From: Microbacterium faecale
GTDB lineage: Bacteria; Actinomycetota; Actinomycetes; Actinomycetales; Microbacteriaceae
DNA length: 64,000 nucleotides
Assembly: GCF_014640975.1 (NCBI RefSeq)
Contig: NZ_BMHO01000001.1
Location: 1,994,166 to 2,058,165 of the forward strand
Direction: 5' to 3'
Position 1 is the stretch's first letter, and every line of letters begins with the position of its first letter. Made by a program: the position numbers and the translations under genes. Below, in pieces: positions 1 to 64,000 of the stretch. Under the pieces are notes generated by a model, which was given only the letters and a program-made list of their open reading frames with translations, ran no database searches and was not told where the DNA came from.

Positions 1-1
1 G

Positions 2-94
2 AACCTGCCATCGGCGCGCTCCGAGCGCGTGAACGTCGCACTCACCGAGATCGACGGCGTCGACGAGGTCACGATCGAAGGGGCGGACCGATGA
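2..94 (+). CDS. pyrR: PyrR bifunctional regulator/uracil phosphoribosyltransferase, C-terminal end (partial)
   Basis: Only the last 30 codons lie in the window, reading [10 protein letters not shown] and then [10 protein letters not shown] before TGA. This matches the conserved end of PyrR, which in other bacteria binds pyr mRNA or acts as a uracil phosphoribosyltransferase. It sits immediately before pyrB, the usual place for pyrR in actinobacterial pyr operons. The 5' part, and therefore any regulatory leader of the operon, is outside the window. The identification rests on a short tail plus context. Confidence 0.8.
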
Positions 95-129
95 AGCTGC
101 GGCGAGGCACGAACGGCGGGATCCGCTGA
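91..129 (+). CDS. 12-codon bridging ORF between pyrR and pyrB (possible coupling peptide)
   Basis: ATG at 91 overlaps the pyrR stop (ATGA). The frame encodes [12 protein letters not shown] and its TGA overlaps the pyrB start codon (TGATG, 127-131). The peptide therefore bridges the 34-nt gap with stop/start overlaps on both sides. That is what a translational-coupling or leader peptide would look like, but an ORF this short can arise by chance. No function is claimed. Confidence 0.3.
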
Positions 130-1097
130 TGCGGCACCTCCTCGACACGCGCACGCTGAGCCGTGACGCCGCGATCCGGATCCTCGACGTCGCGGAGGAC
201 ATGGCCGCCACGCAGTCGCGCGACGTCAAGAAGCTGCCGACGCTGCGCGGCAAGACCGTCGTCAACCTCTTCTTCGAGGATTCGACGCGCACCCGGATCT
301 CGTTTGAGGCCGCAGCGAAGCGGCTGTCCGCCGACGTCATCAACTTCTCCGCGAAGGGCTCGAGCGTCTCGAAGGGCGAGAGCCTGCAGGACACGGCGCA
401 GACGCTCCAGGCCATGGCCGCCGACGCGGTCGTGGTGCGCCACGGTGCGTCCGGCGCGCCGCGGACGCTCGCCACGAGCGGCTGGATCGACGCGGGCGTC
501 GTCAACGCCGGCGACGGCACGCACGAGCATCCGACGCAGGCGCTCCTCGACGCGTTCACGATGCGCCGCCGTCGACACGGCGACGCGGGGCGGGGACGCG
601 ATCTCGACGGCTACCGCGTCGCGATTGTCGGCGACGTCCTGCACTCCCGCGTCGCGCGTTCGAACGTGTGGCTGCTTGACGCGCTCGGCGCCGACATCAC
701 GCTCGTCGCGCCGCCGACGCTCGTCCCGCAGGACGTCTCGCGCTGGCCCGCCCGCATCATCTACGACCTCGACGAAGCCGTCGACGCCTCGCCGGACGCG
801 ATCATGATGCTCCGCATCCAGTCGGAGCGCATGACCGGATCGTTCTTTCCGAACGAGCGCGAGTACGCCCGGCAGTGGGGCCTCGATCCCGTCAGGTTCG
901 CGCGGCTCTCGGGCGATACGATCGTGATGCACCCCGGGCCGATGAATCGCGGTCTCGAGATCTGCGCCGAAGCGGCCGATTCGCCGCGCGCGACGATTCT
1001 CGAGCAGGTCGCGAACGGCGTCTCGGTGCGGATGGCTGTGCTGTATCTGCTGCTAGCTGGAGAGCTCTCCGGCCCCGACACGAAGGAGAACCGATGA
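129..1097 (+). CDS. pyrB: Aspartate carbamoyltransferase catalytic subunit
   Basis: Catalyses carbamoyl phosphate plus L-aspartate to N-carbamoyl-L-aspartate, the committed step of UMP synthesis in the cytoplasm. The 322-residue length is normal. The carbamoyl-phosphate loop S52-T-R-T is visible in [15 protein letters not shown] is near residues 134-137, and MHPGPMNRG near the C-terminus binds substrate. No pyrI regulatory chain follows, as expected for actinobacteria. Its stop overlaps the pyrC start by 4 nt, and a [11 protein letters not shown] ribosome site for pyrC lies inside its 3' end, so the two are translationally coupled. Confidence 0.97.
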
Positions 1098-2401
1098 GCG
1101 ACGTGCTCTTGATCCGCGGGGCCGCAATCGAAGGCGACCAGCGCGCCGACATCCTCATCGAGGGCGACGTCATCGTCGAGGTCGGCGCGGGGATCGAGCG
1201 CGCGGGCGCACGCGTCATCGACGCGGACGGTCTCATCGCCCTCCCGGCGCTCGTCGACATGCACGTGCACCTCCGTGAGCCCGGCTTCGAGGCGAGCGAG
1301 ACAGTGCTGACGGGCACGCGCGCGGCAGCGGCCGGCGGCTTCGGCGCGGTCTTCGCGATGCCGAACACGAACCCGGTCGCCGACACCGCCGGCGTCGTCG
1401 AGCAGGAGTTCGCGCTCGGCCAGGCCGCCGGTTACGCGACGGTGCAGCCCATTGGCGCCGTGACGGTCGGCCGGCAGGGCGAGCGGCTCGCAGAACTCGG
1501 CGCCATGGCCGCCTCGCGCGCCGGCGTGCGTGTCTTCAGCGACGACGGCACGTGCGTCGCGGACCCGCTCATCATGCGCCGCGCGCTCGAGTACGTGAAG
1601 TCGTTCGGCGGCGTCATCGCGCAGCATGCGGAGGATCCGCGGCTCACCGAGGGCGCGCAGATGAACGAGGGCGCCGTCTCGGCCGAGCTCGGGCTCGCGG
1701 GCTGGCCCGCGGTCGCCGAGGAGTCGATCATCGCGCGCGACGTGCTCCTCGCCGAGCATGTCGGCTCTCGCCTGCACGTGTGTCACCTCTCGACCGCCGG
1801 GTCCGTCGACATCATCCGATGGGCCAAGAAGCGCGGCGTCGACGTGACCGCCGAGGTGACGCCGCATCACCTGCTCCTGACCGAGGAGCTTGTGCGCGGG
1901 TACGACGCGACGTTCAAGGTCAACCCGCCGCTGCGCCGCGAAGAGGACGTCCTCGCCGTGCGCGCGGGCCTCGCCGACGGCACGATCGATATCGTCGCGA
2001 CCGACCACGCCCCGCACACGCACGAGACGAAGTCGACCGAGTGGGCGGCGGCCGCACACGGGATGGTGGGGCTCGAGAGCGCCCTGCGCGTCGTGCACGA
2101 GACGATGGTGTCCTCGGGCCAGCTCGACTGGTCCGACGTCGCGCGCGTGATGTCGCGGACGCCGGCGCGCATCGGTTCCCTCGCGGGCCACGGCACGCCG
2201 ATCGCCGCGGGACAGCCGGCGGAGATCACGCTGTACGACCCCGCGCCGAAGGCCGAGTTCTCGACCGCCGATCTGCGGGGGCGCAGCAGGAACTCGCCGT
2301 TTACCGGTCGCGTGCTCCCGGGCAGCGTTCGCTGGACGATCCACCGAGGCCGCCCCACGCTCGCCGACGGCGCGCTGGTCGACCTCGAGGTGGCCGAATG
2401 A
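1094..2401 (+). CDS. pyrC: Dihydroorotase
   Basis: Cyclises N-carbamoyl-aspartate to dihydroorotate, the third step of pyrimidine synthesis. The 435-residue length fits the type I amidohydrolase family. The metal-binding signature [10 protein letters not shown] (H57, H59) lies near the N-terminus, with TPHHLLL and DHAPH further on and the conserved GRSRNSPF segment near the end. I place the start at ATG 1094 because it overlaps the pyrB stop (ATGA) and has AAGGAGAA upstream. The longer in-frame extension runs inside pyrB and is not needed. Confidence 0.96.
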
Positions 2402-2898
2402 GCCCCGCAGGCGCCGTCGCCGTGATGATCGCGGTCGCCGTCATCGCGCTCGGTCTCATGGCGTGGGGCTGGGTCCGTAGGTCGCGACGCGACCGGAGCG
2501 TGGCCGTGCCACTCGGCGACGCCGTCGGCGAGACGACGTTCTCCGCATCGGCGCTGTACGTAGCGACCACCGTGCACGACGACCCGCTCGACCGCATCGT
2601 CGCCCGCCCTCTCGCGTTCCGGGCGCGCGCCGACGTCACCGTGACGACAAGCGGCCTCGGCCTCGCTCTCGCGGGAGAGCCGGCCGTGTTCATCCCCGCG
2701 CGCGCGCTCGTCGGGGCCGGTCGCGCGACGTGGACGATCGACCGCGTGGTCGAGACGGACGGACTCGTGCTCGTCGCGTGGACCGCTGGCTCTCGCACGC
2801 TCGACACCTATATCCGGCTCACGGACGACGACCCTGCCGCGTTCGTGGCGGCCATCGACGACATCTCCGCATCGACCACCACAGGAGCGACATCATGA
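2398..2898 (+). CDS. Conserved membrane protein of the actinobacterial pyr operon (PH-like domain)
   Basis: A 166-residue protein with one N-terminal membrane segment (about residues 6-26), a basic WVRRSRR stop-transfer and a cytoplasmic beta-rich domain. Its 4-nt overlaps with pyrC upstream and carA downstream (ATGA at both junctions) make it a true operon member. A small membrane protein at this position between pyrC and carA is recurrent in actinobacteria, and I recall it being described as PH-like. Its role is not known to me. It could tether or sense pathway activity at the membrane, but that is speculation. Confidence 0.85.
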   Translation: MSPAGAVAVMIAVAVIALGLMAWGWVRRSRRDRSVAVPLGDAVGETTFSASALYVATTVHDDPLDRIVARPLAFRARADVTVTTSGLGLALAGEPAVFIPARALVGAGRATWTIDRVVETDGLVLVAWTAGSRTLDTYIRLTDDDPAAFVAAIDDISASTTTGATS

Positions 2899-4065
2899 CC
2901 CCCACCCGTTCCCGCTCACCGCTCCTCGACCGGGACCCGGCCGTCCTGGTCCTCGAGGACGGCTCGCGTCACGAGGGCTACGCGTACGGCGCCCGCGGCA
3001 CGACGATCGGCGAGGTCGTCTTCACGACGGGTATGAGCGGCTACCAGGAGACGCTCACGGATCCGTCCTATGTCGGCCAGATCGTGCTGCAGACCGCGCC
3101 GCACATCGGCAACACCGGTGTGAACCACGACGACCCGGAATCGCGCCGCATCTGGGCCGAGGGGTACATCGTCCGCGACCCCTCGCGGATGGCCTCGAGC
3201 TGGCGCGCGGACGGCACGCTCGACGACGCGCTCGAGCGCGACGGCATCGTGGCGATCGCCGGCCTCGACACCCGGGCGATCACCCGCCGCATCCGGTCCG
3301 AGGGCTCCATGCGCGGAGCGATCTTCTCCGGCGACGCGGCGAGCCAGCACGCCGACGAGCAGCTCGCCGCCGTGCGCGGATCCGCCAAGATGGCCGGGCG
3401 CAACCTCTCCCGCGAGGTCTCGGTGGACACGGCCTACATCACGCCGGCTGTCGGGGAGCGGATCGGGAACCTCGCGGTGCTCGATCTCGGCATCAAACAG
3501 GCGACGGTCGACAACCTCGCGCGACGCGGGTTCGACGTCCACGTGCTCCCGCAGTCGTCGTCCTATGAGGACGTGCAGGCGACGGACCCGGTCGCGCTGT
3601 TCTTCTCGAACGGCCCCGGCGACCCCGCCGCCTCCGACACCCACGTCGAGCTGTTGCAGCGGGCGCTGCGCGACGGGCTGCCGTTCTTCGGCATCTGCTT
3701 CGGCAACCAGCTGTTCGGTCGAGCGCTGGGCCTTGACACGTACAAGCTCCCGTTCGGTCATCGCGGGGTCAACCAGCCCGTGCTCGACCGATCGACAGGC
3801 CGCGTCGAGATCACCTCGCACAACCACGGCTTCGCCGTGGACGCGCCGCGCGAGGGAACCTTCGACAGCCCGGCGGGCTTCGGACGCGTCGAGGTGAGCC
3901 ACATCGGCCTCAACGACGAGGTCGTCGAGGGACTCCGTGCCCTCGACATCCCCGCGTTCTCGGTGCAGTACCATCCCGAGGCCGCCGGCGGTCCGAACGA
4001 CGCCAACTACCTCTTCGATCGCTTCCGCGATCTCGTCCTCGACCGCCTCAGCAAGAAGGGCGCAC

Positions 4066-4073
<8 letters not shown>
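2895..4073 (+). CDS. carA: Carbamoyl-phosphate synthase small (glutaminase) subunit
   Basis: Releases ammonia from glutamine for CarB, feeding both pyrimidine and arginine synthesis. The N-terminal CarA-specific domain includes [15 protein letters not shown]. The C-terminal class I amidotransferase has the nucleophile Cys268 in FFGICFGNQ and the His360/Glu362 pair in [12 protein letters not shown]. Length (392 aa) is normal. The start overlaps the upstream membrane-protein stop and its own stop overlaps carB by 8 nt, so subunit synthesis is coupled. Confidence 0.97.
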
Positions 4074-7343
<3,270 letters not shown>

Positions 7344-7347
<4 letters not shown>

Positions 7348-8225
7348 CGCAGCCGTTCGGTGAGCGGATTCGGGCCGGCATGGACCGGCTCGGTCCGTTG
7401 TGCGTCGGGATCGATCCGCACGCCGAACTGCTGCGCGCCTGGGGCCTCGACGTCGACGCGGCAGGTGCTAGGTCGTTCGGCCTGGCCGTCGTCGACGCCG
7501 CGGCGTCCCGTGCGGCCATCGTGAAGCCGCAGGTGTCGTTCTTCGAGCGGTTCGGATCCGAGGGACTCGCAGCGCTTGAAGACGTTCTGCGCGCGGCGCG
7601 TGAGGCCGGGCTCGTCACGATCGCTGACGCGAAGCGCGGCGACATCGGATCGACGATGGACGCCTACGCGGAGGCCTGGCTTGCGCCGGGATCTCCGCTC
7701 GAGGCGGACGCGGTCACCGTCAGTCCGTACCTCGGCGTCGGCGCCCTGTCCGGCGCGATCACGACGGCCTACGCACACGGCAAGGGCGTCTTCGTGCTCG
7801 CCACGACGAGCAACCCCGAGGCGGCCGGACTGCAGCGCTCGACGGACGCGCAGGGGCGCACAGTGTCCCAGCGCGTGATCGATGAGGTGTCGGAGCACAA
7901 CGCCGCAAACGTCGGCCGTGGCGACTGGGGCAGCGCCGGCTTCGTCGTCGGCGCCACGGTCGATTGGAATGAGGCCGGTATCAAGCCGCCGACGCCCGTC
8001 GCGCCACTTCTCGCCCCCGGCTTCGGGCATCAGGGAGCGGCGCCCGCGCGCCTGGCCGAGATCTTCGGATCCGCGGCGGACGCGGTGATCGTCTCGGAGA
8101 GCCGGAGCATTCTCTCGGCCGGACCAGGCAGGATCGTCTCCGAGATCGAAGACCATGCGCGTGCGGCGGCCGCTGCACGCGCTGAGCGGGGGTCGACCCC
8201 CGGAAGCAGGACCCCTCATGACTGA
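7344..8225 (+). CDS. pyrF: Orotidine 5'-phosphate decarboxylase (mycobacterial-type)
   Basis: Decarboxylates OMP to UMP, the last step of the pathway. The catalytic motif [14 protein letters not shown] puts the active lysine at K97, and PGFGHQG lies near the phosphate site. At 293 residues it belongs to the longer PyrF subfamily typical of actinobacteria. The GTG start overlaps the carB stop (GTGA). pyrD and pyrE are not in this operon and must be elsewhere. Its stop overlaps the downstream mIHF-gmk ATG by 8 nt, tying that gene to the operon. Confidence 0.95.
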
Positions 8226-9126
8226 CTCTCCCCGCCCTCCCGACGTCGACCGCGCCGCCGCGTCACGGCTCGCCGTGGCCGCGCGCCGTGCGCGCGCGAG
8301 CCTCAAGCGCGATCTCGCGACACGGGTCATCACGCCGCAGGAGGCGATGCGGCGTGCCGCCGCGGACGCCACGTCGGCGGCGGGGACGCTTCGCGTGACG
8401 GAGTTCCTCACCGCCCTGCCCGCGATCGGGGAAGGCAAGCGCGACCGACTGCTCGCTGAGATGCGCATCTCGCCGGTCAAGCGCCTGGGCGGCCTCGGGG
8501 CGCGTCAGCGCGCCGCGCTGTGCTCCTGGCTCGATGCGCGCTTCCCGGAGCCGCGACCGCGTCCCGGGCGCAGCAGCCTCGTCGTGCTCGCGGGCCCGAC
8601 GGCAGTCGGCAAGGGCACTGTCGCGGCGCACATCCGCGAACACCACCCCGACGTGATGCTGTCGGTGTCGGCGACGACCCGCGCCCCCCGTCCGGGTGAG
8701 GTGGACGGCCAGCACTACTTCTTCACCGACGACGCCGAGTTCGATCGGCTGATCGCGGATGGCGAGCTCCTCGAATGGGCGACGGTGCACGGCGTGCACC
8801 GCTACGGCACCCCGCGCGGACCCATCGACCGCGCGATCGCCGAGGGGCGCCCGGTGCTGCTCGAGATCGACATGCAGGGCGCCTTCCAGGTGCGACAGGC
8901 CGAACCGCGTGCCACCCTCGTGTTCCTGCTTCCGCCCAGCTGGGACGAACTCGGCGACCGGCTCGTCGGCCGCGGCACCGAGGATGCGGACGAACGCGCG
9001 CGGCGACTGCGCACGGCGCGCGTCGAGCTCGCCTCCCAGGGGGAGTTCGATTACCGCATCGTGAACGACGACGTCGCCGAGGCGGCCGCCCAGGTCGTAG
9101 ACTTGATGCAGGCGTCCGCGCGCTGA
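8218..9126 (+). CDS. gmk: Fused actinobacterial integration host factor (mIHF) and guanylate kinase
   Basis: The first ~110 residues match m[14 protein letters not shown] near residues 23-33, then the helix-two-turn-helix-like [11 protein letters not shown] (66-76) and the DNA-contact signature [13 protein letters not shown] (89-101). mIHF is a nucleoid protein normally encoded by a separate gene just before gmk. The second part, from residue ~118, is a complete guanylate kinase (GMP to GDP), with P-loop GPTAVGKG at 126-133, the GMP-binding [11 protein letters not shown] segment and LEIDMQG. There is no stop or frameshift between them, so one 302-residue polypeptide is predicted. It overlaps pyrF by 8 nt. 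The domain calls are firm; the behaviour of the fused protein is inference. Confidence 0.93.
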
Positions 9127-9161
9127 GCAGACTCGCGCGCCCAAATCACAAGGAGATACGT

Positions 9162-9419
9162 ATGGCTACGGAAAACAAGGGCATCATCGACCCGCCCATC
9201 GACGAGCTTCTCGACCGCGTCGACTCGAAGTACCAGCTCGTGATCTACAGCTCCAAGCGGGCTCGTCAGATCAACGACTACTACACCGACCTGCAGGAGG
9301 GCTCGCTCTTCGACAACGTCGGTCCGCTCGTCGACTCGGCCGTCGAGGACAAGCCGCTGTCGATCGCGCTGCGGGAGATCCACCAGGACAAGCTGCGCAT
9401 GCGCGCGGCGGGAGAGTGA
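9162..9419 (+). CDS. rpoZ: DNA-directed RNA polymerase omega subunit
   Basis: An 85-residue omega subunit, which helps assemble and stabilise the beta' subunit of RNA polymerase. Family residues are visible in [26 protein letters not shown] (shortened here to [17 protein letters not shown]), where the lysine/arginine stretch contacts beta'. A strong ribosome site AAGGAGAT precedes ATG 9162. The gmk-rpoZ order is standard in bacteria. Only 10 nt separate it from metK. Confidence 0.95.
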
Positions 9420-9429
9420 CGCCCGCTCG

Positions 9430-10620
9430 ATGAGCCTGCGACTGTTCACCTCCGAATCGGTGACGGAAGGCCACCCGGATAAGATCTGCGACCAGATCTC
9501 GGACAGCGTGCTCGACGCGCTGCTCGCGCAGGATCCGGATGCGCGCGTCGCCGTCGAGACGCTCGTGACCACGGGCCTCGTCCATGTTGCCGGAGAGATC
9601 CGGACCGACGGCTACGCGGATATCTCCACGATCGTGCGCGACGTGATTCGGAATATCGGATATACCTCATCCGACATGGGCTTCGACGCCGACTCGTGCG
9701 GCGTGACGGTTTCGGTGGGGGAGCAGTCGAACGAGATCGGCGCCGGCGTGACGACGAGCGCGGAGCATCGCGCCGGCGACGACGCCGATCCCGACGACCT
9801 GCAGGGTGCCGGCGATCAGGGCATCATGTTCGGCTACGCCACCAACGAGACGCCGTCCTACATGCCGATGGCGATCTGGACGGCGCACCGCATCGCGGAG
9901 CGACTGACAAAGGTGCGCCGCTCCGGTGAACTCGCGTTCCTGCGGCCGGATGGCAAGACGCAGGTGACGGTCGGCTACGAGGGAACCGTCCCCCGAACGA
10001 TCGAGACGGTCGTGCTGTCCACTCAGCACGGCCCGGAGATCTCGCAGTCCGACCTCGCCGAGAGCGTGGAGCGGCTCGTGATCCGCCCGGTGCTCGATGA
10101 GACGGGGCTCGACGCGTCGAATGCGGAAATGCGCATCAACCCGTCGGGCAGCTTCGAACTCGGCGGACCGAAGGCCGACGCGGGACTGACCGGGCGCAAG
10201 GTGATCATCGACACTTACGGCGGAGCGGCGCGCCACGGCGGCGGCGCCTTCAGCGGCAAGGATCCGTCGAAGGTCGACCGCTCGGCGGCCTACGCCACGC
10301 GCTGGGTCGCGAAGAACGCCGTTGCCGCGGGACTCGCGGACCGCCTCGAGGTGCAGGTCGCGTACGCGATCGGCACAGCGCGGCCTGTTGGGCTCTACGT
10401 GGAGACGTTCGGCACGGGGCACGTCAGCGACGAGACGATCGCGCAGGCGATCGACACGGTCTTCGATCTGCGTCCGTCGCGAATCATCCGCGACCTCGAC
10501 CTGCTGCGCCCGATCTACGCGCAGACGGCGGCGTACGGTCACTTCGGCCGCGAGCTTCCCGACTTCACCTGGGAGCGCACCGACCGGGTCGACGAGCTGC
10601 GAGCAGCCGCAGGGCTGTAG
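9430..10620 (+). CDS. metK: S-adenosylmethionine synthetase
   Basis: Makes S-adenosylmethionine from methionine and ATP. The 396-residue length is normal. Signatures include [19 protein letters not shown] at the N-terminus (ATP and metal site), [12 protein letters not shown] around residues 134-145 and [19 protein letters not shown] (P-loop-like). It lies 10 nt after rpoZ with no room for coaBC, which commonly sits between these two genes in actinobacteria. It is probably part of the rpoZ-priA-fmt-rsmB unit. Confidence 0.97.
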
Positions 10621-10631
10621 ACCCAGCCGGC

Positions 10632-12647
10632 ATGGAGAATCCTGCGCACCTGACCCCGAAGGGACCGCGCGCGATCGCGCGAATCCTCGTGGATTCTCCG
10701 CTCCCGCAGCTCGACCGGCTCTTCGACTACCGCATCCCGGACGAGCTCGCAGACGACGTGCGCCAGGGCGTGCGCGTGACGGTGCCGCTCCGCACGGCGG
10801 GTCGGGTGCTGCAGGGGTACGTCGTGGACACGGACGTCGAGACCGACGAAGAGCGCGTGCTCGCGGACATCGAGACGGTCGTATCGGCGGCTCCCGTGAT
10901 GCCGCCACGTCTACACCGGCTCGCGCGCGCCGTGGCAGATCGCCAGGCGGGTTCCGCGATTGACGTGCTGCGGCTCGTGATACCGCGCCGCATGGTGCGC
11001 GCCGAGCGCACGTGGCTCGCGGCCGACGCGCCCGAGCAGTGGCGTCCCGACGCATCGATCCACGCCGCGGCGACCGACATGCTCGGCGTCTTCGGCGGGC
11101 TCGTCGAGGCGATCCGAGAGGGTGGGCGCGTCGCACTCGATGCCCCACCCGGTGTCGACGGGGCTCAGCCGCGCTGGTCGGCCCTCCTCGCCGCCGCCGC
11201 GATCGAGACGGTTGCGGGCGGAGCGTCGGCCGTCATCGCCGTTCCGAACCACCGGGACCTGGCGCTGCTCGAGGCCGCGGTGCGCGATGCGGCGCCCGAG
11301 GCGCCGCTCGTGCGCCTCGACGCCGATCAGTCGAACCCCGCACGGTACGCGCACTATCTGCGGACGCTCGACGACGCCCCCTGCATCGTGATCGGCAACC
11401 GCTCGGCGGTCTACGCACCGGTCGCGCGCCTCGGCATGCTCGCGGTGTGGGACGACGGGGATCCGCTCTTCGAGGAGCCGCTCGCCCCGTACGCGCATGC
11501 GCGAGACGCGGCGCTCGTGCGTCAGAGCCTCCACGGGGGCGCGCTCGTGCTGTGCGGACACACCCGGTCGTCCGACGTGCAGCGGCTCGTCCGCATCGGG
11601 TTCGTCGCCGAGACGCCGTCCGCCAGGCGGCACTCGCCGCGCGTGGTCCTCGCCGCACCGCAGGACGCTCCCCGCACGGGGCGGATCCCGTCGGCGGCGT
11701 TTCGGTCGGCGCGCGAGGCACTGGACGTCGGACCCGTCCTCGTGCAGGTCGCGCGTCCCGGATACGCCCCGGCGCTCGTCTGCGCGGAGTGCCGATCGCC
11801 CGCGCGGTGCGTGTGCGGCGGGCCGCTCCATGCTCCGGCCCGCGGTGCGACGCCCGTGTGTCGGTGGTGTGGCCGTTCGGCGCACGCATGGCAGTGCTCC
11901 TCCTGCGAGGCGACGCACGTGCGTCTCGCCTCCAGTGGATCCGAGCGGACCGCGGACGAGCTGGGGCGTGCCTTCCCCGGCGTGCGCATCATCGTCGCTG
12001 ACGGCGCCCACCCGGTCGAGCGCGTCGGAGCTGAGCCGGCGCTCGTCGTCGCGACGCGCGGTGCCGAGCCGGTCGCCGAGGGCGGGTATCGCGCGGTGCT
12101 GCTGCTGGACGGCGACCGCATGCTGCAGGCGCCGGATCTGCGTATCGGCGAGTTCTGTCTTCGCTGGTGGTCGAACGCGGCGGCCCTCGCTGCGCCCGAA
12201 GCGGTCGTCCACCTGGTCGGGGTCACCGGCCCGGTCGCCCGCGCACTCGCGACGTGGACGCAGAGCGCGTACGCCGACCGTGAACTCGATGAGCGCGCGC
12301 CGGTCGCGATGCCGCCCGCCGTGCGCGTGGCGAGCATCGCCGGCGACGAGAAGGAGGTCACCGACGCTCTGGCTCAGCTCGCCGATGGCGTGCCCGAGCT
12401 GGGGACGGACGCCGTGCTCGGTCCCGTGCCGGCAGAGGAAACCGACGGGCGCCGACGCGTGCGTGCGCTCGTGCGATTCGAGTACGCTCGGGGCGCGTCC
12501 GTCGCGAAGGCGCTGCGCGCAGCGGTCGTGTCTGCTGCCGTCACGTCTCGGTCACGAAAACCGCGGGGGAAGGGAGCGTCTCCCCGCCAGCGGTCGAGTC
12601 CCCCTACACTCGCAGTGCGCCTCGACGTCGCCGACCCCGACCTGTGA
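10632..12647 (+). CDS. priA: PriA-family primosomal protein, helicase motifs degenerate
   Basis: A replication-restart protein of 671 residues. The N-terminal DNA-binding wing (RILVDSPLPQLDRLFDYRIP) and the zinc-binding cluster (CAECRSPARCVCGG, CRWCGRS, CSSC, about residues 385-430) are present. The Walker A lysine motif expected near residue 175 is replaced by DAPPGVDGAQPRWSALL, and the DEAH-like box reads WDDGD. PriA proteins of actinobacteria are known to lose helicase motifs, so it is probably a helicase-inactive loader. It follows metK by 11 nt and precedes fmt. Confidence 0.88.
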   Translation: MENPAHLTPKGPRAIARILVDSPLPQLDRLFDYRIPDELADDVRQGVRVTVPLRTAGRVLQGYVVDTDVETDEERVLADIETVVSAAPVMPPRLHRLARAVADRQAGSAIDVLRLVIPRRMVRAERTWLAADAPEQWRPDASIHAAATDMLGVFGGLVEAIREGGRVALDAPPGVDGAQPRWSALLAAAAIETVAGGASAVIAVPNHRDLALLEAAVRDAAPEAPLVRLDADQSNPARYAHYLRTLDDAPCIVIGNRSAVYAPVARLGMLAVWDDGDPLFEEPLAPYAHARDAALVRQSLHGGALVLCGHTRSSDVQRLVRIGFVAETPSARRHSPRVVLAAPQDAPRTGRIPSAAFRSAREALDVGPVLVQVARPGYAPALVCAECRSPARCVCGGPLHAPARGATPVCRWCGRSAHAWQCSSCEATHVRLASSGSERTADELGRAFPGVRIIVADGAHPVERVGAEPALVVATRGAEPVAEGGYRAVLLLDGDRMLQAPDLRIGEFCLRWWSNAAALAAPEAVVHLVGVTGPVARALATWTQSAYADRELDERAPVAMPPAVRVASIAGDEKEVTDALAQLADGVPELGTDAVLGPVPAEETDGRRRVRALVRFEYARGASVAKALRAAVVSAAVTSRSRKPRGKGASPRQRSSPPTLAVRLDVADPDL

Positions 12648-12668
12648 TCCGAAAGGCACTTCCCCCCA

Positions 12669-13604
12669 ATGCCGCTTTCCCCGTCCTCTCCGCGCATCGT
12701 GTTCGCCGGAACGCCCGATGCGGCGGTGCCGTCCCTCCGTGCTCTGCTCGCTGCCGATGCCAACGTGGTCGGTGTCGTGACTCGGCCGGATGCACCCCGC
12801 GGTCGCAAACGCGTGCTCACCCCGTCGCCCGTCGCCACGGCCGCGGAAGACGCGGGCCTGCCGGTGATCCGAGCGCATCGCCTTGACGATGAGGCCACCC
12901 GGCGGATCGCGGAGCTCGACCCGGAACTCGGCGTCATCGTCGCCTACGGCGGCCTCGTCCGTGAGCCGCTGCTGAGCGCGCCCCGCTTCGGTTGGATCAA
13001 CCTCCACTTCTCTCTCCTCCCGTCGTGGCGTGGCGCCGCCCCCGTGCAGCACGCGCTGATCGCGGGAGATGAGACGCTCGGTGCATCGGTCTTCCAGCTC
13101 ACCGCCGAGCTCGACGCCGGCGACGTGTTCGCCGAGGAACGGTACACGCCGTCCGAGCGCGAGACGGCCGGCGACGTCCTGACGGCGCTTTCGGATCGCG
13201 GTGCGCGGGTGCTCGCCTCGACGGTCGCCGAGATTGCGGCAGGAACGGCCGAGGCGACGCCGCAGTCCGGTTCGCCGAGCTTCGCGCCGAAGCTCACGCT
13301 CGCCGACGGAATGCTCGACTTCTCGCGGCCCGCGTCGGAGGTGCTCGCGCGGTTCCGCGGCGTCACCCCGGAGCCGGGGGCGCACACGACGTGGGATGGT
13401 GCGCGCATGAAGGTGCATGCGGCGCACGCGACCGACGCGGGCGCGCTCGATCCCGGACACGTCGCCCCGACGGACGGGGGGATCCTCGTGGGGACGGCGA
13501 CGGAGCCGATTCTCATCAACCGCCTCCAGCCGGCCGGGAAGGGCGCGATGTCGGCGGCCGACTGGCATCGTGGCCTGCGCGATCCGGCGGTGTTCGGATC
13601 GTGA
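12669..13604 (+). CDS. fmt: Methionyl-tRNA formyltransferase
   Basis: Formylates initiator Met-tRNA with 10-formyl-THF. The 311-residue protein has the N-terminal RIVFAGTPDAAVPSL and the catalytic/substrate motif NLHFSLLPSWRGAAPVQ (about residues 116-132). The C-terminal OB-like tRNA-binding domain follows. It is located 21 nt after priA, and its stop overlaps the rsmB GTG. Coupling fmt with rsmB is common and links initiator tRNA and rRNA modification. Confidence 0.96.
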   Translation: MPLSPSSPRIVFAGTPDAAVPSLRALLAADANVVGVVTRPDAPRGRKRVLTPSPVATAAEDAGLPVIRAHRLDDEATRRIAELDPELGVIVAYGGLVREPLLSAPRFGWINLHFSLLPSWRGAAPVQHALIAGDETLGASVFQLTAELDAGDVFAEERYTPSERETAGDVLTALSDRGARVLASTVAEIAAGTAEATPQSGSPSFAPKLTLADGMLDFSRPASEVLARFRGVTPEPGAHTTWDGARMKVHAAHATDAGALDPGHVAPTDGGILVGTATEPILINRLQPAGKGAMSAADWHRGLRDPAVFGS

Positions 13605-15022
13605 ATCGGACTCGACGACAGGCACCGGTCCCGCGGCGCCGGCGCGATGCGGACGCGAGGGCGACTGTGCAGCCCGTGCGCGAGGTTGCGTACCGGGTGA
13701 TCCGCGCTGTCGACGTCGATGATGCCTACGCGAACCTGCTGTTGCCCGTCGAGATCGAGCGGGCGGGGCTGGGTGGCGCTGACGCGGCTCTCGCCACCGA
13801 GTTGACGTACGGCACCCTGCGCCGGCGCGGCACGTATGACGCGATCATCCGCCTCGCCGCCGACCGCGACCCGGCGGACATCGACGGGGGCGTGCTCGAC
13901 GCGCTGCGCCTGGGTGCGCACCAGCTGCTGTCTACGCGCGTCGCCTCCCACGCCGCGGTGAACGAGTCGGTGACTCTCGCGACGCGCGCGTCAGGACGGG
14001 GAGCCGGCGGCTTCGCAAACGCGGTGCTGCGGCGCATCGCTCGCGAGACGCCGGGCGACTGGAGCGCGCGCATCTCCCAGGCGGCGCGCAGCGACGACGA
14101 GGCGATCGGGGCGACGAGTTCGCACCCGGTGTGGGTCGTTCGCGCGCTGCGGCGCGCTCTTGCGGCGGATGGTCGTCCGGACGACCTCGACGCGCTCCTC
14201 GAGGCGGACAATGCCGCACCGGCGGTCACGATGGCCGCGCTGCCGGGCCTGGCGGAGCCGGCTGCGTCCCGCACGCGCTTCTCGCCGATCGGCTTCCGCG
14301 CGCCGTCCGGCGATCCCGAACGCCTTGTCCGGGGGTCGGGCGGCGCCGTTCGCGTGCAGGACGAGGGCTCTCAGCTGGTCGCTCTTGCCCTCGCGCGGCT
14401 CGAGCCGACACGCGTCGGGGAGCGGTGGCTCGACCTCTGCGCCGGCCCCGGCGGGAAGACCGCCGTCCTGGCGGCCGACGCGGTCACGGTCGGAGCGACG
14501 CTCGAGGCGAACGAGATCTCGCCTGCCCGCGCCGGCCTCGTGCGGCACGCGCTCGAGGCGCTGCCCGACGAGGTGCCGGTGCTCGAGAGGGACGGACGCG
14601 AGCTCGCGGCCGAGCAGCCCGGCCGGTACGACCGGATCCTTGTCGACGCGCCGTGCACGGGGCTCGGCGCCCTGCGTCGGCGGCCTGAGGCACGTTGGCG
14701 CAAGACGCCGGCCGACGTCGCGCCGCTCGTCGAGACGCAACGCGGTCTTCTCACCTCGGCGATCGACGCGCTCGCCCCCGGCGGCGTCGTCGCGTACGTG
14801 ACCTGCTCTCCGCACCTCGCGGAGACGGTCGGTGTCGTGACCGACGTCGCTGCGGCGCGTTCCGATGTCGAGTTCATCGATGCCGCCGCGGCGCTCCAGG
14901 CGGTGTCGCGGGGTCCGCTCGAGCTCGGCACGCGGGAGGACGGGCCGCCGGTGGCTCAGCTGTGGCCGCACCGACACGGCACCGACGCGATGTTCCTGGC
15001 GCTGCTGCGCCGTCGCGCCTGA
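13601..15022 (+). CDS. rsmB: 16S rRNA (cytosine-C5)-methyltransferase RsmB (Fmu)
   Basis: Methylates a cytosine of 16S rRNA (C967 in E. coli numbering). The N-terminal NusB-like domain covers about residues 20-160. The SAM-binding core follows with WLDLCAGPGGKT, the acid loop, DAPCTGLGALRRRPEARW and the catalytic VTCSPH. GTG 13601 is preferred because it overlaps the fmt stop (GTGA) and starts the basic N-terminus; that gives 473 residues. It is the last gene of the unit and converges on the next gene across a 56-nt gap with no convincing terminator hairpin. Confidence 0.93.
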   Translation: MNRTRRQAPVPRRRRDADARATVQPVREVAYRVIRAVDVDDAYANLLLPVEIERAGLGGADAALATELTYGTLRRRGTYDAIIRLAADRDPADIDGGVLDALRLGAHQLLSTRVASHAAVNESVTLATRASGRGAGGFANAVLRRIARETPGDWSARISQAARSDDEAIGATSSHPVWVVRALRRALAADGRPDDLDALLEADNAAPAVTMAALPGLAEPAASRTRFSPIGFRAPSGDPERLVRGSGGAVRVQDEGSQLVALALARLEPTRVGERWLDLCAGPGGKTAVLAADAVTVGATLEANEISPARAGLVRHALEALPDEVPVLERDGRELAAEQPGRYDRILVDAPCTGLGALRRRPEARWRKTPADVAPLVETQRGLLTSAIDALAPGGVVAYVTCSPHLAETVGVVTDVAAARSDVEFIDAAAALQAVSRGPLELGTREDGPPVAQLWPHRHGTDAMFLALLRRRA

Positions 15023-15078
15023 GCGCACGCCAGGGCATGGCTCATCATTGGCTCCGTCGCGAGCAGTTGTGAGGCACG

Positions 15079-16488
15079 TCAGTCCCAGGTGACGCGCGTC
15101 GCATCACCGTCGAAGTGCACGATGGGCGTGCCCGTCAGCTCCCAGCCGGTGCAGGACCCGCCGTCCGCGCATGTGCCCGAGATATCGATGCTTGTGCTGC
15201 CCCGTCCGCGGAGCGCTAAGACGTCGTGCGCGTCGGTCCGCGGCGTGAAGTCGGGCTGGCGATCCTCGGCGATCGTGCGCGTCACGCTGCCGTCGACGAG
15301 ATCGCCGCTGGCGAACGAGCCGTAGGCGGGATCCGTGCAGTCTGCGGTCAGCGCCGTCGACGCGAGGCACTCATCGAGCGATGCCCGAACGGCCTCCTCG
15401 AAGAGACGCGCACCCCGTTCCGACACCGTGGTGCTGAGGACGAACTCGTGGTCGATGGGCGCGGTCAGGAATGCCGGGCCCTCGGCCCCGGGTTCGAGCC
15501 CGGGGGAGGGAAGGAAGCCGAGATGAGGCGCCGCGTCCATCGCAACCTCGTAGCGACCCGGAAAGAGGAGCACGTATGCGTCGACGGGCAGCGTCTGGTC
15601 GTCGAGGCGGAGATCGACGCCGGCGAACTGCGAGCCGGAGGCGAGGACCGGCCGGACGTCGAACTCGACGAGCCAGTCGTACTCGCCGTCGTAGGCCTCG
15701 TGCGCCTCGTATTCCGCGTCGACTCGTTCGTCGCCGAGCAGGTAGGTGACCTCGACGACGGCGCGCCAGTCGTACTCGGCGTCGAACTTGATGCGACCGA
15801 TCTCGACGTCGCGGATGGGCCACTGCTCCTGAGACCTGGCGAGCGTCTCATCGGTCATCAGCGAGAAGTCGAATCTCGCGTGACCGGCCTCGGGATCGAG
15901 GTCGGTGTGCGCGAGCGCACGGTCGGCGTCGGCGCCGGCAATCGCGGCGAAATAGCCCTCTACTGTTGCGGCGACGGCCTCTTCGACCTCCGCGTCACCC
16001 GCGCCGGGATCCGGCGACGCACCGGAGTCGTCGGATCCGAGGATGATTCCCAGGACGACGGCGCCGGTGAGCATGCTCGCGACGACCACCATTCCGATGA
16101 TCGACGATGTGCGTCGCGCGCGGCGAGCCGGCGGGGGAGCAGGCGGTGCCGCACCAGGCGAGGCCGTCGGGCGCGACTCGCTCTTCGCGGCGGGGACGGG
16201 GGTCCGCGCGTAGGGCGGGAGGACCGCCGCAACCGGCTCGCCGTTGGTCGCCGGCTCGGCCGTCGGCGCCGGATCCACCTCCGTCACGGCGTCCGGTCGC
16301 GGCGCGTCGTCGTGTGCCTCGCCGGTGCGCGCACGGAGCGGGTTCGCCGCGTCTGCTGCGCGTACCGCGGACTCGCTGGACTCCGCGGGATCGCTGGGCT
16401 CCGCGGACGCGCCCGGCTCGTCGCGATGCCACGGCATGCGCTGCGCCCAGCGACCGTCGTCGCGCTTCTGCCAGGGGAACTCGCCCAC
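15079..16488 (-). CDS. Membrane-anchored protein of unknown function
   Basis: A 469-residue protein with a short tryptophan-containing head (EFPWQKRDDGRWAQRMPWHR), then about 80 residues rich in Ala, Pro, Glu and Asp. One transmembrane helix follows near residues 106-127 (IIGMVVVASMLTGAVVLGII), and the C-terminal domain of about 330 residues is predicted to be extracytoplasmic. The outer part has two Cys pairs near the end (CLASTALTADC, CADGGSC) that could form disulfides. I do not recognise the domain. The start is placed at GTG 16488 with AGGAC before it; a GATAAT -10 at 16525-16530 faces this gene. Confidence 0.75.
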   Translation of the reverse strand: MGEFPWQKRDDGRWAQRMPWHRDEPGASAEPSDPAESSESAVRAADAANPLRARTGEAHDDAPRPDAVTEVDPAPTAEPATNGEPVAAVLPPYARTPVPAAKSESRPTASPGAAPPAPPPARRARRTSSIIGMVVVASMLTGAVVLGIILGSDDSGASPDPGAGDAEVEEAVAATVEGYFAAIAGADADRALAHTDLDPEAGHARFDFSLMTDETLARSQEQWPIRDVEIGRIKFDAEYDWRAVVEVTYLLGDERVDAEYEAHEAYDGEYDWLVEFDVRPVLASGSQFAGVDLRLDDQTLPVDAYVLLFPGRYEVAMDAAPHLGFLPSPGLEPGAEGPAFLTAPIDHEFVLSTTVSERGARLFEEAVRASLDECLASTALTADCTDPAYGSFASGDLVDGSVTRTIAEDRQPDFTPRTDAHDVLALRGRGSTSIDISGTCADGGSCTGWELTGTPIVHFDGDATRVTWD

Positions 16489-16524
16489 CCGTCCTGCCCT
16501 TCGCCTCGTGATCCTCGCGATGAC

Positions 16525-16530
16525 ATTATC
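16525..16530 (-). promoter_or_regulatory. -10 element for the 15079-16488 gene
   Basis: Reads GATAAT on the minus strand, giving a predicted start about 30 nt before GTG 16488. It is divergent to the rpe promoter only about 40 nt away, so the two -35 regions overlap. No clear -35 is visible. Confidence 0.4.
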
Positions 16531-16568
16531 GCCGCTGCGCCGCGGTGAGCCGCCCACGTCCCCGTGGG

Positions 16569-16574
16569 GATAAT
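16569..16574 (+). promoter_or_regulatory. -10 element of rpe
   Basis: GATAAT ends 6 nt before the rpe GTG at 16581. The intervening bases contain GGAGG, so either a leaderless transcript begins at GTG or an upstream start uses this Shine-Dalgarno. Confidence 0.45.
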
Positions 16575-16580
16575 GGAGGC

Positions 16581-17255
16581 GTGACCCCCATCGACGCGCC
16601 GCGCATCAACCCGAGTATTCTGTCTGCCGACTTCGTGAACATGCAGCGCGACCTCGAGCGCATCGCGTCCGCGGACTACGTGCACGTCGACGTCATGGAC
16701 AACCACTTCGTGCCGAACCTGACCTTCGGGCCCCAGATGGTCGAGCGCATCCAAGCGACGAGCCCGCTCCCGCTCGACGTACATTTGATGATCGCCGACG
16801 CCGGCCGTTGGGCCCCCGGGTACGCCGAGATCGGAGCCGCATCGGTCACGTTCCACGCCGAGGCGAGCGACGACGTCGTCGGTCTCGCACGGCGGATCCG
16901 GCAGATCGGCTCGCGCGTCGGTGTCGCGATCAAACCGGACACGCCCGCCGAACCGCTCTTCGAGCACCTCGCCGAGTTCGACCAGGTGCTCGTGATGACG
17001 GTCGAGCCCGGGTTCGGGGGCCAGAGCTTCCGGGCCGACACCATGCCGAAACTGCGGGAGTTGAAGGCCGAGGCGCGACGTCGGGGCGTCGACGTGTGGC
17101 TGCAGGTCGACGGCGGGATCTCGCTCGAGACGATCGAGCAGGCCGCCGAATCCGGCGCCGACACCTTCGTTGCCGGATCCGCGGTCTTCGGCGCCGACGA
17201 CATCGATCAGCGCATCGGCGAGCTGCGCGCTCTCGCCGCGCGCCACGTGCACTGA
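16581..17255 (+). CDS. rpe: Ribulose-phosphate 3-epimerase
   Basis: Interconverts ribulose 5-phosphate and xylulose 5-phosphate in the pentose phosphate pathway. The 224-residue TIM barrel shows INPSILSADF, the metal-binding HVDVMDNHFVPNLTFGP, DVHLMI and the phosphate-binding VEPGFGGQSF and VDGGIS. The GTG start follows GGAGGC directly. It is transcribed divergently from the membrane-anchored unknown gene and lies upstream of the his cluster, with ribose-phosphate metabolism as a plausible functional link. Confidence 0.96.
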   Translation: MTPIDAPRINPSILSADFVNMQRDLERIASADYVHVDVMDNHFVPNLTFGPQMVERIQATSPLPLDVHLMIADAGRWAPGYAEIGAASVTFHAEASDDVVGLARRIRQIGSRVGVAIKPDTPAEPLFEHLAEFDQVLVMTVEPGFGGQSFRADTMPKLRELKAEARRRGVDVWLQVDGGISLETIEQAAESGADTFVAGSAVFGADDIDQRIGELRALAARHVH

Positions 17256-17264
17256 TCGATCGGA

Positions 17265-17287
17265 TCGTGCGCGACGCTGATCGCGCG
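17265..17287 (+). terminator. Weak hairpin after rpe
   Basis: TGCGCGA, a 6-nt loop, then TCGCGCG forms a short GC-rich stem just after the rpe stop. There is no T-run. It may reduce readthrough into hisE, which has its own promoter. Confidence 0.3.
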
Positions 17288-17332
17288 ACCCCGGCTGGGA
17301 GGCCCGGCGCCTCAGCACCCGGTCGGACCCGA

Positions 17333-17338
17333 TAGCCT
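17333..17338 (+). promoter_or_regulatory. Leaderless -10 element of hisE
   Basis: TAGCCT ends exactly 6 nt before GTG 17345, and no Shine-Dalgarno lies between. This is the spacing expected when transcription starts on the start codon. Confidence 0.55.
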
Positions 17339-17344
17339 GGACCC

Positions 17345-17608
17345 GTGAAATCGTTCGAGGATCTCTTCGCCGAGCTCAGCCAGAAGGCCGCCACCCGCCC
17401 CGCGGGATCCGGGACGGTCGCCGAGCTCGATGCCGGAGTGCACACCATCGGGAAGAAGATCGTCGAAGAGGCCGCCGAGGTGTGGATGGCGGCCGAGTAC
17501 GAGACGGACGAGGCCGCGGCCGAGGAGATCTCGCAGTTGCTGTATCACCTGCAGGTGATGATGCTCGCCAAGGGCATCTCGCTCGCCGATGTGTACCGAC
17601 ATCTCTAG
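17345..17608 (+). CDS. hisE: Phosphoribosyl-ATP pyrophosphatase
   Basis: Hydrolyses PR-ATP to PR-AMP, the second step of histidine synthesis. The 87-residue length fits stand-alone HisE. The MazG-like helix signature [14 protein letters not shown] is visible, with the metal-binding glutamates, and [14 protein letters not shown] follows. It begins the cluster hisE-hisG-hisF-hisI; hisG starts 45 nt later. The start is a leaderless-type GTG. Confidence 0.95.
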
Positions 17609-17653
17609 ATCAGCCGACTCACTCCTCATACCTGATCGATCGGAAGACCACCC

Positions 17654-18496
17654 GTGCTGCGTATCGCCATTCCCAACAAGGGATCCCTCTCCGAGACTGC
17701 CGCCCAGTTGCTGGCTGACGCTGGCTACGGCACGCGCAGGGACCCCAAGACACTCCACCTCATCGACGACCGCAACGGCGTCGAGTTCTTCTATCTCCGC
17801 CCGCGCGATATCGCGACGTACGTGGCGCGCGGTGCCCTCGATGTCGGGCTGACGGGACGCGACCTGCTCCGGGACGTGTGTCTGCCGGACGCGCGCGAGA
17901 TCGAGGCCCTCGGCTTCGGGCGCTCGACGTTCCGCTTCGCCGCTCCCGTCGGACGGTTCGAGACCCTCGAGCAGCTCCACGGCAAGCGCGTCGCGACGAG
18001 CTATCCCGGCCTGGTCGAGACCTCGCTCAGCAGTTACGGGGTGTCGGTTGACGTCGTGCCGCTCAACGGCGCGGTCGAATCGGCCGTGCAGCTCGGCGTC
18101 GCCGACGCCATCGCCGACGTCGTCGAGACCGGCACCACGCTCAAGCAGGCCGGACTGGAGACCTTCGGGCCCGTGATGCTCGAGTCCGAGGCCGTGCTCA
18201 TCCAGGGCCCGAACGACGCGGCCGGCGTCGAGCGGCTGCTGCGACGTGTCCGCGGCGTCCTGGTCGCGCGGCGCTATGTCATGCTCGACTACGACCTGCC
18301 CGCCGACCTCGTGGACGCGGCGACGGAGATCGCGACGGGCATGCAGTCGCCGACGATCTCGCCGCTACAGCGCGAGGGGTGGGTGGCCGTGCGCGTGATG
18401 CTGCCGCGCGGCGACGTCAACCGGATCATGGACGACCTGTACGCGCTGGGTGCCCGCGCGCTGCTCGTCACCGCGATCGATAACGCGAGGCTGTGA
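17654..18496 (+). CDS. hisG: ATP phosphoribosyltransferase (long form)
   Basis: Condenses ATP and PRPP, the first and feedback-controlled step of histidine synthesis. At 280 residues it is the long hexameric form, with a C-terminal ACT-like histidine-binding domain (about residues 205-280, including [21 protein letters not shown]). Catalytic-domain signatures include [15 protein letters not shown] at the start and the PRPP site [12 protein letters not shown]. It needs no HisZ partner. The GTG start has GGAAG upstream. Confidence 0.96.
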
Positions 18497-18500
18497 TCCG

Positions 18501-19295
18501 ATGAACGCCACCAGTCCTGACACCGCGGCCGCCCTCGGCGTCGCCACCCGTGTCATTCCGTGCCTCGACGTGTCGGACGGGCGTGTCGTCAAGGGCGTGA
18601 ACTTCGCCGACCTGCGCGAAATGGGCGATCCCGTCGACCTCGCCAAGGAGTACTACGCCCAGGGCGCAGATGAGCTGACCTTCCTCGATGTGACCGCGTC
18701 CGTCGAGGAGCGCGACACGGTCTACGACGTCGTTCGATCGACCGCGGAACAGGTCTTCATCCCGCTGACCGTCGGCGGCGGGATCCGTTCGGTCGACGAC
18801 GTCGCGCGGCTGCAGGACGTCGGAGCCGACAAGGTGGGGGTGAACTCCGCCGCGATCGGCCGACCGGCCCTTCTCGACGAGATCGCCGACCGGTTCGGCG
18901 CGCAGTGCCTTGTGCTCTCGCTCGACATCAAGCGTTCGGATCGGACGCCGAGCGGCTTCGTCGTCACGACGCACGGTGGGCGCCGCGAGACCGACCTCGA
19001 TGCGATCGCGTGGGCCGAGGAGGCCGTCTCCCGCGGCGCCGGCGAGCTGCTCGTCAACTCGATCGACGCCGATGGGACGAAGAAGGGCTTCGATCTCGAG
19101 CTGATCGAGCGGATCCGCGCCGTTGCAACGGTTCCCGTCATCGCCTCGGGCGGCGCGGGCGACGTCGGGCATTTCGCCCCGGCCATCCACGCCGGCGCGG
19201 ACGCCGTGCTCGCGGCGACCGTGTTCCACACCGGCCAGATCACGATCGCGCAGGTCAAGTCCGCCATGCGCGAGGAGGGGATCCTGATCCGATGA
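18501..19295 (+). CDS. hisF: Imidazole glycerol phosphate synthase, cyclase subunit
   Basis: Works with HisH to make imidazole glycerol phosphate and AICAR. The 264-residue barrel contains [19 protein letters not shown] with the catalytic Asp, the second phosphate site TVGGGIRS, and [13 protein letters not shown] with the other catalytic Asp. The start ATG 18501 lies 4 nt after hisG. HisH, HisA, HisB, HisC and HisD are not in the window. Confidence 0.96.
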
Positions 19296-19675
19296 GTGCG
19301 CCGACCGATCTCGATCTCGCCTTGCGGATCTCGCGCGTGCGCTTCGGCGCGGGCGGACTCGCACCCGCGGTCGTGCAGGATCACGCCTCCGGTGAGGTGC
19401 TGATGCTCGCGTGGATGAACCACGAGGCCCTGCGCCGCACGCTGACCGAACGCCGCGCCACCTATTGGTCGCGCAGCCGTGAGGAGTATTGGCGCAAGGG
19501 CGACACGTCCGGGCACGTCCAGCATGTGCGCGGCGCGCGTATCGACTGCGACGGCGACGTCATCCTGCTGCAGGTCGATCAGGTCGGGGCCGCATGCCAC
19601 ACCGGGACCCGCACGTGCTTCGACGGAGACGAGAGGATCCTGCTCGCGGCACCCGACGAGGCGGATCCGCAGTGA
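19292..19675 (+). CDS. hisI: Phosphoribosyl-AMP cyclohydrolase
   Basis: Opens the adenine ring of PR-AMP, the third step of histidine synthesis. The 127-residue zinc enzyme has [28 protein letters not shown], and metal-binding residues in DCDGD and [10 protein letters not shown]. It overlaps hisF by 4 nt (ATGA). Its stop overlaps the GTG of the Trp-associated membrane protein, so there is no space for trpE here. Confidence 0.95.
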
Positions 19676-20307
19676 CCGACGAGCGCGCCAGCTGGGCGGC
19701 GCGGCGCGGCAGGCCGACGGTCGTCGTGTCGATCCTCGTGGGCGGCGCCACGGCGCTCATCGCGTCGACGCAGGTCTGGGCACGCACCGACGTGGCGGGC
19801 GTCGCGCTCGACGCGGCCGGATCCGACGTCCTCGCGCTCCTGCAGCCGCTCGCGCTCGCGACGCTCGCGCTGAGCTTCGCGCTCGCCCTGACCGGCAGCG
19901 TCGCTCGGCTCGTGCTGTCGTTGCTCGCCGCGATCCTGGGGGCCGCCCTCGTCTGGATCTGCACGCCGGTCGCCGTCGCGCCCGGCGTGGCCACCGTCGA
20001 ATCGGTCGTCACCGACCACACCGGGATCGCCGGTCACGACGCCGTCGCCGACCTCGTCTCCGGAGTGGAGACCACTGTCTGGCCGTGGATCGCGGCGGTC
20101 TCGGGGCTCATCGTCCTCGTGTCCGGCATCGTCGGAGCGGTCACCGGACACGCCTGGCGCCGACGCAGTCATCGATACGACGCGGCCGCGGGCACGCACA
20201 GCGGCGCGCGTTCCGGGCCGCTCGACGCGGTCGATTCGTGGGACGACCTCTCGCGTGGCGGCGACCCGACCTCCGCCGACGGTGAGCGTCGCGGCCTGTC
20301 AGGCTGA
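19672..20307 (+). CDS. Trp-associated membrane protein (Trp_oprn_chp family)
   Basis: A 211-residue integral membrane protein with about four hydrophobic helices: near residues 17-33, 56-75, 80-102 and 137-160. A charged tail of about 50 residues follows. It matches in position and topology the actinobacterial family found in tryptophan operons, whose function is unknown. The family normally follows trpE; here it follows hisI directly, with a GTGA overlap. Confidence 0.85.
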
Positions 20308-20321
20308 CGCCGCGGATCCCG

Positions 20322-20327
20322 TAGACT
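20322..20327 (+). promoter_or_regulatory. -10 element of an internal trp promoter
   Basis: TAGACT lies just after the membrane-protein stop and about 36 nt before the ATG at 20363. GAGGAG at the end of that leader is a good ribosome site. It could drive the HGxxPAAW gene and trpC-trpB-trpA separately from the his genes. Confidence 0.4.
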
Positions 20328-20362
20328 CGAATTATCCCCTGCTTGTGACGAGGAGTGCCTCT

Positions 20363-20593
20363 ATGACGAATCCCATCGGCGATCCCGGCCACGGACACTC
20401 GCCCGCTGCCTGGACGAACGTGCTCCTGATGCTCGTCGGCATCTCGATCGCGACGGTCGGACTGTTCCTGGCCCTGACGTGGCTGCTCATTGTCGGCGGT
20501 GTCGTGTTCATCGTGGGCCCGATCGCGGGATTCATCCTCGCCAAGGCCGGGTTCGGCGTCAACGGGCCGAAGTACCAGCCGAAGGGCCACTGA
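20363..20593 (+). CDS. HGxxPAAW family small membrane protein
   Basis: A 76-residue protein carrying the eponymous motif HGHSPAAW (about residues 10-17), followed by two membrane segments (about 20-40 and 43-60). The family occurs in actinobacterial trp clusters next to trpC; its function is unknown. GAGGAG precedes the ATG. Its TGA overlaps the trpC ATG (TGATG), so the two are coupled. Confidence 0.88.
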   Translation: MTNPIGDPGHGHSPAAWTNVLLMLVGISIATVGLFLALTWLLIVGGVVFIVGPIAGFILAKAGFGVNGPKYQPKGH

Positions 20594-21381
20594 TGTCGCT
20601 CCTCGCCGACCTGACGTCCGGGGCGGTGGAGGACGCAGAACAGCGCCTGGCCGTTCGCCCGCTCGCCGCGGTGGAGCGTGACGCCGAGGAGCGTCCGCCC
20701 GCACTCGACGCAGCGCGCCTGCTCGCTCGAGCCGAACTCGTGCACGTCATCGCGGAGGTGAAGCGCGCGAGCCCCTCGCGTGGCGACCTCGCCACGATTC
20801 CGGATCCCGCCCACCAGGCGTCGCTCTATGAGACCGGCGGCGCGAGCGCCATCAGCGTGCTCACCGAGGGACGCCGGTTCAAGGGATCCCTCGACGATCT
20901 CGTCGACGTCAAGCGCCGCGTGGGCGTGCCGGTGCTGCGCAAGGACTTCATCGCCACCCCGTACCAGGTGGCCGAGGCGCGGGCGGCGGGAGCCGACATG
21001 GTGCTCCTCATCGTCGCGGGACTGGAACGCCGCGCCCTTGCGGAGCTGTTCGGCCTCATCACCGAGATGGGAATGACCCCGCTCGTCGAAGCCCACTCGT
21101 CGGACGAGGTGGCGATCGCGAGCGACCTCGGCGCCCCGATCATCGGCATCAACGCGCGCGACCTGACGGACTTCAGTCTGGATGCGAATCTGTTCGAACG
21201 TCTTGCGCCGCAGATCCCGGACGGCACGGTCCGTGTGGCCGAGTCTGCTGTGCACTCTCCGGACGACGTCGTCCACTACCGCCGGGGCGGCGCGGATGTC
21301 GTGCTCATCGGCGAGGCGCTCGTCACGGGCGATCCCGTCGCGAGCCTTCGCAGCTTCATCTCGGCGACGGAAGGACTCTGA
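20593..21381 (+). CDS. trpC: Indole-3-glycerol phosphate synthase
   Basis: Closes the indole ring from CdRP. The 262-residue barrel shows [16 protein letters not shown] with the catalytic Lys, VLRKDFI, and the phosphate sites INARDLTDF and VAESAVHSP. The start overlaps the preceding stop and the stop overlaps the trpB ATG, in both cases as TGATG. trpD and trpF are not visible in the window; in many actinobacteria PriA-type HisA supplies the TrpF step. Confidence 0.96.
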
Positions 21382-22586
21382 TGTCTCTGCGCGATCAGCC
21401 TGGCCCGTTCTTCGGTGACTTCGGCGGGCGGTTCATGCCCGAGTCGCTCATCGCGGCCCTCGACGAACTCACCGCGGCGCACGAGGAGGCGATGGGAGAC
21501 CGGTCGTTCCGTGCCGAGCTGGCCCGCCTTCTCGAGGAGTACGCGGGACGTCCGTCCGCGCTCACCGAGGTGGAGCGATTCGCCGAGCACGCCGGTGGCG
21601 CGAGGATCCTCCTCAAGCGCGAGGATCTGAATCACACGGGCAGTCACAAGATCAACAACGTGCTCGGGCAGGCGCTTTTGACCAAGCGCCTCGGGAAGAC
21701 GCGCGTCATTGCAGAGACCGGCGCCGGCCAACACGGTGTCGCGACAGCGACGGCTGCCGCGCTGTTCGGCCTGGAGTGCACGATCTACATGGGCGAGGTC
21801 GACACCCAGCGCCAGGCGCTCAACGTCGCACGCATGCGCCTGCTCGGCGCCGAGGTCGTCGCGGTCACCACCGGGGCACGCACGCTCAAGGACGCGATCA
21901 ACGAGGCGCTGCGCGATTGGGTCGCGTCCGTCGCGACGACCAATTACATCTTCGGTACGGCTGCCGGCCCGCACCCGTTCCCCGCACTCGTGCGCGACTT
22001 CCAGAAGGTGATCTCCGAGGAGGCGCGCGAGCAGACGATCGCGAGGACCGGATCCCTGCCGGACGCCGTCGTGGCGTGCGTCGGAGGCGGATCCAACGCG
22101 ATCGGCATGTTCGACGCGTTCCTCGACGACGACGTGCGCCTGATCGGCGTCGAGGCCGCGGGCGACGGCGTGGAAACCGACCGCCAGGCGGCGTCGATCG
22201 AGCGCGGCCGCCCTGGCGTGCTGCACGGCGCCCGAACCTTTGTGCTGATGGACGACGACGGGCAGACGCTCGAGTCGCACTCGATCTCGGCCGGCCTCGA
22301 CTATCCGGGCGTCGGTCCCGAGCACGCGTGGCTCGCGGAGACGGGGCGGGCCGACTACATTCCCGCGACCGACGACGAGGCGATGCAGGCACTGAAGCTC
22401 CTCAGCGAGACCGAGGGGATCATCCCGGCGATCGAGTCGGCGCACGCCCTCGCCGGGGCGATGCGGATCGGCCGCGAGCTCGGACCGGACGCGACGATCG
22501 TCGTGTGCCTGTCTGGGCGCGGCGACAAGGACATGGACACGGCCGCCACCTACTTCGGCCTCTACGACGACGGAGAAGCATCGTGA
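21381..22586 (+). CDS. trpB: Tryptophan synthase beta chain
   Basis: PLP enzyme joining indole and serine. The 401-residue chain has [16 protein letters not shown] with the PLP lysine, [12 protein letters not shown] with the catalytic Glu, the phosphate-binding [10 protein letters not shown], and the C-terminal CLSGRGDKD. It begins with the usual [14 protein letters not shown]. It overlaps trpC by 1 nt and trpA by 4 nt, consistent with equal synthesis of the complex subunits. Confidence 0.98.
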
Positions 22587-23368
22587 CGACCGCCGTGGAG
22601 CACGCGATCGACCGGGCACGGGATGACGGCCGGGCCGCGTTCGTCGGCTACCTGCCCGCGGGCTTCCCTGATCCGGATGCCTCGATCGCGGCGGCGCTCG
22701 CCCTCGCGGAGAACGGCGCGGACGTCATCGAGCTCGGGCCGCCGTACAGCGATCCGGTCATGGACGGCCCCGTCATCCAGGAGGCGACCAACCGCGTCCT
22801 CGAGGCGGGATTCACCACGTCCGACCTGTTCGACGTGATCCGGGAGATCACGCGCCGCACCGACGTGCCGGTGCTGGTGATGACCTACTGGAACCTCGTT
22901 CTGCAGCGCGGCATCGACACGTACGCGCGCGAGATCGCCGCAGCAGGGGGAGCCGGGCTGATCACGCCCGACATCACGCCCGAGGCGGCCGATGAATGGA
23001 TCGCGGCCTCGAAGCGCCACGATCTCGACCGCGTGTTCCTTGCCGCGCCGACGTCGTCGGACGAGCGTCTGCGGATGATCTCCGAGGCGTCGACGGGCTT
23101 CGTTTACACGGTGTCGACAATGGGTATCACGGGGGAGCGGGCGTCGCTCGACGCTGCCGCGCGGTCGCTTGTCGAGCGCCTGCGTATCGCGGGCGCCGAG
23201 CGGGCGTGCGTCGGGATCGGCGTCACGACTCCCGCACACGTGACCAACATCGCGGAGTATGCCGACGGAGCGATCGTCGGTACGGCTCTCGTGAAGACCC
23301 TCGGCTCGGGCGGCGTCGACGCGCTCGGTGCGAAGGTCCGCGAACTCGTTGCGGGCTCTCGCCGCTGA
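22583..23368 (+). CDS. trpA: Tryptophan synthase alpha chain
   Basis: Cleaves indole glycerol phosphate and passes indole to TrpB. The 261-residue barrel has [11 protein letters not shown] and the catalytic region [18 protein letters not shown], with Glu near residue 50 and Asp near 61. It also has [11 protein letters not shown] and the phosphate loop [12 protein letters not shown] 22583 overlaps the trpB stop. A short untranslated gap with a -10-like TAGGCT then leads to lgt. Confidence 0.96.
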
Positions 23369-23426
23369 CGATCCGCGCCGCTGCTGCCACGCTGGGCACT
23401 TCCACGCTCCATACCACCGGATCCCT

Positions 23427-23432
23427 TAGGCT
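23427..23432 (+). promoter_or_regulatory. -10 element of lgt
   Basis: TAGGCT ends 9 nt before ATG 23442 with no Shine-Dalgarno between, so any leader would be only a few nucleotides long. Confidence 0.45.
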
Positions 23433-23441
23433 ACTTCCATC

Positions 23442-24446
23442 ATGCTGTCACTCCCGCCGCTGTCCGCGAGCATCCCGAGTCCTCCTCTCTCCGAGTTCAC
23501 CTTCGGCAGCGAGTGGACGATGTTCGGGATGACGTTCGGCCCGTTCTCGATCCGCTTCTACGCGCTGTTCATCCTCGTCGGCATCGTCGTCGCGGCGATC
23601 ATGACGAACCGCCGCCTCACGCGGCGCGGAGCCGAGCCGTGGGTCGTCATCGATATCGCTCTCCCGGCGGTCGTGCTCGCCATGATCGGCGCTCGCGCCT
23701 ATCACGTGCTCACGCACTGGGGCTTCTATTTCGCGGGCGGCCGGGAATGGTGGAACCCGTTCGAGCAGGATGCGATCTGGAACATCTGGGACGGCGGCAT
23801 CGCGATCTTCGGCGCGCTGCTCGGTGGCGCCCTCGGTGCCTGGCTGGGCTGTCGCTGGACCGGCGTGCGGTTCTCCGCCTTCGCCGATGCCCTCGCGCCG
23901 GGCCTCCTTCTCGCTCAGGCGCTCGGCAGATTCGGCAACTGGTTCAATCAGGAGCTGTTCGGGTTGCCGACAGACCTCCCCTGGGGGCTCGAGATCGACG
24001 CGGGCAACCCCGCGATTCCCGCAGGTCTGCCGGAGAACACGCTGTTCCACCCGACGTTCCTCTATGAGGTCATCTGGAACACGCTCGGGGCGATCGTTCT
24101 GCTGTGGCTGGGGCGCCGCGCCTCGATGCAGTGGGGACGCCTGCTCGCGGTCTACCTCATCTGGTACGGATCGGGCCGCGTCGTCTGGGAGTCGATTCGC
24201 ATCGACCCGAGTGAAGTGTTCTTCGGACTGCGCACGAACGTGTGGGCCGCGATTGCCGCGGTGTTGCTCGGCGTCGTGCTGCTGGTGGTGCTGCGGCGAC
24301 ACAAGGGAACCGAGCCGTCGGTCTACCGCAACACGAAACATCGTCGTAACGTGACGGATCTAGGCTCGGACGACGATTTCGTCGACGTCAGCGACCCCGC
24401 CGACGACGACGAGATCGTGGAGCTGTCGCCTGAACGCACCCCGTGA
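23442..24446 (+). CDS. lgt: Phosphatidylglycerol:prolipoprotein diacylglyceryl transferase
   Basis: Attaches diacylglycerol to the lipobox cysteine of prolipoproteins in the cytoplasmic membrane. The 334-residue protein has seven predicted helices. The Lgt signature RFGNWFNQELFG lies near residues 162-173, HPTFLYEVIWN follows, and SGRVVWESIR is near the end of the core. The C-terminal ~50 residues are charged and cytoplasmic, as in actinobacterial Lgt. The trpA-lgt order is typical of actinobacteria. A substrate candidate is the lipoprotein at 50585. Confidence 0.94.
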   Translation: MLSLPPLSASIPSPPLSEFTFGSEWTMFGMTFGPFSIRFYALFILVGIVVAAIMTNRRLTRRGAEPWVVIDIALPAVVLAMIGARAYHVLTHWGFYFAGGREWWNPFEQDAIWNIWDGGIAIFGALLGGALGAWLGCRWTGVRFSAFADALAPGLLLAQALGRFGNWFNQELFGLPTDLPWGLEIDAGNPAIPAGLPENTLFHPTFLYEVIWNTLGAIVLLWLGRRASMQWGRLLAVYLIWYGSGRVVWESIRIDPSEVFFGLRTNVWAAIAAVLLGVVLLVVLRRHKGTEPSVYRNTKHRRNVTDLGSDDDFVDVSDPADDDEIVELSPERTP

Positions 24447-24497
24447 CGGTCTGACCCGGCGCTCGTCCTGGCGGACGGAGCACGGAAGCAGATTCTG

Positions 24498-24520
24498 CGA
24501 CAGCCCGTGGCGGGCCGTCG
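24498..24520 (+). terminator. Stem-loop between lgt and gltB
   Basis: CGAC-a-GCCCG, loop tgg, CGGGC-c-GTCG makes a 9-bp stem with one mismatch. Outer arms GCAGAT (24488) and ATCTGC (24525) can extend it. There is no T-run. It could end lgt transcription or act in the gltB leader. Confidence 0.45.
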
Positions 24521-24564
24521 CCCGATCTGCATCATCCGTGTCATCTGTCTGAAGGACGGTACCC

Positions 24565-27500
24565 ATGTACTTTCAGCCCCCGTTCGGCGCCAGCGGCGCC
24601 TACCCGCCGCAGCAAGGCATGTACAGCCCGCGTTTCGAGAAGGACGCGTGCGGCCTGGCTATGGTCGCTACGCTCCGCGGCGAAGCCGGGCACGATGTCG
24701 TCGCCCTGGCGCTCGAGGCTCTGCGTAACCTCGAACACCGGGGCGCTGTGGGCTCTGACACGGGCACGGGCGACGGCGCGGGGATCCTGCTGCAGATGCC
24801 TGACGCGTTCTTCCGCCGCGTCCTGCCATTCGACTTGCCCGCCGCGGGCGAGTACGCGGCGGGGATGGCCTTCCTCCCCACGGACCGGCTCGCGCGTGAG
24901 AAGCAGAAGCGCCGGATCGAGCGCATCGCGGCAACCGAGGGCCTGCACGTGCTGGGATGGCGCCCCGTTCCGGTGGATCCGGATCAGCTCGGACGCATCG
25001 CGCGGACGGCGCGCCCGGAGATCGAGCAGCTCTTCGTGGCGAGTGCGCAGGCCGGCCATCTCGCACCGCTCCGCGGCGTCGAGCTCGACCGCCGCGCCTA
25101 TCGTCTGCGCAAGCGCTGTCAGCACGAGGCCGGCGCATACTTCGTGACGATGTCTGCCCGCACAATCGGGTACAAGGGCATGGTGACCACGCTCCAGCTG
25201 GAGCCCTTCTACGACGACCTCCGCGACGAGCGTTTCGCGTCGAAGCTCGCGATCGTGCACTCCCGATACTCCACAAACACCTTCCCCTCGTGGCCACTCG
25301 CTCAGCCCTTGCGGATGATGGCGCACAACGGCGAGATCAACACGGTCAGCGGCAACCGCAACTGGATGCGGGCGCGGCAGTCTCAGCTTGCGAGCGATCT
25401 GTTGGGCGACATCGAACCGCTCCTGCCGATCTGCAGCGAGGGTGAGAGCGACTCCGCTTCGTTCGACGAGGTGCTCGAACTGCTCGAGCTCACGGGCCGC
25501 AGCCTGCCGCACGTGATGATGATGATGGTCCCCGAGGCGTACGAGAAGAAGACGGGCATGGACCCCGACGTGCGCGCCTTCTACGAATACAACGCGGGAC
25601 AGATGGAGCCGTGGGACGGGCCGGCGGCCATCCTCGCGACAGACGGCACGCAGGTCGTGGCGACCCTCGACCGGAACGGCCTGCGGCCCGGCCGGTGGAC
25701 CGTGACCACGGACGGCCTCGTGGTGGCCGGATCGGAAACCGGGATCCTCGATCTTCCGGACGAGCGCATCGCGCGCCGCGGCCGCCTGCAGCCCGGGGCG
25801 ATGTTCGTCGTCGACACGGCCGAGGGCCGCATCATCTCCGACGAGGAGGTGAAGAAGCAGGTCGCCACGAGCGCCCCGTGGCGCGCGTGGCTCGACGAAG
25901 GCACCGTGCGACTCACCGACCTTCCCGAGCGTGAGCACCTCGTGCACCCCGCCGTCTCGGTGCGACGTCGCCAGCGGACCTTCGGCTACACCGAGGAGGA
26001 GCTGAAGATCCTCGTCGGTCCGATGGCCGCCACGGGCGCGGAGCCTCTCGGCGCCATGGGATCCGACACGCCGATCGCCGTGCTGAATGGCCGCCCCCGG
26101 CTGCTGTTCGACTACTTCGTGCAGCAGTTCGCACAGGTGACGAACCCCCCGCTCGATGCGATCCGAGAAGAGGTCGTCACGAGCCTGCGGATGACGCTCG
26201 GCGGAGAGAACAATCTGCTGACGTGGGGGCCGGAGCACGCACGTCGCATCGGCCTGGACTTTCCGGTCATCGACAACGATGAGCTCGCGAAGATCCAGCA
26301 CATCGACGATGCGGTTCCCGGGCGTCATGCCGTGACGATCTCGGCGCTGTATCGCGTGTCGGGCGGTGTGACGGCCATGGAGAAGCGGCTCGCGCAGATG
26401 TGCCGCGAGGCCGACCGCGCGATCGCCGACGGCGCGGAGTTCCTCATCATCAGCGACCGTGACTCGGATCAGTCGCTCGCCCCGATCCCGTCGCTGCTGG
26501 CCGTGTCGGCGGTGCACCACCACCTGATCCGCCAGGAGACGCGCATGATGGCGGGGCTCGTGGTCGAAGCGGGGGACGTGCGCGAGGTCCATCACGTGGC
26601 GACCTTGCTCGGCTACGGCGCGAGCTGCGTCAACCCGTACCTCGCCATGGAGTCCGCGGAGGAGCTGGTCCGCAGTGGCGTGGTGACGGGCGTGGAGCCC
26701 GCGGACGCGGTGCGCAACCTCATCGCCGCGCTCGGCAAGGGCGTGCTGAAGATCATGTCGAAGATCGGCATCTCGACCGTCGCGTCCTACGCGGGCGCGC
26801 AGGTGTTCGAAGCCGTGGGCCTGGGGGATGACCTCATCGAGGCGTATTTCACGGGCACGGAATCGAAGATCGCCGGCGTGGGCCTCGATGTGATCGCGGC
26901 GGAGACGGCGGCCAGGCACGCGTTCGCGTTCCCGACCGATCGTGCGCCGCGCGCCCACGAGCGCCTCTGGACCGGAGGCGAATACCAGTGGCGCCGCGAC
27001 GGAGCCGCGCATCTGTTCACTCCGGAGACGGTCTTCCGCCTGCAGCACGCCACGCGCAGCCGCCGGTACGACGTCTTCCGCGAGTACACGCGACGGATCG
27101 ACGACCAGGCGGCCGAGCTCAAGACGCTGCGCGGCCTGTTCGCGTTCCGCACAGGCGCCCGCACGCCGATCCCGATCGACGACGTCGAACCCGTCTCCTC
27201 GATCGTGAAGCGCTTCTCGACAGGCGCGATGAGCTACGGGTCCATCTCCCGCGAAGCGCACGAGACGCTCGCGATCGCGATGAACCGGCTCGGTGCGAAA
27301 TCCAACACCGGTGAAGGGGGAGAGGACGTCGAGCGGCTGCTGGACCCGGAACGCCGCAGTGCGATCAAGCAGGTCGCCTCGGGGCGCTTCGGCGTCACGA
27401 GCATGTACCTCACGCACGCCGACGATCTGCAGATCAAGCTCGCCCAGGGGGCCAAGCCGGGCGAGGGCGGACAGCTGCCCCCGGGGAAGGTCTACCCGTG

Positions 27501-29139
27501 GGTCGCGCGCACGCGGCACTCGACGCCGGGGGTCGGTCTCATCTCGCCGCCGCCGCACCACGACATCTACTCGATCGAGGACCTGAAGCAGCTGATCTTC
27601 GACCTGAAGCGGGCGAACCCGGCGGCGCGCGTGCACACGAAGCTCGTGAGCCAGTCGGGGATCGGCGCGGTCGCGGCGGGCGTCGCGAAGGCGCTGAGCG
27701 ATGTCATCCTCGTCTCGGGACACGATGGCGGGACCGGCGCGAGCCCATTGAACTCTCTGAAGCACGCGGGCACGCCGTGGGAGCTCGGACTCGCCGAAAC
27801 GCAGCAGACCCTCATGCTCAATGGCCTGCGCGATCGCGTCGTCGTGCAGGCCGACGGTCAGCTCAAGACCGGCAGGGACGTCGTCATCGCCGCGCTGCTG
27901 GGCGCCGAGGAATTCGGCTTCGCCACGGCCGCGCTCGTGGTCGAGGGATGCATCATGATGCGCGTGTGCCACCTCGACACGTGCCCGGTCGGTGTGGCGA
28001 CGCAGAACCCGGTGCTGCGCGAACGCTTCCGCGGACAGGCCGAGCACGTGGTGACCTTCATGGAGTTCATCGCGCAGGAGGTGCGCGAACACCTCGCGGC
28101 GCTGGGGTTCCGGTCACTCGAGGAAGCTGTCGGCCGCGTCGAGCTGCTCGACATGAATCCGGCGATCGCGCACTGGAAGGCGGACGGTCTCGACCTCTCG
28201 CCCATCCTGACGGGACCGAACTTCGCGGCCGACGAGCCGCGACGTCGCCTCCGCGAGCAGGAGCACGACCTCGACGCGCACTTCGACGTCGACCTCATCG
28301 ACCACGCGCGCTCGGTGATCGCCGACGGCGGCACCGTGGCGCTCGCTCGCGAGGTGCGCAACACCGACCGCGCGGTGGGCACGATGCTCGGACACGAGGT
28401 GACCAAGGCACGCGGCGAGCACGGCCTGCCGCCGGGATCGATCACGGTGGAGCTCACGGGATCCGCTGGGCAGTCGCTCGGGGCATTCCTGCCGGGCGGT
28501 ATCACCCTCCGGTTGACGGGCGATGCGAACGACTACGTCGGCAAGGGGCTCTCCGGCGGCGTGATCGTCGTGCGTCCCCCCGAAGCGGCGTCGTTCACCG
28601 CCGAACGCAACGTGATCGCGGGCAACGTGATCGGCTACGGGGCGACGCAGGGCTCGCTGTTCATTCGCGGCGTCGTCGGCGAGCGGTTCCTCGTGCGTAA
28701 CTCGGGCGCGACCGCCGTCGTGGAGGGTGTGGGGGACCACGCCCTGGAGTACATGACCGGGGGCATGGCGGTGATCCTGGGTGAGACGGGAAGGAACCTC
28801 GGGGCGGGGATGTCGGGCGGCACCGCCTACGTGCACGGGCTCGATGCCTCCCGCGTCAACGCGCAGGCGGTCGCCTCGGGCGAGCTGACGCTTTCCGCAC
28901 TCGACTCGGCCGATCGCGAGATCCTGCGAGACATGCTCGAGCGACACCTCGCGGAGACCGGTTCGGAGCGCGCCAAGCAACTGCTGGCCGACGACTTCGC
29001 GGCGGCGGAGCAGTTCGTGCGGGTGCTCCCGCGCGACTATGCCGCCGTCATGCGCACGCGCCAGCAGGCGGCTGATGAAGGGCTGGACCCCGACGGCGAC
29101 GTCGTCTGGAACAGGATTCTGGAGGTGACCCGTGGCTGA
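24565..29139 (+). CDS. gltB: Glutamate synthase (NADPH) large chain
   Basis: Makes two glutamates from glutamine and 2-oxoglutarate. At 1524 residues it has an N-terminal class II amidotransferase whose nucleophile is Cys29 ([10 protein letters not shown]), implying removal of a 28-residue propeptide. The central and FMN-binding synthase domains follow ([18 protein letters not shown]). The 3Fe-4S cysteines are in [15 protein letters not shown], and a C-terminal beta-helix GXGXG domain closes the protein. GAAGGA lies 9 nt before the ATG. The stop lies inside the gltD start region (8-nt overlap). Confidence 0.97.
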
Positions 29140-30589
29140 TCCCACAGGCTTTCTGACGACGACCGAGCGCGAACTGCCGCCGAAGCGGCCTGTGCCGGTC
29201 CGGATCCTCGACTTCCACGAGGTCCAGGACAAGGGCGACAGCGCGGTGCTCCGGCGGCAGGCGGGTCGCTGCATGGACTGCGGCGTGCCGTTCTGCCATC
29301 AGGGATGCCCCCTGGGCAACCTCATTCCCGAGTGGAACGACCTCACGTGGCGTGGCGACGGCCGTGCGGCGATCGACCGTCTGCACGCGACGAACAACTT
29401 CCCGGAGTTCACCGGGAGGCTGTGTCCCGCGCCGTGCGAGAGCGCCTGCGTCCTCGGCATCAATCAGCCTGCGGTGACCATCAAGCAGGTGGAGGTGTCG
29501 ATCATCGACGACGCTGTGGCGAACGGCTGGGTGGAGCCGAAGCCGCCCGAGCGGCTCACCGGTAAGACGGTCGCGGTGGTCGGCTCCGGTCCAGCCGGGC
29601 TCGCCGCCGCTCAGCAGCTCACGAGGGCGGGACACACCGTCGCCGTCTACGAGCGCGACGACCGCATCGGCGGGCTGCTGCGGTACGGGATCCCGGACTT
29701 CAAGATGGCCAAGCACCACCTGGATCGCCGGCTCGCGCAGATGCGCGACGAGGGGACGCGCTTCCGCGCCGGCGTATCGATCGGCGACGACATCGGCTGG
29801 GACGAGCTGCGCCGCCGGTACGACGCGGTGGTGATCGCGACGGGCGCGACGGTGCCACGCGAGTTGCCGATTCCCGGCCGAGACCTGCACGGGGTGCACG
29901 TCGCGATGGAGTACCTCGTCGAGTCGAACCGCGTGCAGGCCGGCGACGCGGTGCCGCACCAGATCAGCGCCGCGGGTCGTCACGTCATCGTCATCGGCGG
30001 CGGCGACACCGGCGCGGACTGCATCGGCACCGCGCACCGCCAGGGCGCGCTCAGCGTGACGAACCTCGCCATCGGTCGCCGCCCGGGCGACACACGCTCG
30101 GCCGACGAGCCGTGGCCGATGGATCCCCGCGTGTTCGAGGTGTCGACGTCACACGAGGAGGGCGGTGAACGCCGCTTCCTCGCCTCCACGCTCGAGTTCC
30201 TCGCGAACGACGCGGGAGAGGTGCGCGCCCTGCGCGTGGCGGAGACCGCGTATGTCGACGGCCGACGCGTTCCGAAGCCGGGGACTGACGAGGAGCTGCC
30301 GGCGGATCTCGTGCTGATCGCGATGGGTTTCACCGGCCCGGAACGCGACACGATCGAGGCGCAGCTCGAGGCGTCGTTCACGGACGACGGAGCGGTTTCG
30401 CGCGGCGACGACTACGCCACGGAGACGCCCGGCGTGTTCGTCGCGGGCGACGCCGGGCGCGGACAGTCGCTCATCGTCTGGGCAATCGCCGAGGGGCGAG
30501 CCGCCGCCGCCCGGGTCGACGAGTATCTGATGGGGGAGACGGCGCTTCCGGCGCCCGTGCAACCGACCGACAGGGGAATCTCCCTCTGA
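29132..30589 (+). CDS. gltD: Glutamate synthase small chain
   Basis: FAD-dependent subunit passing electrons from NADPH to GltB. The 485-residue protein has two N-terminal cysteine groups for 4Fe-4S clusters ([17 protein letters not shown] and CPAPCESAC). The FAD fold [17 protein letters not shown] is near residues 147-163, the NADPH fold [15 protein letters not shown] is near 287, and the final [19 protein letters not shown] closes the FAD site. GTG 29132 overlaps gltB by 8 nt. Confidence 0.97.
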
Positions 30590-30595
30590 TGCCGC

Positions 30596-30633
30596 CGCGG
30601 TGAACCGTCACGAACAGGTGACGGTTCACCGCG
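30596..30633 (+). terminator. Perfect 16-bp stem-loop after gltD
   Basis: CGCGGTGAACCGTCAC, a 6-nt loop (gaacag), then the exact reverse complement. It starts 7 nt after the gltD stop. There is no T-run, which is usual for GC-rich actinobacterial terminators. It separates gltBD from pyk. Confidence 0.75.
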
Positions 30634-30794
30634 CGCGACACGGCGCGTCGCGGGCGGAGGGACAAAGCGCGTAGTGTGAGGAGAGCGTTCGGACCGACAT
30701 CCGAACCACGCGCACGTGCGGTGCCGTGGCCAGGCCCGGGCGTCCCAGACATACCCCCGGGCAGGCATGCCCAGTGAGTGCGGAAGGCGATTCA
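30634..30794 (+). promoter_or_regulatory. pyk upstream region
   Basis: About 160 nt without a gene. TAGTGT at 30672-30677 is a -10-like hexamer and would give a leader of about 110 nt. GGAAGG at 30782 is the ribosome site for GTG 30795. I see no riboswitch-like fold by eye. Confidence 0.35.
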
Positions 30795-32237
30795 GTGAGA
30801 CGAGCCAAGATCGTCGCGACCCTCGGGCCGGCGACCTCGACCAAGGAGTCCGTCAGGGAGCTGATCGACGCGGGACTGGATGTCGCGCGTTTCAATCTCA
30901 GCCATGGCGACTACTCCGTTCACGACAAGAACTTCGAGAACGTGCGGAGCGCGGCTTCGGACGCGGGCAAGCCCGTCGCCGTGCTCGCAGACCTGCAGGG
31001 ACCGAAGATCCGTCTCGGCACCTTCGCTGACGGCCCCCACGACCTGGCTGAAGGTGACATCTTCAAGATCACGACGGACGACGTCGAGGGTACGAAGGAG
31101 CTCGTCGGGACGACCTACAAGGGTCTCGCGGGCGACGTCGCGCCGGGTGACTACCTCCTCATCGACGACGGCAAGGTGCGCGTCCGCGTCGTGGAGACCG
31201 ACGGCACGACCGTCACGACAGAGGTCGTCGTCGGCGGCGCCGTCAGTAACAACAAGGGCATTAACCTGCCCGGTGTCGCGGTCAACGTTCCCGCGCTGAG
31301 CGAGAAGGACGAGAACGACCTGCGCTGGGCGCTCGGGAAGGGCGCCGACATCATCGCGCTGTCGTTCGTTCGCAGCGCGAAGGACGTCCAGCGCGCTCAC
31401 GTGATCATGGCGGAGGAGGGACGACGCGTCCCGATCATCGCGAAGATCGAGAAGCCGCAGGCCGTCGAGGTCCTCGAGGAGATCATCGAGGCGTTCGACG
31501 GGATCATGGTCGCCCGCGGCGACCTCGGCGTCGAGCTGCCGCTCGAGGCCGTGCCGATCGTGCAGAAGAACGCGATCAGCATCGCGCGGCGCCTCGCGAA
31601 GCCCGTCATCGTGGCGACGCAGATGCTCGAGTCGATGATCCAGAATCCGGTGCCGACCCGCGCCGAGACGAGCGACGTGGCCAACGCGGTGCTCGACGGC
31701 GCCGACGCGGTCATGCTCTCCGGCGAGACGAGCGTCGGGGCATACCCGGCCGTGACGGTGCGCACGATGGCACGGATCGTCGAGTCGACCGAGGAGCACG
31801 GCTTCGACCGCATCGAGGCCCTCACCTCGACGCCGCGCACGCAGGGCGGCGCGCTGACGGTGGCGGCTGTCGAGGTTGCCGACTTCGTCGACGCGAAGTA
31901 TCTGTGCATCTTCACGCAGACGGGTGACTCGGCGCGCCGCATGTCCCGCCTGCGCCCCGCGCGCCCGATGATCGGCTTCACGATCGACGAGGAGACGCGT
32001 CGCCGGATGCAGTTGACGTGGGGCGTGCGCTCGGCGCTCGTCGAACTCGTCGACCACACCGACCGAATGTTCCTGCAGGTCGATGATTACCTGCTTGCGA
32101 ACGACCTCGCGAAGGTCGGCGACAAGGTCATCGTCATCTCGGGATCCCCTCCCGGAATCGCCGGCTCCACGAACGACCTGCGCGTGCACCGCGTGGGCGA
32201 TGCCGTGCACGGCGCGGCGCCGGCCTACCAGGCCTGA
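30795..32237 (+). CDS. pyk: Pyruvate kinase
   Basis: Converts phosphoenolpyruvate and ADP to pyruvate and ATP. GTG 30795 is chosen because VRRAKIVATLGPATS is the family N-terminus and GGAAGG lies upstream; in-frame codons before it encode a low-complexity extension. This gives 480 residues with MVARGDLGVELP, the catalytic lysine segment IIAKIEKPQ, ATQMLESM, and a C-terminal effector domain. It is separated from gltD by a strong hairpin, so it is probably independently transcribed. Confidence 0.96.
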   Translation: MRRAKIVATLGPATSTKESVRELIDAGLDVARFNLSHGDYSVHDKNFENVRSAASDAGKPVAVLADLQGPKIRLGTFADGPHDLAEGDIFKITTDDVEGTKELVGTTYKGLAGDVAPGDYLLIDDGKVRVRVVETDGTTVTTEVVVGGAVSNNKGINLPGVAVNVPALSEKDENDLRWALGKGADIIALSFVRSAKDVQRAHVIMAEEGRRVPIIAKIEKPQAVEVLEEIIEAFDGIMVARGDLGVELPLEAVPIVQKNAISIARRLAKPVIVATQMLESMIQNPVPTRAETSDVANAVLDGADAVMLSGETSVGAYPAVTVRTMARIVESTEEHGFDRIEALTSTPRTQGGALTVAAVEVADFVDAKYLCIFTQTGDSARRMSRLRPARPMIGFTIDEETRRRMQLTWGVRSALVELVDHTDRMFLQVDDYLLANDLAKVGDKVIVISGSPPGIAGSTNDLRVHRVGDAVHGAAPAYQA

Positions 32238-32268
32238 GTCGAGGAGAAGGAAGCGGGTGACGGTCCGC

Positions 32269-32274
32269 TAGGAT
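32269..32274 (+). promoter_or_regulatory. -10 element of tRNA-Leu
   Basis: TAGGAT lies 10 nt before the mature tRNA 5' end, which fits a start just before the tRNA. No clear -35 is visible. Confidence 0.45.
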
Positions 32275-32284
32275 CGTCACTCTG

Positions 32285-32367
32285 GCCGGTGTGGCGGAAC
32301 GGTAGACGCGACGCACTCAAAATGCGTTGTCCGCAAGGGCGTGTGGGTTCGATTCCCACCACCGGCA
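32285..32367 (+). tRNA. tRNA-Leu(CAA)
   Basis: The acceptor arms GCCGGTG and CACCGGC pair, with A as discriminator. The anticodon stem is ACGCA/TGCGT with loop CTCAAAA, giving anticodon CAA (reads UUG). There is a long class II variable arm (GTCCGCAAGGGCG region) and a T-arm GTGGGTTCGATTCCCAC, both as expected for leucine tRNA. The CCA end is not encoded. UUG is a rare leucine codon in this GC-rich sequence. Confidence 0.96.
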
Positions 32368-32389
32368 CAGATCATCAGGTTTCGGGTCA

Positions 32390-32395
32390 TAGGAT
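32390..32395 (+). promoter_or_regulatory. Leaderless -10 element of pdtaR
   Basis: TAGGAT is followed by 7 nt and then GTG 32403. The alternative ATG at 32394 would overlap the hexamer, so the downstream GTG is preferred. Confidence 0.5.
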
Positions 32396-32402
32396 GGGTG
32401 AC

Positions 32403-33017
32403 GTGAGCGAAGAGCAGAACGAGAACGCGGAGTCCGCGCCACGCAGAGTCGTGGTGGCCGAGGACGAGTCGCTGATCCGCATGGACATCGTCGAGATCCT
32501 GCGCGACAACGGCTTCGAGGTCGTCGGCGAGGCGGGGGATGGCGAGACGGCGGTGCAACTGGCAACCGAGTTGCGGCCTGACCTCGTCGTCATGGACGTG
32601 AAGATGCCGCAGCTGGACGGGATCACCGCAGCCGAGCAGCTGAGCCGCGACAACATCGCGCCCGTCGTCCTGCTCACGGCCTTCAGCCAGAAGGAGCTCG
32701 TCGAGCGCGCGACGGAGGCGGGTGCCCTGGCGTACGTTGTCAAGCCGTTCACGCCGAACGACCTCCTGCCCGCGATCGAGATCGCCCTGGCGCGTCACGA
32801 GCAGATCATCACGCTCGAGGCCGAGGTTCAGGACATGGTCGAGCGCTTCGAGACGCGCAAGCTCGTCGACCGGGCCAAGGGCCTCCTGAACGAGAAGATG
32901 GGCCTCAGCGAGCCGGAGGCGTTCCGCTGGATTCAGAAGGCGTCGATGGACCGTCGTCTCACCATGCAGGACGTCGCCAAGGCGATCATCGAGCAGCTCT
33001 CCCCAAAGAAGGACTGA
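32403..33017 (+). CDS. pdtaR: ANTAR-domain response regulator (PdtaR-like)
   Basis: A 204-residue two-domain protein. The receiver domain (about residues 14-130) has the acidic pair in VAEDESLIRMD, the phospho-acceptor Asp in VVMDVKMPQLDG, T in LLTAFS and K in VVKPF. The C-terminal ANTAR RNA-binding domain (about 140-200) reads RKLVDRAKGLLNEKMGLSEPEAFRWIQ. In mycobacteria the homologue works with the kinase PdtaS as an RNA-level regulator. No kinase gene is adjacent here. It lies 35 nt after tRNA-Leu. Confidence 0.93.
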   Translation: MSEEQNENAESAPRRVVVAEDESLIRMDIVEILRDNGFEVVGEAGDGETAVQLATELRPDLVVMDVKMPQLDGITAAEQLSRDNIAPVVLLTAFSQKELVERATEAGALAYVVKPFTPNDLLPAIEIALARHEQIITLEAEVQDMVERFETRKLVDRAKGLLNEKMGLSEPEAFRWIQKASMDRRLTMQDVAKAIIEQLSPKKD

Positions 33018-33031
33018 GCGCCCCTCGTCGC

Positions 33032-33103
33032 ACCGAAAGAACATGGTTGACGCGAAAGCACAGGAAATACCTTGTGCGCTCGCGTAAACCATGTTCTTTC
33101 GGT
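33032..33103. repeat. 72-nt near-perfect inverted repeat between convergent genes
   Basis: The outer arms of 17 bp pair perfectly (ACCGAAAGAACATGGTT with its complement at 33087-33103). An inner 5-bp block (ACGCG/CGCGT) and a GCACA/TGTGC block lie across a short AT-rich tip (aaata). It sits between pdtaR and the convergent thioesterase gene and is AT-richer than its surroundings. It may be a bidirectional terminator, or a small mobile or extragenic repeat. Confidence 0.8.
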
Positions 33104-33105
33104 CG

Positions 33106-33519
33106 TTACGGCAGGTCCTTGATCAGGTTCGTGATGCGGACCGTCGAGCAGCGGCGCCCCTGATCGTTCGTGACCACGATCTCGTGGACCGTCATCGTGC
33201 GCCCGAGGTGGATCGCGGTGCACGTGCCCGTGACGGTTCCGGCGGTCGCGGAAGACGTGTGCGTCGCGTTAATGTCCACTCCGACGGCGAGGCGGCCGGG
33301 GCCGGCATGCAGGTTGGCCGCCATGGATCCCAGCGACTCGCCGAGGACCACGTACGCGCCGCCGTGGAGGAGGCCGACGGGCTGAGTGTTGCCCTCGACC
33401 GGCATTGTCGCGACCGCGCGCTCCGGGGAGATCTCAGAGAACTCGATCCCCATGCGATCCGCGAGCACGCCCAATCCGCGCTCGCGGAGCCACTGCATGC
33501 CATCGACTACGTCGGTCAT
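33106..33519 (-). CDS. PaaI-like hotdog-fold thioesterase
   Basis: A 137-residue single hotdog domain. The signature HGGAYVVLGESLGSMAA contains the His-Gly-Gly and the catalytic acidic residue position of PaaI/YdiI-type acyl-CoA thioesterases. The substrate cannot be told from sequence. I start at ATG 33519 (MTDVVDGMQWL); AAGGAT lies 6 nt upstream, in keeping with the leaderless pattern of the neighbours. A longer start at 33567 would overlap the divergent polA promoter. Confidence 0.87.
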   Translation of the reverse strand: MTDVVDGMQWLRERGLGVLADRMGIEFSEISPERAVATMPVEGNTQPVGLLHGGAYVVLGESLGSMAANLHAGPGRLAVGVDINATHTSSATAGTVTGTCTAIHLGRTMTVHEIVVTNDQGRRCSTVRITNLIKDLP

Positions 33520-33525
33520 CGTTCT

Positions 33526-33531
33526 ATCCTT
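33526..33531 (-). promoter_or_regulatory. Leaderless -10 element of the thioesterase gene
   Basis: AAGGAT on the minus strand, exactly 6 nt before ATG 33519. It is divergent to the polA -10, whose inner edge is 35 nt away, so the two promoters share their upstream DNA. Confidence 0.4.
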
Positions 33532-33566
33532 CCGGCGCGGACGTTCGAATGTCGGGCGTCCCGGCA

Positions 33567-33572
33567 TACCCT
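33567..33572 (+). promoter_or_regulatory. Leaderless -10 element of polA
   Basis: TACCCT ends exactly 6 nt before GTG 33579. The bases between (ggaggg) also look like a Shine-Dalgarno, but it would be too close to the start codon to work well. Confidence 0.5.
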
Positions 33573-33578
33573 GGAGGG

Positions 33579-36203
33579 GTGACGGATCCCACGAAGCCCA
33601 CTCTGCTCATCGTCGATGGCCATTCTCTCGCGTTCCGCGCGTTCTTCGCGCTTCCGGTCGACTCGTTCCAGAATTCCGAGGGTCAGCACACCAACGGCAT
33701 CCACGGGTTCTTGTCGATGTTCCTCAACCTGTTGAAGAACGAGGCGCCCACCCACGTGGCCGTCGCCTTCGACGTGTCGGACCAGACCTTCCGCAAGGAG
33801 GAGTACCCCGAGTACAAGGATGGGCGCGACGTCACACCGCCGGAGTTCAAGGGACAGATCCCGCTGTTGAAGCAGGCGCTCGAGGCGATGAACATCACGG
33901 TGCTCGAGAAGGACGGATTCGAGGCCGATGACATCCTCGCGACGCTCGCGCGCCGCGGCACTGACGCGAACTATCGCGTGCTCGTCTGCTCGGGCGACCG
34001 TGATGCGATCCAGCTCGTCACCGACGAGGTCACCCTGCTGTATCCGTCGGTTCAGGGCGTGTCGAAGCTGAAACGATACGACCCCGCCGCGGTTGTCGAG
34101 CGCTACGGTGTGCCGCCGCACCAGTACCCGGACATCGCCGCGCTCGTCGGCGAGAAGGCCGACAACCTGCCCGGCGTGCCGAAGGTCGGGGAGAAGACGG
34201 CCGTCAAGTGGCTGACGCAGTTCGGCACGCTGGACGCGGTGATCGCCGCGGCGGAGGACATCAAGGGCGTCGTCGGTCAGAACCTGCGTGACCACATCGA
34301 CGACGTACGCCGCAACCGGCGCCTCAACCGCCTCCTCGACGACATCGACGTGCCCGTCGAGCTGCCGCAGCTCGCGGTCGACTCCGCGGATGACGCGGCC
34401 GTGCGCGACGTCTTCTCGAAGCTCGAGTTCCGCACACTGCTCAAGCGCGTGCTCGATCAGCTGGGATCCGGAACCGAGGAAGCCGTGGAACCTCGCGCCG
34501 AGACGCCGGAGGTGGCAGTGCTCGCCGCCGGCGATTTCGCGGCGTGGCTCGCGTCGACGGAGGGCACCGTGGGGATCACGGTCGACATGGCCGACGGCGT
34601 GCCTGTCCGCGTGGGCGCGGCGACGGCATCCGCGGCCGTCGAAGCGGCGTGGAGTGACGAGGTGCGCGACGCGTCCGCGACCTGGTTCGCGTCGGACGCG
34701 CCGAAATCGATGTGCGACGCGAAGGTGCAGCTCAAGGCGCTCGGCCGCACAGGCCTCGAGGTGCGGGGGGTCGTGGCCGACGCGCTGATCGCCGGATGGA
34801 TCGCGCGGCCGTCGTTCCCGGACAAGACGCTGGCCCACCTCGTCGACCGGTACCTCGGAGAGACGCTGCCGCAGGCCGATCCGAACCAGCTCGTGCCGGA
34901 GACGGAGGGCGCCTCGGCGGGCGAGTTGGCGTGGTTCACGCTGCGCGCGGCCGATGCCGTGTATGAGACGCTTCCGGATCGCGCGCGGGCGGTACTCGAC
35001 GATATCGAGATGCCGACGCTGGCGGCTCTCGCGGACATGGAGCTCGCCGGTGTCGCCGTTTCGAGCGAGAAGCTCGAGACGTTCGCCGACGAACTGCGCG
35101 AGCGGGCCGCACGCATTGCCGAGGAGGCATATGCCGAGATCGGCCGCGAGGTGAATCTCGGATCGCCGAAGCAGTTGCAGCAGGTGCTCTTCGAGGAACT
35201 CGAACTGCCCAAGACGCGCAAGACGAAGACCGGGTACACGACCGATGCCAATGCCCTCGCCGACCTGCAGGTCAAGACGGGGCATCCCTTCCTCGGCCAG
35301 CTGCTCGCGCACCGGGAGGCGACGAAGCTGACGCAGATCATCGTCGGTCTTGACGAGGCGATCGCCGAAGACGGGCGCGTCCACACGACCTACCTGCAGA
35401 CCGGTAGCCAGACGGGTCGCCTGTCGAGCACGGATCCCAACCTGCAGAACATTCCGGTCCGCAGCGAGGAGTCGCATCGCATCCGCGCGGCCTTCGAGGT
35501 CGGCGAGGGATACGAGTGCCTGCTGACGGCCGACTACTCCCAGATCGAGATGCGCATCATGGCGCACCTGTCGGCGGATCCCGGACTCATCGCCGCGTTC
35601 AACGCGGGCGAGGACCTGCACCGTTACGTCGGCGCACAGGTGTTCGGCGTCGAGCCGGACGATGTGACGAGCGAGATGCGCAGCAAGGTCAAGGCGATGT
35701 CGTACGGGCTCGTGTACGGATTGAGTGCGTTCGGACTGGCGAAACAGCTCGGCATCGAGCAGAAGGAAGCCAAGCAGCTCATGCTCGGCTACTTCGAGCG
35801 GTTCGGCGCCGTGCGCGACTACCTGCGCGCATCGGTGGAGAAGGCGCGCGAGGACGGATTCACCGAGACGATTTTCGGGCGCCGCCGACCGTTCCCCGAC
35901 CTCACGAGTCCGAACCGCGTGCTGCGCGAGAACGCCGAACGCGCGGCGCTCAACGCCCCCATCCAGGGCAGCGCGGCCGACATCATGAAGATCGCGCTGT
36001 TCCGGATCCACGATGACCTGCGCGACATGTCGTCCCGGCTGCTGCTGCAGATCCACGACGAGGTCATGGTCGAAGTCGCGCCCGGCGAATGGAACGAGGT
36101 CGAGCAGATCGTGCGCCGCCAGATGGCCGACGCGGCGGAGTTGACGGTGCCGCTCTCGGTGCAGGTCGGTCGCGGATCGACGTGGAACGAAGCCGCACAC
36201 TGA
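33579..36203 (+). CDS. polA: DNA polymerase I
   Basis: Gap-filling and repair polymerase of 874 residues. The N-terminal 5'-3' exonuclease covers about 1-300 (LLIVDGHSLAFRAFFALP, GDRDAIQLV, IAALVGEKADNLPGVPKVG). The middle region lacks the DxE proofreading motif and reads GITVDMADGVPVRVGAA, so 3'-5' exonuclease activity is probably lost, as in mycobacterial and Thermus PolA. The polymerase domain is intact: motif A LLTADYSQIEMRIMAHL, motif B RSKVKAMSYGLVYGLSAFG and motif C LLLQIHDEVMVEV. Confidence 0.96.
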   Translation: MTDPTKPTLLIVDGHSLAFRAFFALPVDSFQNSEGQHTNGIHGFLSMFLNLLKNEAPTHVAVAFDVSDQTFRKEEYPEYKDGRDVTPPEFKGQIPLLKQALEAMNITVLEKDGFEADDILATLARRGTDANYRVLVCSGDRDAIQLVTDEVTLLYPSVQGVSKLKRYDPAAVVERYGVPPHQYPDIAALVGEKADNLPGVPKVGEKTAVKWLTQFGTLDAVIAAAEDIKGVVGQNLRDHIDDVRRNRRLNRLLDDIDVPVELPQLAVDSADDAAVRDVFSKLEFRTLLKRVLDQLGSGTEEAVEPRAETPEVAVLAAGDFAAWLASTEGTVGITVDMADGVPVRVGAATASAAVEAAWSDEVRDASATWFASDAPKSMCDAKVQLKALGRTGLEVRGVVADALIAGWIARPSFPDKTLAHLVDRYLGETLPQADPNQLVPETEGASAGELAWFTLRAADAVYETLPDRARAVLDDIEMPTLAALADMELAGVAVSSEKLETFADELRERAARIAEEAYAEIGREVNLGSPKQLQQVLFEELELPKTRKTKTGYTTDANALADLQVKTGHPFLGQLLAHREATKLTQIIVGLDEAIAEDGRVHTTYLQTGSQTGRLSSTDPNLQNIPVRSEESHRIRAAFEVGEGYECLLTADYSQIEMRIMAHLSADPGLIAAFNAGEDLHRYVGAQVFGVEPDDVTSEMRSKVKAMSYGLVYGLSAFGLAKQLGIEQKEAKQLMLGYFERFGAVRDYLRASVEKAREDGFTETIFGRRRPFPDLTSPNRVLRENAERAALNAPIQGSAADIMKIALFRIHDDLRDMSSRLLLQIHDEVMVEVAPGEWNEVEQIVRRQMADAAELTVPLSVQVGRGSTWNEAAH

Positions 36204-36218
36204 TCTGGAGGCGGCCGA

Positions 36219-36224
36219 TAGCCT
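36219..36224 (+). promoter_or_regulatory. Leaderless -10 element of the DUF885 gene
   Basis: TAGCCT lies 7 nt before ATG 36232, only 15 nt after the polA stop, with no Shine-Dalgarno between hexamer and start. Confidence 0.5.
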
Positions 36225-36231
36225 GGGCGGC

Positions 36232-37893
36232 ATGGAACAGCAGACGCGACAGACGACCCCGATCGACGCGATCGCTGAGGCATGGACTGACGAGGCGGTT
36301 CGCCTGCGTCCCGAGATCGGCACGTACATCGGCCGAAATGAGGGAGACGGGGGCTTCGGCGACCACAGTCCAGACGGTCACGATGCCATCGCGACGGCGG
36401 CGAGCGAGGTGCTCGCCCGCCTGGAGCGGGCCGAACCGCAAGACGACGTGGACCGTGTCACGAAGAGCGATCTCGCGCGAGATCTCGCCCTGGTGCAGGA
36501 GCTGCACGCCGCGAGATGGCACCTTCGGGACCTCAACGTGCTGGACAGCCCGTCGCAGGAGATCCGGCAGGTCTTCGACCTCATGCCGACCGACAGCGCC
36601 GACGACTGGGGGACGATCGCCGCGCGGCTCGGCGCCGTGCCCGACGCGGTCGACGGATACGTCCGGACGCTGCAGTGCGGCATCGCGGAGGGCGTCGTTC
36701 CTGCCGTGCGCCAAGTGCGCGAAGTCATCGCGCAGGTGCGCGACTGCGCCCGGAGCGACGGCTTCTTCGACCGGCTGATCGCCGGCGGTCATTCTCTGCC
36801 GGACAGCCTGCGTCGTGACCTCGAGCGCGGGGCGACGATGGCCCGCGAATCCTATGGCCGACTCGGCGAGTTCCTCGCGGGCACGCTGGCGCCGGCAGCC
36901 GCGCCAGAAGATGCCGTCGGGCGCGACATCTACGCCCTGCACTCGCGGGCGTTTCTCGGCGCCACGGTCGACCTCGACGAGACGTACGAGTGGGGGCTCG
37001 AAGAGCTCGCGCGGGTTCGCGAGGAGCAGGAGCGCACCGCGCGCGAGATTCTGCCGGGCGCGACCGTCGAGGAAGCGGTCGCGGCGCTGGAGAACGACCC
37101 CGCGCACCGACTCGAGGGAGCCGAGTCGCTTCGTGCATGGATGCAGGAGACGGCCGACGCGGCGATCGCCGACCTCGGCGCGACCCACTTCGACATCCCG
37201 GATCCCGTGCGTCGCATCGAATGCATGATCGCGCCGACGACCTCGGGAGAGATCTACTACACAGCGCCGAGCGAGGACTTCTCCCGTCCCGGACGCATGT
37301 GGTGGTCGATCCCGCAGGGCGTGGAGACGTTCGACACGTGGCGCGAGCTGACGACCGTGTACCACGAGGGCGTGCCGGGACATCACCTGCAGATCGGGCA
37401 GGCCGTCTATAACCGCGACCAGCTCAACAGCTGGCGACGGCTGCTCGCTGGCAGCTCGGGGCACGCCGAAGGCTGGGCCCTCTACGCGGAGCGGCTGATG
37501 GCCGAGTTGGGCTACCTCGACGACCCGGCGCCACGCCTGGGCATGCTCGACGGGCAGCGTCTGCGCGCCGCGCGTGTCGTGGTGGACATCGGCGTGCACC
37601 TCGGCAAGCGGCGTCCGGACGGCGGTGGGGCGTGGGATGCGGCATCAGCGCTCGACGCGATGCGCCGCAACGTGAACATGGCCGACGAGTTCATCGTGTT
37701 CGAGGTGAATCGGTACCTGGGGTGGCCGGGACAGGCTCCCTCCTACAAGGTCGGGCAGCGCATCTGGGAGGATCTGCGGACTGCCGTGGCCGAGCGCGAA
37801 GGGGACGCATTCTCCATGCGCGCCTTCCATCGGCGCGCCCTGGATCTCGGCGGAGTCGGCCTCGACACCCTGCGAGAGGCTCTGCTCGGCTGA
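36232..37893 (+). CDS. DUF885 family zinc metallopeptidase-like protein
   Basis: A 553-residue cytoplasmic protein with no signal peptide. The family zinc motif HEGVPGHH lies near residue 378, preceded by TTVYHEG. A downstream glutamate ligand is likely in GHAEGWALYAERLM. Family members are M3/M2-like peptidases with few characterised substrates. It is transcribed after polA from its own leaderless-type promoter and followed 44 nt later by niaP. The function is predicted from the motif only. Confidence 0.88.
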   Translation: MEQQTRQTTPIDAIAEAWTDEAVRLRPEIGTYIGRNEGDGGFGDHSPDGHDAIATAASEVLARLERAEPQDDVDRVTKSDLARDLALVQELHAARWHLRDLNVLDSPSQEIRQVFDLMPTDSADDWGTIAARLGAVPDAVDGYVRTLQCGIAEGVVPAVRQVREVIAQVRDCARSDGFFDRLIAGGHSLPDSLRRDLERGATMARESYGRLGEFLAGTLAPAAAPEDAVGRDIYALHSRAFLGATVDLDETYEWGLEELARVREEQERTAREILPGATVEEAVAALENDPAHRLEGAESLRAWMQETADAAIADLGATHFDIPDPVRRIECMIAPTTSGEIYYTAPSEDFSRPGRMWWSIPQGVETFDTWRELTTVYHEGVPGHHLQIGQAVYNRDQLNSWRRLLAGSSGHAEGWALYAERLMAELGYLDDPAPRLGMLDGQRLRAARVVVDIGVHLGKRRPDGGGAWDAASALDAMRRNVNMADEFIVFEVNRYLGWPGQAPSYKVGQRIWEDLRTAVAEREGDAFSMRAFHRRALDLGGVGLDTLREALLG

Positions 37894-37901
37894 GGGCGGA
37901 A

Positions 37902-37931
37902 TTGCGCTAAAGGTCATAATGACATTAATCT
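37902..37931 (+). promoter_or_regulatory. niaP promoter with overlapping palindromic operators
   Basis: A possible -35 TTGCGC (37902) and -10 TAATCT (37926-37931) are 18 nt apart, and the -10 ends 6 nt before GTG 37938. Two 5-1-5 palindromes overlap in between: GTCATAATGAC (37913-37923) and TAATGACATTA (37917-37927). The second covers the first bases of the -10, as expected for a repressor site. Confidence 0.6.
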
Positions 37932-37937
37932 GGCGCA

Positions 37938-39281
37938 GTGACTGATCTCAACGAGCGCGCACACGCGCTGACCCCGTCTCAACGCCTCGACCGCGCCCGG
38001 TACTCGCGCGAGCACACCCGGATCCTCGGCGGATCCGGTGTGGGGTGGGCGCTGGACGCGATGGACGTCGGCCTGATCTCGTTCATCATCGCCGCGCTGG
38101 CGACCGAGTGGAATCTTGACGGCACGACGACGGGTTGGATCGCTTCGGTCGGCTTCATCGGTATGGCTGTCGGGGCGAGCGTCGGTGGCCTCCTGGCCGA
38201 CAAGCTCGGTCGACGCCAGGTGTTCGCGCTGACGCTGTTGGTCTACGGCGTAGCGACGGGCGCGAGTGCGCTCGTCGGGGGAGTGGGCGCCCTGCTCCTG
38301 CTCCGCTTCATCGTCGGGTTGGGCCTCGGCAGCGAGCTGCCCGTTGCCTCGACGTACGTGAGCGAGTTCGCGCCGAAGCGCATTCGTGGTCGCCTTGTCG
38401 TGATCCTCGAGGCTTTCTGGGCCGTCGGCTGGACAGCATCGGCCGTGATCGGCTATTTCGTCGTTCCGCTCGAGAACGGCTGGCGCTGGGCATTCGCGAT
38501 CGGCGCGATCCCCGCGGTGTACGCGCTCGTGATTCGGTGGGGCCTGCCGGAGTCGGTCCGTTGGCTTGAGGCGAACGGCCGCCTCGCGGAGGCGGACGCG
38601 GTGGTCCGTCGCTTCGAGACGCCCGACGCGCGCCCCGAGCCTGTTCCCGAGGAGCCGCCCGCGCCGCGCCCGGCCATGCGACGCGGCACGCTTGCCGATC
38701 TGTTCCGCGGTGGCCTCGCACCGCGCACCTTCGCGCTGTGGTCGGTGTGGGCGTTCGTGAACTTCAGCTATTACGGTGCCTTCATCTGGATCCCGTCGAT
38801 CCTCGTCGCCCAGGGTTTCGACCTGGTGCACTCGTTCGGCTACACCCTCATCATCACGCTCGCGCAGCTGCCCGGATACGCCGTGGCGGCGTGGCTGATC
38901 GAGGTATGGGGCCGTCGCGCGACGCTCTCGGTGTTCCTCGTCGGCTCGGCGGCGTCGGCGATGCTGTTCGGGACGGCGGGCGAGGTCTGGCAGATCCTGC
39001 TCTATGGATGCCTGCTGTCGTTCTTCAACCTGGGAGCCTGGGGCGCGCTGTACGCGGTGAGCCCGGAGATCTACCCGACGGCCGTGCGCGCGACCGGCGC
39101 GGGAGCCGCGGCGGCGGTGGGCCGGGTGGCGTCGATCGCTGCACCGCTGTTCACGCCGTGGGCGCTCGGACTCGGCGGTGCGGGACTCGTCTTCACGGTC
39201 TTCGCGATCTGCTTCGCGATCGCCGCCGCGAGTGCATGGGGGCTCAGCGATCTGAAGGGCCGCGCGTTGCCGGAGGTCTGA
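37938..39281 (+). CDS. niaP: MFS transporter, NiaP-like niacin permease
   Basis: A 447-residue major facilitator protein with 12 predicted helices and a charged central loop (about residues 225-255). It resembles Bacillus NiaP along its length as I recall that sequence: GWALDAMDVGLISFIIAAL, LGRRQVF, GLGLGSELPVASTYVSEFAP, ILEAFWAVGW, FSYYGAFIWIPS and SFFNLGAWGALYA. The proposed role is uptake of nicotinate, feeding NAD salvage. The palindromic operator in the promoter suggests a dedicated repressor, perhaps of NAD metabolism, but none is nearby. Confidence 0.8.
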   Translation: MTDLNERAHALTPSQRLDRARYSREHTRILGGSGVGWALDAMDVGLISFIIAALATEWNLDGTTTGWIASVGFIGMAVGASVGGLLADKLGRRQVFALTLLVYGVATGASALVGGVGALLLLRFIVGLGLGSELPVASTYVSEFAPKRIRGRLVVILEAFWAVGWTASAVIGYFVVPLENGWRWAFAIGAIPAVYALVIRWGLPESVRWLEANGRLAEADAVVRRFETPDARPEPVPEEPPAPRPAMRRGTLADLFRGGLAPRTFALWSVWAFVNFSYYGAFIWIPSILVAQGFDLVHSFGYTLIITLAQLPGYAVAAWLIEVWGRRATLSVFLVGSAASAMLFGTAGEVWQILLYGCLLSFFNLGAWGALYAVSPEIYPTAVRATGAGAAAAVGRVASIAAPLFTPWALGLGGAGLVFTVFAICFAIAAASAWGLSDLKGRALPEV

Positions 39282-39301
39282 CCGCGTGTGCCGCCGAGCG
39301 C

Positions 39302-39370
39302 TCCGTCGTTCCGCGCCAGGTCAGACGCTCGACGCGTCGCCCGTCGTCGACCGGATCCGTCGTTCCGCGC
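39302..39370. repeat. 15-bp direct repeat
   Basis: TCCGTCGTTCCGCGC occurs at 39302-39316 and again at 39356-39370 in the 97-nt gap between the convergent niaP and SGNH genes, and each copy is followed by a GGTCAG/GATCAG-like word. No terminator hairpin is obvious here. The significance is unknown. Confidence 0.6.
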
Positions 39371-39378
39371 GCGCGAGA

Positions 39379-40137
39379 TCAGGCGGCCGGATCGATCGTC
39401 GTCCACGCGCCGAACTTCGGCAGTCGCCCGTCGCCGGATGAACGCCGCGTGAGGCGCCGGCGCACCCAGGGCGTGACGTGGGCGCGGTAGTACTCACGAT
39501 TCGTCAGGTGCGGTTCGTGCGGATCGCCGAGCTCCCACCAGTCGGCGGGCACCGGCAGCCCGAGCGCATCGAGGACGCGCGCCGCGACGCGATGGTGGCC
39601 GCGCGCATTCATATGCAGGCGATCCGGCGACCAGAACGCCGGGTCGCGGAGGCGCTCGTCGGTCCAGTTGACGGCCCAGACGATGCCGTCGGTGCGGCGC
39701 ATCCGCTGCGTGACAGCGGCGGTCAGCGCGTCGCCGCGACGGCGGATGACGCGGGAGAGCGGCAGGCCGTCTGACGGATCCGCTCCAGCCAGGAGGATCG
39801 GGGTGACCCCCTCCTCCTGGCAGCGGCGCGCGACGGTGACGAAGGCGTCGACGATCCGTTCGGTCTTCGTGCCGGGGCGCAGCATATCGTTGCCTCCGCC
39901 GTTGAACGACAGGTGCGTCGGGCGCAGGGCGAGAGCGTCTTCGAGCTGCTCGTCGACGACGGGCCAGGCGAGGCGGCCCCGGATCGCGAGGTTCGCGTAC
40001 TGAATCGGCTCCTCGAGGGCGGTCGCCCAGCCTTCGGCTGTGAGGTCGGCCCACCCACGAGGGCTGCCGTCTGGGCGTTCGTCGCCGACGCCCTCGGTGA
40101 AGCTGTCTCCGATGGCCACAAAGCGCACACTCGTCAC
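39379..40137 (-). CDS. SGNH/GDSL-family hydrolase
   Basis: A 252-residue esterase/lipase-fold protein. Block I GDSFTEG puts the nucleophile at Ser12, a glycine/asparagine oxyanion block reads NGGGND, and the catalytic Asp/His block reads DRLHMNARGHH. There is no signal peptide, so it probably acts in the cytoplasm on acyl esters or sugars; the substrate is unknown. The GTG start at 40137 follows TAGACT by exactly 6 nt. Confidence 0.9.
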   Translation of the reverse strand: MTSVRFVAIGDSFTEGVGDERPDGSPRGWADLTAEGWATALEEPIQYANLAIRGRLAWPVVDEQLEDALALRPTHLSFNGGGNDMLRPGTKTERIVDAFVTVARRCQEEGVTPILLAGADPSDGLPLSRVIRRRGDALTAAVTQRMRRTDGIVWAVNWTDERLRDPAFWSPDRLHMNARGHHRVAARVLDALGLPVPADWWELGDPHEPHLTNREYYRAHVTPWVRRRLTRRSSGDGRLPKFGAWTTIDPAA

Positions 40138-40143
40138 GAAATC

Positions 40144-40149
40144 AGTCTA
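40144..40149 (-). promoter_or_regulatory. Leaderless -10 element of the SGNH gene
   Basis: TAGACT on the minus strand, 6 nt before GTG 40137. It is divergent to the luciferase-like gene, whose -10 lies about 30 nt away. Confidence 0.55.
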
Positions 40150-40178
40150 CGGGCGATACCGGAAGCTGATTCATGCGC

Positions 40179-40184
40179 GAGAAT
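40179..40184 (+). promoter_or_regulatory. Leaderless -10 element of the luciferase-like gene
   Basis: GAGAAT ends exactly 6 nt before ATG 40191, and the same hexamer at the same distance precedes hrpB. Confidence 0.45.
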
Positions 40185-40190
40185 GGATGC

Positions 40191-41216
40191 ATGAAGAAGA
40201 TCGGGTTCCTCTCATTCGGGCACTGGACACCGCATCCGCAGTCGGCCACGCGCTCGGCGAGCGACGTGCTGCACCAGTCGATCGACCTCGCGCAGGCCGC
40301 CGAGGATCTCGGCGTCGACGGCGCCTACTTCCGCGTGCACCACTTCGCCCGTCAGTTGGCCTCGCCGTTCCCGCTGCTCGCCGCGGCGGGAGCAAAGACG
40401 TCACGCATCGAGCTCGGCACGGGCGTGATCGATATGCGTTACGAGAACCCGATGTACATGGTCGAGGATGCCGGTGCGGCCGATCTCATCGCCGATGGAC
40501 GCCTGCAGCTCGGGATCTCGCGCGGATCACCCGAGCAGGTCGTCGACGGTTGGAAGTACTTCGGATATTCCTCGAGTGAGGATGATCCGACGGGGGCTGC
40601 GGCGGCGCGAGGTAAGACGGAGTTGCTGCTGCAGTTGCTCGAAGGGGAGGGGTTCGCCGAGCCGAACCCGCGGCCGATGTTCCCGAACCCGCCGGGGCGA
40701 TTGCGCCTCGAGCCGCACAGCGAGGGTCTCCGACAGCGCATCTGGTGGGGCGCCGGGTCCGACCAGACAGCGATCTGGGCGGCTGAACACGGCATGAACC
40801 TCATGAGTTCGACGCTCAAGAACGACGAGACGGGCGAACCGTTCCACGTGCAGCAGGCGAAGCAGCTGCGCGCGTTCACGGACGCGTGGGACACGGAGCG
40901 CTGGGGATTCGAACCGCGTACCTCCGTGTCGCGCTCGATCATCGCGATCACCAGCGACGAGGACCGACGATACTTCCTCGGCGGGGGAGATCATGAGGAC
41001 CAGGTCGGCATGATCGACGAGTCGACGCGCGCGATCTTCGGCCGGTCCTACACGGATGAGCCCGACGTCCTGATCGAGCAGCTCCGTCACGATGAGGCGA
41101 TCGCCGGGGCGGACACCCTGCTGATCACGGTACCGAACCAGCTGGGCGTGGACTACAACGCCCACCTCATGGAGTCGATCCTGACGCACGTCGCACCCGC
41201 CCTGGGCTGGCGCTGA
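40191..41216 (+). CDS. LLM-class (luciferase-like) flavin-dependent oxidoreductase
   Basis: A 341-residue TIM-barrel monooxygenase. It opens KKIGFLSFGHWTP and carries RVHHFARQLASPFPLL, GTGVIDMRYENP and GRLQLGISRGSPEQV, typical of the bacterial luciferase/F420 or FMN group. The electron donor and substrate are not determinable by eye. ATG 40191 is favoured over an ATG 18 nt upstream because of the 6-nt spacing from GAGAAT. A GC hairpin at 41246 follows. Confidence 0.9.
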   Translation: MKKIGFLSFGHWTPHPQSATRSASDVLHQSIDLAQAAEDLGVDGAYFRVHHFARQLASPFPLLAAAGAKTSRIELGTGVIDMRYENPMYMVEDAGAADLIADGRLQLGISRGSPEQVVDGWKYFGYSSSEDDPTGAAAARGKTELLLQLLEGEGFAEPNPRPMFPNPPGRLRLEPHSEGLRQRIWWGAGSDQTAIWAAEHGMNLMSSTLKNDETGEPFHVQQAKQLRAFTDAWDTERWGFEPRTSVSRSIIAITSDEDRRYFLGGGDHEDQVGMIDESTRAIFGRSYTDEPDVLIEQLRHDEAIAGADTLLITVPNQLGVDYNAHLMESILTHVAPALGWR

Positions 41217-41245
41217 CGGGCACGCTTCACCTGTCGCTTCGTCGA

Positions 41246-41269
41246 CGGCGCCCAGGCTGTCGGGCGCCG
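41246..41269. terminator. Bidirectional GC hairpin
   Basis: CGGCGCCC, an 8-nt loop, then GGGCGCCG, located between the convergent luciferase-like gene and the small membrane protein gene. Confidence 0.6.
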
Positions 41270-41289
41270 CCGGCCGGGCACTCCGCCCG

Positions 41290-41715
41290 CTAACGCCCCC
41301 GGCGCGCTCGGTGCCTGCGGATGGTCACGATCACGAGGATGACGGTCCCTGGCCCGAAGAACGCGAGGCAGAGCCCTCCGCCGATGATTCCCGCGCCGCC
41401 GCCGCGCCATCCCCAGGCACCCGGGGCGAGGAGGCCCGAGAGGATCATTACCGCACCCGTCGCGGCGAAGAAGAAGCAGGCGACAGTCAACATGATGTCT
41501 GTCAGGAGAGAGGGACGCGCCCTCATCTCGACGATGCCTGTCAGGATCCCCATCAGGCCGAAGCAGACGCTCACGGCACCCATCCAAGGATTCTCGACGA
41601 CGAGGAGAAGGAAGACGCCGACGGCGGCGAAGACCACTCCGAGGAGAGTCAGCAGAACCCCCTCGCGCCGCTTCTTGCGACGGGCGCTCCTGATGACCGT
41701 CTCGAAATCCTCCAC
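41290..41715 (-). CDS. Small membrane protein of unknown function
   Basis: A 141-residue protein with a basic N-terminus (RSARRKKRREG), four predicted membrane helices (about residues 19-40, 44-62, 73-95 and 105-128) and a basic C-terminus (RRHRARRGR). Both ends are therefore probably cytoplasmic. There is no recognised domain. The GTG start follows TAGGAT by exactly 6 nt. Confidence 0.78.
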   Translation of the reverse strand: MEDFETVIRSARRKKRREGVLLTLLGVVFAAVGVFLLLVVENPWMGAVSVCFGLMGILTGIVEMRARPSLLTDIMLTVACFFFAATGAVMILSGLLAPGAWGWRGGGAGIIGGGLCLAFFGPGTVILVIVTIRRHRARRGR

Positions 41716-41721
41716 CCACCG

Positions 41722-41727
41722 ATCCTA
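41722..41727 (-). promoter_or_regulatory. Leaderless -10 element of the small membrane protein gene
   Basis: TAGGAT on the minus strand, 6 nt before GTG 41715. Confidence 0.55.
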
Positions 41728-41833
41728 CGGAGCCCTCAGCGTTGACGCATTCTCCGCGAAGGCGGGCTCCTGCGCGACGGTCAGCTCGGCCGGTCGTCGC
41801 GATACGACCTCGACGCGCGATCGTCGCGGCAGC

Positions 41834-42307
41834 TCACGTGGTCGGTGCGGTGAACCCCGGGCGCGTGTGTCGGGTTTCAGGATCCTCGAGCTCCTCGAAC
41901 AGCGTCACCTCGAGATCCGCGGGCGCGTGCATTCGCGAGTTCAGCGACCTCCACGGGGTCTCACGCGGCGCGGCGATGAGCTCGGCACCGGCCTGCACCA
42001 GGCGTTCGGTTCTGCCCGCGCCGTCGTCGACCTCGAAGGCGATGCGGATGTGCGCGCTCGGTCGGCCATCCGCTTCGACCTCGTCGATCATGCGCACTTG
42101 CGCCGGGTTTGAGATCTCAAGCGTCGCGGCGCCCGCATCGAGGATCGCGACGCGCGCGTCGCCCTCACCTTCGAACGCGGCGCGTTCCGGGAGCCCGAGA
42201 GCGTCCCGATAGAAAGCGAGGGCCGCGTCGAAGTCGGCTGCCTCCACGACGAGACGGAGCTGCTTTACCGGGGACTGCGGGGGAGTGGCATGCGAGTTCT
42301 GTGTCAT
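41834..42307 (-). CDS. VOC (glyoxalase/bleomycin-resistance) family protein
   Basis: A 157-residue single-subunit VOC protein. It has LVVEAADFDAALAFYRDALGL at the N-terminal half and the TLEISNP and IRIAFEVDD strands, with typical metal or substrate positions in RLVVEA and EVTLFEE. VOC proteins include glyoxalases, dioxygenases and drug-binding proteins, so the role is open. The ATG at 42307 starts only 42 nt from the divergent MerR start, suggesting the MerR protein may control it. Confidence 0.85.
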   Translation of the reverse strand: MTQNSHATPPQSPVKQLRLVVEAADFDAALAFYRDALGLPERAAFEGEGDARVAILDAGAATLEISNPAQVRMIDEVEADGRPSAHIRIAFEVDDGAGRTERLVQAGAELIAAPRETPWRSLNSRMHAPADLEVTLFEELEDPETRHTRPGFTAPTT

Positions 42308-42349
42308 GTCGACTACGGTAAGACCTGACATCAATGTGAGGGGCAAGTG
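42308..42349. promoter_or_regulatory. Shared 42-nt divergent control region (VOC/MerR)
   Basis: Both genes start from this short space, so their promoters must overlap each other or the coding ends. GTC...GAC half-sites (GTCGACTACGGTAAGAC, 42308-42324) could be an operator. I cannot assign -10 and -35 boxes with confidence. Confidence 0.35.
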
Positions 42350-42700
42350 ATGCGAATCGGCGAGCTGTCCAGACGCACCGGAGCGAGCGTGCGTTCGCTG
42401 CGGTACTACGAGGACTGTGGGTTGATCGAGGCGGGCCGCAGTGCGAGCGGCCAGCGTCATTACGACGAATCAGCGGTGGAGCGTGTCGCCCTCGTACGCC
42501 AGCTGCTGACAGCCGGGCTCGGCACCACGGCGATCGCGGATGTGCTGCCGTGCATGGCACAGCCCGAATCGCAGACGAGCAAGCTCACCGAGCGACTGAT
42601 CGCGGAACGCGACCGGATCGACGACGAGATCGCGCAGCGCGTGACGACGCGGGCGGCACTCGACGAGATCATCGGCGCAGCGCCCGCGCACGACCGCTGA
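42350..42700 (+). CDS. MerR-family transcriptional regulator
   Basis: A 116-residue regulator with the N-terminal winged helix RIGELSRRTGASVRSLRYYEDCGLIEA (RIGELSRRTGASVRSLRYY) and the long dimerisation helix from residue ~72 onwards. Only one or two cysteines are present (C25, C66), so metal sensing like MerR or CueR is unlikely; a small-molecule or stress role fits better. The start is uncertain between GTG 42347 and ATG 42350. It is divergent from the VOC gene, its most likely target. Confidence 0.88.
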   Translation: MRIGELSRRTGASVRSLRYYEDCGLIEAGRSASGQRHYDESAVERVALVRQLLTAGLGTTAIADVLPCMAQPESQTSKLTERLIAERDRIDDEIAQRVTTRAALDEIIGAAPAHDR

Positions 42701-42757
42701 TTTCGGATCCGGGAACGACCAATTACGCCGCCGAAGCGCGGCGGCCTGTGACCTTGC

Positions 42758-42763
42758 TATGCT
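42758..42763 (+). promoter_or_regulatory. -10 element of the DUF4190-type gene pair
   Basis: TATGCT, with a predicted start near 42770, would give a leader of about 45 nt to ATG 42815 that includes GGGGGAG. Confidence 0.4.
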
Positions 42764-42814
42764 CAGTTTCGTTGACGGATGCCAGAGGGCGCCGACCAGG
42801 GGGAGAAGAGCGAT

Positions 42815-43708
42815 ATGGGCGACGCCACGCGCGGCAGTACGCAGCACCCGGTGACCACGCATTCGGGGCCACCGGCGGCATCGGCGCCCTCGCCGCCTGC
42901 CGCGCCGCGGGGGAGCCGCGGGGCGCTCTGGTTGGGGATCATCGCGATCGTTGCTGGCGTCGCTGGACTGACCATCGCGTTTCTGCCTGCTCCGTTCGAG
43001 CTCCGCATGGCCTTCGTGATCGGAGGCATCGTGGTGGCGATCGCCGGGGTCGTCGCGGCGATCATCGCGCTGCGGAAGAGGGCGCCCAAGGGCGTCGCTC
43101 TCACGGGTCTCATCCTGAGCGCGGTCGTGGCCGTGATCACGACCGCGTTCCTCGTCTTGAGTGTGATCGCCGAGTATCAGATCGAGGCGATGGTCCAGCG
43201 CAACGCGGAAGAACAGCAAAGCCGCCTTGCGCAGGAGCAGGCCGAGGAGACTGCGATCTTCGAGCAATCGGAATGGCTCTCAGACGCGCGCGCGGAGGCC
43301 GTTAAGTCCGACTTCGCCGCGGTCGACGCCGCGACGTTGGAAGAGATCCTCGCCGCGCCCGACGCATACGCGGAACAGGGAATCGTCGTCGACGTGTCTC
43401 AGATCCTTCCTCTCACCTCGGATTCGATGGCGGCGGAAGGGCTGTGCCTGACCGAGGCGACGATCGCTCCGGCGGACGGTTCGGAACTCGAGCGCATGCC
43501 ACGCATCGGCATCGTCGATCGCGGCACCGCGGAGCACTGCGAGTTCATCGACGGGCCGTTCGAGGCAGGGGCTGACACAGGGGATATCGGTGGCTTCCTT
43601 GAGAACTTCGGCGAGAGGACACGTGTGTGGCTCGCGCCGACGGGAACGGTCCCGATGCAGGACCAGGACGAGCTCCCGCTCTTTACGCTCATGGGGGTCG
43701 TGGAGTGA
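42815..43708 (+). CDS. DUF4190-like membrane protein, first of a tandem pair
   Basis: A 297-residue protein: a short Ser/Pro-rich cytoplasmic head, three hydrophobic segments (about residues 30-50, 55-78 and 90-110) with ALRKRAPKGVALTG between helices as in DUF4190 proteins, then a coiled, Glu/Gln-rich stalk and an outer domain. Two cysteines (EGLCLTEA and EHCEF) are conserved in the next gene and may pair. ATG 42815 is chosen for its upstream GGGGGAG; ATG 42779 is also possible. Confidence 0.82.
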   Translation: MGDATRGSTQHPVTTHSGPPAASAPSPPAAPRGSRGALWLGIIAIVAGVAGLTIAFLPAPFELRMAFVIGGIVVAIAGVVAAIIALRKRAPKGVALTGLILSAVVAVITTAFLVLSVIAEYQIEAMVQRNAEEQQSRLAQEQAEETAIFEQSEWLSDARAEAVKSDFAAVDAATLEEILAAPDAYAEQGIVVDVSQILPLTSDSMAAEGLCLTEATIAPADGSELERMPRIGIVDRGTAEHCEFIDGPFEAGADTGDIGGFLENFGERTRVWLAPTGTVPMQDQDELPLFTLMGVVE

Positions 43709-44556
43709 CGTCACATGCTCCTCTCGAGCCGGCATCACCGCCGCCAGCAACGTCTCGACAGAGTCGCAGTCCGCTCTGGTGGGGAGTCGCCGCGATTGTC
43801 GCCGGCATCCTGGGACCGGTCGTCGCATTGATGCCCATCCTCCACGAGTTCCGCGTCGTGCTCGTGGTCGCCGGTGTCGTGATCGCGACGGGTGGCGTCA
43901 TCGCGGCGATCGTCGCGCTCCGGAAAAAGGCTCCCAAGGGTGTTGCCATCACCGGGGTCGCGTTGAGCGGCGTCATCGCCCTGGTGATGAGCGGGTTCTT
44001 CGCCCTGGTCCTCATCGAGGAGAATCGGGCCGACGCGCTCTATCAGCGCGCGGTCGAGGAGGCAGCAGCTCAGCGCGCAGAAGAGCTTGCTGCCGAGGCG
44101 GCGATCTTCGAGAAGTCGGAGTGGCTGGAAGACGCGCGTGCGAACGCCAAGGAGTCCGACTTCGTCCCCGTCGGCGCCACGCAGCTGACCGCGATCCTGA
44201 ACGATCCCGAGCGACACGAGGGTCAGGACATCATCGTGGATGCACTGATGCCCGCCCCGCTCATGGCAGAGGCGGAGGAGGCAGAAGGGTTGTGCATGAT
44301 CCTGACGACCCTCTCGCCGACGGACGGATCTTCACTCGAGTACGCCGCCGAAGTCGTCATGGTCGATCGCGGCATCCCGACACACTGCGAGTTCTTTCAG
44401 GGGCCGGTCGACAGAGAGGGCGCAACGGAGGAACTCACCGACTGGGCGGGAGAGTACCGAGGCGAGAGTCGCGTGTGGCTGTCGATGAGCGGCACGACCA
44501 CCGTAGATGGTGTCGACGGGATCCCGCTGTTCCATCTCATTCGCGTCGAGGAGTGA
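43705..44556 (+). CDS. DUF4190-like membrane protein, second of a tandem pair
   Basis: A 283-residue paralogue of the previous gene with the same layout: hydrophobic segments, ALRKKAPKGVAITG, a stalk with AAIFEKSEWLEDARA matching AIFEQSEWLSDARA upstream, and the two cysteines in EGLCMIL and HCEFF. The sequences are clearly related but diverged, so the duplication is old. GTG 43705 overlaps the upstream stop (GTGA), so both proteins are probably made together. Function unknown. Confidence 0.83.
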   Translation: MTSHAPLEPASPPPATSRQSRSPLWWGVAAIVAGILGPVVALMPILHEFRVVLVVAGVVIATGGVIAAIVALRKKAPKGVAITGVALSGVIALVMSGFFALVLIEENRADALYQRAVEEAAAQRAEELAAEAAIFEKSEWLEDARANAKESDFVPVGATQLTAILNDPERHEGQDIIVDALMPAPLMAEAEEAEGLCMILTTLSPTDGSSLEYAAEVVMVDRGIPTHCEFFQGPVDREGATEELTDWAGEYRGESRVWLSMSGTTTVDGVDGIPLFHLIRVEE

Positions 44557-44601
44557 CGACGACCGCGCGCGTTCGTTGATGCGGACGACGCCCGAAAAGG
44601 G

Positions 44602-44631
44602 TGCGGCCGGTGGGATGTCCCACCGGCCGCA
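44602..44631. terminator. Perfect bidirectional terminator hairpin
   Basis: TGCGGCCGGTGGGA, then tg, then the exact 14-nt complement. It lies between the convergent DUF4190 pair and gdhA. Upstream AAAAGG supplies a short A/T stretch for the minus-strand direction. Confidence 0.85.
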
Positions 44632-44648
44632 TCCCTGAGTCGAATCGA

Positions 44649-46222
<1,574 letters not shown>

Positions 46223-47716
46223 TCAGAGCCCCTGTCCGGCCTCCCACAGACGCTCGGTCTGACCACGGAGAAGCGCGTCGAGCTGTATCGCCTGGGCATC
46301 GGTGAGCGACGAGACGTAGTCGATGATCCCGCGGCCGACCGACCAGCGCTGCAGCTCGGCGTCGTTCTGCGTCGTCAGGAGATCGGGCCGCGCTTTGCGA
46401 GCTTGGAAGTAGTCCTCGGTCGCCAGGTCGACGAGGTCGAGCAGGCGTCGCGGCGCCCTTCTGACGTCGTACGGGTCGTCCAGCCAGGCCGTCAGCCCGT
46501 CGACCAGGCGTTCGAGCACGCTCGCCTGCCCACGCTGGTACACGGCGAGATCGGGCCGGTCGAGGATGAATCGCTCGTGCAGGAACTTCAGCACGGCAAC
46601 CTCGTGCCAGGCCGTGCGATCGAGGCTGACGTGGCCCGAGCGGTGCGCGGGGTCGCGGTGCACCTCGATCGACGACTGCAGGTGGTGGATCCATTCGGTC
46701 GTGAAGCGCGCGAGCGAGCGGTCGGCGGCGAGGGACCCGTCGAACGGCACGGTGAGCAGGCCCTCGATGACCTCGTCGTTCACGCGCGCAACCGCCGCGT
46801 CGAACGCGTCGGCATCGGCGATCCACGGATCGCGGTCGGCGAGGCGTCGCCAGAGCAGCTCGAGCGCGTGGCCGGGCACCCTCGGCTGCGCCGCGAGCGC
46901 GGCAGAGTCGAGAGTGCGCAGATTCGCGACCTCACGGCGCCACGCGTGGAACTCGCCAGCGATCGTGGCTTGATTGAGGAGCCCCGCGCGATAGAAGTCG
47001 TCGAGATCGTGGAGCGAATAGGCGATGTCGTCGGCGATGTCCATCACCGAGCACTCGAGCGTCTGCTGTCCGCTGTCGATCGCGGGATATGCGCCGAGCG
47101 CATCCTCGGCGTCATGCAGGTCTACGGCGTACATCGAGTACTTGCCGCTCGCGGCCCCGCGGCGCGTTCCGCCGTCGCCGCGCAGCCACGGGTACTTCAG
47201 CACCGCCGCACGGACGGCGCGCGTGAGGTTCAGTCCGACGCCGGGCGTGTTGTGTTCGTCGAGACGTGCCAGGATCCGGTACGTCTGCGCGTTTCCCTCG
47301 AAGCCCTCGGTCAGCTGGAAGCGTCCGCGCGCCAGTCGGTCGAGCGTCTGCTCTCCGAGATGACCGAACGGCGGGTGTCCGACGTCGTGCGCCGCCGACG
47401 CCGCCTGGACGACGACCGGATGGCAGCCGCCGAGGTCGGCGACGACCTCGCCCATGGCGCCCTCGTCGCGGTGAAGGTGCATGGCGATGGCGCGCGCGAC
47501 GGCCGACACCTTCACGGAATGCGTGAGCCGGTTGTGCACGGCGAGGCCCGCGCCCGTCTGCGCGATCACCTGCGTGACGGCCGACAGACGCGAGAAGTAC
47601 GGCGAGAAGCGGATGCGCTCGATGTCGACGCGGAAGTGCGGGTTGTCTTCGGCAAGCTGGAACTCATCGAGCGCTTCTTCGGCGCGACGTCCCGTGCGCG
47701 GATCGTGGCTCATCAT
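46223..47716 (-). CDS. dgt: Deoxyguanosinetriphosphate triphosphohydrolase-like protein
   Basis: Hydrolyses dGTP (or other dNTPs) to the nucleoside and triphosphate. The 497-residue HD-domain protein has NRLTHSVKVSAVARAIA with the first His and AASAAHDVGHPPFGHLGEQ with the HD pair; MDIADDIAYSLHD carries the later Asp ligand. It is the longer, actinobacterial variety. The start is uncertain among three ATG codons; 47716 is chosen because CAGGAT lies exactly 6 nt before it. It is divergent from helR. Confidence 0.92.
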   Translation of the reverse strand: MMSHDPRTGRRAEEALDEFQLAEDNPHFRVDIERIRFSPYFSRLSAVTQVIAQTGAGLAVHNRLTHSVKVSAVARAIAMHLHRDEGAMGEVVADLGGCHPVVVQAASAAHDVGHPPFGHLGEQTLDRLARGRFQLTEGFEGNAQTYRILARLDEHNTPGVGLNLTRAVRAAVLKYPWLRGDGGTRRGAASGKYSMYAVDLHDAEDALGAYPAIDSGQQTLECSVMDIADDIAYSLHDLDDFYRAGLLNQATIAGEFHAWRREVANLRTLDSAALAAQPRVPGHALELLWRRLADRDPWIADADAFDAAVARVNDEVIEGLLTVPFDGSLAADRSLARFTTEWIHHLQSSIEVHRDPAHRSGHVSLDRTAWHEVAVLKFLHERFILDRPDLAVYQRGQASVLERLVDGLTAWLDDPYDVRRAPRRLLDLVDLATEDYFQARKARPDLLTTQNDAELQRWSVGRGIIDYVSSLTDAQAIQLDALLRGQTERLWEAGQGL

Positions 47717-47722
47717 GGGCCC

Positions 47723-47728
47723 ATCCTG
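47723..47728 (-). promoter_or_regulatory. Leaderless -10 element of dgt
   Basis: CAGGAT on the minus strand, 6 nt before ATG 47716. Confidence 0.4.
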
Positions 47729-47809
47729 TCGCATTCCCGGCCGCAGGTCACCGCGGGCGCGCCACCCTCTCGGCGCCTGCCGTCACAGAATGCCGCAGAA
47801 TGGAGCAAC

Positions 47810-49948
47810 GTGACTGATCCCGCATCTGCCTCCCGCCGCACGCAGAACCGTTCGTCGTCGCCCGCGCCGACGCTCGATTCGACCGATGATGCGCGCCTGC
47901 GTGAGATCGACCGCGCGCTCGAGGCGGCGCGCGCGGACGTCGAGCGACGTCTCTCCGACGTGCGTCGTGCGGACGGAGGCGCGGGCCAGGACGCCATGGA
48001 CCGCGATATCGCCGTGCATCGTCTGGTGTCGCGTCAAACCGTCCTGCGTCGCTTCACCCGAGACCTGTGTCTCGGCAAGATCGTGCCGGCGGACGGCGGC
48101 GAGGAGCTCTACATCGGTCGCACCGGACTCGTCTCTCCCGAGGGGAAGCGTCTGCTCGTGGACTGGCGCGCGCCGGCCGCCGAGCCGTTCTTCGGGGCCA
48201 CACACGAGGATCCGACGGGGCTCGCGATGCGGCGACGCTTCCTCTGGCAGCTCGGGCACGTCGTCGACTTCTGGGACGAGGTGTTCGACCCGCAGCTGCC
48301 GACCGATTCGCGCGCGCTCGACGAGCACTCCGCGTTCATCCGGAGCCTCGGCGGATCCCGCTCGCCCCGAATGCGTGACGTACTCGGAACCATCCAGGCC
48401 GATCAGGACCGCATCATCCGCGCGGCCTCCCGCGACGCGCTCGTGGTCGACGGCGGGCCGGGCACGGGCAAGACCGTGGCGGCGCTCCACCGCGCGGCCT
48501 ACCTGCTGTACGCTGACGCGCGCGTGTCGCGGACGGGCGGAGGCGTGCTGTTCCTCGGACCGAATGACCGTTACCTCTCGTACGTCGACGACGTGCTGCC
48601 GAGCCTCGGCGAGGACAGCGTGCGAATCGCCACGCTGCGCCGCCTCGTCGCCGAGGGAGCGGATGCGTCGGCCGAACCGGATCCGCGGGTGGCGGCGATC
48701 AAGGGACGGACCGAGTGGGAGCAGACGATCGCCGCAATCGTGCGCGAGTACGAACGCGTTCCCGACGAGCCGACGGTCGTGGCGACATCGTGGGCAGACA
48801 TCGATATCGAACCGGACGAATGGGCCGAAGCTTTCGAGGCGGCCGACGACGGGACGCCCCATAATGAGGCACGGGAGACGGTGTGGAACGAGCTGCTCGA
48901 TCTGGTCACAGCGAAGGTGACCGAGATGCCGCCGCACCTTGCTCGGCGAGAGCTCGAGCATCACACGGGCCTGCGCGAGATGTTCGACGCCGTCTGGCCG
49001 ATGCTGTCGCCGGCCGGGCTGGTCGCCGCGCTGTGGACCTCGCCGTCACTCATCGCGGGTCACGCCGCGTGGCTGCCGGATGACGACGCCGAGCGGATCC
49101 GCCGCACGGACGGCACGGCCTGGACGCTCGCCGATCTTCCGTTGCTGGACGCAGCGCGCGACCTCATCGGCGATCCGGCGGCCACAGAGCGCCGCCTCGC
49201 ACACGCGCGCGCCCTCACCGCGGAACGCGAGCGGATCGAAACCGTCGTGGAGTACCTGCACGATGCGGACGAGGACGGAGAGGGCACGTCGCTGATGCTC
49301 GACGCCTCGGACATGCAGGAGCGCCTGATTGACCCGGGCGCGTTGCCTACCCTCCCCACCGACGCCCTCGCCGGCCCGTTCGCACACGTGATCGTGGATG
49401 AGGCGCAGGAGCTGTCGCCCGCGGAATGGCGCATGCTGATCCGGCGGTGCCCGTCGAAGAGCTTCACGGTCGTGGGGGATCGCGCGCAGGCACGCCACGG
49501 ATTCACTGAGACGTGGCAGGAGCGACTGACCTCGCTGGGGATCGCCCGGTCGACGCTCGCGGAGCTGACGATCAACTACCGCACGCCCGCGGAGATCATG
49601 GCGGAGGCGGCGCCGGTCATCCGTGCGGCTCTCCCGGACGCGAACGTGCCGACGTCGGTGCGCGAGACGGGCCGCCCCGTCCTCCACGCGCGGGCGGGAG
49701 ATCTCGCAGGCATCCTCGAGCGATGGCTCGGCGAGCACGACGAAGGCGTGGCGTGCGTGATCGGATCCGCCGACGTGCCGCCGCTTCCGCGCGTCACGGC
49801 GCTGACGCCGCCGGAGGCGAAGGGGCTCGAGTTCGACCTCGTCGTGCTCGTGGACCCCGACTCCTTCGGCGACGGCGTCACGGGTGCGGTCGATCGCTAC
49901 GTCGCGATGACACGTGCCACCTCGGACCTCGTGATCCTCACCTCCTGA
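47810..49948 (+). CDS. helR: HelR-like RNA polymerase recycling ATPase (HelD/UvrD superfamily)
   Basis: A 712-residue superfamily 1 protein. The N-terminal coiled region (about residues 20-70) is followed by DWRAPAAEPFFGATHEDPTG, typical of HelD/HelR proteins. Walker A is GGPGTGKT (about 215-222), Walker B is VIVDEAQELSPAEW, and late motifs are NYRTPAEIM and AKGLEFDLVVLVD. HelR proteins release stalled RNA polymerase and, in Streptomyces, confer rifamycin tolerance. I found no rifamycin-associated element upstream. GTG 47810 has GGAG before it; the long in-frame upstream stretch is antisense to dgt and rejected. Confidence 0.88.
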   Translation: MTDPASASRRTQNRSSSPAPTLDSTDDARLREIDRALEAARADVERRLSDVRRADGGAGQDAMDRDIAVHRLVSRQTVLRRFTRDLCLGKIVPADGGEELYIGRTGLVSPEGKRLLVDWRAPAAEPFFGATHEDPTGLAMRRRFLWQLGHVVDFWDEVFDPQLPTDSRALDEHSAFIRSLGGSRSPRMRDVLGTIQADQDRIIRAASRDALVVDGGPGTGKTVAALHRAAYLLYADARVSRTGGGVLFLGPNDRYLSYVDDVLPSLGEDSVRIATLRRLVAEGADASAEPDPRVAAIKGRTEWEQTIAAIVREYERVPDEPTVVATSWADIDIEPDEWAEAFEAADDGTPHNEARETVWNELLDLVTAKVTEMPPHLARRELEHHTGLREMFDAVWPMLSPAGLVAALWTSPSLIAGHAAWLPDDDAERIRRTDGTAWTLADLPLLDAARDLIGDPAATERRLAHARALTAERERIETVVEYLHDADEDGEGTSLMLDASDMQERLIDPGALPTLPTDALAGPFAHVIVDEAQELSPAEWRMLIRRCPSKSFTVVGDRAQARHGFTETWQERLTSLGIARSTLAELTINYRTPAEIMAEAAPVIRAALPDANVPTSVRETGRPVLHARAGDLAGILERWLGEHDEGVACVIGSADVPPLPRVTALTPPEAKGLEFDLVVLVDPDSFGDGVTGAVDRYVAMTRATSDLVILTS

Positions 49949-49976
49949 CCGCCTACCGGGCCAGGGCGGCGCGGCG

Positions 49977-49982
49977 TATGCT
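49977..49982 (+). promoter_or_regulatory. Leaderless -10 element of the DUF1992 gene
   Basis: TATGCT, exactly 6 nt before ATG 49989, with no Shine-Dalgarno. Confidence 0.6.
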
Positions 49983-49988
49983 GACGGC

Positions 49989-50549
49989 ATGTCGGATCCG
50001 CGTGCAGACGCTGCGCGATACCGCGCGGAACGAGACGGAGAGTCCGAAGAGCAGCACACCGGACCGCCGCAGTGGACGACGCGCGAAGAGCGGATCTCGG
50101 CGGTCGAAGCGTCGATTCAGCTGGCGATGCGCCGCGGTGAGTTCGACAACCTGCCGGGCGCGGGCAAGCCGATCGACGGGCTTGACGGGGGACATGACCC
50201 TGACTGGTGGATTCGGCGGAAGATCGAGCGCGAGAATCTCACGGGTCTGGCACCGCCGGCGATCCAATTGCGAAACGAACACCGTGCAATGGAGGCCACG
50301 CTCGATGAGTTCTCGCGCGAAGAGGACGTGCGAGCCCACCTCGAGGAGTTCAACCGCCGCGTCAAGCGGGCGCGGATGCAGTTGGAGGGCGGACCGCCCG
50401 TGGTGACGCCGCTACACGACGTCGACGACGACCTTCGGGCGTGGCGGGATCGGCGCGCGGCGCGACGCGAGCGGGTCACCGAGGAACAGCGACCCAGCGC
50501 GGTCCCGAGGCGCGGGTGGCGCCGCCGATGGCTCGGCGGCGCGCGCTGA
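49989..50549 (+). CDS. DUF1992 (DnaJ-homologue subfamily C member 28-like) protein
   Basis: A 186-residue soluble protein with the family core REERISAVEASIQLAMRRGEFDNLPGAGKPI, of which EFDNLPGAGKPI is diagnostic, followed by WWIRRKIERENL. No J-domain HPD motif is present despite the family name. A basic C-terminus (RRGWRRRWLGGAR) could bind nucleic acid or membrane. Function unknown. It stands alone behind a leaderless-type promoter. Confidence 0.9.
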   Translation: MSDPRADAARYRAERDGESEEQHTGPPQWTTREERISAVEASIQLAMRRGEFDNLPGAGKPIDGLDGGHDPDWWIRRKIERENLTGLAPPAIQLRNEHRAMEATLDEFSREEDVRAHLEEFNRRVKRARMQLEGGPPVVTPLHDVDDDLRAWRDRRAARRERVTEEQRPSAVPRRGWRRRWLGGAR

Positions 50550-50572
50550 CCGGGTGTCGCACTGGACAGCGA

Positions 50573-50578
50573 TACGCT
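50573..50578 (+). promoter_or_regulatory. Leaderless -10 element of the lipoprotein gene
   Basis: TACGCT, exactly 6 nt before ATG 50585. Confidence 0.6.
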
Positions 50579-50584
50579 GACGCG

Positions 50585-51034
50585 ATGTCGAGATCCCTTG
50601 CGTTCCCGGTCCTGGCCGTCGCCGCCGTCATCCTCGCAGGATGCGCGAGCGAGCCGACCCAAGACGAATCGGATGACTGGTTCGCGTCGATCTCCGAGCG
50701 TCCGCCGATGTCCGACACAGACTTCGGCACGGGGGCTCAGGTGGGTGCGGAGCCGAACGGCGCGTCCTTCGACTGGACGGAGGAGCCGACCGACATCGCG
50801 GTGATCCGTGCGGCATGCCTCGGGGACGGGCATCGCGCGACAATCGCGTGGGAGATCACGACGGACGCCGAGGCGGACGGCCCGACCGGCGCCTCGGAGG
50901 AGGTCGAGTGCACGGGCGACTTCGTCGACCTGTCGTCGACCGCCGACGGGATGGCGGACGTCGCGAGCATCTCAGTCATGATGAGCTCCGACGGCGAGCA
51001 GATCCCGGTCGCGTTCTCGATCCTCACGGGCTGA
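50585..51034 (+). CDS. Secreted lipoprotein of unknown function
   Basis: A 149-residue protein with a type II signal peptide: MSRSLAFPVLAVAAVILAGC, lipobox LAGC with Cys20. The mature protein is acidic (CASEPTQDESDDW onward), with two further cysteines (RAACLG and EVECTG) that may form a disulfide. It should be lipidated by Lgt (encoded at 23442) and face the outside. No domain is recognised. The 3' end converges on hrpB 13 nt later. Confidence 0.86.
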   Translation: MSRSLAFPVLAVAAVILAGCASEPTQDESDDWFASISERPPMSDTDFGTGAQVGAEPNGASFDWTEEPTDIAVIRAACLGDGHRATIAWEITTDAEADGPTGASEEVECTGDFVDLSSTADGMADVASISVMMSSDGEQIPVAFSILTG

Positions 51035-51046
51035 GGTGGCCTGAGT

Positions 51047-53740
51047 CTAACCTCGCAGCGCGCGGTTCGTGCGCGCGGTGGCGGGCGCGGTCCACGGATC
51101 CTCGGGCCACGGGTGCTTGGGGTAGCGGCCTCGCATGTCTTTGCGGACGTCCTGATACGGGCCGTTCCAGAAGGACGCCAGGTCGTCCGTGACGGCAAGC
51201 GGTCGCCGCGCCGGGGAGAGCAGGTGGAACTGCACGGGAATGCGGCCGTCCGCAAGTCGTGGTGTTTCGGCGAGCCCGAACACCTCCTGCAGCTTCACGG
51301 CGACGACAGGGCGGGCATCGGGATCCTCGGGATACTCGATGCGCACGCTCGAGCCTGACGGCACTGCGAGGTGTTCGGGAGCGAGGGCGCCCAGTCGCGC
51401 CGCGTCTGGCCAGGGCAGGATCCGCTTCAGCGCCGTGACGAGGTCGATGTTGTGGAGTGACGGTTGCCGCAGGTCGGCGCTCAGCCACTCGTCGAGCCGG
51501 GCGACGAGGGCGCCGTCTGACACATCGGGCCACGGATCCCCGAGCGTGCGATGAAGGAGCGCGAGACGTCGCCGAAGCGAGGTCGCCGCTTCCGGCCACG
51601 CGAGGTCGCGCAGACCGTTCGCCCGCAGGTGCTCCTCGAAGGCGCCGGCGCATTCGTCGGGCTGAGGACGGGCCGGTGTCGAGGACAGTACGATCGCGCC
51701 GACGCGGCGCTCCTCGCGTACGCGGACCCGTCGTTCGGTGACCGTCGTGTGCCGGAGCGCGCGTACGCCGCCGATGCGTAGCGCATCCTGTTCGTGCATG
51801 GCCGCGGCGAGACGGATCACCGCGCCGGTCGCGTCGGCCGCCCGTCCCTCGGCGCGATGCACTTCGCAGGCGGCGATCCACTCGGATCCTGCGAGCGACG
51901 ATCCCTCGGGGAGCGCGGCACGCGTCCCGCTCGCGAATACGTAGGCACGAGATCCGTCGCTCGCACGTCGCGCGATCCAGGCGGGCCGTGCGAGGGCCGC
52001 GACAACTCCTGCCGCGTGTGAGAGATCATCGGTTGGCGCAGGGCCACGAGGAACTGCGCCATCGCCCTCCTGGACTTCCGCGGTCGATGATGGCGCTTTG
52101 TTGATTGCCGAATCCGCTCCTTCGGCCGAGGGACCGGCGCGCTCGCGCGTCGGGACGGATCCATGCCCATCGGCCAGTCGCGCGAGGCGCTTCGCCTCGA
52201 TGCGCCAGCGACCCGACCCGGGCTCGCCGCGTCGGAGCGCTCGGACGAGGGCGGCGAGGTCGCCGCCGGGCTCGCGGACGCCGCTCGACATCGCTGCGAC
52301 GATCTCTGCTGCGGACCGGGTGTCGATCGCGCGTGCGGATCCGGGCTCGTTCTCGTCTTCGGACGCCGAGGTGGGAGCGTGCACCGCTCCCACGGCGGCG
52401 AGCAGCGCGCGTCCCTCCCGCGCCGTGATCGGCATCCGGGCGATGCGAGCCCCGAGCGGCGTGATGCGTCCGTCGTTCGTGATGAGCCCCAGCGACTCGA
52501 GCGTGGCGGTCGCCTGCCGCATCGACGCCTCGGGCGGGGGAGTGAGCATGCTCAGGCCGCGCGCTTCCGGCGTACCCCACCCGGCGAGCAGCAGCGCCGC
52601 GTCGGTGAGGTCGGCAGATTGGATCTCGGGTCCGACGTCGGGTCGGAATGCCGCGAACTCCGCTTCGCCGTACGTTCGCACGACACGTCCCGGACCCTGT
52701 CGGGCGGCGCGACCGGCACGTTGCTCCGCGCTCGCTCGTGACGCGCTGACGGTGACGAGCCCAGACATGTCGCGAGCCTGGTCTCTCCGCACCTCACGCG
52801 AGAGGCCCGCGTCGATCACCAGCCGCACCCCGGGAACCGTGAGCGAGCTCTCGGCAAGCGACGTGCTCACGACGAAGCGCGGCAACCCGGATCCGGGCTC
52901 GCGCCCCGACGTCGCACGGTCCTGCTCGCGCGCGGGCAGCTGGCCGTGCAGGGGCAGCGGATCCACGGCTGACGTGAGATCGCGGATCCGAGAGACGACC
53001 CTGTCGACGTCGCGTGCGGACGGGACGAAGACCAGCGCATCGCAGCGATCGGCGGCCTGAGCCTCCACCGCGACGCGCGCGACGTGATCGAGGAACGCGC
53101 GCGTGACGCCGCGCGCATCCAGCCGTGATCCAGCGGGCGGGGCGTAGTCGATGCGGAGAGGGTGGAGGGCAGAGGGGACCTGGACGACCGCGGCGCCGAG
53201 GAGCTCGGCGAAGGCGTCAGCATCGAGCGTCGCGGACATCGCAACGAGGCTGAAGTCGTCGCGCAGGGCGCGCACCTCGGCGAGGATCCCCAACAGGAGG
53301 TCGCCGTCGAGCGATCGCTCGTGCACCTCGTCGACGATGACGGCATCGACGCCGTCGAGTGCGGGATCCGCGAGGAGTCGCCGCAACAGGACGCCGGGCG
53401 TGACGATCTCGATCCGGGTAGCGGCCGAGACAGTGCGTTCGCCGCGGACGGTGAAGCCGACGGGTCCGCCGAGCGTGGAGCCGGCCAGCTGCGCGATTCG
53501 CCGTGCCGCCGCACGAACCGCGACACGGCGGGGCTGCGTGACGACGACGCGCCCGCTTCCGGTGCCGCCGAGGACGTTGGCGACGAGCGGGGGGACGAAG
53601 GTGGTCTTCCCTGTGCCGGGAGGCGCGGTGACGACGGCACTCCCGGTCGCGATCGCCCGTTCGAGGTCGGCGATCGCATCGGCCACGACGAGGCCCGCCC
53701 CAATCCGGCCGAGGTTGAAGAGATGCGGGCGCAAGGTCAC
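51047..53740 (-). CDS. hrpB: ATP-dependent helicase HrpB
   Basis: An 897-residue DEAH/RHA-type helicase. Walker A is TAPPGTGKTTFVPP (about residues 38-51), TQPRRVAVRAAARRIA follows, the DEVH box is IVDEVHERS, and motif VI is in QRAGRAARQGPGRVVR. The helicase-associated and C-terminal HrpB domains follow, ending KHPWPEDPWTAPATARTNR. The biological role of HrpB is poorly defined in most bacteria. The GTG start at 53740 is exactly 6 nt after GAGAAT. Confidence 0.93.
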   Translation of the reverse strand: MTLRPHLFNLGRIGAGLVVADAIADLERAIATGSAVVTAPPGTGKTTFVPPLVANVLGGTGSGRVVVTQPRRVAVRAAARRIAQLAGSTLGGPVGFTVRGERTVSAATRIEIVTPGVLLRRLLADPALDGVDAVIVDEVHERSLDGDLLLGILAEVRALRDDFSLVAMSATLDADAFAELLGAAVVQVPSALHPLRIDYAPPAGSRLDARGVTRAFLDHVARVAVEAQAADRCDALVFVPSARDVDRVVSRIRDLTSAVDPLPLHGQLPAREQDRATSGREPGSGLPRFVVSTSLAESSLTVPGVRLVIDAGLSREVRRDQARDMSGLVTVSASRASAEQRAGRAARQGPGRVVRTYGEAEFAAFRPDVGPEIQSADLTDAALLLAGWGTPEARGLSMLTPPPEASMRQATATLESLGLITNDGRITPLGARIARMPITAREGRALLAAVGAVHAPTSASEDENEPGSARAIDTRSAAEIVAAMSSGVREPGGDLAALVRALRRGEPGSGRWRIEAKRLARLADGHGSVPTRERAGPSAEGADSAINKAPSSTAEVQEGDGAVPRGPAPTDDLSHAAGVVAALARPAWIARRASDGSRAYVFASGTRAALPEGSSLAGSEWIAACEVHRAEGRAADATGAVIRLAAAMHEQDALRIGGVRALRHTTVTERRVRVREERRVGAIVLSSTPARPQPDECAGAFEEHLRANGLRDLAWPEAATSLRRRLALLHRTLGDPWPDVSDGALVARLDEWLSADLRQPSLHNIDLVTALKRILPWPDAARLGALAPEHLAVPSGSSVRIEYPEDPDARPVVAVKLQEVFGLAETPRLADGRIPVQFHLLSPARRPLAVTDDLASFWNGPYQDVRKDMRGRYPKHPWPEDPWTAPATARTNRALRG

Positions 53741-53746
53741 CGTCTC

Positions 53747-53752
53747 ATTCTC
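53747..53752 (-). promoter_or_regulatory. Leaderless -10 element of hrpB
   Basis: GAGAAT on the minus strand, preceded by TGC (extended -10-like), 6 nt before GTG 53740. Confidence 0.5.
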
Positions 53753-53862
53753 GCAGGCGACCGGCGCAGGACGACGGCTGCAACCGCGCGGACCTGGCCC
53801 TCCGACGACCTCTCGGCACAGAAGAGGCGGAGGTCACCGTATTCATGGTGGCGAGACGGCTT

Positions 53863-53868
53863 TACGAT
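53863..53868 (+). promoter_or_regulatory. Leaderless -10 element of the second luciferase-like gene
   Basis: TACGAT, exactly 6 nt before ATG 53875. This decides the start against an ATG 30 nt upstream, which lies before the hexamer. Confidence 0.55.
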
Positions 53869-53874
53869 GGCGAC

Positions 53875-54672
53875 ATGCCTCTCCTCGACACACCGGTGCG
53901 CCTCGGCGTGCAGATCCAGCCCCAGCACCATTCGTCCTACTCCGCGATGCGCGACGCCGCGCAGCGATGCGAGGACATGGGGGTCGACATCCTCTTCAAC
54001 TGGGACCACTTCGTCCCGCTCACGGGAGACCCCGACGGGACGCACTTCGAGGCGTGGACGGTGCTTGCCGCGTGGGCTGAGCAGACCGAGCGGATCGAGC
54101 TCGGCACGCTCGTGAACTGCAACGCCTACCGGAACGCCGACCTCCAGGCGGACATGGCGCGCACGATCGATCACATCTCGGCCCGGGACGGCGAGGGGCG
54201 CTTCCTCTTCGCGACGGGCTCGGGGTGGTTTGAGCGCGATTTCGACGAGTACGGGTACGAGTTCGGCACGGCCGGATCTCGTCTCGACGCCCTCGCCGAC
54301 GCATTGCCGCGGATCGAGGCTCGCTGGGAGGTGCTGAACCCCGCTCCGACGCGCCGGATACCGGTCATGATCGGAGGAGCGGGCGAGAAGAAGACACTGC
54401 GGCTCGTGGCGCGGCACGCCGACATCTGGCACAGCTTCGCGGGGCCGGACACACTGCCGCACAAGCTCGACGTGATCTCGCGGTGGGCAGACACCGACGG
54501 CAACGACGCGTCACGTCTGGTGATCTCGAACGAGCTCCGCGGGAAGGGCGTGGAAGAGGCCGACGCGCTCTACGACGCCGGCGTGCGCCTGTTCACGCTG
54601 GGCGTCTCGGGCGACGACGTCGACCTGGACGCGATCCAGCGCTGGCTCGACTGGCGCGACAGCAAGAACTGA
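53875..54672 (+). CDS. LLM-class F420-dependent oxidoreductase (probable)
   Basis: A 265-residue luciferase-like TIM-barrel protein: VRLGVQIQPQHHSSY at the start, FNWDHFVPLTGDPDG, LGTLVNCNAYRNADLQADMART and FATGSGWFERDFDEYG. The last two are typical of the F420-dependent subgroup common in actinobacteria. The substrate is unknown. Start ATG 53875 (MPLLDTPV) is chosen on promoter spacing. It is not closely similar to the other luciferase-like gene at 40191. Confidence 0.88.
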   Translation: MPLLDTPVRLGVQIQPQHHSSYSAMRDAAQRCEDMGVDILFNWDHFVPLTGDPDGTHFEAWTVLAAWAEQTERIELGTLVNCNAYRNADLQADMARTIDHISARDGEGRFLFATGSGWFERDFDEYGYEFGTAGSRLDALADALPRIEARWEVLNPAPTRRIPVMIGGAGEKKTLRLVARHADIWHSFAGPDTLPHKLDVISRWADTDGNDASRLVISNELRGKGVEEADALYDAGVRLFTLGVSGDDVDLDAIQRWLDWRDSKN

Positions 54673-54830
54673 CGTCAGCGTCGGCGTCGGTGCGTGCGTT
54701 GCCGCCCTTCGCCGGGCGCGCGGTTGGCGAGTGCGGTTGCGCCGTTCGAGGACGTGGAAAGGGCACCGATGCACTCGCGTATGCCACGTAGGGCGCCAAT
54801 AAACGCCCCAGTGGGCGCCAACGCGGTGCG
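54673..54830. other. Intergenic gap between convergent genes
   Basis: 158 nt with no supported gene. GGGCG (54791) and CGCCC (54804) can form a short hairpin with an AT-rich loop (ccaataaa), the best terminator candidate here. The word GGCGCCAA occurs twice (near 54792 and 54814). Confidence 0.4.
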
Positions 54831-55682
54831 TCAGATCCCGAGCTCGGCGCGGAGCCTCGCAATGTGGCGCGCGGTGAGATCGTCCTCGGCGACGCCGTCG
54901 TCGAGCGCCGGACGCTCGCGGATCACCGCATACGGGACGTCCGGTACCTCGCCGTCGAGCCGGACATCGAGGTGGGTGACCTCGTAACCGGCCGCATGCA
55001 AGTGCTCGGCCATGTCGTAGTCCTGCCCGGAGTCTCCCGCCGTGAACCACCGTCGCGGAGGGTCCAGGCGTTCCGCGAGCAGCTCCAGCGCGCGCTGCGC
55101 TCCGAGGGCCTTGCCGCTGTCCACGTGCTCGATGTCGACGGCGATGAATGTCGGGTAGATCGACATCCGCTTCTCCTCGCCGCACTCTGAGACGCGGCGT
55201 TCTATGGCGGCGATGAGGTCAGGACGACGCGCGAGAAAGGCATCACTGGCGACTTCGACGTGCTGCTCGAAGGAGATCATGGTGCGTTTCGTGTCGTCGA
55301 AGAAGACGACGTCCGAGAACTCCTCCGCGATCGCCTGGCTCGCCGCGACGAGCCCCTCGCTCGGCGACAGGTCGTGATCTTCGTGCACGGCGCCGACGTA
55401 CGCGGATCCGCCCCGATCTTCGAGTGAGAACCAGGTTCCGCCTTTCTCGCCGACGCCCCACAGCGGATCCGTCGGGGCGAGGCCCGCGCGCACGAGGCGC
55501 GGCATGATCTGATCGGCGAGGAATTCGGCGGAGCGTCCCGTGTTCAACACGACCGGACACCCCGCCGCGGCGAAGGCGACGAGGTCGTCGGCGAGACGGT
55601 CGAGACGCAGGGTGCGAGTGCGGGTGCTGGAAATCGGGCCGTCGACGTCGAGCAGGAGGCCGATCGGGGGAGTGGAGGTCAC
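54831..55682 (-). CDS. HAD-superfamily phosphatase-like protein
   Basis: A 283-residue cytoplasmic HAD protein. Motif I is LLLDVDGPIS (Asp12, Asp14), motif II is in VLNTGRSAEF, a lysine follows in the middle region, and motif IV is FTAGDSGQDYDMAEH. The large cap of about 130 residues is like the Cof/sucrose-phosphatase type, so a sugar-phosphate substrate is likely but not defined. The GTG start at 55682 is 6 nt after CATGAT. Confidence 0.87.
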   Translation of the reverse strand: MTSTPPIGLLLDVDGPISSTRTRTLRLDRLADDLVAFAAAGCPVVLNTGRSAEFLADQIMPRLVRAGLAPTDPLWGVGEKGGTWFSLEDRGGSAYVGAVHEDHDLSPSEGLVAASQAIAEEFSDVVFFDDTKRTMISFEQHVEVASDAFLARRPDLIAAIERRVSECGEEKRMSIYPTFIAVDIEHVDSGKALGAQRALELLAERLDPPRRWFTAGDSGQDYDMAEHLHAAGYEVTHLDVRLDGEVPDVPYAVIRERPALDDGVAEDDLTARHIARLRAELGI

Positions 55683-55688
55683 GCTTCC

Positions 55689-55694
55689 ATCATG
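55689..55694 (-). promoter_or_regulatory. Leaderless -10 element of the HAD gene
   Basis: CATGAT on the minus strand, 6 nt before GTG 55682. Confidence 0.45.
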
Positions 55695-55719
55695 GCTCAG
55701 ACGGATGTGCAGATCCGGC

Positions 55720-56493
55720 TCACGTCGCGCCGACGACGAGGAGCAACGTTGTCCCGTTCAGCCGCACCGTGTCGCCGAGCGTCGGGGCCAACGCCGAGAA
55801 CAGCTCGTCGCGCACGCTCTGATCGGTGATCGCATAGCTTGAAATCGTGCCGAGAAGCCGCAGATAGCCGGCGGCCGACATCTCGTGATCCCAGGCATAC
55901 GAGCGGCGGTCCGCGAGGTGCACGTCGGGATGCGCGTCGATCTCTCCGTCGGCCCACATGCGGGAGACGAGATCGCGCGGGAGATCCGGCGGCAGGTCGG
56001 GCGCTTTCTCTCCGTACACGGCGGTCACCGCGTCGAGGTCGTGATGGGCCGGGTCGAGGCTCCACGCGTTCCAGAAGAGGAAGGCGTGTCCATCGGATCC
56101 GAGCAGCGAGGCAAGGCGGCTCCATCGCGTTTCGGGGTCGGTCCAGTGGAACGACTGCGCGGCGACGACGGATTCGTAGGTCCCGTTCGGAGCCACGTCC
56201 TCGAACGTCGCCTTCCGCACGGTGACGCGGGAGGCGACGCCCTCGTGCTGGAGGCGACGCGTGAGCACGGCGATCATGTCGTTCGACGGTTCGACGGCAT
56301 CCACGCGCGCGCCGCGTCGGGCGAGCTCGACCGTCGCGCGGCCGGTGCCCGCGCCGACATCGAGGATCCGCGCGCTCCAGGGGTGGCCGGCGATGCGAGC
56401 GATGTCGTCGAAGAGCGCGGGAGGATACGGCGGGCGAAACGCCTCGTAGGCGTCGGCGCCGTTCTCGAACGATCGGGCGAGTGCGCTGGTCAC
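55720..56493 (-). CDS. Class I SAM-dependent methyltransferase
   Basis: A 257-residue methyltransferase with motif I ILDVGAGTGRATVELARRG (about residues 43-61), the acidic loop VDAVEPSNDM, and AQSFHWTDPE, typical of the UbiE/Coq5-like group. The substrate cannot be inferred. The GTG start at 56493 is exactly 6 nt after TACGAT. It is divergent from the HNH gene. Confidence 0.88.
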   Translation of the reverse strand: MTSALARSFENGADAYEAFRPPYPPALFDDIARIAGHPWSARILDVGAGTGRATVELARRGARVDAVEPSNDMIAVLTRRLQHEGVASRVTVRKATFEDVAPNGTYESVVAAQSFHWTDPETRWSRLASLLGSDGHAFLFWNAWSLDPAHHDLDAVTAVYGEKAPDLPPDLPRDLVSRMWADGEIDAHPDVHLADRRSYAWDHEMSAAGYLRLLGTISSYAITDQSVRDELFSALAPTLGDTVRLNGTTLLLVVGAT

Positions 56494-56499
56494 GTGACG

Positions 56500-56505
56500 A
56501 TCGTA
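56500..56505 (-). promoter_or_regulatory. Leaderless -10 element of the methyltransferase gene
   Basis: TACGAT on the minus strand, 6 nt before GTG 56493. It is identical to the hexamer at 53863 in front of the second luciferase-like gene. Confidence 0.55.
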
Positions 56506-56549
56506 TGCGGTGGGGCTGTTGGCGTCCTTCGTTTGTCAGAGGTCCGCCG

Positions 56550-56555
56550 TAGCGT
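56550..56555 (+). promoter_or_regulatory. Leaderless -10 element of the HNH gene
   Basis: TAGCGT, exactly 6 nt before ATG 56562. The same hexamer at the same distance precedes the broken acetyltransferase at 62795. Confidence 0.55.
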
Positions 56556-56561
56556 GAGCAC

Positions 56562-58283
56562 ATGGCACAGAAGACGCACGCGGACGAGGTGGCGGGGTTC
56601 AGTCCCGAACAGCTCGACGCGGCGCGCCGTCTCGTCGATCGGATCGTCCGCGGACGAACCGAGATCGCTCGCATCGAGGCAGAGATCCTGCGTGCGATGA
56701 CGGAGCTCGCTGACATCGCGCATGAGGCAGGGCGCGAGGCGCCGACATCCGACGGCCCCGAGTACACACGCCGGGCGATGGCGGCCGAGGTCGCCGCCGC
56801 GACGCGCGTGCACCCACAGACGGCGCGGGCGCAGATGGAAGACGCCGAGCGAATCACGCAGGACTATCCCCAGACGCTCCGCTCCCTCGAGCAGGGGTGT
56901 GTTTCGCTGTCTCACGCCCGCGTCATCGCTGACGCGGGGCGCAACCTCGAGCCGGGCGCTCGCGCGTCCCTCGACGCATGCGCGGTGCCGTTCGCCGAGA
57001 CACGCACGCCAGGGGAGCTGCGCCGCATCACGCGCAAACAGGCGGTCGACCTCCAGACGTCATCGCCGCGCGAGCGGCACGAGGTTGCACGGCGCGACCG
57101 CCGAGTCTCGCTCACCGAGCTCGACGACGGCATGAGTGAGCTCAACGTCGTCGCCCCGACATTCGAGGTGCGCACACTGTATGACCGCCTGACGACGATG
57201 GCGAGGCGGGTGAAGATGGATCGGCGTCGTGCGCGAAGCGCATTCATCCGCGAGCACGGGCGCACGCCGGAGGAGATGGTGGCGGGCCCCGGGTATGAAA
57301 GCCCCTCGGGAACGCCCGGCGAGTCCCGTCGGTCCTCACTATCGGGCGATTTCTCACCGTCGGGCAATGCAGCACAGGCCGAAGGGCCGACGGCAACCCG
57401 AGGTTCCGTGGGGTCCGTCACGCAGCTGACCGGCCTCGCTGACGGCCTCGCGCGCGCCGATGTCGGAGCGAGCGACGTTCGTACGTTCGACCAGCTGCGC
57501 GCCGACATTCTCTGCGACCTCGTGCTGACGGCCGCACCGACAGGGCATGAGCTCCACGCATCCGACACGACGGAGGCCCTGCGCAACGTGGCCGCGAACG
57601 TGCAGGTCACGATTCCTGTCGAACAGCTGCTCGATCCGGACTCGGGCGCGAGCTGGGTTGACGACGGAGCGCTGATCTCTCCCCAAACGGCGCGTGCGGT
57701 CGCGGCCGAGGCACCGGGTTGGGACCGCCTGTTCATCCGACCGGAAAGCGGCGAGGTCGTCGCGGTCGATCGTTACAGACCGTCTTCGGAACAAAGACGC
57801 ATGCTGCGCGCACGAGATATGACGTGCCGGTTTCCCGGGTGCACGACGACCGCGCGACGCAGCGACATCGACCATTCGCACGACTATGCCCGTGGCGGGC
57901 CGACCGCGGTCGAGAACCTCAGCGTGCTCTGCGAGTCGCACCACACCGTCAAGCACGTCTCCGGTTGGACGCCCGTGCAGCTCGGCGGCGGGCTGATCGA
58001 GTGGTTCAGCCCGCTGGGATACACCTATCGTGATGAGCCGCGAAGTTGTGCGTTCTTCCGCGACACGGTCGCGCGCGAGTCTGGGCGCAGTGAGCGGCTC
58101 AGTGGTGGCGAGAACGCACGGCGCGCGCATCGCGAACGACGGCGTGAGCGTCAGCGTGCCGACGAACGTCGCGCCGAGGAAAGGTCTCTCGCTGATGAAC
58201 AGCGCGCCGACCGACTCGCGGAAGTGAGCTCGCCCCCGCCGTTGTGGCAATTCGACTGGGATGGCGAGAACGGACGCAGCTGA
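56562..58283 (+). CDS. DUF222 and HNH endonuclease domain protein
   Basis: A 573-residue protein of a family that is highly multiplied in actinobacteria. DUF222 covers roughly residues 20-330 and includes a low-complexity Ser/Gly linker near 245-285. The HNH nuclease module is near 425-475, with CRFPGCTTTARRSDIDHSHDY and LCESHHTVKH supplying the zinc Cys and the catalytic His. The C-terminus is very charged (RRAHRERRRERQRADERRAEE), probably helical. The biological role of the family is uncertain; some copies are thought to be mobile. Confidence 0.92.
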   Translation: MAQKTHADEVAGFSPEQLDAARRLVDRIVRGRTEIARIEAEILRAMTELADIAHEAGREAPTSDGPEYTRRAMAAEVAAATRVHPQTARAQMEDAERITQDYPQTLRSLEQGCVSLSHARVIADAGRNLEPGARASLDACAVPFAETRTPGELRRITRKQAVDLQTSSPRERHEVARRDRRVSLTELDDGMSELNVVAPTFEVRTLYDRLTTMARRVKMDRRRARSAFIREHGRTPEEMVAGPGYESPSGTPGESRRSSLSGDFSPSGNAAQAEGPTATRGSVGSVTQLTGLADGLARADVGASDVRTFDQLRADILCDLVLTAAPTGHELHASDTTEALRNVAANVQVTIPVEQLLDPDSGASWVDDGALISPQTARAVAAEAPGWDRLFIRPESGEVVAVDRYRPSSEQRRMLRARDMTCRFPGCTTTARRSDIDHSHDYARGGPTAVENLSVLCESHHTVKHVSGWTPVQLGGGLIEWFSPLGYTYRDEPRSCAFFRDTVARESGRSERLSGGENARRAHRERRRERQRADERRAEERSLADEQRADRLAEVSSPPPLWQFDWDGENGRS

Positions 58284-58450
58284 TGTTCCGATGGCCGCGC
58301 CCCGAAGTCCTGCGGGTGTTTCCGCCCCGCGCGCTCGTCGGAGCCCTCTCGCACCTGCGTCGCCGCGCTCCCGCACACTCGTCGCGGATTCCGCACGTTC
58401 ACCCTTGTGCGACGATCGCCAGCCGGGCACGCCGCACGTAGTCTGACGCT
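58284..58450 (+). other. Intergenic gap before the alpha/beta hydrolase
   Basis: 167 nt with no supported gene. TCGTCGC (58379) and GCGACGA (58409) could pair across a long loop, a weak terminator candidate for the HNH gene. The hydrolase -10 lies at its end. Confidence 0.35.
58439..58444 (+). promoter_or_regulatory. Leaderless -10 element of the alpha/beta hydrolase gene
   Basis: TAGTCT, exactly 6 nt before ATG 58451. Confidence 0.55.
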
Positions 58451-59557
58451 ATGGAAGCCTCGGCAGACTGGGTCCCCGACGTCTTGGGCGACGAGTTCGA
58501 GCAACTGACGCTCCCTCTCGGATCCGATGACGAGGGTGTCGTCGTCGCGACACTCGTGCGCGCCGTGCCGTCGACGGAGCGCGGCACGCCCGAAGGGTCG
58601 GCACCGAGCGACAATACGCGTGCGGCGCCCTGGTGGCGACGCCTCGCGGATCGCGCGCGGGAGATTTTCGGCGCAGGAGCGGAACCTCGTCCCGATCCGT
58701 TCGAGGACGTCGATGTCCTCTATGTGCATGGCTGGTCGGACTACTTTTTCCAGAAACGACTCGCCCGCACCTTCACGTCGCGAGGCGCCCGCTTTTACGC
58801 CCTCGACCTTCGCAAATACGGCCGAAGTCTGCGCGACGGACAGACCCCGGGGTTCGTGACGACGCTCGACACCTACGATGAGGACATCGCGGCTGCCCTC
58901 GCCGCGATGGGCTGGGATCCGTCCGCGCCGCGCACAGACCGGCGCCTCGTTCTCTTCGGCCATTCGACCGGTGGTCTCACGCTGAGCCTGTGGGCGTCGC
59001 GCCACCCCCGCGTCGCGAGCGCCATTATTCTGAACAGCCCGTGGCTGGAGTTCCACCTCAACGGGCGTCGGCGCACCGCGATCGCCCCGCTCGTCGACCT
59101 GCAGGCGCGGCATCGCCCGATGGATCGCGCGCCGCAAGTCGATCTCGGCTTCTACACGCGCGCGCAAGACGAGGTGGCCGACCCCGCCGATCCCGTCGAG
59201 GTGAACCTCGACTGGCGCCCCGAACGTGCGATGACGGTGTACGCCGGCTGGCTCGATGCCGTGCTCGACGGCCATGCCCTCGTTGCAAAGGGTCTCGCGA
59301 TCGATGCGCCCATCTGCGTGCTGCTTTCGGCGCGCTGGGAAGCCCCGATCCGATGGTCCGAGTCGCTCACCGAGGTCGACTCCGTTCTCGTCGTCGACGA
59401 CATCGCGCGCGCCGCTTTGAATCTCGGCCCCGTGGTGACCATCTGCCGCATCGATGGCGCGCTTCACGATGTGTTCCTCTCGCAGCGCGCCGCGCGCGAG
59501 ACCGCCTACCGGATCCTCGGGGAGTGGGTCGATCGCGTCCTTACGCCGCGAACGTGA
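58451..59557 (+). CDS. Alpha/beta-hydrolase (lysophospholipase-like)
   Basis: A 368-residue soluble hydrolase. The nucleophile elbow is LFGHSTGGLT, the oxyanion region is VLYVHGWSDYFFQ, and the final catalytic His is probably in RIDGALHDVFLS. The N-terminal ~75 residues are a variable extension. It resembles serine aminopeptidase S33/lysophospholipase-like proteins; the substrate is unknown. Its last 17 nt overlap the remnant HAD reading frame on the other strand. Confidence 0.88.
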   Translation: MEASADWVPDVLGDEFEQLTLPLGSDDEGVVVATLVRAVPSTERGTPEGSAPSDNTRAAPWWRRLADRAREIFGAGAEPRPDPFEDVDVLYVHGWSDYFFQKRLARTFTSRGARFYALDLRKYGRSLRDGQTPGFVTTLDTYDEDIAAALAAMGWDPSAPRTDRRLVLFGHSTGGLTLSLWASRHPRVASAIILNSPWLEFHLNGRRRTAIAPLVDLQARHRPMDRAPQVDLGFYTRAQDEVADPADPVEVNLDWRPERAMTVYAGWLDAVLDGHALVAKGLAIDAPICVLLSARWEAPIRWSESLTEVDSVLVVDDIARAALNLGPVVTICRIDGALHDVFLSQRAARETAYRILGEWVDRVLTPRT

Positions 59558-59642
59558 GGTCGTCGAGAGACGCGGTCACGCACAGATCATCTCGCGACGC
59601 CGCGCCGTCACGGTCGAGCAGTACCGCCTGGAGGCCCGCGCG
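59541..59642 (-). pseudogene. C-terminal remnant of a HAD-family hydrolase
   Basis: Between grpB and the alpha/beta hydrolase the minus strand reads RAGLQAVLLDRDGAASRDD, then LCVTASLDDLTFAA and TAA. This is the usual C-terminal strand and tail of HAD hydrolases (GMQAVLLDR...SLDEL). No start codon or HAD motifs precede it: the upstream DNA is the end of grpB in a different frame. It is therefore a truncated fragment left by a deletion or insertion. The domain call rests on about 33 residues. Confidence 0.55.
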
Positions 59643-59649
59643 AGGGACC

Positions 59650-60255
59650 TCATGGCGCGACTCCCGCCGCGCGGAACGCTCGCTCGTAGATCTCGCGAAT
59701 GACCGCCTGTTTCCGGGCGTTGTACTCCATCATCGTCTCGGCCCCGTGGGTGGCGTGCGATGCAGCCTCGCGCTTCACTCGCGCATACCGTGCGCGGTCA
59801 TCGGCGTCGCGCGTGAGGTGGTCGCGGAAGATGCGATGCTTCCACGGCTCGGGCGCATCGGGGGAGAAGACGTGCAGATGAGCCCGTGGCGCGGCGAGCT
59901 TCATCATCCGATGCTCGTGCCACCACGGTTCGCGCACCGTGAGCACGAACCCCACGGACTCGAGCGCGGGCGCCCAGGCCGCCTCAACGTGTGACGACGC
60001 GACGATGAGGTCCACGTCGATGACTGGCTTCGCTGGCAGTCCCGGTACCGAGGTCGAGCCCACGTGCTCCACGAGCAGTGCCCGCGCTCCGAGCGCCGAG
60101 CGCACGCGAGAGGCGATCGTTTCGAACGCGTCCGGCCACGACGGATCCGGTTCGACGATCTCTATTGGCTCGACGACTGGCGCGACGACCCAGGGAGATT
60201 CCCCCTCGGGCGGCTCGTCGTCCGAGAAGGTCGCGATGTCATGTGTCGACGGCAC
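59650..60255 (-). CDS. GrpB-family nucleotidyltransferase-fold protein
   Basis: A 201-residue protein with the GrpB core VEHVGSTSVPGLPAKPVIDVDL and the later YNARKQAVIREIYERA. It is related to the nucleotidyltransferase fold and sometimes fused to dephospho-CoA kinase; the function is unclear. I use GTG 60255 (VPSTHDIATF) because CAGACT lies exactly 6 nt upstream and homologues, as I remember them, start with a similar MPST/MPSY segment. An alternative GTG at 60297 overlaps the upstream methyltransferase stop (GTGA) and would add 14 residues. Confidence 0.85.
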   Translation of the reverse strand: MPSTHDIATFSDDEPPEGESPWVVAPVVEPIEIVEPDPSWPDAFETIASRVRSALGARALLVEHVGSTSVPGLPAKPVIDVDLIVASSHVEAAWAPALESVGFVLTVREPWWHEHRMMKLAAPRAHLHVFSPDAPEPWKHRIFRDHLTRDADDRARYARVKREAASHATHGAETMMEYNARKQAVIREIYERAFRAAGVAP

Positions 60256-60261
60256 GCGATC

Positions 60262-60267
60262 AGTCTG
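60262..60267 (-). promoter_or_regulatory. Possible leaderless -10 element of grpB
   Basis: CAGACT on the minus strand, 6 nt before GTG 60255. It lies within the longer alternative reading frame. Confidence 0.35.
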
Positions 60268-60293
60268 CCAGGGCGTGACCGCGACCCGTTGGA

Positions 60294-60896
60294 TCACACC
60301 CGACGCGCGATAATCGAGGCGTGCGGTCGCGCACCGGCGTCCTGTCGCGTCTCGACGTCGACGACCTCGAGCCCCGCGGATCCGATGGCCTCGCGCAGAC
60401 GCTCAACCGGCCAGAAGAACGCCCTCACGACAGCGTGGTCGAACGACGCGAGCTCGGATCCTTCGAAGAACCCGATGAGAACGGTCCCGCGCGGCCGCAG
60501 CACGCGCGCGATCTCCCGCAGGGCGGGCATGAGCCGCGGCGGTTCGAGGTGGATCAGGGAATACCAGGCGAGCACGCCGCCGTGCGATGCGTCGTCGGCC
60601 TCGATATCGAGCACGGATCCGAGAGAGACATCGATGCCGGGGAAGGCCGTGCGCGCGTGGGTGATGAAGCGCGGTACCGGGTCGATGCCCCGCACATCGA
60701 CGCCGGCGTCATGTAGGAACGCCGTCCAGTGCCCGGGCCCGCATCCGACGTCCAGCACGGGGCCGCGCACCGACGCGCCCCAGGCGGCGATTCGATCGCG
60801 ATCGACGGGCGACATCGCATCGACTGACCCGAGCAGGTCCGCGTACTCGCCCGCGCGCCGCGCATAGGCGTCGCGAACGTCGTCGTCGGTGGGCAT
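60294..60896 (-). CDS. Class I SAM-dependent methyltransferase
   Basis: A 200-residue methyltransferase: motif I VLDVGCGPGHWTAFL (about residues 47-61), VRGIDPVPRF, WYSLIHLEP and RPRGTVLIGFFEG. The substrate is unknown. ATG 60896 has GGAG just upstream and also sits 6 nt after TTGACT. Its stop overlaps an alternative start of the GrpB gene, so they may be co-transcribed. It is divergent from the Nudix gene. Confidence 0.88.
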   Translation of the reverse strand: MPTDDDVRDAYARRAGEYADLLGSVDAMSPVDRDRIAAWGASVRGPVLDVGCGPGHWTAFLHDAGVDVRGIDPVPRFITHARTAFPGIDVSLGSVLDIEADDASHGGVLAWYSLIHLEPPRLMPALREIARVLRPRGTVLIGFFEGSELASFDHAVVRAFFWPVERLREAIGSAGLEVVDVETRQDAGARPHASIIARRV

Positions 60897-60953
60897 GGCT
60901 CCAGTCAAGCGCATCACGCGGGAGCCGGGTACTGCGCGCGGCAGGCCGCCCGG

Positions 60954-60959
60954 TACCGT
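60954..60959 (+). promoter_or_regulatory. Leaderless -10 element of the Nudix-PAP2-GNAT operon
   Basis: TACCGT, exactly 6 nt before GTG 60966. Confidence 0.55.
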
Positions 60960-60965
60960 GTTGTC

Positions 60966-61505
60966 GTGACCGACGAGATCTGGGATCTGTGCGACCGAGA
61001 TGGGCGCCCGACGGGTGAGCATCATCGGCGGGGGACGCCGTTGCCACCCGGGCTCTTCCACATCGTCGCGAGCGTCGCCGCGGTGAGCCCCGATGGCCGT
61101 ATGCTCCTGACGCAGCGCGCCGCCTCGAAGACTCACGCGCTGGACTGGGAGATTCCGGCGGGGAGCGCTCTCGCGGGAGAAGCCAGCGAAGAAGCCGCGA
61201 TCCGAGAGCTCGCCGAAGAGACCGGCATCACCGTCCCGACCGCCGATCTCGTCCTCGTCGGCCGCTTCGTCGAGGCCTCCGCCCTGTTCGACCTCTACGT
61301 CGTCCGCGTCGAACGAGACACGATTCTCGACCCCGACCCCAGCGAGGTCGTCGACACCGCGTGGTCGACTCTCGACGAACTTGATGCTCACGTCGCCGGC
61401 GCGACGATCGCCGCGCCCTGGGTCCCGCGGCTCGCTGAACTGCGCACGCCGCTCGGTCGCGCTGTGGCGCGCATCGCTCCGCCGACCGTCACAATGGACG
61501 GATGA
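60966..61505 (+). CDS. Nudix hydrolase
   Basis: A 179-residue protein carrying an intact Nudix box: GSALAGEASEEAAI followed by RELAEETGI, which fits G-x5-E-x7-R-E-U-x-E-E-x-G-U. The N-terminal WDLCDRDGRPTGEHHRRG resembles isopentenyl-diphosphate isomerase and the YfcD-like subgroup, so the substrate may not be a nucleotide. It is the first gene of a three-gene unit with ATGA overlaps to the PAP2 and GNAT genes. Confidence 0.91.
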   Translation: MTDEIWDLCDRDGRPTGEHHRRGTPLPPGLFHIVASVAAVSPDGRMLLTQRAASKTHALDWEIPAGSALAGEASEEAAIRELAEETGITVPTADLVLVGRFVEASALFDLYVVRVERDTILDPDPSEVVDTAWSTLDELDAHVAGATIAAPWVPRLAELRTPLGRAVARIAPPTVTMDG

Positions 61506-62146
61506 ATCGGCACCGCGCACTGGCCACCGGGGCCGCGTGTGCACTCGCGGTCGTCGTCCTCGCACTCCTCGTCGCGCCCACCCCCGCCGTGACGACTCCG
61601 ATTGACGCGTGGTGGCAGGAGACGATGGAGGGGGCCCGTCCGGACGGAGCCGTCACCGTCGCGCGCGTGCTGAGTTACGTGGGCGGGGGATGGGTCGCCG
61701 TCTGGCTCTGCCCGATCCTCCTCGCCGTGGCCGCCCTGATCGTCCGCGGCTGGCGCACCGCGATCGTCGTGGTCGTGATGCTGCTGCTGAGCACGACGAC
61801 GGTGCAGGTCGTGAAGAATCTTGTTGCACGGGAACGCCCGGACGGCATGCTCGTCGACTCCGACTTCGGATCCTTCCCCTCGGGCCACGCGGCCAACGCC
61901 GCAACGATTGCGGTCGTCCTGTGGCTGATCCTGCCGCGCGTCCTCGGGCTGATCCTCGGCGCGATCTGGGCCGCGGTCATGGCGCTCTCGCGAACCGTGC
62001 TCAGCGTGCACTGGTTGAGCGACGTCATCGGCGGCGCCCTGACGGGCGTCGCGATCGGATTGCTCGTCGCCGCCGCGTTCGGCTCCTGGTCGCGCGCACG
62101 ACCTCGCGCACGGGAACCGATCCCCGCTCCCGGAGAAACCGGATGA
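61502..62146 (+). CDS. PAP2-superfamily membrane phosphatase
   Basis: A 214-residue protein with about five to six membrane helices. The three phosphatase motifs are visible: KNLVARERP, FPSGHAANA and SRTVLSVHWLSDVIGG. The likely substrate is a lipid phosphate or undecaprenyl diphosphate, acting at the outer face of the membrane. The C-terminus is basic and proline-rich. It overlaps both neighbours by 4 nt. Confidence 0.92.
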   Translation: MNRHRALATGAACALAVVVLALLVAPTPAVTTPIDAWWQETMEGARPDGAVTVARVLSYVGGGWVAVWLCPILLAVAALIVRGWRTAIVVVVMLLLSTTTVQVVKNLVARERPDGMLVDSDFGSFPSGHAANAATIAVVLWLILPRVLGLILGAIWAAVMALSRTVLSVHWLSDVIGGALTGVAIGLLVAAAFGSWSRARPRAREPIPAPGETG

Positions 62147-62739
62147 CACGCATTCGCCCATTCCAGCCCGGCGACGAACCCGCCCTCGCGGAGATCTGCG
62201 TCCGCACCGCCGATGCGGGGGCGGACGCCACGGGGATCCTTGCCGACGACCGCCTCTGGGGTGATCTCTTCGTACTGCCGTATGTGGCACGGCACCCGGA
62301 GCTGGCGTGGGTCGTCGAGGCCGACGACCGCCGCGTGATCGGATACATCGTCGCCACGGACGACACCGACGCGTTCGAACGCTGGTTCCGCGACGAATGG
62401 TGGCCGACGCACGCGGGCCGGTACGAAAGGACCGGCGCGCGGCAGTCCGAGTTGGTGCCGTCCGGCGACAAGCGCGGGCCCGGACGCATCGCCCACGCCG
62501 GTGAGTACCCCGCGCACCTGCACATCGACCTCCTGCCGGAAGCGCAAGGGGCCGGTCTCGGACGCCGCCTCATCGAAATGCTCCTCGGTGCACTGTCGCA
62601 CCGTGGCGTGCCCGGGTTACATCTCGGCGTGGATCCGCTCAACACCGGCGCGGCCGCGTTCTACGAACGCCTCGGGTTCGCGCGCCTGCCAACGGACGCG
62701 GGATCCGTCACGTACGCCATGCGGATCCCGGAGCACTGA
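62143..62739 (+). CDS. GNAT-family N-acetyltransferase
   Basis: A 198-residue acetyltransferase. It opens with TRIRPFQPGDEPALAEICVRTADAG (TRIRPFQPGDEPALAEIC), has the CoA-binding loop AQGAGLGRRLIEMLL, and VDPLNTGAAAFYERLGF near the C-terminus. It resembles the O-GlcNAcase-associated or tabtoxin-like GNAT group in size and in its long middle insert. The substrate is unknown. It is the last gene of the Nudix-PAP2 unit, with an ATGA overlap. Confidence 0.9.
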   Translation: MTRIRPFQPGDEPALAEICVRTADAGADATGILADDRLWGDLFVLPYVARHPELAWVVEADDRRVIGYIVATDDTDAFERWFRDEWWPTHAGRYERTGARQSELVPSGDKRGPGRIAHAGEYPAHLHIDLLPEAQGAGLGRRLIEMLLGALSHRGVPGLHLGVDPLNTGAAAFYERLGFARLPTDAGSVTYAMRIPEH

Positions 62740-62782
62740 GGCCGAGCTGACCTCAGCTGGAATCGTCCTGTCGCGCGTCCAC

Positions 62783-62788
62783 TAGCGT
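62783..62788 (+). promoter_or_regulatory. Leaderless -10 element of the broken GNAT gene
   Basis: TAGCGT, exactly 6 nt before ATG 62795, which supports that ATG as the real start of the interrupted gene. Confidence 0.55.
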
Positions 62789-62794
62789 GTCGAT

Positions 62795-63292
62795 ATGACG
62801 TTCACCGTGCGCCGCATCGAAACCGCCGACTGACGAGAATTTCGCGAGATCCGGTTGCGCATGCTCGCCGATACGCCGATCGCGTTCGGTGAGACGCTCG
62901 CGCACGCCCGCGTGCTGGAGGATGACGAGTGGAGGGCGCGTGCGGCGCGGAACACCGAGGGCACGAATATCGGGCTCGCCGCGGTCGATGAGGTGGGGAC
63001 CTGGCTCGGAGTCATGCGCGGATACGTCGACGCACGGGATGGAGCGATGCTCGTCGGTGTCTTCGTGGATCCGGCTTCGAGGGGCCACCACGAAGGCGTC
63101 GCCGACGCGCTGCTCGACGGGATCGTCGAATGGGCCGCCGCGCACGGAGACGCCTTAACGCTGCACGTGCACACCGCCAACCCCCGCGCGATCGCGTTCT
63201 ACGCGCGCCGCGGATTCGTCGACACGGGGCGCACGGTGGAGTACCAGCTCCCGCCATATGGCCTCGAGAACGAGATGCGCCTCGCGATCTGA
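62795..63292 (+). pseudogene. GNAT-family N-acetyltransferase interrupted by an in-frame TGA at codon 13
   Basis: From ATG 62795 the frame reads MTFTVRRIETAD, then TGA (62831-62833), then REFREIRLRMLADTPIAFGE in the same frame to the end. Homologues have Trp in the TADW-like position, so one G to A change (TGG to TGA) explains the break. The rest is intact: GVFVDPASRGHHEGVADALL is the CoA loop and ANPRAIAFYARRGFVDTG the C-terminal motif. Its leaderless-type promoter is also intact. It may be a recent pseudogene, a sequence error, or read through; internal TTG 62855 or ATG 62861 could give a shortened protein. Confidence 0.8.
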
Positions 63293-63366
63293 GCGCCCGA
63301 GGTCAGCGTGGGCGCGCCGGTCGTGTGCACGATTGTGGGCACGGTGCACGGTCGCTGGCAACGCGG

Positions 63367-63372
63367 CATCAT
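63367..63372 (+). promoter_or_regulatory. Leaderless -10 element of the nitroreductase gene
   Basis: CATCAT, exactly 6 nt before ATG 63379. Confidence 0.4.
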
Positions 63373-63378
63373 GGACCG

Positions 63379-63996
63379 ATGGCAGACTTCACACGGCTCC
63401 CGGAACCGTCCCGCGATGATGATGTCGCCCGCGTTCTTCGTGCGCGACGGTCGACGAAGACCTTCTCCGCGGATCCGCTCGACCTGACGAGCATCTCGGC
63501 CGTCCTGTTCGCGACCGGCGGGTCGGTCTCGGGGAGGCGACTGATCCCCTCGGCGCGCGCCACGGATCCGGTGCACCTCACGCTTGTCGCGGGAGACGTC
63601 GACGGCCTCGCGACGGGTGTGTATCTGTACGTCGCGGAGAGTCACGCCCTTCAGATGGTCAGCGACGCGGATGTGCGGCACTGGATCGCCGGCGCGACCC
63701 TGGACGCGCCGTGGGTTGCGACGTGCCCCGGCCTCATCCTGCTGTCGGCCGACCTCGTTGCCGCACGGCGGCGCTTCCCTGACCAGCCCGCGGAGCACGG
63801 GGAGCGTTTCGTCTGGATCGAGACCGGCCACGCTGCGCAGAACGCGTACCTGACCGCAGCGAATCAGGGCCTCGGCACGGTGCTGATCGCTGGCCTCGAC
63901 GATGATCGCGCGGAGGAGACGACCTCCGGCGTCATTCCGGAGGGACACCGTCTTCTCGGCGTGCTTCCGCTCGGGTTCGCGGGGGAGATGTCATAG
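63379..63996 (+). CDS. Nitroreductase family protein (SagB-like)
   Basis: A 205-residue FMN-binding fold. The FMN phosphate site is in RRSTKTFSADPLDLTSISAVL (RRSTKTFSADPLDL), GVYLYVAESHAL is central, and the C-terminal GHAAQNAYLTAANQGLGTVLIAG (GHAAQNAYLTAANQGLG) is typical of SagB-type nitroreductases. Most stand-alone members are of unknown substrate; no thiazole/oxazole peptide cluster is visible here. The stop falls 4 nt before the window end. Confidence 0.9.
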   Translation: MADFTRLPEPSRDDDVARVLRARRSTKTFSADPLDLTSISAVLFATGGSVSGRRLIPSARATDPVHLTLVAGDVDGLATGVYLYVAESHALQMVSDADVRHWIAGATLDAPWVATCPGLILLSADLVAARRRFPDQPAEHGERFVWIETGHAAQNAYLTAANQGLGTVLIAGLDDDRAEETTSGVIPEGHRLLGVLPLGFAGEMS

Positions 63997-64000
63997 TCAC

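Follow-up and report, generated by a model that had tools for sequence, protein, structure and literature searches.

Within a 64,000-nt stretch of the Microbacterium faecale genome (GCF_014640975.1, contig NZ_BMHO01000001.1, positions 1,994,166 to 2,058,165, forward strand; hereafter the window), genes carry a -10-like hexamer, TANNNT, a few nucleotides before the start codon, which raises the question of whether their transcription begins at the start codon itself, as the original prediction proposed. Throughout, the spacing k is the number of nucleotides between the last base of the hexamer and the start codon, and RTG denotes ATG or GTG. The occurrence of TANNNT a few nucleotides before start codons is confirmed as real and beyond chance. 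We consider it highly probable (roughly 0.94) that these sites are leaderless promoters with the start codon at the transcription start, and about one gene in eight of the Microbacterium genome appears to be read into mRNA from its start codon. This proposal is supported by a position peak, the lack of a Shine-Dalgarno (SD) excess, a purine anchored to the -10, purine exclusion at the earlier start positions and ortholog conservation, and it is from these sequence features that we infer the 5' ends, sigma factor and translation mode of the TANNNT genes.

All ten TANNNT-RTG sites first quoted for the window are present, exactly 6 nt apart, and the 7-nt spacing ascribed to pdtaR and the DUF885 gene is verified as well (Table 1). 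Strict sites at 6-8 nt precede 13 called genes, of which 10 have the 6-nt spacing, 3 have 7 nt and none has 8 nt, the third 7-nt case being 42307; beyond these, the uncalled ORFs 49989 and 41715, as well as 62795, carry TANNNT at 6 nt. The strict sites are thus real, but the original figure of about twenty genes is reached only by counting weaker NANNNT sites at 6 nt, which were read by eye at 16581, 55682 (minus strand), 61502 and 63379. In addition, lgt (23442) has TANNNT at 9 nt. An annotation-free search of the window for TANNNT-Nk-RTG gave 15 occurrences at k=6 and 0-7 at every other k from 0 to 20. The expectation that the spacing rule would correct naive starts was borne out at 60966, which regains the N-terminal part of a NUDIX domain that the coding-score start at 61101 would remove.

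Table 1. TANNNT hexamers and the RTG start codons that follow them in the window
Gene or product	Coordinates	Strand	-10 hexamer	Spacing (nt)	Start codon	Remarks
PRA-PH, hisE-like	17333..17347	+	TAGCCT	6	GTG 17345	
pdtaR-like ANTAR response regulator	32390..32405	+	TAGGAT	7	GTG 32403	C before start
polA	33567..33581	+	TACCCT	6	GTG 33579	
DUF885	36219..36234	+	TAGCCT	7	ATG 36232	C before start
MFS/sugar transporter	37926..37940	+	TAATCT	6	GTG 37938	
GDSL lipase/acylhydrolase	40135..40149	-	TAGACT	6	GTG 40137	9 nt upstream of coding-score start
141-aa ORF, doubtful gene	41713..41727	-	TAGGAT	6	GTG 41715	No Pfam hit; not called coding
Glyoxalase-like	42305..42320	-	TACCGT	7	ATG 42307	C before start; 60 nt upstream of coding-score start
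DnaJ C28 conserved domain	49977..49991	+	TATGCT	6	ATG 49989	Pfam hit; ORF missed by gene caller
149-aa protein	50573..50587	+	TACGCT	6	ATG 50585	No Pfam hit
Luciferase-like monooxygenase	53863..53877	+	TACGAT	6	ATG 53875	
Methyltransferase	56491..56505	-	TACGAT	6	GTG 56493	Divergent from 56562
DUF222	56550..56564	+	TAGCGT	6	ATG 56562	
Alpha/beta hydrolase	58439..58453	+	TAGTCT	6	ATG 58451	
NUDIX	60954..60968	+	TACCGT	6	GTG 60966	135 nt upstream of coding-score start
12-codon ORF	62783..62797	+	TAGCGT	6	ATG 62795	TGA at codon 13, then same-frame GNAT ORF

An 864-kb sample of the same genome served for the offset scan and for the SD and operon tests. Its genes were called by a custom coding-score script that ignores promoter and SD signals and penalises TTG starts, and 746 or 748 of the 773, depending on the analysis, were kept, the others being too near the end of a stretch or without a start codon. 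The scan against shuffles suggested with the original prediction recovered the peak: of 746 called starts, 58 had TANNNT at 6 nt, 24 at 7 nt and 9 at 8 nt, whereas 200 dinucleotide shuffles gave a mean of 2.4 and a maximum of 8 at 6 nt. Among out-of-frame RTGs in a 464-kb sample, none had TANNNT at k=6 (0/590 and 0/343). The peak is therefore poorly explained by base composition, since shuffling fails to produce it and variant patterns give no peak or a far weaker one. GANNNT occurs 24 times at 6 nt against about 10 expected per offset and CANNNT 12 times against about 6, neither rising at 7-8 nt; thus, the leaderless share may somewhat exceed the strict count. Some annotation-independent counts were less clear-cut. 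Across the whole genome, 203 GTGs have the hexamer at 6 nt, fewer than the 351 of a reversed-pattern control; in the 864-kb sample, compared with neighbouring offsets, GTG does peak (45 at 6 nt versus 20-37 at other k from 0 to 24), and TTG shows a small rise (19 versus 5-16). Phylum-wide ATG counts at 6 nt were mixed across 118 genomes, own included, some lying near the control (258 against 271 in G039, for instance) and some being high (119 against 14 in G142), and no claim is built on them.

The spacing itself had been described as fixed or near-invariant, which proved too strict: it is a steep series, 6>7>8, not a constant. In a genus set of 2000 genes, three sets summed and used for both the spacing series and the purine tests below, TANNNT lies at 6, 7 and 8 nt in 206, 63 and 17 genes, and the shares at 5, 6, 7 and 8 nt are 0.4, 73, 21 and 5%.

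Because the hexamer is located at the distance of a ribosome-binding site (RBS), it might instead be a translation-initiation signal, or a composition effect, on mRNAs with ordinary leaders. However, TANNNT is unlike the complement of this genome's 16S tail, and the TANNNT genes are at background SD energy, with a median duplex value of -4.7 for 91 leaderless candidates, compared with -7.4 for 620 other genes and -4.9 for background. Together with the purine pattern described below, which is a property of promoters, these values make that explanation scarcely credible. An SD word of at least 4 bases precedes 25% of the leaderless candidates and 64% of the others, so the split between SD and leaderless classes is not absolute. 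The 91 candidates start with ATG in 68 cases and GTG in 23. In the genus set all starts with TANNNT at 6 nt (206/206) and 7 nt (63/63) are RTG, although TTG is also rare in the other genes (19/1688) and penalised by the caller. Upstream of 286 leaderless genes, neither TTG nor TTGAC showed a convincing excess as a -35 element at spacers of 12-23 nt (the best TTG spacer, 21 nt, had 4 observed versus 1.2 expected), and an extended -10 was seen 10 times versus 17.7 expected.

Leaderless genes are enriched at the first positions of transcription units and depleted inside operons. They make up 14/263 of the genes lying at most 40 nt from an upstream same-strand gene (operon-internal), 14/106 at gaps of 41-100 nt, 13/137 beyond 100 nt and 49/230 of divergent genes. 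A two-class genome, with leaderless monocistrons set against SD-led operons, had been suggested. The TANNNT genes are indeed set apart from SD-led genes, but the equation with monocistrons finds no support: among first genes, defined by the distance proxy of more than 40 nt from an upstream same-strand gene or divergence from it, 18 of 67 leaderless genes head operons and 49 stand singly, compared with 113 of 374 and 261 for the others (Fisher p=0.66).

The bases between hexamer and start codon suggest how such promoters might work. The housekeeping sigma holoenzyme would bind the -10, which mostly has a purine as the second base after it, and RNA synthesis would begin on the earliest purine lying at least 7 bp downstream of the -10. 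Evolution would have made the first base of the start codon, A or G, this initiating base, so that the mRNA would begin 5'-AUG or 5'-GUG and be translated without an SD. At 6 nt the start codon itself would occupy the preferred start position; at 7 or 8 nt the intervening bases would be held pyrimidine, with no early start and no leader of 1-2 nt. In the summed genus sets, the second base after the -10 is a purine in 176/206 genes at 6 nt, 51/63 at 7 nt and 16/17 at 8 nt. This purine tracks the -10 rather than the start codon, as 7-nt genes have a purine at -5 in only 35/63 cases (non-TANNNT genes: 921/1695 at -5 and 1031/1695 at -6). In the confirmation set alone, it was found in 12/17 of 7-nt genes, little above a background of 342/600, and in other families it was not clear (9/14, 7/10 and 0/1).

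With exploratory and new data pooled, a purine 7 bp below the -10 and still upstream of the start is found in 5/63 of 7-nt genes versus 76/206 at the same place in 6-nt genes, and in 2/17 of 8-nt genes versus 142/206. With one gene per protein family, these become 4/61 versus 68/184 (p=1.5e-6) and 2/16 versus 125/184 (p=1.9e-5). The 7-nt prediction was fixed in writing ahead of the confirmation data, which came from new places in 20 genus genomes sampled earlier, so that the genes were new and the genomes were not. It held there, both against 6-nt genes (1/17 versus 38/91, p=0.005) and against non-TANNNT genes (1/17 versus 225/600, p=0.008), and again in other families against non-TANNNT genes (0/10 versus 129/252, p=0.002). 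Single comparisons were not significant against 6-nt genes of those families (0/10 versus 4/14, p=0.11) and in the first set of relatives alone (3/22 versus 19/56, p=0.096). For 8 nt, the confirmation set was not significant (1/5 versus 59/91, p=0.064), and the rule failed in the sole 8-nt gene of other families (1/1 purine).

One may argue that the pyrimidine at 7 nt reflects a general preference just upstream of the start, such as has been described for E. coli (PMC5730371), rather than avoidance of a competing start. This is doubtful, if far from negligible, because 6-nt genes accept a purine before the start (the same 76/206, 93/97 in polA and 26/39 in DUF885) and in 8-nt genes a purine is mostly absent from -2 as well (2/17); at 7 nt, both effects may add up. 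A further alternative is that the mRNAs are not truly leaderless but carry very short leaders, their transcription beginning 1-5 nt before the start codon. TANNNT is also in excess at 9 nt (14/2000 genus genes versus about 4 expected), where the pyrimidine rule fails, since all 14 have a purine somewhere from the 7-bp position up to the start codon, and in two DUF885 relatives, L021 and L022, the closest by protein, the hexamer is 10 nt off. At 6-8 nt, however, the position series and the purine exclusion put the start on the RTG, which makes this alternative very unlikely as a general explanation, and short leaders may apply to a minority of genes. The leaderless reading remains the best one, since an SD excess is absent and the early-start purine is mostly missing at 7 and 8 nt.

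Three ortholog families carry the arrangement. In DUF885, TANNNT lies at 6 (39) or 7 nt (36) in 75/80 loci and is missing there in 5/80, L021 and L022 included, and the base before the ATG is a pyrimidine in 35/36 loci at 7 nt and 13/39 at 6 nt. A quick tree, made without a mixture model, gives at least 15 switches between 6 and 7 nt, with the preceding base changing along; among 12 independent pairs, about 7.7 change the same way, 0 the opposite way and 4.3 show no difference (median sign p=0.008). For polA, 101 loci were found, own included and some species twice, and TANNNT precedes GTG in all 99 scorable ones, at 6 (97) or 7 nt (2), compared with 0/778 in shifted-anchor control scans. For pdtaR, the corresponding numbers are 29 loci, own included, and 22/22 scorable, at 6 (19) or 7 nt (3). 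The start codon is kept throughout, GTG in polA (99/99) and pdtaR (22/22) and ATG in DUF885 (75/75). It is fairly likely that the start codon also acts as transcription initiator, under single-nucleotide selection against leaders of 1-2 nt, and that spacing and preceding bases co-evolve, repeatedly in one ortholog family, with pyrimidine at 7 or 8 nt and no constraint at 6 nt. The bolder extension, that selection for ATP- or GTP-dependent initiation also acts on the choice of AUG or GUG, is improbable. A small general test of ortholog pairs gave it no support, GTG being conserved in 6/9 pairs with both genes leaderless, 8/16 with neither and 1/4 with one, where pairs are few and non-independent.

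In summary, this is a known kind of system, well confirmed, plus one sharper rule. A well-known actinobacterial mode is extended to Microbacterium, for which no leaderless-transcriptome paper was among the matches listed in the literature. The rule, an RTG whose R is the first purine found at 7 to 9 bp below the -10, marks likely true starts from sequence, which aids start-codon annotation in high-GC genomes and may tell truly leaderless from short-leader starts without RNA data. Moreover, how exactly a start codon must be 5'-terminal becomes a matter for comparative testing.

Leaderless genes with the same motif and position have been published (PMC3160421, PMC3898074, PMC3890552). In Actinobacteria, around 20% of genes are described as TA-led, with TANNNT about 12 bp upstream of the start codon, counted from the first T, and are read as leaderless; when genomes are compared, the operon-distal proportion rises with the share of SD-led genes and falls with that of TA-led ones (PMC3160421). 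That survey, as described, draws its classes from 20-bp upstream windows, while the coupling of spacing and intervening bases comes from the present analysis. Corynebacterium glutamicum is reported to have 33% leaderless genes, with about 79% AUG and 21% GUG (PMC3890552), a mix resembling the one found here. In Mycobacterium tuberculosis, leaderless genes reportedly have TANNNT without a -35 consensus, as in Microbacterium, and an SRN consensus precedes it in 49% of cases (PMC3898074). Both of those systems have mapped 5' ends, whereas the Microbacterium case rests on sequence. In a different phylum, Deinococcus-Thermus, a -10-like motif at a similar position, some 6-7 bp before the ORF, is described as acting as promoter, and in D. 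radiodurans it adjoins nearly one third of genes (PMC12340547). Start selection in E. coli, as reported, is modal at 7 bp below the -10, favours purines and uses positions 6-9, with 3/70/23/4% predicted from energetics and 8/55/29/7% observed (PMC5730371). The Microbacterium spacing shares at 5-8 nt resemble these values, although the E. coli rule comes from mapped starts and the actinobacterial one from evolved start codons.

The hexamer TANNNT, taken as a -10 element, stands at a preferred distance before start codons in Microbacterium faecale, and this observation is real and strong. All ten hexamers quoted in the original prediction are present 6 nt before the RTG (ATG or GTG) named for each (10/10), and an annotation-free count of TANNNT-Nk-RTG in the window (bases 1994166-2058165 of contig C1; assembly of 3.12 Mb in 4 contigs) gives 15 sites at k=6 and 0-7 at every other k from 0 to 20. 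The predicted genome-wide peak was likewise recovered in an 864 kb sample, made up of the window and a further 40 stretches each 20 kb long, where a coding score blind to promoters called 746 genes: TANNNT lies 6, 7 or 8 nt before 58, 24 and 9 of them, as against 0-5 at each remaining offset from 0 to 25 nt and 1-6 at each from 26 to 39 nt, and when the 40 nt before the called starts were dinucleotide-shuffled 200 times, the count at 6 nt had a mean of 2.4 and a maximum of 8. Out-of-frame RTG codons in an earlier 464 kb sample had no TANNNT at 6 nt (0/590 and 0/343). Across the whole genome, 334 ATG sites at 6 nt compare with 126 sites of the reversed pattern, and such an excess, about 1.8- to 4-fold, was found in all 39 genus genomes examined (39/39, own included). 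GTG sites fall below this control (203 against 351), which we think is poorly matched for GTG; relative to neighbouring offsets in the 864 kb, GTG peaks at 6 nt (45, others 20-37). An annotation-free count of TANNNT-N6-TTG in the same 864 kb also rises (19, against 5-16 at other offsets), although leaderless genes would not be expected to start with TTG.

The spacing, proposed as fixed at 6 nt, proved instead to be a series: among 2000 genus genes, 206, 63 and 17 have TANNNT at 6, 7 and 8 nt, with 5 at 5 nt and 14 at 9 nt, where about 3.8 per offset are expected as estimated from flanking offsets. Background-corrected shares at 5/6/7/8 nt are 0.4/73/21/5% in these genus genes; at 6/7/8 nt they are 66/26/8% in the own genome and 82/14/3% in new stretches (the confirmation set). 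The sections on start-site choice in the E. coli study (PMC5730371) describe a preferred start 7 bp below the -10, a strong purine preference there and use of positions 6-9, at 3/70/23/4% predicted and 8/55/29/7% observed. With a 6-nt spacer, the start codon sits on this preferred position; if start codon and polymerase start coincide, a 7-nt spacer would have to avoid a purine directly before the start codon.

The exploratory data agree: such a purine occurs in 4/46 genes at 7 nt versus 38/115 at 6 nt. The 7-nt prediction was then fixed in advance, and in the confirmation set it was borne out against both 6-nt genes (1/17 versus 38/91, p=0.005) and non-TANNNT genes (1/17 versus 225/600, p=0.008); the 8-nt rule, by which a purine 7 bp below the -10 is avoided, was not significant there (1/5 versus 59/91, p=0.064). 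In 11 genomes of other families, the 7-nt rule holds against non-TANNNT genes (0/10 versus 129/252, p=0.002) but not significantly against their own 6-nt genes (0/10 versus 4/14, p=0.11), and the sole 8-nt gene has a purine at the excluded place. Pooled genus data with one gene per protein family give 4/61 versus 68/184 at 7 nt (p=1.5e-6) and 2/16 versus 125/184 at 8 nt (p=1.9e-5). The rule does not extend to 9 nt (0/14 genes obey), matching the prediction from the published range limit of start positions.

The base two below the -10 may contact sigma region 1.2. Over three genus sets summed, a purine stands there in 176/206 genes at 6 nt, 51/63 at 7 nt and 16/17 at 8 nt, compared with 54-61% at the corresponding positions of genes lacking TANNNT at 5-9 nt. 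This purine tracks the -10, as a real promoter would lead one to expect, but the signal is unclear when the confirmation set's 7-nt genes are taken by themselves (12/17), and likewise in other families.

Orthologs of window genes follow the same spacing. For DUF885, whose nearest relatives among the matches listed are Microbacterium proteins of at most 72% identity, TANNNT lies 6 (39) or 7 (36) nt before the aligned ATG or a nearby in-frame ATG in 75/80 loci. The base before the ATG is a pyrimidine in 35/36 at 7 nt versus 13/39 at 6 nt (p=1.7e-9, kinship disregarded). The protein tree, which takes in the window's own gene (making 36/37), has at least 15 spacing changes; supported branches yield 12 independent pairs, in which the base changes in step with the spacing in about 7.7, against it in 0 and not at all in 4.3 (median sign p=0.008). 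In L021 and L022, the DUF885 loci closest by protein among the matches listed, TANNNT lies 10 nt, not 7, from the aligned ATG, suggesting a short leader. For polA, TANNNT lies 6 (97) or 7 (2) nt before GTG in 99/99 scorable loci out of 101 (the own one among them, some species represented twice; 73 of the upstream sequences are distinct), and scanning these loci at eight shifted anchors gives 0/778. All 22 scorable of 29 loci of pdtaR, an ANTAR regulator, have the arrangement (22/22), each with GTG. Both members are leaderless in 20 of the 28 ortholog pairs in which at least one is. Start codons are also kept, as GTG in polA (99/99 scorable) and pdtaR (22/22 scorable) and ATG in DUF885 (75/75), comparing window genes 33579 and 32403 with loci L021-L100 and L211-L240; which start codon a leaderless gene uses seems gene-specific.

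The proposed two-class genome of leaderless monocistrons and Shine-Dalgarno-led operons survives as a division of signals. The presumed 16S tail pattern, GGCTGGATCACCTCCTTTCT, has a single occurrence in the own genome. Shine-Dalgarno duplex energy is -4.7 for leaderless genes, equal to background (-4.9), and -7.4 for other genes; a Shine-Dalgarno-like word of at least 4 bases precedes 25% versus 64%. Leaderless genes are scarce inside operons (14/263) and common among divergent first genes (49/230). The monocistron half was not upheld: with first position judged from distance alone, 18/67 leaderless and 113/374 other first-position genes head operons (p=0.66), and "leaderless first genes" therefore replaces "leaderless monocistrons". 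Strict candidates at called starts are 91/746 (12%), about 86 above background. A TANNNT site precedes another in-frame start in 35 further genes, part of them by chance, and hexamers with weaker first bases are also raised at 6 nt; therefore the true share may be a little above 12%.

Individual window sites are tabulated below. The example at 62795 has its TANNNT 6 nt before ATG as described, but its reading frame is interrupted: a well-formed leaderless start is followed by an in-frame TGA at codon 13 and then, in the same frame, a GNAT acetyltransferase domain. The gene may be broken, the sequence may contain an error, or initiation may lie further down. A Pfam match is lacking for the ORF at 41715.

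Features of individual sites in the window
Feature	Coordinates	Strand	Remark
tRNA-Leu (CAA)	32285-32368	+	ends 21 nt upstream of the pdtaR -10 (32390-32395)
Divergent leaderless pair	56491-56564	56493 -, 56562 +	68-bp common intergenic region with both -10 elements
GNAT frame	62795-63292	+	

A titles-level search, weak evidence of absence since subscription journals are thinly covered, returned no recognisable report of leaderless expression for Microbacterium or the family it belongs to, nor of the coupling between spacing and base. From sequence, the leaderless reading of the TANNNT genes is very probable, and leaderless genes of this type are an already published kind. The pertinent parts of earlier reports describe TA-led genes, which make up around 20% in Actinobacteria and have TANNNT about 12 bp upstream (PMC3160421), leaderless transcriptomes in M. 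tuberculosis, with TANNNT (PMC3898074), and in C. glutamicum, at 33% (PMC3890552), -10 motifs lying 6-7 bp before ORFs in Deinococcus (PMC12340547), and an RTG at the 5' end as necessary and sufficient in mycobacteria (PMC4633059). The step beyond this known kind is that spacing and the base flanking the start are coupled to one nucleotide. Polymerase rules would lead one to expect such a coupling, but here it shows up as an evolved pattern that recurs.
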